Shown one piece after another: positions 1 to 64,000 of a stretch of 64,000 nt of DNA. Under the pieces are notes generated by a model. It was given only the letters and a program-made list of their open reading frames with translations. It searched no databases and was not told the DNA's origin. The DNA is from Prorocentrum cordatum (Eukaryota > Sar > Dinophyceae > Prorocentrales > Prorocentraceae): the NCBI GenBank assembly GCA_963575745.1, contig CAUYUJ010001737.1:33668-97667 (forward strand), given 5' to 3'. The translations under genes and the position numbers were made by a program. The stretch's first letter is position 1; every line of letters begins with the position of its first letter.

Positions 1-235
1 AAAGAAATCAACAGGTGCGCCAGCTCAAAGTGTCCAGACGCCTGAACTCGGTCTGGTATGACTCTAATCTGTTTCCAGGGATGCTTTCCTCTCACTCCTT
101 CTTCTCCTCGACAATCTCCTCCATGAGACCGCGCTAACTCGCGCGCGCAATGCGAGATTGCCGCGCTCGCATTGCACGAGGAAGCTCTACGAGATCCCGG
201 CGGTACCAAGGTTGACGGTTTGGCGCCGGCTCCCA
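1..235 (+). mobile_element. Left-truncated HLE, flipped orientation
   Basis: Only the 3' end is inside the window. GAAGCTCTACGAG at 181-193 is the subterminal inverted repeat. It is followed by a hairpin with arms CCGGCGG and CGCCGG around the usual loop core GGTTGACGG, ending GCTCCCA near 235. Polarity is opposite to most copies here. An inverted repeat GCAATGCGAG/CTCGCATTGC (147-156 and 166-175) precedes the end. Bases 1-146 show no gene. Confidence 0.6.
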
Positions 236-666
236 TTAGTCGACCCGGCCAGACAGGACAATGCGGTAACTTTGGGGCGGTTTTGCTGAAATCTGAGAGA
301 TATACCTCGTAGAGCTCTTCGGCATCGATGAGCTGGAGGAATTCCGGCGCGGGGTGCAGCTAGTTGGCCCACCCGGCCCGGGCGGACAATGTGGTGACTT
401 GGGGTCGGTTTTGCTGAGATTTGAAATATCTGACAATTCGTTTTGAGAAACCATATTTTTCGCACCTGTGAAAGACTATGAGGGTCTCTGCGTCTTAATC
501 TGAGCTCCGTAGGCGCACTTTTACTATCAAAACACTTGGCGGAAACAATCTCATGTCGACATGAAAATGCCAAATTGAAGATTTCACGAAAATATTCTGC
601 GAAGTTCTCTGCTTCGATTCTGAGCACTCTTACGCACGGAAAGAGCTATACGAGTTTCCCGCAGGG
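236..666 (+). mobile_element. Type A HLE (from 303) inside a host HLE fragment, flipped
   Basis: Bases 236-302 are type A body continuing rightward from the preceding 3' end. A new 5' end, TACCTCGTAGAGCTC, starts at 303 and is followed by the conserved subterminal block with CATCGATG and GGAATTCC palindromes. The body runs to about 650, where a decayed inverted copy (GAGCTATACGAG) appears. The terminal hairpin is missing and LINE sequence begins at about 667, so the copy is 3'-truncated. Confidence 0.6.
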
Positions 667-1288
667 TTCCTGGATTACCTACTCGACCGGCTCCTGGGTT
701 CGAGGTTCTGGATTACCTACTCGTCCTTTGTCGTTGGGAGTTTTCGGGTCTGGAAGTGAAATGGTGTTTCAAGAGCGGTGGTAAGGAGCAGGTCAGTAGA
801 TTATCAGATCATGCAATCATCACGGCGAGTTTCACGGACCCTGGGAAAGTGATCGTTCGTCGCCCTGACTCCCAATCTGGTCAAAGTTTTAGGCCGTCCT
901 TGGTCGGATACAAGCGTTCGACTTGGACTGACGAGCATCAGGCTCGGCGGCATATGGATATGAATCTAGGTGGTGCGACTTTCGCTCGTTCGGAGTGTCC
1001 GCCTGTGCTCAGTTCCGAGTGCCTGCAGAGTACTATGCTTGATGCGTATGTGTCGCCTGCTGTGGACTTTACCACCACGCGGGCGGGGAGACCAAAGGAG
1101 CCGCCCAGGCCGCGGCAGCTCACTAGGGCCGAGGTTCACATGTGTCCGAGGGAGGAGGTTCAGAGGTTGAGGAAGTTAAAGAACGAGGCCAATCGTCTAC
1201 GCAGAGGCTATCGACGTGAGATGATTACATGCAGATGTCCCCAGACAAAACGAAAGGTCAGATATGCTATCAAACATTTGGTGATGGA
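667..1288 (+). pseudogene. LINE alpha2, part 1: endonuclease C-terminus and linker
   Basis: Broken copy of LINE alpha ORF2. The reading frame that covers 756-1288 contains LSDHAIITASF, the Ser-Asp-His end of an APE-type endonuclease, then a basic linker (LKNEANRLRRGYRRE). It aligns through its length with residues about 255-435 of the ORF2 at 11483-14185. A 16-base stretch (CTGGATTACCTACTCG) is repeated 38 bp apart near 670 and 708, disrupting the region before it. The coding sequence resumes after the HLE at 1672. The copy is certainly non-functional: fragmented, frameshifted and lacking the endonuclease N-terminus. Confidence 0.8.
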
Positions 1289-1671
1289 CTGGCGCCGGCG
1301 GTGAACTGTCACCTTGGTCACCGCCAGGAACCTCGTAGAGCTCCTTGCACGCGAAAGAGTGCTCAGATGTAAAGCAAACAGCTTCTCGGAGCAGTTCTAG
1401 AAAAACACCGAATTTCCATTTTTCGGTGTCAAGATGATGTCGGTTACTCCGAATGTTTGGATAGCAAAACTCTCTCCAGAGAGCTGAGCTGCGCGCAGGA
1501 GGAAGTTTAGATACTAATGCTCGGAGAAAAAATCTGCTTTCTCAAAATGAATGGTCAAAGATCGTTCAAAAAATAGCAAAACAAAATTACCACATCTTCG
1601 GGTCGACCAACTAGCTCCACCCAGCGCCGGAATTCCTCTAGCTCATCGATGCCGAAGAGCTCTACGAGGTA
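1289..1671 (-). mobile_element. Type A HLE, cleanly inserted in LINE alpha2
   Basis: The head CTGGCGCCGGCGGTGAA starts at 1289 and the tail GAGCTCTACGAGGTA ends at 1671 (383 bp). The LINE reads GATGGA before and TGGGAGG after. LINE alpha has GATGGGAGG here, so the insertion interrupted a continuous sequence with no duplication apart from one ambiguous A/T base. This is one of the clearest markers of HLE boundaries in the window. The loop core is slightly diverged (CTGTCACCTTGG). Confidence 0.85.
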
Positions 1672-2181
1672 TGGGAGGCATCGTGAGGAGTGGAAGGAGG
1701 AGATCGACAAGTTTTGTTCGATTCAAGGTGTCGTCGGAGGAGTTACGCAATTCCACGAACGCTATGATGGAGAAGATCAGGAGGAGGGCTGAACATGAAG
1801 TACGATCCACATCAGTTTGGGAATTAGTATGGCACTGCTTCTCAGAGCACGGGCTCGACTGAAGACCCAGAGGCTACTGGGTCAGATGGGATACCGTGCG
1901 AGATTCTCAGCAGTTTGCCGTGGTGTGCTCTCAGATCGATCCAGAAGTTGTTCGATGAAATCATCAAGCCCATGATTCCTTATCCATAGTCGTGGCGTCA
2001 GATCCTCATCTCTTTTATGCCCAAGCTTCCAAGGATTCTGAAGTTAAAAGACGGTTGTTTCCGGTTTCCAGATGGTTCAGTTCCTGCTTTGTCCTCCTGG
2101 TTGAGGGCCATGTTGAGAGAAGCGGTGTTTTTCGTCATATTAGGTTGTATGCTTTCCAGGAACATCGGCGTACACATGAAA
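1672..2181 (+). pseudogene. LINE alpha2, part 2: linker and RT N-terminus
   Basis: Continues the alpha2 ORF2 after the HLE. It matches LINE alpha residues about 435-610: the acidic EEWKEE segment, the ALLLRARARL block before the RT fingers, and text corresponding to SFMPK and to the FQEHRR region. The match moves between frames and meets several stop codons, so frameshifts and nonsense changes have accumulated. It is interrupted again at 2182. Confidence 0.75.
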
Positions 2182-2671
2182 CTGGCGCCGGCGGTGACCG
2201 TCAACCTCGTCTGCGAGGTCTGCGTTGGCCGGTTCGAGCTCCCTGGAGAGCAGGCCAGGACACAGAGAACCTAAACAGCGAAGCTGCAAAGCTGCAACCT
2301 CGCCACCGCCGGGAACCTCGTAGAGCTCCTGGCACCAGTAAGAGTGCTCAGGATCGAAGTAGAACAATAAAATGAAGATTTTCTTAGCATCTTGACTTTT
2401 ATATTTTTTGGATGTTCAGATTAGCTCGGTTCCAGGAAGTCAACTCATAATAGAATACATCAGCAGAGATGAGCTGCTCTGAGAGTAAAGTTTATATGCA
2501 AATGCTCAGCGTAAAATTCTGCTTTCTCAAAATAAATGGTCAAATATCTCTCAAATCTAGCAGAAACGACCAAAAGTTATCACTTTGTCCGCTCGGGCCG
2601 GGTGGTCCAACTAGCTCCACCCCGCGCCGAAATTCCTCTAGCTCATCGATGCCGAAGAGCTCTACGAGGTA
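2182..2671 (-). mobile_element. Type A HLE carrying a retroelement fragment in its hairpin
   Basis: Head at 2182, tail ending at 2671. The LINE flanks CATGAAA and TTACGGC join to give the uninterrupted LINE alpha order, with no target duplication. The terminal hairpin is split: left arm GGCGGTGACC and right arm CCACCGCCGGG lie either side of an 85-bp insertion (2210-2294). The remainder is standard type A body ending in the CATCGATG block. Confidence 0.85.
2210..2294 (-). mobile_element. 5'-truncated retroelement end in a hairpin loop
   Basis: An 85-bp insertion flanked by the 8-bp direct repeat CAACCTCG (2202-2209 and 2295-2302), which belongs to the HLE loop. It contains a stem (TTGGCC ... 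GGCCAG) and the hairpin ACAGCGAAGCTGC, also seen at the 3' ends of the retroelements at 9998, 18241 and 23505. It is read as a severely 5'-truncated LINE/SINE 3' end on the minus strand. Confidence 0.75.
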
Positions 2672-3328
2672 TTACGGCTAGCCTCAAACATATATGCTAA
2701 TTGGGGAAAAAGAGAAACGGCACACCTGGCGAACGCTGATGTCCTCCAGGCATTCGACCACTGCACGGTGACCAATGTCAGGCGTGGGTTGGATCACGCC
2801 GATGTGCCATTGTACCTGCAGTATGCTCTACTTGACCCCCTGTGTGCGTGCGTCGGCACTGTCTATTATGCTGGGATTGAGGTTTTGGAGGTGGAGTGGG
2901 ACAAGTGTATTCGGACGGGGGGGCCTGAGGGCCCATTAGCTTTCAATATTATCGTTGCCTCTATGTGGAGTACTACGATTCGGGAATGGGACGTGCTAGG
3001 ACTAGGTTATCGTATTGAGTTTGCTACTTGTTCGACTAGTTGTGTTTCGGTTACTAATCACTTCCTTTGGGCTGACAACTGCTATGTTCTGGCTCGGAGT
3101 CGGATGGATCTCACGCGAATGATACACGGTCTAACCACACAATTACATGAATACGGTATGAGATGGAAGGAGTCCAGTCTATTATATATGGTGTTTGGTG
3201 CTGCTCCTCCACGTGATGCGGAAGGGGAACTCCTACGGTCAGCGGATCTTGTTCTTTCGATTGGGTCGGAAAGCTCTGGAGTCCACCGTTTCAGAAGAGT
3301 GAGGGGGTGGAGGTACTTGGGGCTCACA
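2672..3328 (+). pseudogene. LINE alpha2, part 3: RT palm
   Basis: Open from about 2720 to 3328 and nearly collinear with LINE alpha residues about 625-830. Motif A reads ANADVLQAFDH, motif B RTGGPEGPLAF and motif C FLWADNCYVLA, as in the better copy. The canonical Y-A-D-D is W-A-D-N, and P-Q-G is P-E-G. A type B HLE follows at 3329 after GGCTCACA, where LINE alpha would continue. An earlier deletion removed the segment between the AAACATATA region and GGGGAAAA. Confidence 0.85.
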
Positions 3329-4322
3329 CTGGGCGCCGGCGGTAAACCGCCAACCTTTCCGACCGCCGGGGGACTCATAGAGCTTCCCGACCATATATTA
3401 TGTCCAAAGAATTAGCAGAGAACGAATAGTTTTTCAGCCCGAGCGCTGATAGCAGACTGATCTCAGGCGTCTAGTGATATCTCATTGCTGTGCTGAACAG
3501 TTCTATAGCTCATCTGCAGCGTGTAGAAAATACCATTTGGGAGAAAATAGCAGAGTACGAATCCGTGTTTGGCGTCTGCGCTCACAACAGACCCAAACCA
3601 AGCGTCTAGATGCTTCGCGCCTCATGATGTCCTTCTGATTTTTCGGCCGAAGAGCTCTCGAGCTGCTCTGCAGCTCGAGTTTGTCGGTCGAATACGAATA
3701 GTTTTGTGAACCTAGCTCGGGTAGCAGACCGAGTTCAGACTTCTCGGTGCAACAGACGAACGCTCCCAATGCTTCTGCATCAGTTTCTGTCCGCACCAGC
3801 TCTGTAGCTCCCCTACAGCCCGAATTCAATACACAAAATGAAAAACATTTGTCAAGATGACTCGAAGAATACGAATAGTTCTGCATACCTAGCACGAGTA
3901 GCAGACCTAGTTCAGACCTCTGGATGCAACAGACGAACGGGCCTGATGATTCCGAATCAGTGTCTGTGCGTATGAGCTCTGTAGCTCTCCTACAGCCCGA
4001 GTTACGTGCGAAAACTGACAGCACCTCTCAAGATGACTCGAACGATACGAATAGTTTTGCGGACCTAGCTCGAGTACCAGACCGAGTTCAGACCACTGGA
4101 TGCAGCAGACGAACGCGCCTGATTATTCTGCATCGGTTTCTGTGCGCATCAGCTCTGTAGCTCCCCTAGAGCTCGAGTTAAGTACAGAAAACCGACAGTC
4201 CCTGTCGAGATGACCCGAGCGATACGAGTAGTTTTGCGGACCTAGCTCGAGTAGCAGACCGATTTCAGACCTCTGCATGCGACAGGCGGACGCGCAAGAT
4301 GTCTCGGAATCGTTGTCTGCAA
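3329..4322 (-). mobile_element. Type B HLE, head and internal repeats, no tail
   Basis: Head with GGTAA arm, decayed right arm (ACCGCCGGGGG) and ACTCATAGAGCTTCC. It continues with roughly 178-bp tandem units, each carrying GCTCTGTAGCTC...CTACAG, AAGATGACTCGAA and CAGACCGAGTTCAGACC. At least four units are recognisable between 3560 and 4320. The tail is not found before the next head at 4323. No coding signal. Confidence 0.7.
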
Positions 4323-5059
4323 CTGGGAACCGGCGGTAAACCGTCAACCTGGCTACCGCCGGGGACCTCGTAGAGCTCGTTTCTCGCACGGCACTTCTCG
4401 GGACACATGAAGGAAGCCTTCTGAGGGTGATCGGAAAAACTCGAAAAAACACGCTGTTCTGTTTTATCGAAGTTGGTTCCTCTAAGTCTTTGATCGTAAT
4501 AATACAGCTGCGAAACTGAGATGTTTACAGGCGCACGCGCCATAACCACCTACAGGTGCGAAGAATCTGCTTTCTCAATATCAATTGTCAAATATCTTTC
4601 AAATCTTACCAAACCTACCCAAAGCCAGCACATATTCTTTTCTGGTCGGGTCGACCACCTGGGACCCGGTGGTAAACCGTCGACCAGGTTACCGCCGGGA
4701 CCCTCGAGGAGCTCTAAATAGACCAAGTCGTTTCCTTGATAACAGCAGAACGAGGCTTGTCAATATAAGCTTCAAACATCAAGAAATCAAATTTTGGGGT
4801 TTTACACAACGTTGGTTCCTCCTAGTGTTTTGATCGACATAATACAGCTAGAGCCCTGAGAATTCCACCATCGAACGCGCCATGATCGATTCCAGCGAAT
4901 AGAAATCTGGATTTCCAAAACGAATTTCAAAATCTCTCACAATCTCCGAAAAACCGACCCAAATGTCACACATTGTCCGCCCGGACCGGCTGGGTCAACT
5001 AGCTGCACCCCGCGCCGGAATTCCTCGAGCTCATCGTTGCCGAGGAGCTCTACGAGGTA
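4323..5059 (-). mobile_element. Type C HLE with two heads and one tail
   Basis: Heads at 4323 (GGGAACCGGCGGTAAA) and 4659 (GGGACCCGGTGGTAAA); the only tail ends at 5059. Flanks CTGCAA and TTACCAGCCC match adjacent parts of a 178-bp unit. The second head lies where HLEs usually self-insert (after GTCGACCA). A nested insertion would leave two tandem 60-bp tails, so collapse of those tails by recombination explains the structure. Confidence 0.65.
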
Positions 5060-5304
5060 TTACCAGCCCTATAGCCCCCCTACAGCCCGAGTTAAGTACA
5101 GAAAACTGACAGCACCTCTCAAGATGACTCGAACAATACGAAAAAAATCGCGGATCTAGCTCGGGCAGCAGACCGAGTTCAGACCTCAGGATGCAGCAGA
5201 CGAACGCGCCTGATGATTTTGAATCGGTTTCTGTAAGCATCAGCTCTCTAGCTGTCTTACAGCTCGAGTTAAGTACAAAAAACCGTCAACGCCTGTCAAC
5301 ATAA
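5060..5304. repeat. 178-bp repeat units of the host type B element
   Basis: About one and a half units with the CAGCTCTCTAGCTGTCTTACAG inverted repeat, interrupted by the HLE starting at 5305. No gene. Confidence 0.6.
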
Positions 5305-5410
5305 CTAGGAGCCGGCGGTAAACCGTCAACCAGGTTTGCGGGCTTTGCGGCGGGGTCCTCCAGCACATGCAAGCAGCGGTGCTCCCCGCGGCCACCAGGC
5401 GCAAGTGGCT

Positions 5411-7117
5411 CTACCGAGCGTGTGAGACGCTATCTATAACAGACGCAATCTGCGAGATTGCGTGAATTAGCTTCGAGGCGGCCGTTAACTCACAGACCGT
5501 CACGGTTGACTCCCTATCGAGGCCAAACGCCTCCTCGGCAATCACGTGACACTGTATAGCATTTTTATGTTCTACAAAAGCCTGCAGCCACCAGCCTCCC
5601 CCAGCCCCAATATCCGAGGTGCCTCCGTCGAAGTAACCCCTCAATCCTAAAACTTTCGAAGTATATAAAGGGGCAAGATACTCGTTTCTCTTCGATGTGT
5701 GTGGGCAAGCTCTGCAAGCCCACGTTAGTTCATCAGCATAACTGTTACCCTCCCTATAAAGATGTTTGATTGGGTCCGCCCCCGCACACGCAGTTCTCAA
5801 GCAGGTGTCCGTTATAGCATCAAGAGTGTTTTGTGCCGCCTCCAAGGTGTTATTATAGCCCATGTTCGTGCACCTCCAGTGCCCTCTTATCCATTGGACA
5901 ACACACAAGCTGTCACCCAGTATTTCAAATGGAATCTTCTCCGAATCATAGTCAAAGATAGTCTCATTTTCAAAGTTATGAGCAATGCGACGCGCAGTCC
6001 TATCATTGTTAACTTTCGTCTCCTCTTCCTCCGTACGGGCAACCGAAACTCTCGGTTTGGCCAGATAGTCAAGAATGGCGGGCAGGTGCAATCTTTTGAA
6101 TAACTTCTCAACGAAAATCGACCAATCTTCTTTCCCAAACATCATAGCGTCCCACCACTTAGTATTGCCATTTTGATCCGCAATGAAGACATCTTCCCAT
6201 TTTCTCCAACCGACGTATTTAGTACCACCACGCCATCCAAGAAGAGCAGCCTGAGAATCCCTCGAGCGCGCAGCGAACGCGCGACGATGAGCGGACCAAT
6301 CACCTGACGCATGCATCATGCCCAACCGCGCCTGAGAGTAGGCGTTGAGTTTGAAGGCATTCACGTTTGCGCCAGAGGGTCGTGCCTCTCGCGGCTCACT
6401 ATCATGATTAGAAGAGGGGGGGTCCCGTGGTCGCTTACTTCCCTGTGGGGCAGCAGACAGACTATCGGCGGAAGCGATGGGGTCATCATTCACATGAGCA
6501 ATACACCGTCTCTTTTGACTGCCCCTCGGCGAACATATTTCATCCCGATCTCTTTTGTCGCAAGGGCGCTGGGGCTGTCTGACACGCTTGGCGAGCTCCT
6601 CCTGGCTCGCAGTGAGACTCGGGCCAGGGCACCGCTTCTCTCCCCTGGCGGCCAGACGGGTCTCCACAATCTGCCTGCGACGATTCTTGGCCGCGGGCGT
6701 GGGTTCGCTCTCGCCGTCGACTGGGGGGGCTGTGGCCGCAGGACTGACAGTGCCTTGAGATTCGCGCTGCCTGCTCCTTTCTTCCAGGAGCCTGGCGCAC
6801 TCAAACAGATGCGCCACCTGCAGCGGATCACTCAAAGGAACTCTTATTCTGGACGCAGACGACACACGACCAGAAGAACAATGAGCATCCTTTTTGTTCG
6901 GCTCCAAAGGAACTCTTTTACTGGACGCAGACGACACACGACCAGAAGAACGTTGACAATCTTTTTTGTGCTCAGTCAGTCCCCCACGGCTACCAAACAT
7001 AGCCGCAGGTCTCTGGGGCTCAGGCGAAACACTCTGAGGCAAAGCACGAGGCGGACAATGAGAATGAATAGAGTGTGCACTGTGTGTGCGTGCAGCGTAG
7101 CTGTCGGAACATAACAA
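5411..7117 (-). CDS. LINE beta C-terminal region with permuted RNase H
   Basis: A frame of 568 codons overlapping the RT frame by about 140 bases; probably one ORF split by a frameshift near 7050-7100. Residues 1-100 are low complexity with a duplicated CSSGRVSSAS block. Residues 110-250 are charged and disordered. Residues 295-345 contain a conserved W-rich block (KYVGWRKWEDV, KWWDAMM) shared with LINE alpha. RNase H motifs follow in the order GDSLCVVQWIRGHW (401-414, like the third Asp), REGNSYADEL (455-464, like the fourth Asp), YFDGGTSDIGAGG (495-507, like the first Asp) and CELTAAS (542-548, like the catalytic Glu). RNase H of non-LTR elements removes RNA from RNA-DNA hybrids. All four acidic residues are present but rearranged. 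Confidence 0.75.
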   Translation of the reverse strand: MLCSDSYAARTHSAHSIHSHCPPRALPQSVSPEPQRPAAMFGSRGGLTEHKKDCQRSSGRVSSASSKRVPLEPNKKDAHCSSGRVSSASRIRVPLSDPLQVAHLFECARLLEERSRQRESQGTVSPAATAPPVDGESEPTPAAKNRRRQIVETRLAARGEKRCPGPSLTASQEELAKRVRQPQRPCDKRDRDEICSPRGSQKRRCIAHVNDDPIASADSLSAAPQGSKRPRDPPSSNHDSEPREARPSGANVNAFKLNAYSQARLGMMHASGDWSAHRRAFAARSRDSQAALLGWRGGTKYVGWRKWEDVFIADQNGNTKWWDAMMFGKEDWSIFVEKLFKRLHLPAILDYLAKPRVSVARTEEEETKVNNDRTARRIAHNFENETIFDYDSEKIPFEILGDSLCVVQWIRGHWRCTNMGYNNTLEAAQNTLDAITDTCLRTACAGADPIKHLYREGNSYADELTWACRACPHTSKRNEYLAPLYTSKVLGLRGYFDGGTSDIGAGGGWWLQAFVEHKNAIQCHVIAEEAFGLDRESTVTVCELTAASKLIHAISQIASVIDSVSHAR

Positions 7118-8910
7118 GGCAACTGATCGAAAGAACTTCCTCTCTCAGCCTGCGGCACAGAAGACATCGAACGAAGGTGTGCATGCTCTCCACTGTTCGT
7201 GTGCAGCGTAGCTGTCTGAATATAACTGGGCAACGTGTCGAAAGAACGGTCATCAACCTGCGGCACTGGCAGCAAGGAATGGGCATGTGTTGTATCATCA
7301 CTGTGAGTGTGCAGCGTAGCTGTCTGAATAAAACTGGGCGTGGACTCCAAAGAACGTTGGCCAGACAACTGAGGCACAGGCAAAGACGAATGGACATGTG
7401 TATGAGCCTGACTGTACGTGTGCAGCGAAGCTGTCGGATCAGCATGTACTCTGTCCGTGTGCAGCGCAGCTGTCGGGATATTTTGACACGCAAAGCCTCT
7501 GGCAAAGCAAGCGATATCTTTCGCCCAGAGCCAGTTCTTGTGAATGAAGAGTTCCACCGCCGACAGAAATCCAAGGTTGGCGAACTGGTCGCGAGCATAC
7601 TTGAACCTCCTCTTTTGGTAGACCGTCCAATCTTCAGTCACTCCTTTCCTCCTTCCTCCGATGATGGCTAATAGCTTTCCTTCCCAGGAGAATATTTTTT
7701 GTGCCGTGATGTTGTCAATCGTCATCCCCTCGATTGCGAAAAGTAGCTTACTCTGTATACGGAGTCGGTATCGTTGGAATCGTCTCTCAATCGGGATGCG
7801 ATGACTTCTATAATATTCGATGTCGGCAAAGAAGGCACCACGGGCACGATCCAAGTTGAACTGCAGATCGCTATGCTGTGTCCAATTTCTGTCCAACCTG
7901 TAGCCCAGGATGTCCAAAGTGTTAACGCATTCAAGTTTATACGCGTGGGTCTGTGTGGGCAACTGAATATCAAGAACTACATCATTCGAGCCATTGACGC
8001 CAAAGGGGATGAGCTTGAGAGAGGATGGTTTCCAATTGAGGCCGGCCTGGAGCAGGGGGAGAGTGAGCTCAGTCACCATGGTCCTGAGCTGCCGTTCATC
8101 TCTGGCGTACAGCAACAAATTGTCTGCCCAGAGGGCATGTGAAATCGTCGATCTAGTGGGCATGGGGACGGGGGACTCGACTACGTAACCCAGATCACGC
8201 CCTGGCCAGGTCCCGACGATATCATTCCACAAGGCCACACTCACCACTTTGAATATGAATGGTCCGTCCACCCCGCCCGTCCTGATACTCCGATCCCAAC
8301 CAATCCAATCCAAATTCTGGGTCCCTTCGAAGGTGGCTTTACACGTGTTTTCGGTCATAGGGCAAAGAAGGGCATAAATCAAAGCGGGGTCAAAACCAAG
8401 CTTCTCCATACTTTGTAACGCTAGCTTGATAGTAACGTGGTCAAACGCCTGGAGTACATCGAGGCTGGCCAGATAGAGCTTCTCCCCTTTTCCCCATTGT
8501 GCAGCATGTTGGCAAAGATGTTTGGCAAACGATGTGACCTCAGAAACCTTCCTGAACTGCACAAACCCATACATGTTAAGAGAGTGTTTGATATTCACCA
8601 GATGTTGTTCCCCTTTAATGACTAGGACATGGTTGTACCACTTCTGGACCAGGCTCAGGAGGCAGATCGCCCTAGTCTCTGAAAGCTCCTGGATGGACGG
8701 CGCCTTCGGGATGAGAGTTACCGGAGACCTCTTCCAATCCGAGGGGACCTGTTGACGACGATTGGCGATCAGGCTGAAATGATGTCGGATTGTCTTGAGG
8801 CTGGCAAAGGGGATGAGCTGCAGCATCTCCCGCGTCACTTGGTCAGGTCCAGCCGCCCCACTCTTGAGGCGAGCCCTCGCTCGCAAGATGTCATGCATGG
8901 TGATGCTCAC
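6976..8910 (-). CDS. LINE beta reverse transcriptase with repeat-rich C-terminus
   Basis: An open frame of 644 codons. RT fingers begin at about residue 15 (ARARLKSGAAGPD). Motif A is SLDVLQAFDH (149-158), motif B RTGGVDGPF (210-218) and motif C HALWADNLLLYA (258-269). The first catalytic Asp of motif C is kept and the second is Asn, as in the alpha copies. A conserved C-terminal block follows (FSWEGKLLAIIGGRRKG, about 411-427). After about residue 478 come three 36-37-residue repeats, each with TATLHT, a His-rich stretch, LPVPQ and SFDTLPSYI. The annotated end is a frameshift: the same protein continues in another frame as the RNase H ORF at 5411-7117. The start is set by the 5' truncation of the element, not by a natural initiator. 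Confidence 0.8.
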   Translation of the reverse strand: MSITMHDILRARARLKSGAAGPDQVTREMLQLIPFASLKTIRHHFSLIANRRQQVPSDWKRSPVTLIPKAPSIQELSETRAICLLSLVQKWYNHVLVIKGEQHLVNIKHSLNMYGFVQFRKVSEVTSFAKHLCQHAAQWGKGEKLYLASLDVLQAFDHVTIKLALQSMEKLGFDPALIYALLCPMTENTCKATFEGTQNLDWIGWDRSIRTGGVDGPFIFKVVSVALWNDIVGTWPGRDLGYVVESPVPMPTRSTISHALWADNLLLYARDERQLRTMVTELTLPLLQAGLNWKPSSLKLIPFGVNGSNDVVLDIQLPTQTHAYKLECVNTLDILGYRLDRNWTQHSDLQFNLDRARGAFFADIEYYRSHRIPIERRFQRYRLRIQSKLLFAIEGMTIDNITAQKIFSWEGKLLAIIGGRRKGVTEDWTVYQKRRFKYARDQFANLGFLSAVELFIHKNWLWAKDIACFARGFACQNIPTAALHTDRVHADPTASLHTYSQAHTHVHSSLPVPQLSGQRSLESTPSFIQTATLHTHSDDTTHAHSLLPVPQVDDRSFDTLPSYIQTATLHTNSGEHAHLRSMSSVPQAERGSSFDQLPCYVPTATLHAHTVHTLFILIVRLVLCLRVFRLSPRDLRLCLVAVGD

Positions 8911-9222
8911 GCACTGGGACTGGTTGAGCTTCGTAGAGCTCAGAAGAGACCAAGTCAGTTCCCCAAGAACAGACGAAAATGTTCGTGAATAAGAACTTAA
9001 AAACTGGAGAAATGTTGTTTTGGGGTTTTACGAAACGTCGGTTCCTCCTAGTCTTTGATCGAAATAATGCAGCTAGAGCCCTAAGAATTGCATCATCGAA
9101 CGCGCCATGATCGACTGCAGAAAGTAAAATCTGGATTCACAAAACGAATATCAAAATCTTTCACAATCTTCGAAAAACCGACCCCAAGTCACCACATTGT
9201 CCGCCCGAGCCGGGTCGGCCAA

Positions 9223-9621
9223 CTGGGAACCGGCGGCAGACCGTCAACCAGGTCACCGCCGGGGCCCTCGTAGAGCTCTTTTCTCGCACGGCGCTCCTCG
9301 GTACACTGAAGGAGCGTCTGAAGCAAGACCCGAAAAACTCGAAAAATCACGTTTTTATGTTTTAATCCAAAGATGGTTCCCCCAAGTGTTTTGATAATAA
9401 TACTGCACCTACGGACCTGAGAATTTGACTGGCAGACGCGGCAAAACCCACTACAGGTGCGAAGAATCTGGTTTCTCAAAATGTATTGTCAAATATCTTT
9501 CACATGTTCGCAAAACCGACCCAAAGTTAACACATTGTCCTTTCTGGCCGGTTCGACCAACTAGCTCCACCCCGCGCCGGAATTCCTCTAGCTCATCGAT
9601 GACGAAGAGCTCTACAAGGTA
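9223..9621 (-). mobile_element. Type C HLE nested at the self-target site
   Basis: Head at 9223 (CTGGGAACCGGCGGCAGACC), tail ending at 9621. Left flank GTCGGCCAA and right flank CTAGCTGGACC rejoin to the undisturbed 5' subterminal block of the host HLE, so no duplication was made. The body shows the type C hallmarks TTTTCTCGCACGGCGCTCCT and CCTACGGACCTGAGAATTTG. Confidence 0.85.
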
Positions 9622-9682
9622 CTAGCTGGACCCCGCGCCCGAATTCCTGTAGCTCATCGATGCCGAAGAGCTCTACGAGGCA

Positions 9683-9965
9683 CTGGGAACCGGCGGTAAA
9701 CCGTCAACCAGGTTACCGCCGGGCACCTCGTAGAGCTCTTTTCTTGCACAGCGCTCCTCGGAACACGTGAAGGAAGCTTGAAGCGAGAGCCGAAAAACTC
9801 GAAAAGTCACGTTTTTCCCGGTTTTCATGCAAAGTTGGTTGCTCCAAATGTTTTGGTAGCAATACTGTACCTACGGGCCTGAGGATTTCACGGGCGCACG
9901 CCTCATAACCCACTACAGGTGCGAAAAATATAGTTTCTCAGAATGAATGGTCAAATATCTTTCAA
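9683..9965 (-). mobile_element. Type C HLE head, abutting the previous tail
   Basis: The head CTGGGAACCGGCGGTAAA begins at 9683, directly after the tail GAGGCA of the previous element, giving a head-to-tail junction. Both arms of the hairpin are intact (CCGGCGGTAA/TTACCGCCGG). The body runs to the TTTCAAA site near 9966, where the hairpin holding LINE alpha begins. Confidence 0.75.
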
Positions 9966-9997
9966 ACGAGGTCCCCGGCGGCAAACCGTCAACCTGG
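9966..9997 (-). repeat. Left arm of the HLE hairpin that received LINE alpha
   Basis: CCCCGGCGGCAAACCGTC followed by AACCTGG, then immediately the LINE alpha 3' end (TTTTTTGCGTCTTTGC). The first bases of the head are replaced by GAGGT. The matching outer sequence is CCGGGGACCTCGTAGAGCTC at 15864-15883. Confidence 0.7.
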
Positions 9998-10190
9998 TTT
10001 TTTGCGTCTTTGCTGGGACCGTCTTGGCCACTAAGGCCAGGTCCAACAAAGTATCAGGCGAAACAGAGCCTCTTATTTATCACGCAAGCAGTCAGCTCTT
10101 ATACCACACAGCGAAGCTGTTGGAATAAAGAGAATCACATGCCGCAATGACACAATCAAACGCAAAGCACACAAAAGACAAACGAATGAG

Positions 10191-11201
10191 TCAATGAACA
10201 GCGAAGCTGTTGGAATAGACAAGAACACAGATAAAGATGAAACAATGTGTGACATACCACTGCGAACGATCAAAGAAGGTCTGCACAACCTGTGGGAGCA
10301 CATCGCATATGCGCTCCGCCGCTGATAGTTCCGTATATGTAACAGTGGCGCTTGGTGGCAGACACCAAGCCGCAAGATACACATCCTTGAAAATGATGTC
10401 GGTCCGCGAGAAGATATATTTGTTTCGCAGACCAATCTGCATCCACACACCACAGGCACTTCCGCGGCTACAAACGCCCCCATCAAAGCCGGCTTTGATA
10501 AGGCAAGGAATATAACACTGAGATTCAAAATCGCTGAGGTAAATGAAATCGGCGTACACGTGGCCCTGACGGGCCGGATGGGTCAGCAAGTCAGCTCTCT
10601 GGTTCCATTCCCGAAAAGAATGAGAGAAGAAGTCACGGCCAGCCTCTGGAGGCCTCACCGAGTATGTTTCCTGCATCTCGTCCAACTTATGAATCAGAGT
10701 ATCCACCCTTTTCTGATAAACCTGAGCTAATACTTTCCATTTCCCACAGAGCCAGTTAATCACAAGCAGTGAGTCCCCCTGCATATCCAGTGGTATCCCA
10801 TCCGTTTCGAGGTCCCACTGTGTGCAACGCATGTTATGCAACGCAATACGTTTGCTGAGACGATCCCTATATGCTGGTGTATCCTCCCGATCCTGACCAA
10901 TATGAACCCCTCCATCCTCATCCACGTTCAAGAACACAGGCACCCCTGAGGACGCCAAGCCTTTGCATTTCTTTTGGAAATACTTCAACCTAGTACTAGA
11001 ACAAACATGTACAGCGAAATCCATGAAATTTTCAAAACTTCCAGCAAAGAACTCCCACCAGGATAACCCATAAAACGATTCCAATGAATAGTACCACGGA
11101 CGAAGTCCTGTACTCTCCTGTCCCCCCCGATGTCGTTTCATTGAGCTGGCCTCCTTCCATTTCCCCCAACATCTGAGAGCCTCGCTTGAATCTGTCCTCA
11201 T
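10191..11201 (-). CDS. LINE alpha C-terminal domain with permuted RNase H
   Basis: 336 codons, once the C-terminal part of ORF2. The block at residues 33-62 (GLRPWYYSLES, SWWEFFAG) matches the W-rich block of LINE beta. RNase H motifs appear as QGDSLLVINWLCGKW (141-155), REWNQRADLLTH (197-208), AGFDGGVCSRGSACGVW (237-253) and YTELSAAERI (289-298). In ordinary type 1 RNase H the FDGG-like and EL-A motifs come first; here they come last. All four carboxylates (D143, D204, D240, E291) are present. About 30 residues link the old C-terminus to the old N-terminus, a plausible permutation linker. The last 30 residues may be read past the natural end. Confidence 0.75.
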   Translation of the reverse strand: MRTDSSEALRCWGKWKEASSMKRHRGGQESTGLRPWYYSLESFYGLSWWEFFAGSFENFMDFAVHVCSSTRLKYFQKKCKGLASSGVPVFLNVDEDGGVHIGQDREDTPAYRDRLSKRIALHNMRCTQWDLETDGIPLDMQGDSLLVINWLCGKWKVLAQVYQKRVDTLIHKLDEMQETYSVRPPEAGRDFFSHSFREWNQRADLLTHPARQGHVYADFIYLSDFESQCYIPCLIKAGFDGGVCSRGSACGVWMQIGLRNKYIFSRTDIIFKDVYLAAWCLPPSATVTYTELSAAERICDVLPQVVQTFFDRSQWYVTHCFIFICVLVYSNSFAVH

Positions 11202-11482
11202 TCTATCCCACAGTCGGCCAAACGCCAGGCATGAGAAACGAGAATCTCTCCAAGCTCGTCGAGTTTGCCTCCAGCGCCTCCCGATCTGTGATCAACCCAT
11301 GGGCAAAATCATGGATGTCGATTGCCCACATCCAGTGCACTCTGAGAAACTTCTGTACGATACCCGCTTAGTGTGCATCATGAAATTTTTGTCTCGCACG
11401 TTCATACCCCCTCGTATTCCATTCCTGCTAACTTTCCCCTTCCCTCCGTATACAACGAGACATTACAGCCAGGCACTTACCC
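11202..11482 (-). pseudogene. Frameshifted C-terminal RT segment of LINE alpha ORF2
   Basis: In the frame not used by the upstream ORF, this segment reads EGKCLAVMSRCIRREGE, then RARQKFHD, a stop, and KFLRVHWMWAIDIHDFAHG. It aligns with EGKLLAIIGGRRKGV, YARDQFANLG and ELFIHKNWLWAKDIACFARG of LINE beta. It therefore links RT to the RNase H ORF and shows they were one protein. At least one frameshift and two stops break it. Confidence 0.75.
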
Positions 11483-14185
11483 TCAAGGGTAAGTAAGGGC
11501 ACTCAATGAACTAGAGTCGACCGTACATCCTTCCGCCGCGTAGAGAACAATATTCTGAACCCTCTGTGCATACCTCTCATACTTATCTTTCAACGGGATG
11601 GCCGTGGAGCGGAAGGTCGCCTGCCCCCAGAAAGCCCTGCGAGCAGAGTCAATACTAGCATCCAGATCTGGATGCTCGTTCACATGTAGTTCAGAACAAA
11701 TATGAGCCCCAAGCACCTCCATCTCCGTCACTCTTCTAAATCGATACACTCCCGAATCCTCCGACCCCATCGAGAGAGCAAGATCAGCAGTACGTAATAT
11801 TTCCCCTTCCGCATCTCGCGGAGGATCAACCCCGAACACCATGTACAATACACTGGACTCTTTCCATTGCATGCCATAGTCATGTAACTGCGTAGTTAGA
11901 CCGTATAACATGCGCGTGAGTTCCTCCCGACTCCGAGCCAGAACATAACAGTTGTCCGCCCAAAGGAAGTGATTAATAATCGAAACACAGCTAGTCGAGC
12001 CAGTCGCAAACTCAATACGATAACCTAGTCCTAGTACATCCCATTCTCGAATCGTGGAGCTCCACATAGCAGCAACAATAAGGTCGAAAGCCAATGGGCC
12101 CTCAGGCCCTCCCGTCCGAATACATCTATCCCACCTTACCTCCAAAACCTCAATCCCATCATAATAGACAGTGCCTACACATTCACACAAGGGGTTAAGT
12201 AGAGCATACTGTAGGTACAGGGGCACGCTCGCATGATCCAACCCGCGCCTGACATTGGCCACCGTGCAGTGATCGAACGCCTGGAGGACATCAGCGTTCG
12301 CCAAGTGCGCCGTTTCCCCTTTTCCCCATTGTGCAGCATGTTGACCTATATGTTTGATGCTAGCCGTGATTTCGTGTATACGACGATGTTCCTGGAAACC
12401 ATACAACCCAATATGACGAAACACTCCGTTTCTTTCAATATGGCCCTCAACCAGGAGAACAATACAGGAACTGAACCATCTCGAAACAGCATTCTGCATA
12501 CACAGCAAACGACCGTCTTTTAACTTAGTAATCCCTGTAATTTTGGGCATAAAAGAGACGAGGATCTCACGCCACGACTGAGGATACGGAGTCGTGAGCT
12601 TGATGATTTTATCGAACAACTTCTGGATCGCTCTGAGAGCACACCACGGCAAGCTCCTAAGAATCTCGCACGGCATCCCATCTGGCCCAGTAGCCCTCTG
12701 GGTCTTCAGCCGAGCCCGTGCTCTGAGAAGCAGCGCCATACTAATTCCCACAACTGATGTGGATCGTACCTCATGTACAGCCCTCATCCTGATCTCCTCC
12801 ATCATACTGTTGGTGGAATTCCGTACCTCCTCGGACGACACCTTGAAACGAACGAACTTGTCGAGCTCCTCCTTCCACTCCTCACGGTCCTCCGTCTCCC
12901 TCCCATCCACCACTAAATGTTTGATAGTATATCTGACCTTACGCTTTGTTGGGGGACATCTGCACATAATCATATCGCGTCGATAACTTCTGCGTAGACG
13001 ATTGGCCTCATTCTTTAACCTCCTCAACCTCTCCACCTCCTCCTTCGGACACATCTTAACCTCCTCCTCGGCCCTCGTGAGCTGCACCGGCCTGGACGGC
13101 TCTCTTGGTCTTCTCGCACCCGTGGTGGAGTAGTCCACTGTCGGTGACAAGTACGCCGCCAGCATAGCACTCTGCAAACATTGTGAACAGGTCACAGACG
13201 GACACCTCGAGAAGGCCGCACCGCCTAGATTCAAATCCACATGCTGCCGAGCCTGATGCTCATCAGCCCAAGTCGAACATTTGCATCCGACCAGGGACGG
13301 CCTAGACTTCTGACCAGGCTGGGGGTCAGGGCGACGAACAATCACATTCCCAGGGTCCGTGAAACTCGCCGTGATGATAGCGTGATCGGATAATCTACTG
13401 AACTGCTTCTTACCACCCCTCTTGAAACACCACTTCACCTCCAGATCCGAGAACTCCCAACGATGAGGGACCAGTAGGTAATCCAGGACCCTCTTCGAAG
13501 TCAGAAACCTGTTCTCCCCCCACGACTCCCAGGTATGCTTCCTAGTATTGAAAGTGTTGGCGGCCTTCAGTCCATGTGATTCCATGAACTCTAAGAGCAG
13601 CTCCTTCAGCCTCCTCCTCCTCCGATTCCTCCTCTCAATCTGCTGTGTACCGTCTCCTCCTCTCTCCCACCTCCTGTCCGTACGAGTACCCTCCTCTCCA
13701 GTAGCTCCATACTCTTCCCCATTATACGTAAACTTGCATCCAGGCGGAATCTCCACATTTGCATCAAGCAGAACACAAAAGCTGGCCTGAGGAAACTTAG
13801 TGCGGAGTACATTACGAGCACGACTGATCTGCTCATAGACCTCCGCAGCTATCTCTACACAATCCTCCACATGAGGGTCTGGCAAATACGCTGACACAAT
13901 AATAAGTGGTGACTTTTCTGACCCAAAGACGCCGACAACGAACCTCGTGAAACACGTAAAGAACATGCGGACGGCAGCCGCCCAAGATCTGTCGAAGATG
14001 AGAGCTGCCTTGCTACACGAACTAGTTTTGATGCGCCACCCCAAGCGTTCAAATTCACCATGCACAAGGTATTGAGTTTCCTGACATGCAAAGAGCCCAC
14101 CACATGCCCTCATATGATGGAGAATCTCAGCACATTTAAAATGAGCCTCACCTGCTTTGTTCAGGTTCCAGCTCGCCAAACGCAT
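11483..14185 (-). CDS. LINE alpha ORF2: APE endonuclease and reverse transcriptase
   Basis: About 900 codons from ATG at 14185; a TTG at 14206 is in frame but unlikely. Numbered from that TTG, the endonuclease spans about 10-283: WNLNKAGE (N15), ACQETQ (E43), VSAYLPD (Y107), VLLDAN (D148/N150), LDYLLVP and SDHAIITASF (D274/H275). These are the full set expected of an active APE-type nuclease that nicks target DNA. A basic linker (390-425) precedes RT: ARARL (496-500), motif A ANADVLQAFDH (636-646), motif B RTGGPEGPLAF (697-707) and motif C FLWADNCYVLA (747-757). A 4-bp repeat (CTTACTTACC) at about 11495 shifts the frame just before the conserved TLEGKCLAVM block. Translation stops at 11483, and the coding sequence continues degenerate to 11202. 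Confidence 0.85.
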   Translation of the reverse strand: MRLASWNLNKAGEAHFKCAEILHHMRACGGLFACQETQYLVHGEFERLGWRIKTSSCSKAALIFDRSWAAAVRMFFTCFTRFVVGVFGSEKSPLIIVSAYLPDPHVEDCVEIAAEVYEQISRARNVLRTKFPQASFCVLLDANVEIPPGCKFTYNGEEYGATGEEGTRTDRRWERGGDGTQQIERRNRRRRRLKELLLEFMESHGLKAANTFNTRKHTWESWGENRFLTSKRVLDYLLVPHRWEFSDLEVKWCFKRGGKKQFSRLSDHAIITASFTDPGNVIVRRPDPQPGQKSRPSLVGCKCSTWADEHQARQHVDLNLGGAAFSRCPSVTCSQCLQSAMLAAYLSPTVDYSTTGARRPREPSRPVQLTRAEEEVKMCPKEEVERLRRLKNEANRLRRSYRRDMIMCRCPPTKRKVRYTIKHLVVDGRETEDREEWKEELDKFVRFKVSSEEVRNSTNSMMEEIRMRAVHEVRSTSVVGISMALLLRARARLKTQRATGPDGMPCEILRSLPWCALRAIQKLFDKIIKLTTPYPQSWREILVSFMPKITGITKLKDGRLLCMQNAVSRWFSSCIVLLVEGHIERNGVFRHIGLYGFQEHRRIHEITASIKHIGQHAAQWGKGETAHLANADVLQAFDHCTVANVRRGLDHASVPLYLQYALLNPLCECVGTVYYDGIEVLEVRWDRCIRTGGPEGPLAFDLIVAAMWSSTIREWDVLGLGYRIEFATGSTSCVSIINHFLWADNCYVLARSREELTRMLYGLTTQLHDYGMQWKESSVLYMVFGVDPPRDAEGEILRTADLALSMGSEDSGVYRFRRVTEMEVLGAHICSELHVNEHPDLDASIDSARRAFWGQATFRSTAIPLKDKYERYAQRVQNIVLYAAEGCTVDSSSLSALTYP

Positions 14186-14209
14186 GCCTCGGACGAGGCG
14201 CCTCAAACG

Positions 14210-15682
14210 TCACTGCCTACGATTTACTGCCTGAAGTATCTCATTCATGGGGACCGTCAGCGCAGGATAGATAGATACAATACGAGCCCATGCATCAGCA
14301 TGAAGAACCCAAGCCCCTGTGGTGTTGGTATACGTCGCAAAACAGACGGGTCGGAGATTCGGAACAGCTTGAGTCCAAATCTGACTCCTCGGTGGCCCCA
14401 CCTCCCCACGGATCTCGATTTGAACATGAGCCGATGTCATACTTCGCCAAGTCCCACAGAAACGAGCAACCGCTTTCACATGATCGCGCTTCCAGGGTGC
14501 ACACTCCACAAGCGTTCGAATCTTTCTGGGATCGATAGGCGTGTCCATATCTTGAATGAGAACATCGGCATTTGGATATGTATAACCTGGAGGCGAAGCA
14601 ATACGATCGGCTGGTTCCTTACAGACCATATCCATCCATTTCTTTATTCTCCAAAGGGTGTCCCGTGCTGTCCCTTCTTTGAAACCGACCTTCACGCTTC
14701 CGTACATATATTTTCCTCCGTTTAATCGTTCAGTTTTATCTTTGTCGTAAGCATTCCTTTCCTCCCCCTGAAGTGTTCCAATCATATTCGATATAAGCTG
14801 TGACGCATCCACCCAGGGTATCATTTGATTTTCCCGATTTACTTGATTTGACCAATCTGTAACCCACCCTTTGAGTTCAAGATAAGTTGGCGTAAACTGG
14901 CTCGATCGCCCTTGTTGCACGTGAGGGACCGAACCTACACCTCCACCAGAGGACCCGCCAGGGCCCACACTAGTCGAAACCGATGCGGCAGGAGATCCAG
15001 CCAAAAATTGCTTAACCTGTTTCTCCAGAATATCTGTCCGTGCATCTGATTTGTCCATGCGCTCCGTATGCAACTTAAGTGTGTCATCAACTCTTTTGAT
15101 GTCCGTCTTCGTCGATTGAACAACATGGACGAGATCCTCATGTGCATCCTCCGTTTTCCAAACATGCTTCATCATCATCTGTTTGAAAGGATCCTTCTCC
15201 TGCGCTAACATAAACTTCCTCTCCTCCTCTATCTCTGGGCCCCGTGCACGTTTAGAACGAATCTCACTATCCCCCGTCATTTCGGCATCCGCCGCTGCAG
15301 CAACATGAGTCATATTCTCTAGAATGTTACCGTCCAATCCGTATTTGTCTAACCAATTCTTATCGTCCTCACGTTGACGCTTGTTTGATGCTGCCTCCAG
15401 GGCCTGCAAGTCTTTCTGATCCCACGGCTGGTATTCCTCAAGGTAATCGAAGTTGACCCTATCGTCCTGGTAATCCTCAGTGGGTATATCCAGATTCTTT
15501 TGACGACGAAACCACTCCTCAGTACTTTCACCCCAATGCTCGAGACCGATCTCTCTCCTCAAGGCCAGCTGGGCCTCAGGGCTGTCGGACGACGTTGCGT
15601 CAACATGATCCAGCACACAAGAAACTGCCACTCGTTCAATAAGATAATATATGCAGACAGACAATAGACAGCAGTGCAGCAC
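14210..15682 (-). CDS. LINE alpha ORF1 protein (putative RNA-binding/chaperone)
   Basis: 490 codons with no recognised nucleic-acid-binding signature; named by position directly upstream of the endonuclease-RT ORF. The first 25 residues are hydrophobic (LLSVCIYYLIERVAVSCVL) and may be untranslated in practice, but no other early Met exists. Residues 45-170 are charged, with a short basic patch (RSKRARG). About 175-225 look like a coiled coil (VQSTKTDIKRVDDTLKLH onward), which in LINE ORF1 proteins mediates trimerisation. A Gly/Ser linker (GPGGSSGGGVGS) separates a C-terminal domain of about 230 residues, rich in W and K. The ORF ends with TGA, and ORF2 lies downstream in the same frame with its first ATG 24 nt later. 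No CCHC zinc knuckle is visible. Confidence 0.65.
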   Translation of the reverse strand: MLHCCLLSVCIYYLIERVAVSCVLDHVDATSSDSPEAQLALRREIGLEHWGESTEEWFRRQKNLDIPTEDYQDDRVNFDYLEEYQPWDQKDLQALEAASNKRQREDDKNWLDKYGLDGNILENMTHVAAAADAEMTGDSEIRSKRARGPEIEEERKFMLAQEKDPFKQMMMKHVWKTEDAHEDLVHVVQSTKTDIKRVDDTLKLHTERMDKSDARTDILEKQVKQFLAGSPAASVSTSVGPGGSSGGGVGSVPHVQQGRSSQFTPTYLELKGWVTDWSNQVNRENQMIPWVDASQLISNMIGTLQGEERNAYDKDKTERLNGGKYMYGSVKVGFKEGTARDTLWRIKKWMDMVCKEPADRIASPPGYTYPNADVLIQDMDTPIDPRKIRTLVECAPWKRDHVKAVARFCGTWRSMTSAHVQIEIRGEVGPPRSQIWTQAVPNLRPVCFATYTNTTGAWVLHADAWARIVSIYPALTVPMNEILQAVNRRQ

Positions 15683-15834
15683 ACCAGAAAGTATCTCAAT
15701 ACCACGAAGAAGAATTCAGCGTACAATACACGAGATGTAATGTAAGCAAACAAAGACCTCGGGGGAACCCAGGCTCGCCCAGGCTCACACCCCGAGGCGA
15801 AGGCTCGCTAGAACGTCTGGAGGTTACCCAGGCA

Positions 15835-15866
15835 GAGACGTTCTTGAGCCGAGACGTTCTTGAGCC
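15835..15866 (-). repeat. Tandem 16-bp repeat with GGCTCAAG at the LINE alpha 5' end
   Basis: On the minus strand the first bases of the element are two perfect copies of GGCTCAAGAACGTCTC (15851-15866 and 15835-15850). GGCTCAAG is the 3' octamer of the dinoflagellate trans-spliced leader. Stacked leader remnants at the 5' ends of retroposed cDNAs are known from dinoflagellates. The match is short, so chance is possible. Confidence 0.45.
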
Positions 15867-16496
15867 GGGGACCTCGTAGAGCTCTCTCCTTGCCCAGTTC
15901 CTCGAAACACGTGAAGCACCGAAAATCTCCGAGCTCGAGGTCTGAACTCAGTCTGTTACTCGAGCTAGCTCTTTACAGGCGCTGTTGGTATTATGTACTA
16001 AAGTCGCATTTCTCAAGTTCTCTTTACATGTCTCAAGATCTCTTTACATGCGCTGTTGGTATTATGTACTTAACTCGAGCTGTAGGTGAGTTATCGAGCT
16101 GATGCGTACAGAAACCGATTCGGAATCATCAGGGGCGCTCGGCTGAAGCATCTAGAGCTCTCACCAGATCTGCTACTCGAGCTAGGTCCGCAAAACTATT
16201 CGTATGCGACCGATAACTCGAGCCGCAGATGAGCTTGAGACTCTCCCGCACAGAAATCAGAAGAAAAAATATATCTCACGTGTCTCTGCCAGTCCCATTC
16301 TCAGGTCCGCAGATGCAATGTTACTATCGCGAAAACCGACGTTGGATGAAAACGAAAAAAAACAACGAATTGTTCGAGCTTCTTTCTTTATGCTTGAGAA
16401 AGCTTTTCCCGTGTGTTCCGAGCAGCGCCGCGCGAGAAAAGAGCTCTACCAGGCTCCTGGCGGTAACCTGGTTGACGGTTTACCGCCGGCTCCCAG
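15867..16496. mobile_element. Rearranged HLE pieces of both orientations
   Basis: 15867-15935 is a type D head remnant (right arm, CCTCGTAGAGCTC, TTGCCCAG). 15936-16200 holds 178-bp repeat sequence partly inverted, with a 23-bp stretch (CGCTGTTGGTATTATGTACT...) present twice (about 15979 and 16051). 16201-16496 is the 3' half of a flipped type C HLE ending in a complete hairpin (arms GGCGGTAA/TTACCGCC) and CTCCCAG at 16496. Confidence 0.55.
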
Positions 16497-16632
16497 TTCT
16501 TCAACGGAATGGCCGTGGGGCGGAAGAAAGAAGCCTGACCCCAGAAGACCCTCCGAGCCGAGTCAATACTAGCATCCAAATCTGGGTGCTCGTTCACGTG
16601 TAGTTCAGAACAAATGTGAGCTCCAAGTACGA
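16497..16632 (-). pseudogene. LINE alpha ORF2 fragment (post-RT region)
   Basis: 136 bp closely matching LINE alpha at about 11592-11725. Its minus-strand frame reads NEHPDLDASIDSARR and FWGQA, as in the RT C-terminal part. It begins right after a flipped HLE 3' terminus (CAG/T) and ends in repeat sequence. It is a relic of a third alpha copy. Confidence 0.75.
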
Positions 16633-16896
16633 TCTCAGCTCGATCGGGTACCTTTTACCAGGGGCGGGATCGGCTGTTTCGAGTACCTCGTAGAGCTCTT
16701 CGGCATCGACGGGTACCTTTTACTGTCAAAAAGCGCAGGGGCGGGATCGGCTGTTTCGAGTACCTCGTAGAGCCCTTCGGCATGAGCTAGAGGAATTCCG
16801 GCGCGGGGTGGAGCTAGTTAGCCGACCCGACCAAAAGAGACAATGTGGCACATTTGGGTTGGTTTTGCTTTGATTTGAAAGATGTTTGACCATTCA
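16633..16896 (+). mobile_element. Flipped HLE 5' ends, partly duplicated
   Basis: A flipped type B fragment (GATCTCAGCTCGATCGGGTACC) is followed by two flipped 5' ends, TACCTCGTAGAGC at about 16685 and 16754, with a repeated GCAGGGGCGGGATCGGCTG stretch between. The second 5' end continues through GGAATTCCGGCGCGGGG and GAGCTAGTTAGCC into type A body, up to the minus-polarity head at 16897. Confidence 0.6.
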
Positions 16897-18205
16897 CTGG
16901 GCGCCGGCGGTAAACCGTCAACCTGGTTGTTTTGCGATCGACTATGCGGGCCGTCAGGCCCAGTCGCTAGCAGGAAAAAGGGCGGCATACAGAATCAGGC
17001 AAGACACCCACCACTCTTTGAGCGGAAGTGGGCACATGCGAAACTCTTATTCCGAACAAAGTGAAAAGCACGCGGAGCTCTTATACCAACATGCGCGCAT
17101 GCCCGACACACACACACACAGCATGGCAAGAGTCAATGCAAACACAAAGTCCGAAGTATGTCGAAACCTCAGAGACACATCGATGATGCGACAAACGACC
17201 GTGTTACGATATTTCCATCAAAGAAACAACATGCACAAACCAAAGAATGTAAGAGAATGGTGATACTGATCGGACGCATCTCAGATGGCAGGCCAGAGCA
17301 CGACTCATACGCCTGGAGACCTCGTAGAGCTCTTCTCTTGCCCAGCTCCTCGGAACACGTGAAGCAAGCTTAAGCGAGAGCCAAAAAACTCTAAAAAGTC
17401 GGTAGCATACAAATAGTTTTGCGGACTTAGCTCGAGAAGCAGACTCTGTTCAGAGCTCTAGATGCTTCAGCCAAACGCCCTTGATGATTATGTATCGGTT
17501 TCTGTGCGTACCAGCTCGATTTCTGTGCGTACCAGCTCTGTAGCTGTGCTACAGCTAGAGTTAAGTGCAGAATACCGACAGCGCCTCTAAAGAGAACTTG
17601 AGAAATACGAATAGTGTTGTGGACCTAGCTCGAGTAGCAGAACGAGTTCAGGCCTCTCGATGCACCAGACGCACGCGCCTGGTGATACTGAATCGGTTTA
17701 TGTGCGCACCAGCTCTGTAGCTCCTCTGAATCTTGAGTTGAGTACAGAAAACCGACATCACTGGTCAAGATGACTCGAATAGCACAAATAGTTTGACGGA
17801 CCTAGTTCGAGTAGCAGACCGAGTTCAGGCCTCTGGATGCAACAGACGCCTGATGATTCTGAATCGGTTTCTGTAAGTATCAGCTCTGTAGCTCTCCGAA
17901 ATCTCGACTTAAGTACAGAAAACCGTGAACGCGTGTCGAGATGACTCGGAACGCAGTTGGTTCCAGCAAGTCTTTTGATAGTGATATTGCAGCTACGGAC
18001 CTGAGAATTTGACTGGCAGGCGCGGCATAAGCCACTACACGTGAGAAAAATACTGGTACTCAAAATGAATGGTCAAATATCTTTCAAATCAAAGCAAAAC
18101 CAACCCAAAGTTGACACATTGTCTCTTTGGGTCGGGTCGGCCAACTAGCTCCACCCCGCGCCGAAATTCCTCTAGCTCATCGATGCCGAAGAGCTCTACG
18201 AGGTA
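16897..18205 (-). mobile_element. Type D HLE with a retroelement in its hairpin
   Basis: The head CTGGGCGCCGGCGGTAAA is at 16897 and the tail GAGCTCTACGAGGTA ends at 18205; no unmatched head lies between. The hairpin loop is split by a retroelement (about 16928-17313). The body has TTGCCCAGCTCCTCGGAACACG, several 178-bp-type units (17400-17950) and then the right half shared with type C. The host flank on the left is CCATTCA. Confidence 0.7.
16928..17313 (-). mobile_element. 5'-truncated retroelement 3' end (delta) in an HLE hairpin loop
   Basis: Follows GTCAACCTGG with TTGTTTTGCGATCGACTATG and a GGGCCGTCAGGCCC stem, the same arrangement as the other LINE 3' ends. The inner part (CGAACAAAGTG, ACACCCACCACT) is shared with the element at 23505-24726. 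It ends just before GAGACCTCGTAGAGC. No ORF. Confidence 0.6.
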
Positions 18206-18240
18206 CTGAAACCGGCGGTAAACCGTCAACCAGGTTTTTG

Positions 18241-18947
18241 TTGCGTCTTTGCTGGGACCGTCTTGGCCACTGAGGCCAGGCCCAACGAAGTCTCAGGCGA
18301 ATCAGAGCCTCTTATACGTCACGCAAGGAGTCAACTCTTATTTCACATCAGCGAAGCTGTTGGAATAAAGAGAATCAAAAGCCAGCAATGACACAATCAA
18401 ACGCAAAGCACACAAATGATAATCGAAGAACAAATAAACAGCGAAGCTGTTAGAATATGCAAGAAGACAACATAAGAGATGAAACAATGTGCGACTTATC
18501 ACTGCGAATGATCAAAGAAGGTCTGTACAACCTGTGGGAGCACATCGCATATGCGCTCCGCCGCTTACAACTCCGTATCTGTGACCGTGGCACTTGGTGG
18601 CAGACACCAAGCCGCAAGATACACATCCTTGAAAGTGATGTCGGTCCGCGAGAAGATATACTTGTTACGCAGACCTATCTGTATCCACACGCCACAGGCA
18701 CTTCCGCGGCTACAAACACCCCCATCAAAGCCAGCTCTGATAAGGCAAGGAGTAAAACACTGAGATTCGAAATCACTGAGGTAAAAGAAATCGGCGTACA
18801 TATGGCCCTGACGGGCCAGATGGGTCAGTAAGTCAGCCCCCTGGTTCCATCCCCGAAAAGAATGAGAGAAGAAGTCACGGCCAGCCTCTGGAGGCCTCAC
18901 CGAGTAAGTATCCTGCATCTCGTCCACGTAGGGGACCACGTAAGTAC
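18241..18947 (-). mobile_element. LINE alpha4, 5'-truncated, with 14-bp target duplication
   Basis: A 707-bp copy of the LINE alpha 3' end, from the RNase H region to the 3' terminus (TTGCGTCTTTGCTGGGACC in plus orientation). It is flanked by the perfect 14-bp direct repeat CAACCAGGTTTTTG (18227-18240 and 18948-18961), which is HLE hairpin-loop sequence. 5' truncation plus target duplication is the signature of target-primed reverse transcription. Two ACAGCGAAGCTGTT mini-hairpins are retained. Confidence 0.9.
18565..18939 (-). pseudogene. RNase H fragment of LINE alpha4
   Basis: 124 codons nearly identical to residues 173-291 of the alpha RNase H ORF. It starts within the linker before SFRGWNQGADLLTH (one change, R to G, relative to alpha) and contains AGFDGGVCSRGSACGVW. 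It stops at TDTEL, where alpha continues with SAAERI. It lacks the QGDS motif, so it cannot be active. Confidence 0.8.
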
Positions 18948-19932
18948 CAACCAGGTTTTTGAGTTTGAGTCAGGGCGCGGACAGCTGTGACAGCTGAGCC
19001 CTAAGACTCCCAAACGGAGCACAGGGTAGCTAGAGAAGGCATCTCTTATCATCACACTGCCGACCTCGTAGGGCTCTTTCCTTGCCCAGCGCTCCTCAGA
19101 ACACGTGAAGGAAGCTTAAGCGAGAGCCAAAAAACTCTAAAACATCTGTCGCATACAAATAGTTTTGCGGACCTAGCTCGAGCAGCAGACTCTGTGCAGA
19201 GCTCTAGATGCTTCAGCCCAACGCCCTTGATGATTATGTATCGGTTTCTGTGCGTACCAGCTCTGAAGCTGTGCTACAGCTAGAGTTCAGAATACCGACA
19301 GCGCCTCTAAAGAGAACTTGAGAAATACGAAGACTGTTGTGGACCTAGCTCGAGTAGCAGAACGAGTTCAGGCCTCTTGATGCAACAGACGAACGCGCCT
19401 GGTGATACTGAATCGGTTTATGTGCGCACCAGCTCGCTAGCTCACCTAGAGCTCGAGTTAAGTATAGAAGACCGACAGCGCCTGTAAAGAGAACTTGAGA
19501 AACACGAATAGTGTCGTGGACCTACCTCGAGTAGCAGACCGAGCTCAGGCCTCTTGATGCAAGAGACGAACGCGCCTGGTGATACTGAATCGGTTTATGT
19601 GTGTACCAGCTCTGTAGCTTCTCTGAATCTTGAGTTGAGTACAGAAAACCCCCATCACTGGTGAAAATGACTCCAAGAATACAAGAGTTTTACGGACCTA
19701 GCTCAAATAGCAGACCGAGTTCAGACCTCTGGATGCAACAGACGAACGCGCCTGATGATTCTGAATCGGTTTCTGTAAACTTCAGCTCTGTAGCTGTCCG
19801 AAATCCGAGTTAAGTACTGAAAACCGTGAACGCGTGTCAAGATGACTCACACAGTCGGTTCCGCCAAGTGTTTTGATAGTAATACTGCACCTACGGACCT
19901 GAGAATTTGACTGGCAGACGCGGCATAACCCA

Positions 19933-21316
19933 CTGGGCGCCGGCGGTAAACCGTCAACCTTTCTTACCGCCGGGGGACTCGTAGAGCTTCCTGACCATAT
20001 ATTATGTCTAAAGAATAAGCACATAACGAATAGTTTTCTCAGCCCGAGCGCTGATAGCAGACTGATCTCAGGCGTCTAGTGATATCCCATTGCTGTGCTG
20101 AACAGTTCTATAGCTCATCTGCAGCGTGTAGAAAATACCATGAGGGAGAAAATAGCAGAGTACGAATGCGTGTTTGGCGTCTGCGCTCACAACAGACCCA
20201 AACCAAGCGTCTAGATGCTTCGCGCCTCATGATGTCCTTCTGATTTTGTCGGCCGAACAGCTCTCGAGCTGCTCTGCATTGTCGGACGAATACGAATAGT
20301 TTTGTGAACCTAGCTCAGCAGACAGAGTTCAGACCTCTCGATGCAACAGACGAACGCCCCCAATGCTTGTGCATCAGTTTCTGTGCGCACAGCTCTGTAG
20401 CTCTCCTGCAGCCCGAATTCAATACAGACAATGGACAACATCTGTCAAGATGACTCGAAGAATACAAATAATTTTGCGGACCTAGCCCGAGTAGCAGACC
20501 CAGTTCAGACCTCTGGATGCAACAGACGAATGGGCCTGATGATTCTCAATCAGTTTCTCTGCGTATGCTCTGTAGCTCTCCTACACCCCGAGTTACGTGC
20601 AAAAACGGACAGCACCTCTCAAGATGACTCGAACGATACGAATAGTTTCGCGGACCTAGCTCGAATAGCAGACCGAGTTCAGATCTTTGGATGCAACAGA
20701 CGAACGCGCCTGATTATTCTCCATCGGTTTCTGTGCGCATCAGCTCTCTAGCTCCCCTAGAGCTCGAATTAAGTACAGAAAACCGATAATCCCTATCGAG
20801 ATGACCGAGCAAAACGAATAGTTTTGCGGACGAGCTCGAGTAGCAGACCGATTTCCGACCTCGGCATGCGACAGGCGGACGCGCCTGATGTCTGGGAATC
20901 GTTTTCTGCAAATACCAGCCCTGTACCTCCCCTACAGCCCGACCTCTGGATGCAACAGACGAACGCGCCTGATGATTTTGAATCATCAGCTCTGTAGCTC
21001 TCCAACAGCTCGAGTTAAGTACAAAAAACCGACAACACCTGTCAAGATGATTTGAAACGGCCGATCCCGCCGCAACGCTTTTCGGCAGCAAAAGGTACCC
21101 GATCGGGCGGAGATCAAGACGGCGAGCGGGAATAAGATCGAATATGGTCAAAAAAAATACTAGAACTCTAACGAAAGGTTGAATTTCGAGAACGAGATGT
21201 TCAACCGAGCAAAAGTCAGCAAAAGGTCCGTCGATATTTTTCTTGCCAACTAGATCCCGCGACCCGCAATTACTCTTAAGCTTCCAGCAACTAGCTCAGG
21301 GAAGCTCTACGAGTTA
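19933..21316 (-). mobile_element. Type B HLE, complete, cleanly inserted
   Basis: Head at 19933, tail ending GAAGCTCTACGAGTTA at 21316 (1,384 bp). Host flanks ATAACCCA and CTAGAGGTGCG restore the common type C/D sequence ATAACCCACTACAGGTGCG, so there is no duplication. Inside are about five 178-bp units, then the type B 5' region (AACGGCCGATCCCGCC, TACCCGATCG, GCGAGCGGGAATAAGATCG). Confidence 0.85.
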
Positions 21317-21348
21317 CTAGAGGTGCGAAAAAATCTGGTTTCTCAAAA

Positions 21349-21584
21349 CTGGCGCCGGCGGTGAACCGTCAACCTGGTCACCGCCGGGAACCTCGTAGAG
21401 CTCTTTGCACGCGTAAGAGTGCTTAGATTCAAAGCAGACAGCTTATTGGAGCATTTCTAGAAAAACGTAGAATTTTGGTTGTCAACTTCATGCCAGTTGC
21501 TCCAAATTTTCCGATAATAAAACTACAAATCTTAGATTCCAATTCTCGGTGTACAAATCTGCTTTCTCAAAATGAATTGTCAAA
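21349..21584 (-). mobile_element. Type A HLE head and half body
   Basis: Head CTGGCGCCGGCGGTGAA with an intact GGTGA/TCACC stem and CCTCGTAGAGCTC. The body reaches AATTGTCAAA at 21584, where a type D head (lacking its first C) begins. No tail found. Confidence 0.7.
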
Positions 21585-23473
21585 TGGGCGCCGGCGGTAA
21601 ACCGTCAACCTGGTTACCGCCGGGGACATCGAAGAGCTCTGTTCTTGCCAAGCTCCTCGGAACACGAGAAGCAAGCTTGAGCGAGAGCCACAAAACTCTA
21701 AAAAATCGATCGCATACAAATAGTTTTGCGGATTTAGCTCGCGAAGCAGACTCTGTTCAGAGCTCTAGATGCTTGAGCCAAACGCCCTTGATGATTATGT
21801 ATCGTTTCCTCTGCGTACCAGCTCTGTAGCTGTGCTAGAGCTAGAGTTAAGTGCAGAATACCGACAGCGCCTCTAAATAGAACTTGAGAAATACGAATAG
21901 TGTTGTGGACCTACCTCGAGTAGCAGAACGAGTTCAGGCCTCTCGATGCAACAGACACACGCGCCTGGTGATACTGAATCGGTTTATGTGCGTACCAGCT
22001 CTGTAGCTCCTTTGAATCTTCAGTTGAGTACAGAAAACCGACATCACTGGTCAAGATGGCTCGAATAACAGAAATAGTTTGACTGACGGACATAGCTCGA
22101 GTAGCAGACCGAGTTCAGGCCTCTGGATGCAACAGACGAACACGCCTGATGATTTTGAATCGGTGGCTGTAAGTACTGGGCGCCGGCGGTAAACCGTCAA
22201 CCTTTCTTACCGCCGGGGGACTCGTAGAGATTCCTGACCATATATTATGTCTAAAGAATAAGCAGATAACGAATAGTTTTCCTGCGGGAGCGCTGATAGC
22301 AGACTGATCTCAGGCGTCTAGTGATATCCCATTGGTGCTGAGCAGTTCTATAGCTCATCTGCAGCGTCTAGAAAATACCATTCGGAAGAAATAGCGTCAA
22401 GATGACTCGAAGAAGAGAAATAGTTTTCCGGACCTAGCCAGAGTAGCAGACCCAGTTCAGACCTCTAGATACAAGAGACGAACGAGCCTGATGATTCCAA
22501 ATCAGTTCATTTGCGTATGAGCTCTCTAGCTCTCCTACAGCCCGAGTTAGTGCGAAAAAACGGACAGCACCTCTCAAGATGACTCGAACGATACGAATAG
22601 CTTCGCGGACCTAGCTCGAGTAGTAGACCGAGTTCAGATCTCTGGATGCAACAGACGAACGCGCCTGATTATGCTTCACTCGTTTCTGTGCGCATCAGCT
22701 CTGTAGCTTCCCTAGAACTCGATAAAAGTACAGAAAACCGACAGTCCCTGTAGAGATGACTCGAGCAATACGAACAGTTTTGCGGACCTAGCTCGAGTAG
22801 CAGACCGATTTCAGACCTCTGCATGCGACAGGCGAACGCGCCTGATGTCTCCGAATAGATGTCTGTATATACCAGCCCTGTAGCCATGCTACAGCACGAG
22901 TGAATTACAGAAAACCGACAGCACCTCTCAAGATAACTCTATCAATACGAATAGTTTCGCAGACCCAGGTCGAGCAGCAGACCGAGTTCAGACCTCTGGA
23001 TGCAACAGACGAGCGCGCCTGAAGATTCTGAATCGGTTTCTCTAAGTATGAGCTGTAGCTGTCCTACAGCTCGAGTAATATGACTCGAAACGGCGAATCC
23101 CGCCGCAACGCTTTTCGGCAGCAAAAGGTACCCGATCGAGCTGAGATTAAGACAGCCAGCGGGGATAGGATCGAATATGGTCAGAAAAGATACTAGAGCT
23201 CAAACGAATTGTTGAATTTCGAGAAACAAAATTTTCAATCGACCAAAAGTCAGCAAAAGGTCAGTCGCGATTTTTCTTGCCAACTAGCTCTCCAGCGCCC
23301 CGGAATTACTCTTAAGCTTCCAGCAACTAGCTAAGGGAAGCTCTACGAGTTATCAGCTCTATAGTTCTTCGAAATCTCGAGTTAAGTACAGAAAACCGCA
23401 GACGCGTGTCAAAATGCCGTTACATGCAAGAGGTTTCCAGCAAGGCTGGGAGTCCCTTGCTTACTGAAGGAGA
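21585..23473 (-). mobile_element. Type D HLE interrupted by a type B HLE
   Basis: Head TGGGCGCCGGCGGTAAA with intact stem, then TTGCCAAGCTCCTCGG and 178-bp units. It is interrupted at GTAAGTA by 22176-23352 and resumes with TCAGCTCTATAG. From about 23415 to 23473 the sequence (GCAAGAGGTTTCCAGCAAGG) matches nothing else in the window. Confidence 0.65.
22176..23352 (-). mobile_element. Type B HLE, complete, inserted at an A/T target
   Basis: Head at 22176, tail ending GAGTTA at 23352 (1,177 bp). GTAAGTA before and TCAGCTCTATAG after rejoin to the normal 178-bp unit GTAAGTATCAGCTCTGTAG. There is no target duplication. Confidence 0.85.
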
Positions 23474-25092
23474 CGGGCACCGGCGGTGAACCGTCAACCT
23501 GGTCTGCGGTGTTTGCGCTGGCCGATTCGAGCTCCCAAGGGAGCAGGCCAGGACACAGAGAACCTAAACAGCGAAGCTGCAAATATTAAAGCAGAGATGC
23601 ATCAAACAGCGAAGCTGCACAGAAATGCACAAGACTGCAAGTACACGAGAAAACAGCTAACAAAATAATGAGTGAAGCAATGCAGGCCATAGATATGGAA
23701 GCAAACCTAGAAGCAGTGAGAGACCATACAGTAACCACTGGTTTATACAGCGATTACCGTCTCAACACCACTGAGACAAACACGAAACTAAGAGAACTAA
23801 AATAGCGAGTGCGCTTCAGAGCAATGCGAGACCATGCAGTAACCACATATAGCGATTACCGTCTCAGCACACTGGAAGACCATGCACGTGAAACACAACG
23901 TCGAAATGTTGACTAGATAACGAATTAAACGCGCAACATACAGAGTGAGCCAAGACACCCACCACTACTTAGAGCGAATGCGGGCTCTTATCCGAACAAA
24001 GTGAAGATCAGGCGAAGCTCATATTCAACACACGTGCATGCACGACAACACACACAGGCATGAATAAAGGCAACGCAAAGACAAATCACAATAGTTCTAA
24101 GTAGAAGTATGTGGAAATCAAGTGCAATGAGTTCTGAACTTCACTCGAGGCGACGTATGACCTCAATATCAAAGACCTCAATATCAAGTACAATGAATTC
24201 TGAACTTCACTCGATGCGAAATATGAAATCGGATGCCCAAAGACCTCAATATCAAGATACTCCGATGTCACAAAAATGTCAAAGTACTGAAGAAACTCGA
24301 ACTGCAACTAGAGTCAAAACTAGATACGTGTGCTGAGAGCAACTCGCACTAGATAACAAGTGCGGCAAGCACAATCTCAAGCGGCCTGGAAGTACAAGCA
24401 GACAATGCAACAAGTACAAAACAAGCGGCCTGGAAGTACAAGATAACAAATGCAACGAGTACGATCAAAGCAAGCGGCCTATGCACCTGCTCCAATAGGA
24501 GCTGTCTCACTTGACACAACAGAGAACCTGGCACCTATCGTCTGTAGGCCCACGGAGAGGAGGTCGTCGCAGCCGACGAAGTACCCGAAGATATGGGACG
24601 GCCCGTACACGAGATGCACAGTGGAGTACGATACGTGTGCGCACAGAAAACCTGTCCGCACAATGCGGCTCGAGGAGGCCACCGACGGGCCAGGTCGCCG
24701 CTGAGCTCCCAGAGGAGGGACAGAAGCAACCTGGTCACCGCCGGGAACCTCGTAGAGCTCCTTCCATGCGTGAGAGTGCTCAGAGTTGAAGGCGAGAGCT
24801 CCAGGAGGCATTTCTCATGAAAATTTATTTTTTTCATGTCGACATAAAGTTGGTTCCTCCAAATGTTTTGATAGTAAGAGTGCGCCTACAGAGCTCATAT
24901 CAAGACGCAGAGGCCCTGACAGTCGTCTACAGGTGCGAAGAATCAGGTTTCGCAAAATCAAGTGTCAAATATCTTTCAAATCTTAGCAAAACCGACCCAA
25001 AGTTACCACATCTTCTTTTCTGGCCGGATCGACACACTAGCTCTACCCCGGGCCGGAATTCCTCTAGCTCACGAGTGCCCAGATCCGCGCGA
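23474..25092 (-). mobile_element. Type A HLE split by a 1.2-kb retroelement in its hairpin
   Basis: The left hairpin arm (CACCGGCGGTGAACC) is at 23479 and the right arm (CTGGTCACCGCCGGGAACC) at 24731. Between them is a retroelement with a 10-bp duplication. Beyond 24737 the body is standard type A. The tail block begins at CTAGCTCTACCCCGGGCC and is cut short by the head at 25093. Confidence 0.8.
23505..24726 (-). mobile_element. Retroelement epsilon with 10-bp target duplication
   Basis: 1,222 bp flanked by CAACCTGGTC (23495-23504 and 24727-24736). The 3' end has a long stem (CTGGCC, GAGCTCCC with GGGAGC, GGCCAG) and two ACAGCGAAGCTGC mini-hairpins. The interior has several short tandem duplications: GAGACCATACAGTAACCAC (23719 and 23828), a unit of about 60 bp with GAATTCTGAACTTCACTCG (24128-24260), and CAAGCGGCCTGGAAGTACAA (24378 and 24423). 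I found no convincing ORF, so it may be a non-autonomous or heavily 5'-truncated LINE. Confidence 0.75.
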
Positions 25093-25824
25093 TGGCGCCG
25101 GCGGTGAACCGTCAACCTGGTCACCGCCGGGAACCTCGTAGAGCTCCTTTCACGTATAAAGTGCTCAGAGTCGAAAGACAGAGCTTCTCGAGGCATTTCT
25201 CGAAAAATTGAAACTATTTTTTTTTATGTCGAAAAGAAGTTGGTTCCTCCAAGTGCTTCGATAGTAAAAGTCTGCCTAGAGAGCTCATATTAAGACTGGC
25301 ACCGGCGGTGAACCGTCAACCTGGTCACCGCCGGGAACCTCGTAGAGCTCCTTCCACGCGCGAGAGTGCTCGGACTCGAAGGAGAGAGCTTCTGGAGGCA
25401 TTTCACAAAAGAACGAACATTCATTTTTTTCGTGTCGACATAGAGTTGGTTTCGCAAAGTGTTTTGATAGTAAAAGTGCGCCTACAAAGCTCATATTAAG
25501 ACGCAGAGGCCCTCACAATCGTCAACAGGTGCGAAAAATCTGGTTTCTCAAAATGAATTGTCAAATATCTTTCAAATCTTAGCACAACAGACCCAAAGTT
25601 GTCACATCTTCTTTTCTGGCCGGATCGACCAACTAGCTCCACCCCGCGCGGGAATTCCTCTAGCTCATCGAGAACGAAGAGCTCTACGAGGTATGCAGAG
25701 ACCCTCATAGTCGTCCACAGGTGCGAAAAAACTGGTTTCTCAAAACGAAATGTCAAATATCTTTCAAATCTTAGCAAAACCGACCAAAAGTTACCACATC
25801 TTCTTTTCTCACCAGGTCGACCAA
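25093..25824 (-). mobile_element. Type A HLE containing a second type A HLE
   Basis: Head TGGCGCCGGCGGTGAACC at 25093 (first C missing). It is interrupted at CATATTAAGA by 25296-25693 and resumes with TGCAGAGACCCTCATAG. It ends at GTCGACCAA, where the type E head at 25825 occupies the self-target site. Confidence 0.75.
25296..25693 (-). mobile_element. Type A HLE, complete reference copy
   Basis: 398 bp from CTGGCACCGGCGGTGAA to GAGCTCTACGAGGTA. Order on the plus strand: hairpin, CCTCGTAGAGCTCC, body with GTTGGTTTCGCAAAGTGTTT, CAACAGGTGCGAAAAATCTG and GTCGACCAACTAGCTCC, then the CATCG block, then the tail. Flanks TTAAGA and TGCAGAG rejoin without duplication. Confidence 0.85.
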
Positions 25825-26436
25825 CTGGGATCCGGCGGCAAACCGTCAACCAGGTAACCGCCGGGAGCCTCGCGGAGCTCAATTATCGCGCGGCGCTGCT
25901 TAAAGCACACGAAAAAACTTTTACAAGCGTGCACAAAAAAAGCTTGAAAAATATGTTTTCATTTTCATGTTGCATCTTCGTTCCTAGCTCGAGTGCCAGA
26001 CCGAGTTCAGACCTCTGGATGCGAGAACAGAACGCGCCGGTTGATATTGGATCGGTTTATATGCATACCAGCTCTGTAGCTCTTCTAAACCTTGAGTTAA
26101 GGGAAACCGCCAGCACCTGTCAAGATCACTCTATAATACGAACAGTTTCGCAGATCTTGCTCGAGTAGCGAACCGAGTTCAGACCTGTCGATGGAGCCGA
26201 CGCGCCTGATGATTCGAAATCAGTTTCTGTAAGTATCAGCTCTGTAGCTCTCCCAAATCTCGAGTTAAGTGCAGAAAACCGTGAACGCGTGTCAAGATGA
26301 CTCGGAACACAGTCGGTTCCAGCAAGTGTTTTGATAGTAATAGCGCAGCTACGGACCTGAGAATTTAACTCGCAGACGCGGCATAACCCACTACAGGTGG
26401 GAAAAATTACCCGCTCTCGAAACGATTTTTTTTTAA
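25825..26436 (-). mobile_element. Type E HLE, head and body
   Basis: Head CTGGGATCCGGCGGCAAACC. The stem is weaker (GGCGGCAA opposite GTAACCGCC). The body (CTCAATTATCGCGCGGCGCT, GCACACGAAAAAAC) is shared only with the copy at 45033. It then has 178-bp-type units and the common right half. It runs into the type C head near 26437. Confidence 0.6.
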
Positions 26437-26719
26437 CTCGGAAACGGCAGCAAGCCGTCAACCTGGTAACCGCCGGGAACCTCGTAGAGCTCTTTTCTTG
26501 CACGGCGATCCTCGGAACACATGGAGAAAGCTTCTGGGGCAAAATACGAAAAACTCGAAAATCACGTTTTCCTGTTTTTATCCAACGTCGGTTCCTCCAA
26601 GTGTTTTGATAGTAATCCTGCACCTATGGGACTAAGAATTTCACTGGCTGACGCGACATAACCCACTACAGGTGCGAAAAAGCTGCTTTTTCAAAATTAA
26701 CTGTCAAATATATTTCAAA

Positions 26720-26954
26720 CTTGGTAGCGTCCAAAACCCGGAGAGCAAAGAGAGCACACATCGGAAAGCTTTCCTGGCGGGCCCCCGGACGCTCTCGCGA
26801 AGCGATTCTGGGGCTCTGGGGCGCCCCCCTGCTGCGCTTCTGGAGACCTGCCCGAATCCATGCGTGCCTGCACAGCGCAGGCACGCGTGGACGCGTTTCC
26901 GAATCGCTCCCGGACCCGCTGCGAAGTTTTACAAGTTGCTGCGGGGATTCTGGA
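26720..26954. mobile_element. GC-rich palindromic element, left part
   Basis: Begins CTTGGTAGCGTCCAAAACCC and contains GGAGAGCAAAGAG and an imperfect palindrome around GTGCCTGCACAGCGCAGGCAC. The right part is probably 29357-29434 (ACCGTCCGGCTTCTAATC to GAGCTCTCCGGGA), beyond the HLE inserted at TCTGGA. No credible ORF; GC content is well above that of its surroundings. Confidence 0.6.
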
Positions 26955-26983
26955 CTGGCGCCGGCGGTGAACCTCAACCTGGT

Positions 26984-28291
26984 CTTTTTTTGCGTCTTTG
27001 CTGGGACCATCTTGGCCCTGAGGCCAGGTCCAACAAAGTATCAGGCGAAGCGAAGTCTCTCAAAGAAGTTCGGCACAGCCTGTGGGAGCACATCACATAG
27101 AAGACTCCAAAGTGTTCACCCTCGAGCAGTTGCGAAACTGATGAGGCGGAAGTAAAATTAAACCCTACAGCAGTGAGAACACTGAAGAGGCAAGACTAAG
27201 ACTACGACAAGAGAGCCAGGAGACCTGGCCAAGGACTGAACATGCACACACTGAATTGTTAGAGCTCAATGAGAGATAAAGTGAGGAAAACAAGAACAAA
27301 TGAGATACAAGCATTACAGCCTTCGCTGCACTGAATAAAGATGCACTGAATGACCACACGAGGCAATCTCAATAACAAACAAAAAGACCACGCGAGGCGA
27401 TCTCAATCATTAACGCATGACCACACGAGGCAAACACAATCTGAAAGACTATGCACTGAATAAGGATGCACTGAATGAATTATTAGAGCACAAACAAAAG
27501 AGACTATGCAATCACAATCAACAGTCCAATACAATAAGTTCGGAATGAAAGGAAGCACTCGAAGAATACGAACATCTACCACAGAGGCCAAACCTGAGAT
27601 TTACACCTTCGTTCAAAGTGTCCGTCAACGTCCTACCGAACCTACACACTTCGTCAAACACGATGTTGGCGCCTTTAGAGCTCTTGGCAGGCTTGGCGCT
27701 GCTATGATATCGTTGGCCTTTGCCTCTGCCTTTGCGGTGCCCTCGTACATCCCCTTTTCCATCAGAACGCTTGGAATCCGAAGGAACAGCTTGGAACTCC
27801 TCCTCCGACTGACGCACTGTCTTGGAGACGTCCATCCGGACACGGACAAACGCATCAGAACCAGGATTCGATATCTCATTGAGCGTGACGGGACGATTCA
27901 GACACCCCTGGGACGCTCCTGACAAGGCGTGGCTATCAGGATCAGCCTGCACGTTCGGAGAAAACTCCGCTCTGGAAGGGTGCCTCCAGCTCCTCCAGCA
28001 CCATTTTATCTGGCACCCTAACCTCAGATCGATTCACTCGCGCGCAAGTTGTTGCACTACCAGCTGAAGAGACTCGCACTCCAACCTCCGCATCTTGTTC
28101 TGCTGAAGAAACTTGCAACCCAACATCTGCTGAAGAAACTTGCATTCCAACGTCTGTTGAAGCACTCCCAGAAACGTGCATTCCAACATCTGCTGACGAA
28201 ACATGCATGCCAACATCTTGTTCTGCTGAAGACACTTGCAATCCAACATCTGCTGAAGAAACTTGCATTCCAACGCCTGTTGAAGCACTCC
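26984..28291 (-). mobile_element. LINE gamma, 5'-truncated
   Basis: The 3' end (TTTTTTTGCGTCTTTGCTGG in plus orientation, GGCCCTGAGGCC stem) matches LINE alpha, but the interior differs. From 27150 to 27500 it is A-rich, with loosely repeated GACCACACGAGGCAA blocks. From 27518 to 28291 it has coding character with tandem peptide repeats. RT and RNase H are absent. Confidence 0.65.
27518..28291 (-). pseudogene. LINE gamma repeat-rich coding region
   Basis: Two overlapping frames (about 27942-28291 and 27518-27952) that look like one ORF split by a frameshift near 27950. The upstream part is tandem 27-bp (9-residue) repeats, DVGMQVSSA and DVGLQVSSA with EQ or GSAST inserts. It is followed by NRSEVRVPDK and LEELEAPFQSGVFSERAG. 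The downstream part is charged (GKGDVRGHRKGRGKGQRY). LINE beta has a different repeat-rich spacer between RT and RNase H, and this may be the equivalent. No catalytic motif. Confidence 0.5.
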
Positions 28292-28574
28292 GTTCACGCG
28301 TGAGGGAGCTCAGAGTAGAAAGAGAGAGCTTCTGGAGGCATTTCTCGAAAAATTGAAGAATCATTTTTTTCATGTCGAAATAAAGTTGGTTCCTCCAAGT
28401 GTTTTGGTAGTAAGAGTGCGCCTAGAGAGCTCATATCAAGACGCAGAGAGGCTCTGATAACCTTCTACAGGTGCGAAAAATCTGGTTTCTCAAAATAAAT
28501 GGTCAAATATCTTTAAAATATTCGCAAAACCACCCAAAAGTTGTCACTTTGTCCTTTCTGGTCGGGTCGACCAA

Positions 28575-29295
28575 CTGGCGCCGGCGGTGAACCGTCAACC
28601 TGGTCACCGCCGGGAACCTGTAGAGCTCGTGGCACGCGTAAGAGTGCTTAGCATCAAAAGAGAAGGTTTCTGGAAGCATTTCTCGAAAAAGAGAAAACAT
28701 GATTTTTTCATGTCGACGCGAAGTTGGTTCCGCCAAGTGTTTTGATAGTAAGAATGCATCTAGAGATCTCATTTTAAGACGCAGAGACCCTCATAGTCGT
28801 CCACATGTGCGAAAAATCTGCTTTCTCAAAATAAATGGTCAAATATCTTTCAAAGATTCACAAAACCACCCAAAAGTTGTCACTTTGTCCGTCGGGGCCG
28901 GGTCGGCCATGGTAGCGTCCACAACCCGGAGAGCAAAGGGCAAACACACCAGAAAGCTTTCCTGGCGAGCCCTCCAACGCTCTCGTAAAGCTCTTCTGGC
29001 GCTCTGGGAAGCTCCCCTGCAGCGCTGCTGAAGCGCTGCCAGAAACGCTTCCATGCGTGCCTGCACGCGTGCAGGAACGCGTGGAAGCTTGCCGGAAGCT
29101 CTCCCGGACCCGTTGCCGGCTCAGGCGAGTCGCTGCGGGGAACGTGGACCGCCGCGGAGAAGCTCCTGGCGGGCACAGACACCGTCCGGCTTCTAATCTT
29201 AAACCCTCTAGCTCTCAGCGAGCTCCCCGGGAAACTAGCTCCACCCCGCGCCGGAATTCCTCTAGCTCATCGATGCCGAAGAGCTCTACGAGGTA
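28575..29295 (-). mobile_element. Type A HLE containing a GC-rich element
   Basis: The head is at 28575 after GTCGACCAA (self-target). The body is interrupted at GGTCGGCCA by the GC-rich element 28910-29233. ACTAGCTCCACCCCGC resumes at once, so that element also inserted without duplication. Tail ends at 29295. Confidence 0.8.
28910..29233. mobile_element. GC-rich palindromic element, complete-looking copy
   Basis: Starts TGGTAGCGTCCACAACCCGG and ends near GAGCTCCCCGGGA. Bases 29048-29087 form a near-perfect 40-bp palindrome (20-nt arms, about three mismatches), flanked by further inverted segments (AGCGCTGCCAGAAACGC, GCCGGAAGCTC). The host sequence GGCCA/ACTAG is continuous across it. Confidence 0.65.
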
Positions 29296-29554
29296 CTAGC
29301 TCCACCCCGCGCCGGAATTCCTCTAGCTCATCGATGCCGAAGAGCTCTACGAGGTACCGGCGAAGATGGCTGCTTGCGGGCACCACCACCGTCCGGCTTC
29401 TAATCTAGAACCCTCTAGCTCTCAGAGAGCTCTCCGGGAATCTTTCCAAAACCAACGTAAAGTTACCACATATTTTCTGGTCGGGTCGATGAACTAGCTA
29501 GACCCCGCGCTGGAATTCCTCGTCCTCATCGATGACGAAGAGCTCTACGAGGTA

Positions 29555-31570
29555 CTGGGCGCCGGCGGTAAATCGTGAAGCTGGCTACCGCCGGGGACCT
29601 CGTAGAGCTCTTTTCTTGCCCAGCTCCGCGGAACACGCGAAGCAAGCTGAAGCGAGAGCCAAACAACTCTGAAAAATCAGTCGCATACAAGAAGTTCTGC
29701 GCACTTAGCTCGAGGAGCAGACTGTGTCCAGAGCTCTAGGTGCTTCAGCCAGACGCCCTTGATGATTCTGTATCGGTTTCTCTGCGTACAGCTCTGTAGC
29801 TGTGCTACAGCTTGAGTTTGGTGCAGAATACGGACAGCGCCTCTTCAGAGAACTTAAGAAATACGAATAGTGTTGTGGACCTAGCTCGAGTAGCAGAACG
29901 AGGTCAGGCCTCTCGATGCAAGAGACGCACGCGTCTGGTGATGTTCAATCGGTTTATGTGCGTATCTGTTCTGTAGAGTTCAGTACAGAAACCGACATCA
30001 CTGGTCGAGACGACACGAGTAACACAAATAGTTTGACGGCCCTAGCTCGAGTAGCAGACCGAGGTCAGGCCTCCCGATTCAGACGAAGGCGTCTGATGAT
30101 TCTGACTCAGTGTCTGTAAGTATCACCTTTGTAGCTCCTAAATCTCGAGTTGAGTACAGAAAACTGTGAACCCGTGTCAAGATGACTCGAAACGGCCGAC
30201 GGTTCCCTCAAGTCTTTTGACAGTAACATTGCAGCTACGGACCTGAGAATTTAACTGGCAGACGCGGCATAACCCACTATACGTGGGAAAAATACCCGTT
30301 TTCCAAATAAATTGTCAAACTGGGCGCCGGCGGTAAACCGTCAACCTTCCTTACCGCCGGGGGACTCGTAGAGCTTCCTGATAATCTATAATGTCGAAGA
30401 CCAAATTGCAGAGAACGAATAGACCCCACGGAAGGCCCCCGATGCTTCTGAATTGTCTCCTCTACGAGCTCTGTAGCTCTCCTACAGCCCGAGCTACGTG
30501 CGTAAATCGACAGCACCTCTCAAGATGACTCGAACAGTACGAATAGTTTGGCAAACCTAGCTCGAGTATCAGACCGAGTTCAGAGCTCTGGATTCGACAG
30601 GCGGACGCGCCTGATGTCTCCGAATCGATTCCTGTGATTACCAGCCCTATAGCCGCCTACAGCCCGAGTTGAGTGCAGAAAATCGACAGCACCTCTCAAG
30701 AGGACTCGAACAATACGAATAGTTTCGCGAACCTAGCTCGAGTAGCAGACCAAGTTCAGACCTCTGAATGCGACAGGCGGACGCGCTTGATGTCTCCGAA
30801 TCGATTCCTGTGAATAGCAGCCCTGTAGCCACCCTACAGCCCGAGTTAAGTGCAGAAAACCGACAGCACCTCTCAAGATGACTCGAACAGTACAAATAGT
30901 TTCGCAGACCTAGCTCGGGCAGCAGACCGAGTTCACAGCTCTGGATTTAACAGAGGAACGCGCCTCACTATTCTGAATCGGTTCCTGTAAGCATCAGCTC
31001 TTTAGCTGTCCTATAGCTCGAGTTCAGTACAGAAAACCGAGAGCGCCTGTCAAGATGACTCGAATAATACGAATAGGTTTGCGGACCTAGCTCGGCTAGC
31101 AGACCGAGTTCAGACCTCTGGATGGAACAGGCAAACGCACCTGATCATTCTGAATCGATAAGGTGTGCTTACCAGCTCTGTAGCTGTCCTGTATCTCGAG
31201 TTAAGCCCAATATACCGAGAGCGCGTATCAAGATGACTTGAAACGGCCAATCCCGCCTGCCTGCTTTTTGGCAGTAAAGGGTACGCGATCGAGCTGAGAT
31301 CAAGATGGCGAGCAGGAATAAGATCGAATATCATGGGAAAAAATACTAGAGCTCAAACGAATTGTTGAATTTCGAGAACGAAACTTTCAACCGACCAAAA
31401 GTCAGCAAAAGTTCCGTCGAGATTGTTCTTGCCAACTAGCTCTCCGGCGCCCCGGAATTACTCTTAAGCTTCCAGCAATAACTTGCTAAGGAAAGCTCTA
31501 CGAGTTATATCAAATATTCGCAAAACCGACCCAAGGTTGTCACATTGTCTCTTCTCGTCGGGTCGGCCAA
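29555..31570 (-). mobile_element. Type D HLE with a nested type B HLE
   Basis: The head CTGGGCGCCGGCGGTAAATC abuts the previous tail. Body TTGCCCAGCTCCGCGG and 178-bp units (29700-30200) are followed by the type C-like half, interrupted at TTGTCAAA by 30320-31507. It resumes to GTCGGCCAA at 31570, where another type B head starts. Confidence 0.7.
30320..31507 (-). mobile_element. Type B HLE, complete
   Basis: 1,188 bp, from an intact GGTAA/TTACC hairpin with ACTCGTAGAGCTTCC to CTACGAGTTA. It holds about four 178-bp units (30480-31200), then AACGGCCAATCCCGCCTGCC and the 5' block CTCTCCGGCGCCCCGGAATT. The 5' and 3' inverted repeats match over 13-15 bases. Confidence 0.8.
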
Positions 31571-33097
31571 CTGGGCGCCGGCGGTAAACCGTCAACCTTC
31601 CTTACCGCCGGGGGACTCGTAGAGCTTCCTGCTATATAATGTCGGAAAAAAATGCAGAGAACGAATAGAGCCCACAGAATGCCCCCGATGCTTCTGAATT
31701 GTCTTCTGTACGAGCTCTGCGGCTCTCCTACAGCCCGAGTTACGTGCGTAAATCGACAGCACCTCTCAAGATGACTCGAACAGTACGAACAGTTTGGCAA
31801 ACCTAGCTCGAGTATCAGACCGAGTTCAGAGCTCTGGATTCGACAGGCAGACGCGCCTGATGTCTCCGAATCGATTCGTGTGATTACCAGCCCTATAGCC
31901 GCCTACAGCCCGAGTTGAATGCAGAAAATCGACAGCACCTCTCAAGAGGACTCGAACAATACGGATAGTTTCGTGAACCTAGCTCGAGTAGCAGACCGAG
32001 TTCAGACCTCTGAATGTGACAGGTGGACGCGCCTGATGTCTCCGAACCGATTCCTGTCAACATCAGCCCTGTAGTCCCCCTACAGCCCGAGTTAAGTGCA
32101 GAAAACCGACAGCACCTCTCAAGATGACTCGAACAGTACAAATAGTTTCGCAGACCTAGCTCGGGCAGCCGACCAGGTTCACAGCTCTGGATTTAACGGA
32201 GAAACGCACCTCATTATTCAAAATCGCTTCCTGTAAGCATCAGCTCTTTTTTAGCTGTCCTATAGCTCGAGTTAAGTACAGAAAACCGAGAGCGCCTGTC
32301 AAGATGACTCGAATAATACGAATAGGTTTGCGGACCTAGCTCGGCTAGCAGACCGAGTTCAGACCTCTGGATGGAACAGGCAAACGCGCCTGATCATTCT
32401 GAATCGATAAGGTGTGCTTACCAGCTCTGTAGCTGTCCTGTATCTCGAGTTAGGTCCAATAGACCGAGAGCGGTATTAAGATGACTTGAAACGGCCGATC
32501 CCGCCTGCCTGCCTTTTGGCAGTAAAAAGTACCCGATCGAGCTGAGATCAAGATGACGATCAGGAATAAGATCGAATATCATGGGAAAAAATACTAGAGC
32601 TTAAACGAATTGTTGAATTTACAGAACAAAACTGGCGCTGGCGGTGAGCCGTCAACCCGGTCACCGCCGGGAACTTCGTAGAGCTCTTTTCACGCGTGAG
32701 AGAGCTCAGAGTTGGAAGAGAAAGCTTCTGGAGGCATTTCTCGAAAAATTGAACATTCATTATTTTTCATGTCGACATGAAATTGGTTTCCCCCAAGTGT
32801 TTTGATAGTAAATGTGCGCCTACAGAGCTCATATTAAGACGCAAAGGCCCCCATAGTCGTTTACAGGTAGGAAAAATCTGGCGAAATGAATTGTCAAATA
32901 TCTTTGAAATCTTAGGAAAACCGACCCAAATGTGCCACATTGTCTCTTTTCGTCGGGACGGCCAACCTCTAGCTCATCGATGCCGAAGAGCTCTAAGAAG
33001 TATTTCCAAACGACCAAAAGTCAGCAAAATGTTCGTCGAGATTTTTCTTGCCAACTAGCACTCCAGCGCCCCGGAATGACTCTCAAACTTCCAGCAA
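31571..33097 (-). mobile_element. Type B HLE at the self-target site, tail lost
   Basis: Head at 31571 after GTCGGCCAA. Its units are strikingly similar to those of 30320-31507, suggesting a close relative. It is interrupted at GAACAAAA by 32632-33002 and resumes at 33003 through CTTGCCAACTAGCACTCC. It is then stopped at TTCCAGCAA (33097) by another type A HLE. Confidence 0.75.
32632..33002 (-). mobile_element. Type A HLE, complete
   Basis: 371 bp. Head CTGGCGCTGGCGGTGAGCC (stem weakened); tail decayed to GAGCTCTAAGAAGTA. Most of the 5' subterminal block is deleted (GCCAACCTCTAGCTC). Flanks GAACAAAA and TTTCCAAACGACC rejoin to the type B consensus without duplication. Confidence 0.75.
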
Positions 33098-33469
33098 CTG
33101 GCGCCGGCGGTGAACCGTCAACCTGGTCACCGCCGGGAACCTCGCAGAGCTCCGTTCACGCGCGAGAGAGCTCAGAGTCGAAAGAGAGAGCTCTGGAGGC
33201 ATTCCTCGAACAATTGAACATTGATTTTTTTCATGTCGAAAGAAAGTTGGTTCCTCCAAGTGTTTTGGTAGTGAAAGTGCGCCTAGAGAGCTCATATTAA
33301 GACGCAGAGGCTCTGATAACCTTCTAGAGGTGAGAAAAACAAATTCTCGTAATAAATGGTCGGATATGTTTCAAATATTCGCAAAACCACCCAAAAACTT
33401 TGTCCTTTCTGCTCGGGTCGACCAACTAGCTCCACCCTGCGCCGGAATTCTAAAGAGCTCTACGAGGCA
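33098..33469 (-). mobile_element. Type A HLE, complete
   Basis: 372 bp, with a strong GGTGA/TCACC hairpin and tail GAGCTCTACGAGGCA. It lies inside the 5' region of the type B element (CCAGCAA/). The following head at 33470 abuts its tail, giving a head-to-tail pair. Confidence 0.8.
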
Positions 33470-34769
33470 CTGGCGCCGGCGGTGAACCGTCCACCTGGTC
33501 ACCGCCGGGAACCGCGTAAAGCTTCGTTCACGCGTCAGAGAGCTCAGATCCGAGCTCTGGATTCGACAGGCGGGCGCGCCTGATGTCTTCAAATCGATTC
33601 CTGTGACCACCAGCACTGTAGTCCGCCCCCCAGCCCGAGTTGAGTGCTAAAAACCGAGAGCACTTCTCAAGATGACTCGAACAATACGAATAGTTTCGCG
33701 ATTCTAGATCGGGCAGCAGACCGAGTTCAGAGCTCTGGCCACACGCTTGCAGTGGAACCTTCCCGCTGTGCAGCCTCGGAGAGTCCATCTGGAACCTTTG
33801 TCTATAATTTATTCTTCTCTTCCTTCTCTCTTCCTCCTCCTCGAGCCTCCAACCCTCCTCCTCTGGCTCTTCACTCCTTCCCGATTATCTTCCTCCTCTT
33901 CCTCCTCCTACAGGCGCGGAGGATGAAGGCGGAGCAGAAAGAAAAGAACAAAGAGGAGAAGGAGGAGGGGGAGGCAGAGCAGAGGGAGAAGGAGGAAGAA
34001 GAGAGGAGAAGAAGGAGGAGGAGGAGAAGGAGAAGGGAGAAGGAGGGAGAAGGACGAGCAGGAGGAGGAGGAGGGAGGAGAATGAGGAGGAGGGAGGATC
34101 ACGAGGCGGAGAAAGGGGAGAAGAGGAGGAGGGGGAAGAAGAAGGACGAGGAGGAGAAGGAGGAGGACCGAGAAGAAAGGAACCGCGTCAGGATCACCTG
34201 CCTCTGGAAGCCAAGGGAATGCTGGAGAAAGGGGGCCTTCAGCGACACTCCGCTGGTGCGCGCGGCGCTGTTCCCCAAGAATGATAGATTCAACAGACAA
34301 ATGCGACTGATGATTCAGAATCGGTTTTTGTAGGCATCGGCCCTGTAGCTGTCCTATAGCGAGTTAAGTACAGAAAACCGAGAGCGTCTGTCAAGATGAC
34401 TCGAATAATACGAATAGGTTTGCGGATCTAGCTCGGCGAACAGACCGAGTTCAGACCTCTAGATTCAACAGGCGAACGCGCCTGATCATTCTGAATCGAT
34501 TAGCGTGCTTACCAGTTTTGTTATGAAGCTCGAGTTATGTTCAGAAAACCGTCATCGCGTGTCAAGATGACTTGAAACGGCCGGTCCCGCCTGCCTGCTT
34601 TTTTGGAGTAAAAGGTACCCGATCGAGCTGAAATCGAGATGGCGAGCGGAAATAAGATCGAATATGATGGGAAAAAATACCACAGCTCAAACGACTTGTT
34701 AAATTTCAGGAACAAAATGTTTAACCGACAAAAAGTCACCAACAGGTCCGTCGAGATTTGTCTTGCCAA
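33470..34769 (-). mobile_element. Composite: type A head joined to a type B body
   Basis: A type A hairpin (33470-33548) breaks off at GAGCTCAGAT and continues as 178-bp repeats. These run to the type B 5' region (34570-34769), apart from the 33.74-34.28 kb low-complexity insertion. At CTTGCCAA (34769) a type B HLE occupies the self-target site. The remaining pieces of this outer element are 36705-36726 and 38223-38276. Confidence 0.6.
33741..34280. other. Polypyrimidine then polypurine low-complexity block
   Basis: About 100 bases of nearly pure pyrimidine (CTTCCTCC type, about 33808-33911) are followed by nearly 280 bases of nearly pure purine (GGAGGAGAAGG type, about 33913-34190). The edges are unique (GGCCACACGCTTGCAGTGG on the left, CAGCGACACTCCGCTGG on the right). 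The block sits inside a 178-bp array. An ORF through it is only Arg/Glu/Lys/Gly run, so I do not call it a gene. Such strand asymmetry can form triplex (H-DNA). Confidence 0.75.
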
Positions 34770-35827
34770 CTGGGCGCCGGCGGTAAACCGTCAACCTTTC
34801 TTACCGCCGGGGGACTCGTAGAGCTTCCTGACAATATATAATGTGAGAAAAAATGTAGATAACAAATAGTTTCTCAGCCCAAGCGATTTCAGACCTCTCG
34901 ATGCAACAGCCGAACGCCCCCCATGCTTCTGGATTGTCTTCTTTACGAGCTCTGTAGCTCTGCAACAGCCCAAGTGAGCACCTCTCAAGATGACTCTAAG
35001 AAAACGAAGAGTTTGCCCAGCTCGAGTATCAAACCGAGTACAGACCTCTGAATGCGACAGGCGGACGCGTCTGATGTCTCCGAATCGATTCCTGTGATAA
35101 CCAGCCCTGCAGCACCCCTACAGCCTGAGTTAAAAGCATAAAACCGACAGGATCTCAGGATGACTCGAACAATACAATAGTTTCGCGAACCTAGTTCGGG
35201 CAGCAGACTGAGTTCCGAGCTCTGGATTCGACAGACGAACGCGCCTGATGTCTCCAAATTGATTCCTGTGACTACCAGCACTGTAGCCCCCCCAGCCCGA
35301 GTTCAGTACAGAAAACAGAAGCACTTCTCAAGACAACTCGAACAATACGAACAGTTTCGGGATGCAGCAGACCGAGTTCAGAGTTCTCGAATCAACAGAC
35401 AAATGCGACTGACGATTCTGAATCGGTTTCTGTAACTATCAGCTCTGTAGCTGTCCTATAGCTCGAGTTAAGTACAGAAAACCGAGAGCGTCTGTCAAGA
35501 TGACTCGAATAATACGAATAGGTTTGCGGACCTAGCTCGGCTAGCAGACCCAGTTCAGACCGCTAGATTCAACAAGCGAACACGCCTGATCATTCTGAAT
35601 CGATTAGCTGTGCTTACGGGCTCTGTAGCTGTGCTAAAGCTCGAGTTATGTTCAGAAAACCGTCATTGCGTGTCAAGATGACTTGAAATGGCCGATCCCG
35701 CCTGCCTGCTTTTTGGCAGTACAAGGTACCCGATCGAGCTGAGATCAAGATGGCGAGCGGGAATAAGATCAAATCTCATGGGAAAAATACTAGAGCTCAA
35801 ACGAATTGTTCAATTTTGAGAAAGAAA

Positions 35828-36224
35828 CTGGCACCGGCGGTGAACCTTCAACCTGGTCACCGCCAGGAACCTCGTAGAGCTCCTCTCACGCGTAAGAGCG
35901 CTCAGAGTCGAAGGAGAGAGCTTATGGAGGCATTATTCAAAAATTTGAACATGTATTTTTTCATGTCGACATGAAGTTGGTTCCCCCAAGTGTTTCAATA
36001 GTAAATGTGCGCCTACAGAGCTGATATCAATACGCAGAGGCCCTTACATTCGTCTACAGGTGCGAAAAATCTGCTTTCTCAAAACAAATTGTCAAATATC
36101 TTTCAAATAATGGTAAAACCGACAAAAAGTCAACCCTTTGTCCTTTCTGGCGGGGTGGGCCAACTAGCTCCACCCCGCGCCGGAATTCCTCTAGCTCATC
36201 GATAACGAAGAGCTCTACGAGGTA
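35828..36224 (-). mobile_element. Type A HLE, left arm of a large inverted repeat
   Basis: 397 bp, head CTGGCACCGGCGGTGAACC, tail GAGCTCTACGAGGTA. Flanks GAGAAAGAAA and TTTTCAACC fit the type B consensus with no duplication. Its closest relative is the flipped copy 43 bp away (both have CGATAACGAAGAGC). Confidence 0.85.
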
Positions 36225-36267
36225 TTTTCAACCATCCAAAAATCAGCAAAAGGTCCGTCGAGATTTT

Positions 36268-36624
36268 TACCTCGTAGAGCTCTTCGTTATCGATGAGCTA
36301 GAGGAATTCCGGCGCGGGGTGGAGCTAGTTGGCCCACCCGGCCAGAAAGGACAAAGTGATAACTTTTGGTCGGTTTTGCCATTATTTGAAAGATATTTGA
36401 CAATTCATTCTGAAAAATCTTGATATGAGCTCTCTAGGCACACATTTACAAGCAAAACACTTGGCGGAACCAACTTCATGTCGGCATGAAAAAAATACAT
36501 GTTCATTTTTTTTCAAAAATGCCTCCAGAAGCTCTCTCCTTCGACTCTGAGCACTCTTTCGCGTGGGAGGAGCTCTACGAGGTTCCCGGCGGTGACCAGG
36601 TTGACGGTTCACCGCCGGTGCCAG
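36268..36624 (+). mobile_element. Type A HLE, flipped, clean T/T insertion
   Basis: Starts TACCTCGTAGAGCTC at 36268 and ends with a complete hairpin and GTGCCAG at 36624. Flanks CGAGATTTT and TCTTGCC restore the type B sequence CGAGATTTTTCTTGCC, so the copy sits between two Ts with no duplication. It shows that the hairpin end is the same biological end whichever way the element lies. Confidence 0.85.
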
Positions 36625-36704
36625 TCTTGCCAACTAGCTGTCCAGCGCCCAGCAATTACTTTAAGCTTCCAGCAATAACTTGCTGAGGAAAGCTCTACAA
36701 GTTA

Positions 36705-36726
36705 CTAGCTCTCCAGCGCCCCGGAA
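36705..36726 (-). repeat. Leftover 5' block of the outer type B element
   Basis: CTAGCTCTCCAGCGCCCC and GGAA: the continuation of the outer element between two inserted HLEs. Confidence 0.7.
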
Positions 36727-37690
36727 CTGGGCGCCGGCGGTAAACCGTCAACCTTCCTTACCGCCGGGGGACTCGTAGAGCTTCCTGACAATATATAATG
36801 TCGAAAAAATTGCAGAGAACAAATAGTTTTTCAGGCGATGTCAGACCTCTCGATGCAACAGCCGAACGAAGCTTCTGGATTCTCTTCTGTACGAGCTCTG
36901 TAGCTCTCCTGAAGCCCGAGTTACGTGCGTAAATCGACAGCAACCCTGAAGATGACTCGAACAATACGATAGTTTGGTAAACCTAGCTTGAGTATCAGAT
37001 CAAGTTCATGCCTCTGAATGCGACAGGCAACGCTTCTGATGTCTCCGAATCGATTCCTGTGTTAACCAGCCCTGCAGCCCCCCTAGCAGCCCGAGATAAA
37101 AGCATACAACCGACCGGATCTCAGGATGACTCGAACAATACGAATAGTTTCGCGGTCCTAGTTCGGGCAGCAGACCGAGTTTCGAGCTCTCGATTCGACA
37201 AGCGGACGCGCCTGATGTCTCTAAATCGATGTATGTGACTACCAGCACTTTAGCTCTCCCAGAACCCGAGTCAAGTACAGAAAACCGACAGCACCACTGG
37301 AATAATACAACTAGGTTTGCGGACCTGGCTCGGCTAGCAGACCGAGTTCAGACCTCTGAATGCAACATACGAACGCGCCTATCATTCTGAATCTGTGCTT
37401 ACCAGCTCTGTAGATGTCCTTTATCTCGAGTTCACTCCAATATACCGACAGCGCGTATCAAGATGACTCGAAACGGCCGATCGAGCTGAGATCAAGATGG
37501 CAAGCGGGAATAAGATCGGGAAAAAATACTAAAGCTCAAGCGAATGATTGAATTTCGAGAACAAAATTTGCAACCGACCAAAAGTCATCAAAAGGTCTGT
37601 CGAGATTTCTCTTGCCAACTAGCTCTGCAGCGTCCCGGAATTACTTGTAAGCTTCCAGCAATAACTTGCTGAGAGGAGCTTTACGAGTTA
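36727..37690 (-). mobile_element. Type B HLE, short copy
   Basis: 964 bp, head CTGGGCGCCGGCGGTAAA, tail decayed to GAGCTTTACGAGTTA. It has about three 178-bp units and the 5' region with TAGCTCTGCAGCGTCCCGG. Left flank is CCGGAA of the outer element. Confidence 0.75.
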
Positions 37691-38222
37691 CTTGACAGCG
37701 TCCACTTGGTAGCGTCCACAACCCGGAGAGCGAAGAGAATCTCGGGGACGGGAAATCTTTCCTGGAGAGCCTTGGGGCGCCCCCCTGGAGCGCTGCGGAA
37801 GCGCTGCCAGAAACACTTCCATGCGTGCCTGCACGCATGGAGGCACGCGTGGAAGCTTGCCGGAAGCTCCCCCGGACCAGTTGCCGGGCCGCCGGAGGCG
37901 CTGCGGGGAACGTGGACCGCCGTGGAGGAGCTCATGGAGCTTTACGAGTTACTTGATAGCGTCCAAAACCCGGAGAGATAAGAGACCGGGACGGGAAAAA
38001 GGAAAATCTTTCCTAGAGGGGCCCGGGAAGCCCCCCTGCCGCGCTGCTGAAGCGCTGCCAGAATCGCTTCCATGCGTGCCTGCACGCGTACAGGCTCGCG
38101 TGGAAGCCTGCCAAAAGCTCCCCCGGACCAGCTGCCGGGTCGGGCGAGGCTGCGGGGAACGTGGAGCAACGGAACGGAGCTCCTGGCGGGCACCAAACTC
38201 TTTAGATCTCAGCGAGCTCACC
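37691..38222. mobile_element. GC-rich palindromic element, tandem pair
   Basis: Two consecutive copies (about 37691-37948 and 37949-38222), each starting near TAGCGTCCA and with the CTTCCATGCGTGCCTGCACG palindrome arm (about 37817 and 38068). The second ends TCTCAGCGAGCTCACCGGGAA. The outer type B element resumes with TTACTCTTACGC. Long frames on the minus strand are compositional. Confidence 0.65.
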
Positions 38223-38294
38223 GGGAATTACTCTTACGCTTCCAGCAATAACTTGCCAAGGGAAGCTCTACGAGTTTCTTGGTAGCGTCCACAA
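38223..38294 (-). repeat. Closing tail of the outer type B element
   Basis: TTACTCTTACGCTTCCAGC through GGGAAGCTCTACGAGTTT (ending about 38276), then an 18-base start of another GC-rich element (CTTGGTAGCGTCCACAA) cut by the next HLE. Confidence 0.65.
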
Positions 38295-38562
38295 CTGGCG
38301 CCGGCGGTAAACCGTCAACCAGTTCTGCCGAAATCTCGTAGAGCTCCTTATACAGGTGGGAGTGCTGAGAATCGAAGTAGTGTCATGAAATAAATATTTG
38401 TTCGAAAATCTCTATTTTCGATCTTTCGATGTTCATATTCGCAAAGTTCCTGGAACTCAACTCTCAAGAAAATACATCGGAAGAGCTGAGCTGCCAGAGA
38501 GGAGTTTATATACCAATGCGACGCTCAAAAGTCTGCTTTCTTGAAATAACTTGTCAAATATA

Positions 38563-38923
38563 CTGGGACCGGCGGTAAACCGTCAATCAGGTAACCGCCG
38601 GGCCCTCGTAGAGCTCTTTTCTGATGGAGGAAGCTTCGGAGGCGAGGCCCGAAGTGCTGGAAAAAATACATTTTTCGATGTTTTATGTGTCGTCGGTTGC
38701 TTCAAGTGTTTTCGTAGTAATACTGTACCTACGGGCCTGGAAATTTACAGGTGCACGCGTCATAGCCCATTACAGGTGCGAAGATTCTGGTTTCTCTAAA
38801 TGAATAGTCAAATATCTTTTAAATCTTCGCAAAACAGACGCAAAGTCACCACTTTGTCTCTGGGTCGACCAACTAGCTCCAGCCCATGCCATAATTCCTC
38901 ATGCCCAAGAGCTCTACGAGGGA
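38563..38923 (-). mobile_element. Array copy 1: type C HLE
   Basis: 361 bp, head CTGGGACCGGCGGTAAA, tail CAAGAGCTCTACGAGGGA. The next head begins at the very next base. Confidence 0.75.
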
Positions 38924-39297
38924 CTGGCGTCGGCAGTCAACTGTGAACCTTGAAAAGCTGACCGAAGACCCTCCTAGAGCCTTGATGTAAAGCAGACAGC
39001 TTATCAGAGCATTTCTAGAAAAATACAAATTTTTATATTCGGTGTGAACACGATTCGGTTCCTCCAAATCTTTAAATATGAAAAAGCCCGCCACAGAGCT
39101 GAGTTGCTCGCAGAAAAAAGTTGAGATACCAATGCTTGAAATGAAAATCCTTTCTGAAGATGAATTGTCAAATATCTCAAATCTTAGCAAAACCGACCCA
39201 AAGTTATCACATTGTCCTTCCTGGCCGGGCCGATCAACTAGCTCCAGCCCGCGCCAGAATTTCTCTAGCTCATCGATAACAAAGAGCTCTACGAGGT
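38924..39297 (-). mobile_element. Array copy 2: decayed HLE
   Basis: 374 bp. Head CTGGCGTCGGCAGTCAAC with a degraded stem (GCTGACCGAAGACC); tail AAAGAGCTCTACGAGGT. It is flanked directly by array copies 1 and 3. Confidence 0.7.
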
Positions 39298-39699
39298 CTG
39301 GAAAGCGGCGGTAAACCATCAACCAGGATACCGCCGGAACCCTCGTAGAGCTCTTTTCTTACACCGCGCTCCTCGTAACACATCAAGAAAGCTTCTGGAG
39401 CGAAAAACAAGAAAATCGAAAAAAAACACGTTTTTCTGTTTTTCCCAACGTCGGTTCCTTAAAGTGTTTTTGATAGTAATACTGTACCTACGAACCTGAA
39501 CATTTTACCGGCGAGCGCGGCATAACCCACCACAGGTGCGGAAAATCTGCTTTCTGAAAATGAATTGTCAAATATTTTCAAATATTTGCAAAACAACCCA
39601 AAAGTTATCACTTTATCCTTTCTGGTCGGGTCGACCAACTAGCTCCACCCCGCGCCGGAATTCCTCTAGCTCATCGACGACGAAGAGCTCTACGAGGTG
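39298..39699 (-). mobile_element. Array copy 3: type C HLE
   Basis: 402 bp, head CTGGAAAGCGGCGGTAAACC with right arm GATACCGCCGGAACC, tail GAAGAGCTCTACGAGGTG. The host element continues after it. Confidence 0.75.
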
Positions 39700-39781
39700 T
39701 TTTAAATTCTTTGCAAAATCACCCAAAAGTTGCCACATTGTCCACTTGGTAGCATCCAAAACCCGGAGCGGAAAGAGAACA

Positions 39782-40767
39782 CTGGGCGCCGGCGGTAAAC
39801 CGTCAACCTTTCTTACCGCCGGGGGACTCGTAGAGCTTCCTAGCTCGACTTAAGTTGAGAAAACCGACAGCACCTACCAACATTCCGACTCATAGTGAAT
39901 ATTTTTTGACCTCTGAATGCGACAGGCGGACGCGTCTGATGTCTGCGAATCGACTCCTGTCATTACCAGCCCTGCAGCCCCCCTACAGCTCGAGTTAAGT
40001 GCAGAAAACCGACAGCACCTCTCAGGATGACTCGAACAATACAGTAGTTTCGCAGACCTAATTCGGGGAGGAAACCGATTTCCAAACTCTGGATTCGACA
40101 GGCGCCTCATGTCTTCAAATCGATTCCTGTGACCACTAGCACTGTAGCCCCCCTCAGCGCGAGTTGAACGAAGAAAACCGAGAGCACTTCTCAAGATGAC
40201 TCGACCAATACGAATAGTTTCGCGATTCTAGATCGGGCAGCAGACCGAAATCAGAGCTCTGGATTCGACAGACAAACGCAACTGCTGATTCTGGATCAGT
40301 TTCTGTAAACATCAGCTCTGTAGCTGTCCTACAGCCCGAGTTAAGTACAGAAAGCCGATAGTTCCTGTCAAGATCGAATAATACGAACAGGTTTGCGGAC
40401 TTAGCTCGGCTAACAGATCGAGTTGAGACCTCTGGATTCAACAGGCGAACGCGCCAAATTATTCTACATCGATTAGCTGTGCTCACCAGCTCTGTAGCTG
40501 TCCTAAAGCTCGAGTTATGTTCAGAAAACCGTCAGCGCGTCAAGATGACTCAAAACGGCCGATCCCGCCAGTGCTTTTCGATAGTAATATTCACCCGATC
40601 GAGCTGAGATCAAGATGGCGAGCGGGGATAAGATCGAATATCACGGGAAAAAATACTAGAGCTCAAACGAATTGTTGAATTTCGAGAACAAAATTTCCAA
40701 CCGACCAAAAGTCACCAAAAGTTCCGTCGAGATTTTTCTTGCCAACTAGCTCTCCAGCGCGCCGGAA
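39782..40767 (-). mobile_element. Type B HLE, tail displaced by later insertions
   Basis: Intact hairpin, then the variant start TAGCTCGACTTAAGTTGAG also seen at 47631. Four 178-bp units, the type B 5' region and CTAGCTCTCCAGCGCGCC up to GGAA at 40767. The likely closing tail is GGGAAGCTCTACGAGTCA at 48904-48921, 8 kb away, beyond all nested copies. Confidence 0.6.
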
Positions 40768-41104
40768 TGGCGCCGGCGGTGAACCGTCAACCTGGTCACC
40801 GCCGGGAACCTCGTAGAGCTCCTAGCACGCGTAAGAGTGCTCAGCATCAAAGGAAAGGGCTCCTGGAAGCATTTCTCAAAAAAGAGAAGCATGATTTTTT
40901 CCGTGTCGAACATAAAGTTAGTTTCGCCAAGTGTTTTGATAGTAAAAGAACATGTAGAGAGCTCATATTAGGACGCAGAGGCCCTCATAGTCGTCTACAG
41001 GTGCGAAAAATCTGCTTTCTCAAAATGAACGGTCAAAGATCTTTCAAATATTCGCAAAACCACCCAAAAGTTGTCACATTGTCCTTTCTGGCCGGGTGGG
41101 CCAA
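40768..41104 (-). mobile_element. Type A HLE, head and body
   Basis: Head TGGCGCCGGCGGTGAACC (first C missing), strong GGTGA/TCACC stem. Body complete to GGGCCAA (41104), where another type A head occupies the self-target site. Confidence 0.75.
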
Positions 41105-41386
41105 CTGGCGCCGGCGGTGAACCGTCAACCTGGTCACCGCCGGGACCCTCGTAGAGCTCCTTCCACGCGTAAGAGTGCTCAGAGCCGAAAGAGAGAGCTT
41201 CTGGAAGCATTTCTCGGAAAAGGTAAAAATGTTTTTTTTCGTGTCGACATCAAGATGGTTGCTCCAAGTGTTTTGATAGTAAAACTGTCTCAGAATAGCT
41301 GAGCTGCTCGCAGGATCAAGTTAAGATACCAATGCTCGGAGTAAAGATCTGCTTTCTCAAAATGCATTGTCAAATATATTTCAAAA
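41105..41386 (-). mobile_element. Type A HLE, head and partial body
   Basis: Head at the self-target site of the previous copy. The middle differs from other type A copies (GTCTCAGAATAGCTGAGCTG, as near 1460 and 39090). Interrupted at TTTCAAAA by a type B HLE. Host body resumes at 42435 and 42852. Confidence 0.7.
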
Positions 41387-42434
41387 CTGGGCGCCGGCGG
41401 TAAACCGTCAACCTTTCTTACCGCCGGGGGACTCGTAGAGCTTCCTGCCAACATATAATGTCGAAAAGAATTGCAGAGAAAAAATAGTTTTCAGCCCAAG
41501 CAATTTCAGACCTCTCCTGCATGCGACAGGCGGGCGCGTCTGATCTCTCTGAATCGATTCCTGTGATTACCAGCCCTGCAGCCCTCCTACAGCCCGAGTT
41601 AAGTGCAGGGAACCGACAGCACCTCTCAGGATGACTCGAACAATACGAATAGTTTCGCGGACCTAGTTTGGGCAGCAGACAGAGTTCGGAGCTCTGGGTT
41701 CGAAAGGCGACGCGTCTGATGTCTCCGAATCGATTCCAGTCACTACCAGCCATGCAGTCCCCTACAGCCCGAGTTAAGTGCAGAGAACCGACAGCACCTC
41801 TCAAGATGACTCGAACAATACGAATAGTTTCGCGATTCTAGATCGGGCAGGAGACCGAGTTCAGAGCTCTCGATTCAACAGACAACGACCACTGATGACT
41901 CTGAATGAGATTCTGTACGTATCAGCTCTGTAGCTGTCCTACAGCCCGAGTTAAGTACAGAAAACCGAGAGCGTCTGTCAAGATGACTCGAATAATAGGA
42001 ATAGGTTTGCGGACCCAGCTCGGCTAGCAGACCGTGTTCAGACCTCTGGATTCAACAGGCCAAAGCGCCTGACCATTCTGAATCGATTAGCTATGCTTAC
42101 CAGCTCTGTAGCTGTCCCGAAGCTCGAGTTATCTTGAGAAAACCGTCACCGCCTATCAAGATAACTCGAAACGGCCGATCCCGCCTGCCTGCTTTTTGGC
42201 AGTAAAAGCTACCCGATCGAGCTGAGATCAAGATGGCGAGCGGGAATAAGATCGAATATCATGGAAAAAATACTAGAGCTCTAACGAATGGTCAAATTTT
42301 GAGAACAAAATTTTCAACCGACGAAAAGTCACCAAAAGGTCCGTCGAAATTTTTCTTGCCAACTAGCTGTCCAGCGCCCCGGAATTACTCTTAAGCTTCC
42401 AGCAATAACTTGCTAGGGGAAGCTCTACGAGTTA
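41387..42434 (-). mobile_element. Type B HLE, complete
   Basis: 1,048 bp, strong GGTAA/TTACC hairpin, four 178-bp units, tail GGGGAAGCTCTACGAGTTA. The host continues with AATTGCAAAACCATCC, consistent with no duplication though the host is diverged. Confidence 0.8.
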
Positions 42435-42455
42435 AATTGCAAAACCATCCAAAAG

Positions 42456-42851
42456 TACCTCGTAGAGCTCTTGGATAAAGAGCTAAGAGGAATTCGGGCG
42501 CAGGATGGAGCTAGTTGGCCGACCCGACGTTAAGAGAGAATGTGGTAACCTGGGGTCGTTTTTTTCACTTTATTGAAAAATTTGAAGTTCGTTTTTAAAA
42601 CTGAGATTTTCATTCCCTGTAGAAAGATATGGCGCACCTGCTATTAATTTGTTATGTCTCTAGCGGCAGTATTACTATCAAAACACTTGGAGGAACGACT
42701 GTGGAGAAAAACTGAAACATCGTGATCTTTCGAGTTGGTCGGCTCACGCTGTAGAAGCTTCTATCATGTGTTCCGAAGAGCCCTGTGCAAGAAAAGAGCT
42801 CTACGAGGTGCCCGGCGGTAACCTGGTTGACGGTTTACCGCCGGTTCCCAG
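42456..42851 (+). mobile_element. Type C HLE, flipped, clean insertion
   Basis: 396 bp from TACCTCGTAGAGCTC to a hairpin with arms CCGGCGGTAA/TTACCGCCGG and TTCCCAG. Host flanks CCAAAAG and TTACCACTTTG rejoin to the usual CCCAAAAGTTACCAC with no duplication. It is the second flipped copy with unambiguous ends. Confidence 0.85.
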
Positions 42852-45702
42852 TTACCACTTTGTCCTTTCTGGCCGGGTCGACCAACTGGGCGCCGGCGGT
42901 AAACCGTCAACCTTCGTTACCGCCGGGGGACTCGTAGAGCTTGCTGACAACATATAATGTCAAAAGAAAAAATAGTTTTTTAGCCGAATCAATGTTCCAG
43001 ATGCTTCTGGAACGTCCGATGCTTCTGGATTGTCTCGGATGCAACAGCCGAACGTCGCAGATGTTTCTGGATTGTCTTCTGCACGAGCTCTGTAGCTCTT
43101 CTACAGCCCGAGTTATGTGCGTAAATCGACAGCACCTCTCAAGATGACTCGAACAATACGAATAGTTTCGCAAATCTAGCTCGACTATCAGACCGAGTTC
43201 AAACCTCTCCATGGGACAGGCAGACGCGTCTGATGTCTCTGCATCGAGTTATGTGATAACCAGCCCTAGAGAGAGCCATGCAGAAAACCGATAGCACCTC
43301 TGAGGATGACTCAAACAATACGAATAGTTTCGCGGATCTAGTTCTGGCAGCAGACAGAGTTCGGAGCTCTCGATTCAGAAGGAGGACGCGCCTCATATCT
43401 CCGAATCGATTCCAGTGAATACCAGCTATGCAGCCCCCCTGGAGCCCGAGTTAAGTGCAGAGAGCCGACAGCATCTCTCAAGATGACTCGAATAATACAA
43501 ATAGTTAGAGCAGACAGAGTGATCTCTCGATTCAGCAGACAACAGACTATGATCCTGAATCAGATTCTGTACGTATCAGCTATGTAGCTGCAGCTCGAGT
43601 TAAGTACAGAAAACAGAGAGCGTCTGTCAAGATGACTCGAATCATACGAATAGGTTTGCGGACCTAGCTCGGCTAGCAGACCGAGGTCAGACCTCTGGGT
43701 TCAACAGACGAACGCGCCTGATCATTCTGCATCGATTAGCTGTGCCCACCAGCTCAAAAAAACGAACAGATTGGCAAACCTAGCTCTAGTATCAGACCGA
43801 GTTCAGACCTCTGCATGCGACAGGCGGACGCGTCTGATGTCTCTGAATCGATTCCTGTGGTTACCAGCCCTGCAGCCCCCCTACAGCCCAAGTTAACTGC
43901 AGGAAACCGACAGCACCTCTCAGGATGACTCGAACAATACGAACAGTTTCGGGGACCTAGTTCGGCAGCAGACAGATTTCGGAGTTCTCGATTCGAAAGG
44001 CGGACGCGCCTGATTGCTCCAAATCGATTCGACTGATTACCAGCCATGCAGCCCCCCTACAGCCCAAGTTAAGTGCAGAGAACCGACAGCATCTCTCAAG
44101 ATGACTCGAACAGTACGAATAGTTTCGTGATTCTAGATCGGGCAGCAGACCGAGTTCAGAGCTCTGGATTCGACAGACAACGACCACTGATGATTCTGAA
44201 TCAGATTCTGTACGTATCAGCTCTGTAGCTGTCCTGTGAGTTGAGTACAGAAAACCGAGAGCGTCTGTCAAGATGACTCGAATAATAGGAATAGGTTTGC
44301 GGACCCGGCTCGGCTAGCAGACCGAGTTCAGACCTCTTGGTTCAACAAGCGAACGCGCCTGATGATTCTGAATCGAGTAGCTGTGCTTACCAGCTCTGTA
44401 GCTGTCCTGAAGCTAGAGTTATCTTGTGAAAACCGACATTGCCTGTCAAGATGACCCGAAACGGCCGATCCCGCCTGCCTGCTTTTTGGCAGTAAAAGGT
44501 ACCCGATCGAGCTGAGATCAAGATGGCGAGCGGAAATAAGATCGAATGTCATGGGAAAGAATACTAGAGCTCTAACGAATGTTCAAATTTCGAGAACAAA
44601 ATTTTCAACCGACCAAAAGTCACCAAAAGGTCCGTCGAGATTTTTCTTGCCAACTAGCTCTCCAGCGCCCCGGAATTACTCTTAAGCTTCCAGCCATAAC
44701 TGGAACCGGCGGTAAACCGTCAACCAGGTTACCGCCGGGTGCTCGTAGAGCTCTTTTTGCGTACAGCGCTCCTTGGTACATACGCATGAAGACTCTGGGG
44801 AAGATCCCCAAAACTCGAAAATCACGTTTTATGTTTTTATCGAAAGACGGTTCCGCCAAGTGTTTTGATAGGAATACTGCCCCTACGGGCATAAGAATTC
44901 ATTCGCGAACGCAAAATAACCCACTACAGGTGCGAAAAATACCAGTTCTCAAAATGAATGTTCAAATCTCTCAGAAAGTTTGTCCAACCGACCCAAAGTT
45001 CGCACATTGTCCGTCGGGGCCGGGTCGGCCAACTGGGATCCGGCGGTGAACCGTCAACCAGGTAACCGCCGGGAGCCTCGTAGAGCTCTGCTCTTGAGCA
45101 CACGAAAAAAACTTTCCCACGCGTGAAGAAAAAAGCTCGAAAAATACTTTTTTTTTATTCTGCATCTGGTTTTGTGGACGTAGCTCGAGTACCAGACCCA
45201 GTTGAGACCTCTCGATGCGAGAAAAGAACGCGTCCGGTGATACAGGACTGATTCATATGCGTATGAGCTCTTTAGCTCTTTTAAATATTCAGTTGAATAC
45301 AGAAAACCGAGAATACTTCTCAAATGACTCGAATGATACATATAGTTTCGCGGACCTAGCTCGAGTATAAGACCGAGTTCAGACCTCTGGATGCAACACA
45401 CGAACGCGCATGATGATTCCAGATACGTTTCTAAGTATAAGCTCTGTAGCTAATCCTAAGAATCGAGCTAAGTATCGAAAACGGTCAACGCGTGTTGGGA
45501 TGACTCGAAACACAGTCGGTTCCCTCAAGTGTTTTGATCGTAATATTCCATCTACAGACCTGAAAACTTTACTGGCAGACGCGTCATAACCCACTACGCG
45601 TGGGGAAAATACCAGTTCTAAAAACGAATTTTTAAATTTTCCATAAAGATCGAAAAACCGACCCAAAGTCGTCACATTGTCTCTTAACGTCGGGTCTGTC
45701 AA

Positions 45703-47316
45703 CTGGGCGCCGGCGGTAAACCGTCAACCTTTCTTACCGCCGGGGGACTCGTAGAGCTTCCTGACAACATATAATGTCGAAAAAAATTACACCGAACAAA
45801 TATTTTTTCAGCCCGAGCAATTTCAGATCCTTGGATGCAACAGCCGAACGCCCCTGATGCTTCTGGATTGTCTCGCACGAGCTCTGTAGCTCTCCTACAG
45901 CCCGAGTTACGTGCGTAAATCGACAGCACCTCTCAAGATGACTCGAACAATACGAATAGTTTGGCAAACCTAGCTCGGGTACCAGACCAAGTTCAGACTT
46001 GTGCACGCGACAGGCGGACGCGTCTAATGTCTCTGAATCGATTCCTGCGATTACCAGCCCTGCAGCCCCCCCCCTGCAGCCCGAGACAAGTGCAGAGAAC
46101 CGACAGCACCTCTCAGGATGACTCGAACAATACGAATAGTTTCGCGGACCTAGTTTGGGCAGCAGACAGTGTACGGAGCTCTGGATTCGAGAGGCGGACG
46201 CGCCTCATGTCTCCGAATCGATTCCAGTGATTACAAGCCATGCAGCCCCCCTACAGCCCGAGTTAAGCGCAGAGAACCGACAGCGTCTCTCAAGATGACT
46301 CGAATAATACGAATAGTTTCGCAATTCTAGACCGGGCAGCAGAACGAGTTCAGAGCTCTGGATTCAACAGACAACGGCCACTGGTGATTCTGAATCAGAT
46401 TATGTACGCATCAGCTCTGTAGCTGTCCTGTAGCTCGACTTCAGTACAGAAAACCGAGAGCGTCTATCAAGATGACTCGAATAGTGCGAATAAGTTTGCG
46501 GACCTAGCTCGGCTAGCAGACCGAGTTCAGACCTCTGGGTTCAACAGGCGAACGCGCCTACATCGATTAGCTGTGCTTACCAGCTCTGTAGCTGTCCTAA
46601 AGCTCGAGTTATCTTCAGAAAACCGTTATTGCGTGTCAAGATGACCCGAAACAGCCGAACCCGCCTGCCTGCTTTTTGGCAGTAAAAGTACCCGGTCGAG
46701 CTGAGATCAAGACGGCGAGCGGGAATAAGATTCCCGGATAGCTCCTTGAGAGCAGAGGGTTTCAGATAAGAAGCCGGCTGTGGGTGGTGAGGAGGACACG
46801 CCCACGCTCGCCGGTCCACGATCCCCGGAGCAACTCGCCGGAGTTCGCAGCGTGTCCGGGAGCGTGGCTTCCTAGCGTTTCCCAATACGCGTGGCTCCAG
46901 GGTGCGCGAAGCGCTTCGGCAGAGCTTCGGAAGAGCTTCGGCAGTTCTTCCAGGCTCCTAGGCAGATCTTCCTTGCGCGCTTTGCAGGGCCCCACGCATC
47001 GTAAACGGCGCCCCTGCGAGCGTCTCCTGCGAGGTTTCCAGCGTCCCGCGCATCGTTTCAGGCGGCCTGGCAGCGGTCCCCGTGCGGCGTTCCGCGCTTG
47101 GCTTCGCTATCCGGGTTTTGGACGCTTACAAGTCGGATATTATGGGAAAAAATACTAGAGCTGAAACGAATTGTTGAATTTCGAGAACAAAATGTTCAAC
47201 CGACCAGAAGTCACCCAAAGGTCCGTCGAGATTTTTCTTGCCAACTAGCTCTCCAGCGCCCCGGAATTACTCTTAAGCTTCCAGCAAGAACTTGCCAAGG
47301 GAAGCTCTACGAGTTA
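45703..47316 (-). mobile_element. Type B HLE, innermost shell, with a GC-rich insert
   Basis: Head at 45703. Five 178-bp units, then the type B 5' region, interrupted between GGGAATAAGAT (46732) and CGGATATTATGGG by a GC-rich element (about 46733-47131). Tail GGGAAGCTCTACGAGTTA ends at 47316. Confidence 0.85.
46733..47131. mobile_element. GC-rich element, opposite orientation
   Basis: Begins TCCCGGATAGCTCCTTGAGAG and ends CTATCCGGGTTTTGGACGC, the reverse complement of the start of the other GC-rich copies. Contains repeated AGAGCTTCGGAAGAGCTTCGG and GCGTTTC/CGCGCAT motifs. Weakly related internally to the others. Confidence 0.5.
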
Positions 47317-47464
47317 CTAGCTTCACTCTGCGCCCCATTTCCTCTTAGCTCATCTTGCCGAAGAGCTCTACGAGGTACTAGCTGCAGCCTGCGCCCGAAT
47401 TCCTCTAGCTCATCGATGTCGAAGAGCTCTACGAGGTACTTGCTAAGGGAAGCTCTACGAGTTA

Positions 47465-48921
47465 CTGGCGCCGACAGTGAACCGTTAAGCTGGTTATCGC
47501 CGGGACCCTCGTAGAGCTCCTAACACGCGTTCAGGTGCTGAGTATCAAAAGAGAGGGCTTCTAGAAGCACTGGGCGCCGGCGGTAAACCGTAAACCTTGG
47601 TCACCGCCGGGAGACTCGTAGAGCTTCCTAACTCGACTTAAGTTGAGAAAACAGACAGCACTTACCAACAATCTGACTTATAGTGAATAGTGTTTGACCT
47701 CTGAATGCGACAGACGGACGCATCTGATGTCTGCCAAGTCATTACCAGCCCTGCAGCCCCCCTACAGCCCGAGTTAAGTGCAGAGAACCGACAGCATCTC
47801 TCAGGATGCCTCGACCAATAGCAATAGTTTCGCGAACCTAGTTCGGGCAGTAGACAGAGTTCGGAGCTCGGTATTCGACAGGCGGACGCGCCTGATGTCT
47901 TCAAATCGATCCCAGTGATTACCAGCCATGCAGCCCCCCTACAGCCCGAGTTAAGTCCAGATAACCGACAGCATCTCGCAAGCGACTCGAACGATACGAA
48001 TAGTTTCGCGATTCTAGATCGGGCAGAAGAACGAGTTCAGAGCTCTGGATTCGACAGGCAAACGCAACTGATGATTCTGAATTCGTGCCTGTGAATATCA
48101 GCTCTGTAGCTGTCCTACAGCTCGAGTTAAGTACAGAAAACCGAGAGTTTCTGTCAAGATGATTCGAATAATACGAACAGGTTTGCGGACCTAGCTCGGC
48201 TAGCAGACCGATGTTCAGACCTGGGTTCAGAGTTCAGACGAACGCGCCTGATTATTCTGCATGTATTAACTGTGCTTATGAGCTCTGCAGCTGCCCTAAA
48301 TTCAGAAAACCGTCAGCGCATATCAAGATGACTCCTCAGAACGGCCGATCCCGCCAGAGTGCTTTTCGATAGTAATATTCATCCGATCGAGCTGAGATCA
48401 AGATGGCGAGCGGGAATAAGATCAATCACGGGAAAAAATACTAGAGCTCAAATTTTGAAAACGAAATTTTCAACCGACCAGCAAAAGTTCCGTCGAGATC
48501 TTTCTTGCCAACTAGCTCTCCCGCTCCGGAATTACTCTTAACTGGCACCGGCGGTGAACCGTCAACCTGGCCACCGCCGGGAACCTCGCAGAGCTCCTAG
48601 CACGTGCAAGGGTGCTCGGAGTCGAAAGAGAGAGCTTCTAGAAGAATTTCTCGAAAAAGAGAAAAATTGATTTTTTTTCGTGTCAATATGAAGATGGTTC
48701 CGCCAAGTGTTTTGATAGTAAAAGTGCGCCTATCGAGCTCATACTAAGACGGAGAGGCCCTCATAGTCGTTCACAGGTGCGAAAAATCTGCTTCCTCAAA
48801 ATGAATTGACTTCTAAGGGAAGCTCTACGAGTCACTAGCTCCAGCCGGCGCCGGAATTCCTCTAGCTCATCGATGACGAAGAGCTCTACGAGGCACTAGC
48901 TTAGGGAAGCTCTACGAGTCA
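47465..48921 (-). mobile_element. HLE cluster: heads at 47465, 47570 and 48542; three tails
   Basis: Type A head CTGGCGCCGACAGTGAACC (47465), then type B head (47570, variant start CTAACTCGACTTAAG), then type A head CTGGCACCGGCGGTGAACC (48542), whose body is truncated at 48810. Tails follow: type B (GAGTCA, 48834), type A (GAGGCA, 48895) and type B (GAGTCA, 48921). These fit closure of the 47570 and 47465 copies and of the outer 39782 copy, with some tails lost. Confidence 0.6.
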
Positions 48922-49810
48922 TTGTAAGCGTCCAAAACCCTCTCAATGCGACAGGCGGACGCGTCTGATGTCTGCGAGTCGACTCCTGTCATTACCAGCC
49001 CTGCAGCCCCCCTACAGCCGGAGTTGAGTGCAGAAAACTGACAGCACCTCTCAGGATGACTCCAAGAATACAGTAGTTTCGCAGACCTAATTCGGGCAGC
49101 AGACCGAGTTCCGAGCTCTGGATTCGACAGGCGGACGCGTCTGATGTCTTCAAATCGATTCCTGTGGCCACCAGCACTGTAGCTCCCCTCAGCGCGAGTT
49201 GAATGGAGGAAACCGAGAGCAGTTATCAAGATGGTTCGACCAATACGAATAGTTTCGCGATTCTAGATCGGGCAGAAGACCGAGTTCAGAGCTCTCAATT
49301 CGACAGACAAACGCAACTGATGATTCTGAATCGGTTTCTGTAAATATAAGCTCTGTAGCTGTCCTACAGCTCGAGTTAAGTGCAAAAAACCGAGAGTTCC
49401 TGTCAAGATGACTTAAATAATACGAATAGGTTTCCGGACCTAGCTCGGCTAGCAGACCGAGTTCAGACCTCTGGATTCAACAGACGAACGCGCCTCATGA
49501 TTCTGAATGCGATAGCTGTGCTTACCAGCTCTGTAGCTGCCCTGGAGCTCGAGTTATGTTCAGAAAACCGTCAGCGCGTATCAAGATGACTCAAAACGGT
49601 CGATCTCGCCACAGTGCTTTTGAACAGTAATATCCACCCGATCGAGCTGAGATCAAGATGGCGAGCGGGAATGAGATCGAATATCACGGGAAAAAATACT
49701 AGAGCTCTAACGAATGGTCAAATTTCGAGAACAAAATTTTCAACCGAGCAAAAGTCACCAAAAGTTCCGTCGAGATTTTTCTTGCCAACTAGCTCTCCAG
49801 CGCTCCGGAA
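48922..49810 (-). repeat. 178-bp repeat array and type B 5' region
   Basis: After TTGTAAGCGTCCAAAACC the sequence is four 178-bp units (48940-49590), then AACGGTCGATCTCGCC and GCGAGCGGGAATGAGATCG, ending CCGGAA where a type C HLE is inserted. No head is attached. No gene. Confidence 0.7.
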
Positions 49811-50210
49811 CGGAACCGGCGGTAAACCGTCAACCAGATTACCGCCGCGGCCCTCGTAGAGCTCTCTTCTGACACGGCGCTCATCGGTAAGCATGAAGAA
49901 AGCGTCTAGAGCAAGACCTGAGAAACTCAAAAAATCTTTTTTTTTCCTGTTTTTATCCAACGTTGGTTCCTCCAAGTGTTTTGATAGTAATACTACAGCT
50001 ACAGACCTGAAAATTTTACTGGCAGACGCGCCTTAACCTACTACAGGTGCGAAAAATATGCTTTCTCAAAATGAATTGTCAAATATCTTCCAAATATTCG
50101 CAAAACCACCCAAAAGTTATCACTTTGTCCTTTCTGGCCGGGTCGACCAACAGCTCCACCCCGCGCCGGAATTCCTCTAGCTCATCGATGCCGAAGAGCT
50201 CTACGAGGTA
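49811..50210 (-). mobile_element. Type C HLE, complete
   Basis: 400 bp, head CGGAACCGGCGGTAAACC, tail GAGCTCTACGAGGTA. The right flank CTTCCAGCAA lies about 11 bases downstream of the left flank CCGGAA in the type B consensus, so here a short target deletion accompanied or followed insertion. Confidence 0.75.
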
Positions 50211-50441
50211 CTTCCAGCAACTTGGTAGCGTCCAAAACCCGGAGAGCAAAGAGAAGACACACCAGAAAACCTTCCTGGCAAGCCTACGGAGTGAAGCTCT
50301 TTTGGGGCTCTGGGGGGCTCCCCGGCAGCGCTTCCGAAGCGCTGCCAGGAACGCTTCCACTTGTGCCTGCACGTGTGCAGGCACGCCTAGACGCTCGCCG
50401 GAAGCTCCCCCGGACCCGCTGCCGGGACAGGCGAGCTGCTG
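50211..50441. mobile_element. GC-rich palindromic element
   Basis: CTTGGTAGCGTCCAAAACCC start, then a run of inverted segments: GCGCTTCCGAAGCGC (about 50326-50342) and GCCTGCACGTGTGCAGGC (about 50364-50381). Ends near GACAGGCGAGCTGCTGAA. Confidence 0.6.
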
Positions 50442-51416
50442 AAGTTGAGAACACCGAGCACCTACGAACATTCCGACTCATCGTGAATATTTTGTGACCT
50501 CTCAATGCGACAGGCGCACGCGTCTGATGTCTGCGAGTCGACTACTGTCATTACCAGCCCTGCAGCCCCCGCACAGCCCGAGTTGAGTGCAGAAAACTGA
50601 CAGCACCTCTCAGGATGACTCCAACAATACAGTAGTTTCGCAGACCTAATTCGGGCAGCAGACCGAGTTCCGAGCTCTGGATTCGATAGGCGGACGCGTC
50701 TGATGTCTTCAAATCGATTCCTGTGACCACCAGCACTATAGCTCCCCTCAGCGCGAGTTGAATGGAGGAAATCGAGAGCACTTCTCAAGATGGTTCGAAC
50801 AATACGAATAGTTTTGTGATTCTAGATCGGGCAGCAGACCGATTTCAGAGCTCTGAATTCGACAGATATACGCAACTGATGATTCTGAATCGGTTTCTGT
50901 AAATATCAGCTCTGTGGCTGTCCTACAGCTCGAGTTAAGTACAAAAAACCGAGAGTTCCTGTCAAGATGACTTGAATAATACGAATAGGTTTGCAGACCT
51001 AGCTCGGCTAGCAGACCGAATTCAGACCTCTGGATTCAACAGACGAACGCGCATAATCATTCTGCACGCGATGGGTGTGCTTACCAGCTCTGTAGCTCCC
51101 CTAGAGCTCGAGTTATGTTCAGAAAACCGTTAGCGCATATCAAGATGACTCGAAACGGCCGTTCCCGCCACAGTGCTTTTCGATAGTATTATTCACCCGA
51201 TCGAGCTGAGATCAAGATGGCGAGCGGAAATAACATCGAATATCACGGGAAAAAATACTAGAGCTCTAACGAATGGTCAAATTTCGAAAACAAAATTTTC
51301 AACCGACCTTAAGTCACCAAAAGTTCCGTCGAGATTTTTCTTGCCAACTAGCTCTCCAGCGCTCCGGAACTTGGTAGCGTCCAAAACCCGGAGAGCAAAG
51401 AGGGCACACACCAGAA
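50442..51416 (-). repeat. 178-bp repeat array, type B 5' region, GC-element stub
   Basis: Starts with the variant GTTGAGAACACCGAGCACC, then four 178-bp units very like 48940-49590. The type B 5' region follows to CTCCGGAA (51369), then 47 bases of GC-rich element start (CTTGGTAGCGTCCAAAACCC) cut by the head at 51417. No gene. Confidence 0.7.
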
Positions 51417-52237
51417 CTGGGCGCCGGCGGTAAACCGTCAACCTTTCTTACCGCCGGGGGACTCGTAGAGCTTCCTGAGAACATATAATGTCGAAAAAAA
51501 TTGCAGAGAACGAGTAGTTTGTCAGCCCAAGCGATTCCAGACCTCTCGATGCAACAGCCGAACGCCCCTGATGCTTCTCGATTGTCTTCTCTACGAGCTC
51601 TGCTCTCCTACAGCCCGAGTTACGTGCGTAAATCGACAGAACCTCCCAAGATGACTCGAACAATACGAACAGTTTGGCAACCTAGCTCGAGTATCAGACC
51701 AAGTTCAGACCTCTGAATGCGACAGCCGGACGCGTCTGATGTCTCCGAATCGATTCCTGTGATTCCCAACCCTGCAGCCCCCCTACAGCCCGAGTTAAGT
51801 GCAGAAAACGGACAGCACCTCTCAGGATGACTCAAACAATACGAGTAGTTTCGCGGAGCTAGTTCGGGCAGCAGACCGAGTTCGAAGCTCTCGATTCGAC
51901 AGGCGGACGACCCTCATGTCTTCAAATCGATTCCTGTGACCACCAGCACTATAGCCCCCCCAGCTCGAGTTGAGTGCAGAAAACCGAGAGCACTTCTCAA
52001 GATGACTCGAACAATACGAATAGTTTCGCGATTCTAGATCAGACAGCAGACCGAGTTCAGGGCTCTGGATTCAACAGACAAATGCGACTGATGATTATGA
52101 ATCCGTTTCTGTAAGTATCAGCTATGTAGCTGTCATATAGCGCGAGTTAAGTGCAAGAAATCGAGAACGCCTGTCAAGATGACTCGAATAATACGAATAT
52201 GTTTGCCGACATAGCTTGGCTAGCAGACCGAATTCAG
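51417..52237 (-). mobile_element. Type B HLE head and repeats
   Basis: Intact hairpin and ACTCGTAGAGCTTCC, then about four 178-bp units ending at CCGAATTCAGACC, where the CCAAGAGGCC block begins. No tail is assigned. Confidence 0.7.
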
Positions 52238-54530
52238 ACCCAGAGGCCTCCCAGACGGCCCAAGAGGCCTCCAAGAGGTCCTCCAGGAGAGTCCGAAGAG
52301 GCCAAAATCATTGATTTTTCTCATTGGTTTTTGAAGGATTCTGGCATTTGCGCCTCTTCGGCTCTCCGACGGCTCGAGACGGCCCAAGAAGCCCCCACGA
52401 TCGCCCAAGAGGCCCCCAAGAGAGCCCCATGATGGCCCAAGTGGCCTCCGAGATGGCCCCTAGAGAGGCCCAAGAGGGCCCAAGAGGCTCCAACACGCCC
52501 AAGATGGCCTCCCAGACGCCCAAGATGGCCTCCAAGACGGCCCTGGAGCATTCCAAGCGGGAGGCTCCCAAACGGCTTCCGACGGCTTCAGACGTGCCAG
52601 GAACCCACCAAGATGGCCGAAGTTGGCTCACAGCTGGCCCGAGACGGCCCAAAACTGGGCGCCGGCGGTAAACCGTCAGCCTTTGTTACGCCGGGGGACT
52701 CGTAGAGCTTCCTGACAACATATAATGTCGAAAAAATTTACACTGAAAAAAAATGTTTTCAGTCCGAGCAATTTCAGACCTCTCCGATGTAACAGCCGAA
52801 CGCCCCCGATGCTTCTGGATTGTCTTCTGTACGAGCTCTGTAGCTCCTACAGCCCGAGTTAGTGCGTAAATCGACAGCATCTCTCAAGATGACTCGAACA
52901 ATACGAATAGTTTGGCGAACCTAGCTCGAGTATCAGACCAAGTTCAGACCTCTGCATGCGACAGGCGGACGCGTCTGATGTCCCTGAATCAATTCCTGTG
53001 ATTACCAGCCCTGCAGCCCCCCCTTACAGCCCGAGTTAAGAGCAGGAAACCGAGAGCACCTCTCAGGATGACTCGAACAATACAATAGTTTCGCGGACCT
53101 AGTTCGGGCAGCAGACAGAGTTCGGAGCTCTGGATTCGGAAGGGACGCACCTGATGTCTCCGAATCGATTCCAGTGATAACCAGCCCTGCAGCCCCCCAT
53201 AGAGCCCGAGTTAAGTGCAGGAAACCGACAGCATCTCTCAGGATGACTCGAATAATACGAATAGTTGCATTCTAGATCGGGCAGCAGGCCGAGTTAAGAG
53301 CTCTGGATTCGGAAGGGACGCACCTGATGTCTCCGAATCGATTCCAGTGATAACCAGCCCTGCAGCCCCCCATAGAGCCCGAGTTAAGTGCAGGAAACCG
53401 ACAGCATCTCTCAGGATGACTCGAATAATACGAATATGTTTGCCGACATAGCTTGGCTAGCAGACCGAATTCAGACCCAGAGGCCTCCCAGACGGCCCAA
53501 GAGGCCTCCAAGAGGTCCTCCAGGAGAGTCCGAAGAGGCCAAAATCATTGATTTTTCTCATTGGTTTTTGAAGGATTCTGGCATTTGCGCCTCTTCGGCT
53601 CTCCGACGGCTCGAGACGGCCCAAGAAGCCCCCACGATCGCCCAAGAGGCCCCCAAGAGAGCCCCATGATGGCCCAAGTGGCCTCCGAGATGGCCCCTAG
53701 AGAGGCCCAAGAGGGCCCAAGAGGCTCCAACACGCCCAAGATGGCCTCCCAGACGCCCAAGATGGCCTCCAAGACGGCCCTGGAGCATTCCAAGCGGGAG
53801 GCTCCCAAACGGCTTCCGACGGCTTCAGACGTGCCAGGAACCCACCAAGATGGCCGAAGTTGGCTCACAGCTGGCCCGAGACGGCCCAAAACTGGGCGCC
53901 GGCGGTAAACCGTCAGCCTTTGTTACGCCGGGGGACTCGTAGAGCTTCCTGACAACATATAATGTCGAAAAAATTTACACTGAAAAAATATGTTTTCAGT
54001 CCGAGCAATTTCAGACCTCTCCGATGTAACAGCCGAACGCCCCCGATGCTTCTGGATTGTCTTCTGTACGAGCTCTGTAGCTCCTACAGCCCGAGTTAGT
54101 GCGTAAATCGACAGCATCTCTCAAGATGACTCGAACAATACGAATAGTTTGGCGAACCTAGCTCGAGTATCAGACCAAGTTCAGACCTCTGCATGCGACA
54201 GGCGGACGCGTCTGATGTCCCTGCATCAATTCCTGTGATTACCAGCCCTGCAGCCCCCCCTTACAGCCCGAGTTAAGAGCAGGAAACCGAGAGCACCTCT
54301 CAGGATGACTCGAACAATACAGTAGTTTCGCGGACCTAGTTCGGGCAGCAGACAGAGTTCGGAGCTCTGGATTCGGAAGGGACGCACCTGATGTCTCCGA
54401 ATCGATTCCAGTGATAACCAGCCCTGCAGCCCCCCATAGAGCCCGAGTTAAGTGCAGGAAACCGACAGCATCTCTCAGGATGACTCGAATAATACGAATA
54501 GTTGCATTCTAGATCGGGCAGCAGGCCGAG
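52195..54530. repeat. Recent 1,237-bp tandem duplication
   Basis: Bases about 52195-53431 recur at 53432-54530 with only a handful of differences. Each copy has the rest of a 178-bp unit (GAATATGTTTGCCGACATAG), a CCAAGAGGCC block (52238-52654 and 53475-53891), a type B head (52655 and 53892) and repeat units. The junction lies inside homologous 178-bp units (ACTCGAATAATACGAATA), so unequal recombination between repeats is the likely cause. Confidence 0.85.
52238..52654. repeat. CCAAGAGGCC-type low-complexity block (copy 1)
   Basis: Degenerate short repeats of the form GGCCCAAGAGGCCTCCAAGA and GCCCAAGATGGCCTCC over about 417 bp. ORFs exist on both strands but are purely repeat-driven (LGGHLGRLGGHLGRVGASW on the minus strand). 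Copy 2 is 53475-53891, and the block appears to continue at 55105-55170. Confidence 0.7.
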
Positions 54531-55104
54531 TTAAGAGCTCTGGATTCGACAGACAACGGCCACTGATGATTCTGAATGAGATTATGTACGTATCATTTCT
54601 GTAGCTGTCCTGTAGCTCGAGTTAAGTACAGAAAATCGAGAGCGTCTGTCAAGATAACTCGAATAATACGAATAGGTTTGCGGACCTAGCTCGGCTAGCA
54701 GACCGAGCTCAGACCTCTGGGTTCAACAGGCGAACGCGTCTGATTATTCTGAGTCGATGAGCTGTGCTTACCAGCTCTATGCCTGTCCTGGAGCTCGAGT
54801 TATCTTGAGAAAACCGACACCGCGTATCAAGATGACTCGAAACGGCCGATCCCGCCGGAGTGCTTTTTGGCAGTAAAACCCGATCGAGCTGAGATCAAGA
54901 TGGCGAGCGGGAATACGATCGAATATCACGGGAAACCATACTAGAGCTAAAACAAATTGTTGAATTTCGAGAACAAAATGTTCAACCGACCAAAAATCAG
55001 CAAAAGGTCCGTCGAGATTTGTCTTGCCAACTAGCTCTCCAGCGTCCCGGAATTACTCTTAGCTTCCAGCAATAACTTGCTAAGGGAAGAAGCTCTACGA
55101 GTTA
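53892..55104 (-). mobile_element. Type B HLE inside the CCAAGAGGCC block
   Basis: 1,213 bp. Head right arm decayed (GTTACGCCGGGGG); tail GGGAAGAAGCTCTACGAGTTA with a 3-bp insertion. Left flank CGGCCCAAAA and right flank AGCCCCGAAGATCGCCCAAA both belong to the GGCCCAAG block, so the block was the target. Confidence 0.7.
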
Positions 55105-55269
55105 AGCCCCGAAGATCGCCCAAAGCTTGCCCAAGAGGCCTCCAAGACGGCCAAGATGACCTTCAAGATGCCCACGTGTTCCCCAAAGGCTTTCCAAACT
55201 GATTCGGGGAACACGTGGTCCGATAGCTAGCAGGTCTGGCCTCAACGTTCGGCCACATAGGCGCTCCCA
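55105..55269. repeat. End of the CCAAGAGGCC block, with a 13-bp-stem hairpin
   Basis: The block continues to about 55170. Then CCACGTGTTCCCC (55172-55184) and GGGGAACACGTGG (55206-55218) form a perfect 13-bp stem with a 21-base loop. GATAGCTAGCAGGTCTGGCC follows, with no known relationship. Confidence 0.6.
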
Positions 55270-55579
55270 CTGGGAACCGGTAACCGCTGGGACCCTCGTA
55301 GAGCTCTGCAAAGACCAGATCGCTTCCGAGATAACAGCAGAAAAAAAGCTTCTGCATACTAGCTTCAAACATTAAGACATTTTTTTCGGTCGTACATAAT
55401 GGTGGTTCCTCCTAGTCTTTAATCGGAATAATGCAGCTAGGGCCCTGAGAATTGCACCATCGAAAGCGCCATGATTTACTGCATAGAATAAATAAATCAA
55501 ACGAATTTGAAAATCTCTCGCTATCTTCGAAAAACCGACCCCAGATCATCACATTGTCCGCCCGGGCCGGGTTGGCCAA
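55270..55579 (-). mobile_element. Type C HLE with a deleted hairpin loop
   Basis: Head CTGGGAACCGGTAACCGCTG: the first arm and loop are missing. The body is like 4659-5059 and 8926-9222 (AGACCAGATCGCTTCC, TTGCACCATCGAAAGCGCC). It ends at GTTGGCCAA (55579), where a type B head takes the self-target site. Confidence 0.65.
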
Positions 55580-56670
55580 CTGGGCGCCGGCGGTAAACCG
55601 TCGACCTTTGTTACCGCGGGGGGACTCGTAGAGCTTCCTGACAGTATATAATGTGGAAAAAATTCCACAGAACGACTAGTTTTCAGCCCAAGCGATTTCA
55701 GACTCTAAAGATGACTCTGACAAAAAAAACGAACAGTTTGGCAACCCAGCTCGAGTATCAAACCGAGTTCAGACCTCTGAATGCGACAGGCGGACGCGTC
55801 TGATGTCTGCGAATCGACTCCTGTGATTACCAGCCCTGCAGCCCCCCTACAGCCCGAGTTAAGTGCAGAAAACCGACAGCAGCTCTCAGGATAACTCGAA
55901 TAATACAATAGCTTCGCGGACCTAGTTCGAGCAGCAGACCGAGTTCCGAGCTCTGGGTTCGACAGACGGACGCGCTTGTTGTCTCCAAATCGATTTCTGT
56001 GACCAGCAGCACTGTAGCCCTCCCCCAGCACGAGGTAAATGCAGAAAACCGAGAGCACTTCTCAAGATGACTCGAACAATACGAATAGTTTCGCGATCCT
56101 AGCTCGGGCAACAGGCCGAGTTCAGAGCTCTCGATTGAACAGACGAACGCGCCTGATGATTCCCAATCGATTTCTGTCACTATGAGCTCTGTAACTGCCC
56201 TACAGCTCGAGTTAAGTACAGAAAACCGAGAGCGTCTGCTACAATGACTCGAATAATACGAATAGGTTTGCGAACCTAGCTCGGCTAGCAGACCGAGTTC
56301 AGACCTCTAGATTCAACAGGCGAACGCGCCTAATCATTCTGAATCGATTAGCTGTGCTTACCAGCTCTGTAGCTGTCCTGAGGCTCGAGTTACCTTGAGA
56401 AAACCGACAGCGCGTATCAAGATGAGTAGAAACGACCGATCCCGCCGGAGTGTTTTTTGGCAGTCAAAGGTACCCGATCGAGCTGAGATCAAGATGGCGA
56501 GCGGGAATAAGATCGAATATTACGGCAAAAAATACTAGAGCTCAAACGAATTGCTGAATTTCGAGAACCAAATTTTCAACCGACCAAAAGTCACCAAAAG
56601 GTCCGTCGAGATTTTTCTTGCCAACTTGCTCTCCAGCGCCCCGGAATTACTCTTAAGCTTCCAGCAATAA
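55580..56670 (-). mobile_element. Type B HLE
   Basis: Head with right arm GTTACCGCGGGGGG (one base lost). Four 178-bp units, then the type B 5' region up to CCAGCAATAA (56670). The next head interrupts at the same ATAA/CTTGCT site used at 44700. Confidence 0.75.
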
Positions 56671-57830
56671 CTGCGCGCCGGCGGTAAACCGTCAACCTTT
56701 CTTACCGCCGGGGGACTCGTAGAGCTTCCTGACAACATATAATGTAAATACACTGAAAAATTAGTTTTTTCAGCCCAAGCAATTTCAGACGTCTCGGATG
56801 CAACAGCCGAACGCCTCCTATGCTTCTGGATTGTCTTCTGCACGAGCTCTGTAGCTCTTCTACAGCCCGAGCTTCGTGCGTAAATCGACAGCACCTCTCA
56901 AGATGACTCGAACAATCTAGCTCGAGTATCACACCGAGATCAGACCTCTGCATGCCACAGGCGGACGCGTCTGATGTCTCTGAATCGATTCCTGTGATTA
57001 CCAGCCCTGCAGCCCCCCTACAGCCCGAGTTAAGTGCAGGAAACCGACAGCACCTCTCAACATGACTTGAACAATACAAATAGTTTTGCGCACCTAGTTC
57101 GTGCAGCGGACAGAGTTCGGAGCTCTGGATTCGGGAGGCCGACGCGCCTAATGTTCCGAATCGATTCCAGTGATTTCCAGCCATGCAGGAGGCCCCCTAC
57201 AGAGCGAGTTAAGTGCAGAGAACCGACAGCATCTCTCAAGATGACTCGAACGATACAAATAGTTTTTTTCGATTTTAGACAGCAGACCGAGTTCAGAGCT
57301 CTGGATTCAACAGACAACGGCGACTGATGATTATGAATCGGATTCTGTACGTATCAGCTCTGCAGCTGTGCTGTAGCTCGAGTTAAGTACAGAAAACCGA
57401 GAGCGTCTGTCAAGATGATTCGAATAATACGAATAGATTTGCGGACCTAGCTCGGCTAGCAGACCGAGTTCAGACCTCTCGATTGAACAGGCGAACGCGC
57501 CTGATCATTCTGGATAATCTGTGCTGACCAGCTCTGTAGCTGCCCTGAAACTCGAGTTTTCTTGAGAAAACCGTTACCGCGTATCAAGATCACTCCAAAC
57601 GGCCGATCTCGCCTGCCTGCTTTTTGGCAGTAAAAGGTACCCGATCGAGCTGAGATCAAGATGGCGAGATCGAATATCATGGGAATATATACTAGAGCTC
57701 TAACGAATTGCCCAATTTTGAGAACAAAATTTTCAACCGACCAAAAGTCATCAAAAGGTCCGTCGAGATTTTCTTGCCAACTACCTCTCCAGCGCCCTGG
57801 AATCTCTTAGCTTCCAGCAATAGCTTGCTA
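56671..57830 (-). mobile_element. Type B HLE
   Basis: Head CTGCGCGCCGGCGGTAAACC with strong stem. Five 178-bp units and the 5' region up to AGCTTGCTA, where a further head (GAGCGCCGGCGGTAAACC) begins. Confidence 0.7.
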
Positions 57831-58926
57831 GAGCGCCGGCGGTAAACCGTCAACATGTTTTGCCGCCGGGGAACTCGTAGAGCTTCCTGACAACATATAA
57901 TGTCGAAAAAAATTACATCGACAAAAAAATATTTTTACGCCCCCGATGGTTATGGATTCTCTTCGAGCTCTGTAGTCTACAGCCCGAGTTGCGTGCGTAA
58001 TCGACAGCACCTCTCAAGATGACTCGAACAATACGAATAGTTTGGCAAACCTAGCTCGAGTATCAGACCGAGCGAGCTTTAGGATAGCTACAGAGCTGGT
58101 GGGCACAGCTAATTAATTCATAATGGTCAGACGCGCTCGCCTGTTGAACCCAGAGGAGCTAGGTCTGCAAACCTATTCGTATTGTTCGAGTCATTTTAAT
58201 AGGCGCTCTCGGTTTTCTGTACTTATGTCGAGCTACCGGACAGCTACAGAGCTGATACGTACATAATCTGATATTATCAGTGGCCATTCTCTGTTGAATC
58301 CAGAGCTTTGATCTCGGCCTGTTGCCCGATCTAGAATCGCGAAACTATTCGTGAGATGCTGTTGGTTCTCTGCACTTAACTCGGCTGTAGGGGGATGCAT
58401 GGCTGGTAATCAGTGGAATCGATTCGGGGACATCAGGCGCGTCCGCATTTCGACTCCAGAGCTCCGAACTCTGTCTTTTGCCCGAAGTAGGTCCGCGAAC
58501 CTGGTCATATTGTTCGAGTCATCCTGAGAGGTGCTGTTGGTTTCTGCACTTTACTCGAGCTGTAGGAGGCAGGGCTGGTAATCAGAGGGTTCGAATCAAA
58601 GACATCAGACGCGTCTGTCTGCCGCACGCGAGGTCTGAAGAAAACCATCCGCGCGTGACAAGATGACCCGAAACGGGCGATCCCGCCCGTGTGCTTTTTG
58701 TCAGTGAAAGGTACGCGATCGAGCTCAGATCAAGACGGCCAGCGGGGATGAGATCGAATATCACGGGGGGGAAAACTAGAACTCTAACGAATGGTTCAAT
58801 TTCGAGAATCAAATTTTCAACCGACCAAAAGTCACCAAAAGCTCCGTCGAGATTTTCTTGCCACAGAACTCTAACGAATCGTTTAATTTCGAGAACCAAA
58901 TTTTCAACCGACCAAAAGTCACCAAA
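57831..58926 (-). mobile_element. Type B HLE with an inverted internal segment
   Basis: Head at about 57831 (right arm GCCGCCGGGG). From about 58072 to 58630 the 178-bp units lie in reverse complement (CGAGCTTTAGGATAGCTACAG, GAATCGATTCGGGGACATCAG). Normal orientation returns at GAGGTCTGAAGAAAACC. A segment of about 80 bp (AACTCTAACGAAT to AAAGTCACCAAA) is duplicated at 58779-58926. Confidence 0.65.
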
Positions 58927-59260
58927 CTGGCGCCGGCGGTGGACCGTCAACCTGGTCACCGCCAGGAACCTCAGAGCTCCTCTCACTGGTGCTCATATTC
59001 GCTCAGTTCTGCTCAGTTCCCGGAAGTTAACCCATGGAAAAATGCATCGAGAGAACTGACCTGCTGTCAGAGAAGAGTCTATGTGCCAATGTTCGGCGAA
59101 AAAAGCTGCTTTCTTAAAATAAATAGTCAAATGTCTTTTCAAATTTTTGCAAAACCACCAAAAAGTTGTCACATTGTCTGCCTCCGCCGGCTCGGCCAAC
59201 TAGCTCCATCCCGCGCCGGAATTCCTCTGGCTCATCGATGCCGAAGAGCTGTACGAGGTA
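58927..59260 (-). mobile_element. Type A HLE, internally deleted
   Basis: 334 bp, head CTGGCGCCGGCGGTGGACC, tail GAGCTGTACGAGGTA. The inverted repeat on the hairpin side has lost CGTAG (CCTCAGAGCTCC). Flanks GTCACCAAA and AGATCCGTCGATG match the type B consensus with no duplication. 59261-59290 is host. Confidence 0.75.
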
Positions 59261-59290
59261 AGATCCGTCGATGCGGGGGACGCTGGAAAA

Positions 59291-60278
59291 CTGGGCGCCG
59301 GCGGTAAACCGTCAACCTTTGTTACCGCCGGGGGACTCGTAGAGCTTCCTGACAACATATACTGTCGGAAAAATAGAGAACAAATAGTTTTTCAGGCCAA
59401 CTCGAGTATCAGACCAAATTCAGACCTCTGAATGCGACAGACGGACGCGTCTGATGTCTCAGAATCGATTCCTGTGATTACCCGCCCTGCAGCCTTCCTA
59501 CGGCCCGAATTAAGTGCAGAATGCCGACAATAGCTCTCAAGATGACTGGAAGAATACGAACAGTTTCGTGATTCTGGATCGCGCGACAGACCGAGTTCAG
59601 AGCTCTGTATTCAACAGGCGAACGCGCCTGATGATTCTGAGTGCGGAAGTAGTGCTTACCAGCACTGTAGCTGCCCTACAGCTCGAGTTCAGTAGAAAAT
59701 ACCGACAACGCGTATCAAGTTGACTCGAATAATACACACAAGTTTGCGGACCTAGCTCGGCTAACAGACCGAGTAAAGACCTCTGGATTCAATAGGCAAA
59801 CGCGTCTGATCATTCTGAGTGCGATAGGAGTGCGCACCAGCACTGTAGCTGCCCTACAGATCGAGTTAAGTAGAAAATACCGGCAACGCGTATCAAGTTG
59901 ACTCGAATAATACAGACAGGTTTGCGGACCTAGCTCGGCTGACAGACCGAGTTCAGACCTCTGGGTTCAACAGACGAACGCGCCTGATCATTCTGCATGC
60001 ATTAGCTGTGCTTACCAGCTCTGTGGCTGCCCTAGAGCTCGAGTTATGTCCAGAAAACCGTCAGCGCATATCAAGATGACTCGAAACGGCCGATCCCGCC
60101 ACAGTGCTTTTTTGCCTTCAAAGTTACCTGATCGAGCTGAGATCAAGATGGAGAGCAGGAATAAGATCGAATATCACGGGAAAAAATACTAGAGCTCTAA
60201 CGAATTGTCAAATTTTGAGAACGAAATTTTCAACCGAGCAAAAGTCAGCAAAAGTTCCGTCGAGATTTTTCTTGCCAA
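59291..60278 (-). mobile_element. Type B HLE, open at the right
   Basis: Strong hairpin. Units here have the variant ATACCGACAACGCGTATCAAG. Ends at CTTGCCAA (60278), where a type B HLE takes the self-target site. Its tail would be right of the window. Confidence 0.75.
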
Positions 60279-61249
60279 CTGGGCGCCGGCGGTAAACCGT
60301 CAACCTTTGTTACCGCCGGGGGACTCGTAGAGCTTCCTGACAACATATAATGTCGAACAAAAATGCAGAGAACGAATAGTTTTTCAGTCCAACTCGAGTC
60401 TTAGACCGAGTTCAGACCTCTGAATGCGACAGACGGACGCGTCTGATGTCTCCGAATCGATTCATGTGATTACCCGCCCTGCAGCCTCCCTACAGCCCGA
60501 GTTAAGTGCAGAACGCCGACAGTAGCTCTCAAGATGACTGGAAGAATACGAACAGTTTCGTGATTCTGGATTGCGCAGCAGACCGAGTTCAGAGCTCTGG
60601 ATTCGACAGACAAACGCAACTGATGATTCTGAATCGGTTTTTGTAACTATCAGCCCTGTAGCTGTCCTACAGCTCGCGTTATGTGCAGGAAACCGAGAGC
60701 GCCTGTCAAAATGATTCGAATAATACGAATAGGTGTGCGGACCTGGCTCGGCTAGCAGACCGAGTTCAGACCTCTGGTTCGAACAGCCGAACGCGCCTGA
60801 TGATTCTGAGTGCGATAGCTGTGCTTACCGGCACGGTAGCTGCCCTACAGCTCGAATTAAGTAAAATACCGATAACACGTATCAAGATGACTCGAATAAT
60901 ACGAATAGGTTTGCGGACCTAGCTCGGCTAGCAGACCGAGTTCAGACCTCTGGATTCAACAGGCGAACGCGCCTGATCATTCTGAGAGCGATACGTGTAC
61001 TTACCAACACTGTAGCTGCCCTACAGCTCGAGTTATGTTCAAAAACCGACAGCGCGTATCAAGATGACTCGAAACGGCCGTTCCCGCCCCCCTGCTTTTT
61101 GGCCTTCAAAGTTACCCGATCGAGCTGAGATCAAGATGGCGAGCGGGAATAAGATCGAATATCATGGGAAAAAATACTAGAGCTCTAACGAATGGTCAAA
61201 TTTCGAGAACAAAATTTTCAACCGAAACCGTCGAGATTTTTCTTGCCAA
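60279..61249 (-). mobile_element. Type B HLE nested at the self-target site
   Basis: Head at 60279; five units nearly identical to the previous copy's first units (ACGCCGACAGTAGCTCTCAAG). Ends at CTTGCCAA (61249), again occupied by a new head. Tail not in window. Confidence 0.75.
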
Positions 61250-61610
61250 CTGGCGCCGGCGGTGAACCGTCAACCTGGTCACCGCCGGGAACCTCGTAGA
61301 GCTCCTAACACGCGTAAGAGTGCTCAGTATCAAAAGAGGGAGCTTCTGGAAGCATTTCTCGGAAAAGAGAAAACATGATTTTTTTTCACGTCGACATATA
61401 GTTGGTTTCGCCAAGTGTTTTGATAGTAAAAGTGCATGTAGAGAGCTCATATTAAGACGCTGAGGCCCTCATAATCATCTACAGGTGCGAAAAATCTGCT
61501 TTCTCAAAATAACTGGTCAAATATCTTTCAAAAAGTCGCAAAACCACCCAAAAGTTACCACATTGTCCGTTCTGGTCGGGTCGACCAACTAGCTCCACCC
61601 TGCGCCAGAA
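61250..61610 (-). mobile_element. Type A HLE nested at the self-target site
   Basis: Strong GGTGA/TCACC hairpin. The body is complete through GTCGACCAACTAGCTCC, and the tail block is interrupted at GCGCCAGAA (61610) by the next type B head. Confidence 0.8.
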
Positions 61611-62978
61611 CTGGGCGCCGGCGGTAAACCGTCAACCTTGGTTACCGCCGGGGAACTCGTAGAGCTTCCAAGCTCTAAGTTGAGAAAACCGAGAGCAGCT
61701 ACCAACATTCCAACTCATATCGAATGATATAATAGTTTCGCAAACCTGTTTCGAGCAGCAGACCAAGTTTTGAGCTCTCGAATCGACCAACGAACGCGCC
61801 TGATATGTGCAAATCGATTTCTATGACCCGCAGCACTGCAGCCCTCACCCAGCACGAGTTCAGTGCAGAAAATGGAGAGCACTTTTCACGATGATTCGGA
61901 CAATGCGAATAGTTTCGCGAGCCTAGCTCGGGCAGCAGGCCGAGTTCAGAGCTCTCGATACAACAGACAAACGCGCCCGATGATTCTCAATCGATTTCTG
62001 TGACTGTAGGCTCTGTAGCTGCCTACAGCTCGAGTTAAGTACAGAAAATACCGAGATCGTTTGTCAAGATGACTCGAATAATACGAATAGATTTGCAGAC
62101 CTAGCTCGGCTAGCAGACAGAGTTCGGACCTCTGGAGTCAAGAGGCGAACGCACCTGATGATTCTGAGTGCGATAGTGTGCTTACCAGCACTGTAGCTGC
62201 CCTGGAGCTCGAATTAAGTATAAAATACCCACCACGCGTATCAAGTTGACTCGAATAGTACGAATAGGTTTGCGGACCTAGCTCGGCTAGCAGACCGAGT
62301 TCAGACCTATCGATTGGACAGGCGAACGCGCCTAATGATTTTGAGTGCGATAGGTGTGCTTACCAGCACTGTAGCTCCCTAAAGCTCGAGTTAAATAGAA
62401 AATACCGACAAAGCGTATCAAGTTGACTCGAATAATACGAATAGGTTTGCAAACCTAGCTCGGCTAGTAGACCGAGTTCAGACCTATGGATTCGAGGGAC
62501 AAACGCGCCTGATTATTCTGAGTGCGATAGGTGTGCTTACGAGCACTGTAGCTACCCTACAGCTCAAGTAAAGTAGAAAATACCGACAACGCGTATCAAG
62601 TTGACTCGAATAATACCAATAGGTTTGCGGACCTAGCTCGGCTACCAGACCGAGTTCAGACCTCTGGTTTGAACAGGCGAACGCGCCTGATGATTCTGAG
62701 TGCGATACCTGTGCTTACCAGCTCTGTAGCTGGTCTACAGCTCGAGTTAAGTACAAAATACCGACAGCGTGTATCAAGATGACTCGAAACGGCCGATCCC
62801 GCCAGTGTGCTTTTTGGCCTTCAAAGTTACCCGATCGAGCTGAGATCAAGATGGCGAGCGGGAATAAGATCGAATATCACGGGAAAAAATACTAGAGCTC
62901 TAACGAATGGTCAAATTTCGAGAACAAATTTTCAACCGACCAAAAGTTGTGAAAAGTTCGTTCTTTTTTTTCGGCCAA
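61611..62978 (-). mobile_element. Type B HLE with a long 178-bp array
   Basis: Head at 61611 with an extended hairpin (GGTAA and TTACC). Six to seven units follow (61690-62760). The last four carry GAGTGCGATAGGTGTGCTTAC and form a distinct homogenised subfamily. Ends at TCGGCCAA, the self-target site. Confidence 0.8.
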
Positions 62979-63976
62979 CTGGGCGCCGGCGGTAAACCGT
63001 CAACCTTTCTTACCGCCGGGGGACTCGTAGAGCTTCCTGACAATATATAATGTGGAAAAGAATTTCACAGAACGACTAGTTTTTCAGCCCAAGCGATTAT
63101 AGACCTCTCAAGATGACTCTAACAGAACAAACGAACAGTTTTCCAATCGAGCCCGAGTATGAAACCGAGTTCAGACCTCTGAATGCGACAGGCGGACGCG
63201 TCTGATGTCTGCGGATCGATTCCTGTGATTACCAGCTCTGCAGCCCCCCCATACAGCATGAGTTAAGTGCAGAAAACCGAGAGTACCTCTCAGGATGACT
63301 TGAATAATACAACAGTTTTGCGGATCTCGTTCGAGCAGCAGACCGAGTTCCGAGCTCTCGGTTCGACGAACAGATGCGCCTGATGTTTCGAAACCGATTC
63401 CTGTGACCAGCAGCACTGTAGCCCTCCCCCAGCACGATTTAAGTACAGAAAACCGAGAGCACTTCTCAAGATGACTCGAACAATATCAATAGATTCGCGA
63501 ACCTAGCTCGGGGAGCAGGCCGAGTTCAGAGCTCTTGATTCACCAGACGAACGCGCCTGATATTTCTCAATCGATTTCTGTGATTATGAGCTCTGTGGCT
63601 GCCCTACAGATCGAATTAAGTACGAAAAACCGAGAGCGTCTGCTACAATGACTCGAATAATACAAATAGGTTTGCGACCCTAGCTCGGCTAGCAGACCGA
63701 GTTCAGACCTCTGGATTCAACAGGCGAACGCGCCTGATCATTCTGGATGCATTAGCTGTGCTGACCAGCTCTGTAGTTGTCCTGAAGCTCGAGTTATCTT
63801 GAGAAAACCGAGAGCGCGTATCAAGATGACTCGAAACGTCCGTTCCCGCCCGCCTGCTTTTTGGCCTTCAAAGTTACCCGATCGAGCTGAGATCAAGATG
63901 GCGAGCGGGAATAAGATCGAATATCATGGGAAAAAATACTAGAGCTCTAACGAATGTTCAAATTTTCAGAACAAAA
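62979..63976 (-). mobile_element. Type B HLE
   Basis: Head at 62979, four units, type B 5' region with GCGAGCGGGAATAAGATCG. Interrupted at CAGAACAAAA by a type A head, the same target used at 32632, 35828 and possibly elsewhere. Confidence 0.8.
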
Positions 63977-64000
63977 CTGGCGCCGGCGGTGAACCGTCAA
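63977..64000 (-). mobile_element. Type A HLE head at the window edge
   Basis: CTGGCGCCGGCGGTGAACC and five more bases: the first hairpin arm only. The rest is outside the window. Confidence 0.7.

Follow-up and report, generated by a model that had tools for sequence, protein, structure and literature searches.

Several LINE families occupy a single base position in the 3' terminal hairpins of Helitron-like elements in a window of the Prorocentrum cordatum genome

Introduction

The Tx1L LINE of Xenopus, a member of the Tx1 clade, is inserted in the Tx1D transposon, and group IIC introns and similar elements are thought to read structure when they select a target. According to the portion of a published account available to us (PMC4640811), the targets of specific LINEs include transposons, the target-specific clades with an apurinic-type endonuclease are Tx1 and R1, and one site can be common to different LINEs, as for Keno and Utopia. 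In the excerpts of the literature examined, the targets were mostly host genes and simple repeats. Target-specific LINEs, some of them residing in transposons, are a known kind; a LINE aiming at a Helitron or its hairpin was not found in the excerpts of the open-licence literature searched, which is weak evidence of absence.

The locus described here shares with the Tx1-clade LINEs a target-specific LINE residing in a DNA transposon; however, the host here is of the rolling-circle type and the site is a conserved 3' terminal hairpin loop. Like R1, R2, Keno and Utopia (rDNA or U2 genes), the LINEs here keep to one position in a multicopy sequence that is conserved, but the target of those elements is a host gene, whereas the target here is a selfish, dispersing element. 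Group IIC introns and other hairpin-entering elements also aim at a stem-loop; unlike the structure-reading proposed for them, a duplex sequence is the better supported cue here.

LINE 3' junctions at a fixed base of a repeated target

The window, i.e. the whole 64,000-nt stretch that was analysed, had been described in a sequence-only reading as carrying seven retroelement 3' junctions in a hairpin loop, all in one orientation. All seven were recovered where that reading had placed them, and an eighth was added (18957/18958). The CAACCNNG blocks were located at 2202-2209, 5327-5334, 9990-9997, 16919-16926, 18227-18234, 23495-23502, and 26975-26982. At the eighth junction (18948-18957), the right copy of the 18227 duplication was followed by a second, different tail, and the single loop at 18227-19062 holds two LINEs. 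Within the window, 8/8 junctions were found at the same base of the repeated target, in the same orientation, and all follow CAACC(A/T)(G/C)G. The features are listed in Table 1.

Table 1. Targets, inserted elements and an empty site in the window
Feature	Position	Strand	Remark
Helitron-like host, outer portion of 3' terminal hairpin to the left of LINE	2183..2201	-	Read directly; 1-nt deletion, so missed by arm pattern
Target copy 1 CAACCTCGTC	2202..2211	.	Copy 2 CAACCTCGCC at 2295-2304, 9/10; first 8 identical
LINE family 2, 5'-truncated 3' end, 83 bp	2212..2294	-	90% identical to 23498-23583
Target CAACCAGGTT	5327..5336	.	
LINE family 3, 5'-truncated: RT, peptide-repeat linker, RNase H-like motifs	5337..8930	-	Right end by reading
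Target CAACCTGGTT	9990..9999	.	
LINE family 1, longest copy	10000..15865	-	Right end by reading
Family 1 ORF1	14210-15682		Within 10000..15865 copy
Family 1 ORF2, endonuclease-like motifs and RT	11483-14206		Within 10000..15865 copy
Family 1 RNase H-like part, after frame changes	10191-11201		Within 10000..15865 copy
Target CAACCTGGTT	16919..16928	.	
LINE family 4, 3' end or non-autonomous partner	16929..17316	-	Without coding match
Target copy CAACCAGGTTTTTG	18227..18240	.	14/14 with 18948-18961
LINE family 1, 5'-truncated (LINE B of double insertion)	18237..18947	-	90% identical to 9998-10684
Same target used again, CAACCAGGTT	18948..18957	.	
Fifth kind of tail (LINE A)	18958..19061	-	Host 3' hairpin arm deleted at LINE A 5' side
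Target copy 1 CAACCTGGTC	23495..23504	.	Copy 2 at 24727-24736, 10/10
LINE family 2 tail, long body of short direct repeats	23505..24726	-	Without coding match
Target CAACCTGGTC	26975..26984	.	
LINE family 1 tail, repetitive body mostly unrelated	26985..28291	-	Possibly a non-autonomous partner
Empty-site example, intact hairpin CCGGCGGTAAACCGTCAACCTGGTTACCGCCGG	21586..21624	-	Paralogue of hosts of 16927 and 18235

The CAACCWGG motif was counted 34 times in the window against 3.3 expected, an excess that arises because the hairpins are repeated. A blastn search of the window at E up to 1e-4, with 12 LINE segments as queries, gave no LINE 3' tail outside a hairpin. A single 28-kb stretch supplied all the LINE data. 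The possibility that the loop motif is the LINE's own sequence was rejected, since 55 intact hairpins without a LINE, with at least 7/10 positions paired, carry the motif in either variant. A further LINE copy (704-3326), interrupted by Helitron-like elements, and a LINE fragment (16500-16630) had both lost the 3' end and are uninformative on the target.

Target duplications and the putative cut

Three perfect target duplications of 8, 14, and 10 bp had been reported from the sequence, and they held: CAACCTCG (2202/2295; 8 bp, or 9/10), CAACCAGGTTTTTG (18227/18948; 14 bp), and CAACCTGGTC (23495/24727; 10 bp). LINE duplications of 10-20 bp are common, as stated in the part of PMC6895275 available to us. 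The other insertions (5/8) showed a target deletion and no duplication, with ~4 to 28 bases absent at the LINE 5' side as judged by reading. The duplications fit a single first-strand cut, CAACCWGGTY^ACC, with a stagger of ~10 bp; this putative cut would lie two bases into the 3' arm, outside the loop. The two host bases preceding the cut, as predicted from the 5' arm (GGTGA giving TC, and GGTAA or GGCAA giving TT), agreed in 7/7 hosts. The chance of such a sorting of hosts by predicted TC or TT is 1 in 35, and the four TT cases alone mean little because the LINE tails are T-rich.

Coding capacity, tails and relatives of the LINE families

The inserted elements displayed LINE hallmarks at the fixed site, namely a constant 3' end, a variable 5' truncation, and a target duplication in 3/8. 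Coding matches were limited to families 1 and 3, and none was obtained for the elements at 2212, 16929, 18958, 23505, and 26985. The reverse transcriptase (RT) of family 3 matched Pfam RVT_1 over the cut-off (E=4.9e-09), and that of family 1 matched it under the cut-off of 29.6 (25.2 bits, E 1.5e-05). Both families had PDB matches to LINE RTs (LINE-1 ORF2, 8c8j), and their RTs were 34-36% identical to each other. Before the RT of family 1, the endonuclease-like motifs SWNLN, QET, YLP, LLDANVE, DYLLV, and SDHAII were seen by eye in this order, which we take to be motifs of the apurinic type; an apurinic-type endonuclease domain was not found in family 1 by Pfam or PDB searches. The RNase H-like part may have a dinoflagellate-like look. 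The AlphaFold model of family 1 ORF2 was unusable (mean pLDDT 33.7), and that of the RNase H-like part (mean pLDDT 36.9) was left unused.

One clear RNA fold common to all LINE tails was not observed. In family 1, 0, 13, and 0 of 200 shuffles folded as well as the native tail; the corresponding numbers were 35 and 51 in family 2, 115 in family 3, 23 in family 4, and 3 in the fifth tail. LINE A was assigned by its junction and tail fold only, and it has no relative in the window. There was no Rfam match at the gathering score and no tRNA.

Protein searches, each among the best ~8000 candidates, returned at least four relatives (P0001, P0007, P0008, and P0009), of which P0008, an ENA protein, is ~97% identical to family 3. 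In the viral collection, no copy of the LINE proteins was found among 32 stretches in one scan or among 600 in another, and the family 1 tail had 0 matches.

Host elements and their hairpins

The window contained 63 hairpins, 7 of which were occupied by LINEs. In 61 of them the left arm differs by no more than 5 substitutions (57 on the plus strand and 4 on the minus strand), and the other two (2191 and 26966), both occupied, have small indels and were recognised by reading; 63984, cut by the window end, and the degenerate ~55265 were left out. As DNA, five example hairpins had folding energies of -12.7 to -14.6 kcal/mol, with z scores of -2.7 to -3.7. Tandem duplication was also seen in the window (hairpins 52661 and 53898).

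The host elements carry short, asymmetric inverted repeats, with ACCTCGTAGAGCTC at the 5' end and its complement ~42 nt before the 3' end CCAG, tandem repeats of 177-bp spacing in the interior, and a hairpin near the 3' end. One family 1 LINE copy has received two host-type insertions, and its alignment to an unbroken copy showed that both lack a duplication and adjoin A/T, the dinucleotide being ambiguous; HINE/Helitron2-like elements characteristically enter T-rich or TT/AT sites without duplicating them. In the excerpt of PMC4067079 consulted, one inverted repeat of HINE/Helitron2-like elements lies at the 5' end and the other is subterminal, 38-60 bp short of the 3' end. The hosts share with HINE, DINE-1, Helentron, and Helitron2 the 5' and subterminal 3' inverted repeats, the 3' hairpin, the central tandem repeats, and the lack of a target duplication, as far as the available parts of PMC4067079 and PMC5148889 describe them. 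They differ in that a Rep/helicase partner was not found among the 8 ORFs scanned of the 19 listed. The hosts fit non-autonomous Helitron2/Helentron elements.

Mode of insertion and alternative explanations

What was observed directly is a fixed position and orientation, 5' truncation, duplications in 3/8, and empty paralogues. Several related LINE families probably insert, via target-primed reverse transcription, at a single base within the conserved 3' loop region of non-autonomous elements of the Helitron2/Helentron type. The LINE endonuclease would recognise the loop as a linear duplex sequence around CAACCWGGTY^A and would first cut the strand ending ...CAACCWGGTY-3'. The cut end would prime reverse transcription of the LINE's RNA, whose 3' end would usually be CGCA(A)n, and a second cut would be made in the other strand ~10 bp off, between GTTG and AC. 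Each Helitron transposition would create a new LINE site, and the target could not easily drift because Helitron-like elements conserve the loop.

One alternative is that one or two ancestral LINE insertions in a hairpin were multiplied many times, carried along when Helitrons transposed or when the region was duplicated in tandem. Tandem duplication does occur in the window, and the host pairs 16927/18235 and 23503/26983 share Helitron-like families. However, among the 21 host pairs compared, only two were alike over at least 200 nt (91% and 84%), and different LINE families were inserted in each of these two, while the pairs with the same LINE (9998/18235 and 2212/23505) differ in host, 5' truncation point, and flanks. 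Intact-hairpin paralogues were present in the window for 7/7 hosts, one of them by reading the flanks, where the automatic flag was negative. Passenger copying is largely refuted and retains a very small probability. The several LINE families claimed earlier for one target were borne out, and as judged from their sequences the insertions are independent of one another because hosts, LINE families, and truncations differ. Chance or an assembly artefact is practically negligible as an explanation: the region is very repetitive and comes from a single source, but the probability of 8/8 junctions within 1 nt of the same loop base in one orientation is ~1e-24 under uniform, independent placement with 42 sites entered, the junctions vary in LINE, host, and length, and P0008 indicates that the LINE exists beyond the window, perhaps in the same organism.

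The sequence-only reading had proposed the hairpin as a landing site, possibly extruded or single-stranded. The fixed position in the 3' terminal hairpin stood within the window, but recognition of an extruded or single-stranded form is disfavoured by the ~10-bp duplications and the double insertion. That the LINE machinery reads the hairpin as a structure (a cruciform or a single-stranded rolling-circle intermediate) was considered unlikely, although the occupied sites are hairpins, with the five examples folding as given above, and a single-stranded stage is assumed for Helitron-like elements. CAACCWGG is almost absent outside hairpins in the window, so the sequence alone is hardly on offer. 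Furthermore, according to the part of PMC6895275 seen, branched DNA is a substrate that the protein of the R2 LINE both binds and cuts. Against this, a duplication of ~10 bp needs both strands and implies that duplex DNA was cut twice, with a stagger, and the presence of two LINEs in one loop (18227-19062) means that the second met CAACCAGG without one hairpin arm. The CAACCTTNC-type loops were occupied in 0/23 cases versus 7/40 for the main loop (Fisher 0.034), which taken by itself would speak for a reading of the loop sequence, but within the first 28.3 kb, which holds all LINEs, the figures were 7/19 versus 0/4 (Fisher 0.21), so this comparison gives little. We favour the linear duplex sequence over the hairpin structure as the better supported cue. 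Priming at Helitron transposase nicks in or near the hairpin, with specificity coming from the host element and not from the LINE endonuclease, would agree with a target at the end to which the transposase binds in the standard model and with the ability of L1 to enter at pre-existing nicks. It is nevertheless highly improbable: in that model the transposase should nick the element end, some 25-30 nt away from the cut; the constant position of the cut in the other strand points to a dedicated nuclease; and no Rep/helicase was found among the 8 ORFs scanned of the 19 listed.

Implications of a probable use of a transposon end by LINEs

The fixed insertion into Helitron-like elements suggests that one genomic parasite is specialised on another; it is plausible that such a target spares genes from damage. 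A broader and rather doubtful proposal is that a whole LINE clade, across a marine protist lineage, is an obligate parasite of Helitron2-type elements, reading the terminal loop (perhaps extruded) as others read rDNA, with Helitron amplification supplying the sites. If so, repeated sense-orientation LINE entry at element ends would be a natural route for Helentrons to gain a LINE-derived endonuclease. Targeted insertion is a process for which site-specific LINEs serve as models. A LINE group adapted to the conserved end of a rolling-circle transposon would clearly exemplify one transposon group living in another, and its endonuclease would be a new site-specific enzyme whose target has a core of 10 defined bases; the origin of the Helentron endonuclease would also become testable.

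Conservation of the loop in a distant contig

In the viral collection, the hairpin with the full loop and the bare loop each gave 0 matches, and the shorter hairpin arm was found in 2 contigs, as one matching stretch without a right arm. A scan of genome contigs for the hairpin yielded 2 loci. L001, in which the right arm is missing, is probably a chance match. The other locus, L002, is a Helitron array with 6 hairpin matches, 5 of which were compared, the sixth having a loop one base shorter. The loop ACCGTCAACCWGG was kept in 4/5 of these well-paired hairpins, and the fifth differed from it by a single change. Compensatory changes were seen at stem pairs 2 and 3, and stem pair 8 was mismatched in 5/5. 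Since the loop is kept on stems with compensatory changes, it appears to be conserved as a feature of the Helitron, which the LINEs would exploit, and a loop kept in a distant contig while the stem varies may serve the Helitron field as a marker. Comparison of L002 with seven LINE proteins and eight LINE segments gave no match. Two additional degenerate hairpins were recognised by eye in L002.

The host element

Mobile elements, nested in one another, lie densely arrayed in the window (see the table). Nineteen ORFs of at least 150 aa were found; among the eight of these scanned with Pfam, reverse transcriptase (RT) was the sole match above cut-off, and no autonomous partner of the host elements was seen. 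On the minus strand, the main repeat opens with T/ACCTCGTAGAGCTC and closes with GAGCTCTACGAGGT...CCGGCGGTRACCWGGTTGACGGTTYACCGCCGG...CCAG; read in plus orientation, this becomes GGCGGTRAACCGTCAACCWGGTYACCGCC, a hairpin with a loop of 13 nt. Left arms of this hairpin numbered 61 at up to 5 substitutions, and two further ones with small indels were found by reading. The loop was ACCGTCAACCWGG in 33 intact copies and of a ACCGTCAACCTTNC type (14 nt) in 22. Central tandem repeats, spaced at 177 bp, occur in some host elements.

This anatomy matches that of the non-autonomous Helentrons (HINE, DINE-1) and Helitron2 elements, as described in PMC4067079 and PMC5148889. In those elements as in the host, the 5' end carries an inverted repeat that recurs about 40-60 nt from the 3' end. 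A hairpin lies between this subterminal copy and the 3' end, some copies have central tandem repeats, and there is no target duplication. Two host elements with both sides present lie inside a family 1 LINE copy; compared with an unbroken relative of this LINE in the window, the two insertions have no target duplication and adjoin A/T. Helitrons enter LINEs too in the window, since the family 1 copy at 704-3326 is cut into pieces by Helitron-like elements.

Coordinates of features in the window and in L002, a hairpin-bearing contig outside it
Feature	Position	Description
Family 1 LINE	10000-15865	ORF1; ORF2 (endonuclease-like motifs, RT); RNase H-like part in a different frame
Family 3 LINE	5337-8930	RT and RNase H-like parts
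RNase H-like parts	5411-5995 (-), 10191-11201 (-)	GDS...NxxAD precedes DGG...EL in both families, a rotated motif order (by eye)
Family 3 linker	7078-7438	Short peptide repeats (TATLHTHS-like) from RT to RNase H-like part; also in P0008, an ENA protein
Family 1 LINE fragment	16500-16630	13 kb from the copy at 704-3326, opposite orientation
Tandem duplication	52235-54540	Near-identical segment of ~1.24 kb including a hairpin; hairpins at 52661 and 53898
Purine-rich ORF	33740-34300	Glu/Arg/Lys repeats, within Helitron-like array; perhaps captured host sequence
L002 array	1-5397	Helitron-like array; the contig was binned as Nitrospinota

Junctions and target site of the LINEs

Eight LINE 3' ends lie after the hairpin loop, all in a single orientation in the window, as the sequence-only reading had held from seven junctions. 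CAACCNNG was followed by TC in three hosts with the 5' arm GGTGA and by TT in four hosts with GGTAA or GGCAA. These two bases agreed with the hosts' own 3' arms (TCACC, TTACC) in 7/7, the TT cases being weak because the LINE tails are T-rich. They most likely belong to the target, and the first-strand cut is therefore most likely CAACCWGGTY^ACC. Given this cut, the target duplication at 23495/24727 is exact over 10 bp, that at 18227/18948 extends to 14 bp (10 plus four bases common to a LINE tail), and that at 2202/2295 agrees at 9/10 positions and at 8/8 of the first bases; the three duplications claimed earlier are so upheld. In the remaining five insertions, target bases were lost on the LINE 5' side. 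Each of the seven occupied hosts has a paralogue with an uninterrupted hairpin in the window. For the host at 2205 these include 40772 and 61255, whose hairpins are intact; the alignment begins within the loop, so the automated flag was negative.

Within this one window of one organism, it is well supported that these are target-specific LINEs, a known kind, here placed in a Helitron-like hairpin. No LINE aimed at Helitrons was found in the literature searched, which covered open-licence papers only.

Independent insertion and the form of the target

Passenger amplification of one insertion along with its host does not account for the data. Host flanks were alike over more than 200 nt in 2 of 21 pairs, and both alike pairs carry LINEs of different families; the same-family LINE pairs 9998/18235 and 2212/23505 differ in hosts and in lengths.

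The target had been proposed to be read either as DNA or as an extruded or single-stranded hairpin. At 18227-19062, two LINEs occupy one loop, so that the second, whichever was first, entered CAACCAGG no longer flanked by both hairpin arms. This double insertion, together with the target duplications, favours a LINE machinery that would recognise linear duplex DNA, and makes recognition of the hairpin as a structure the less likely reading. Loop type says little on sequence versus structure. With loop classes assigned by hand from the hairpin listing, the WGG loop (with CAACCWGG) was occupied in 7/40 hairpins versus 0/23 for the other loop (Fisher 0.034); restricted to the initial 28.3 kb, the part that contains all the LINEs, the counts were 7/19 versus 0/4 (Fisher 0.21).

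LINE families

The RTs of families 1 and 3 were 34-36% identical; different families therefore use one target, in agreement with the several families noticed earlier. The type of endonuclease in these LINEs is assigned by motif. P0008 (1480 aa), the first residue of which lies inside the endonuclease part, was ~97% identical to family 3. The RNase H-like part may possibly be a circularly permuted RNase H. In family 3, its Pfam RVT_3 match covered the second half of the profile only (65-119 of 123), at the segment start; the score was 14.4 bits and, with the halves swapped, slightly higher at 15.6; neither reaches the cut-off of 21.6. The AlphaFold model of this part was unusable.

The elements at 2212, 16929, 18958, 23505, and 26985 had no coding match; those of greater length may be non-autonomous partners. 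One tail is common to 2212 and 23505, and the 26985 tail is that of family 1. The tails of families 1, 2, 4, and 5 form a stem with an asymmetric internal loop, as judged by eye. Shuffles folding as well, out of 200, numbered 0, 13, and 0 in family 1; the fifth tail had 3, family 4 had 23, family 2 had 35 and 51, and family 3 had 115, so the structure is clear in only part of the LINE tails. According to PMC4176376, LINE proteins recognise tail stem-loops of this sort strictly.

Loop conservation in L002

L002 (DUZG01000080.1) comes from a metagenome bin labelled Nitrospinota; since the contig is a Helitron-like array, of another kind, it is probably of eukaryotic origin and a contaminant there. 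No match to these LINEs was detectable in it. Six hairpin matches were present, five pairing at at least 7/10 positions, with the loop ACCGTCAACCWGG in 4/5 and ACCGTCAACCAAG in 1/5; the loop of the sixth was shorter by one base. Relative to the window stems, compensatory changes occur at pairs 2 and 3, and pair 8 is mismatched in 5/5 well-paired hairpins. The loop thus keeps its sequence where that of the stem has changed, and it appears that the LINEs have adopted as their target a sequence which the host element must keep.

Another GC-rich repeat, with GGTAGCGTCCAAAACCCGGAGAGC-like edges by eye, lies in the window near 26724, 28911, 37700, 37957, 46729-47130, and 50222; L002 carries at about 1264 the sequence GTCCAAAACCCGGA, which resembles these edges.
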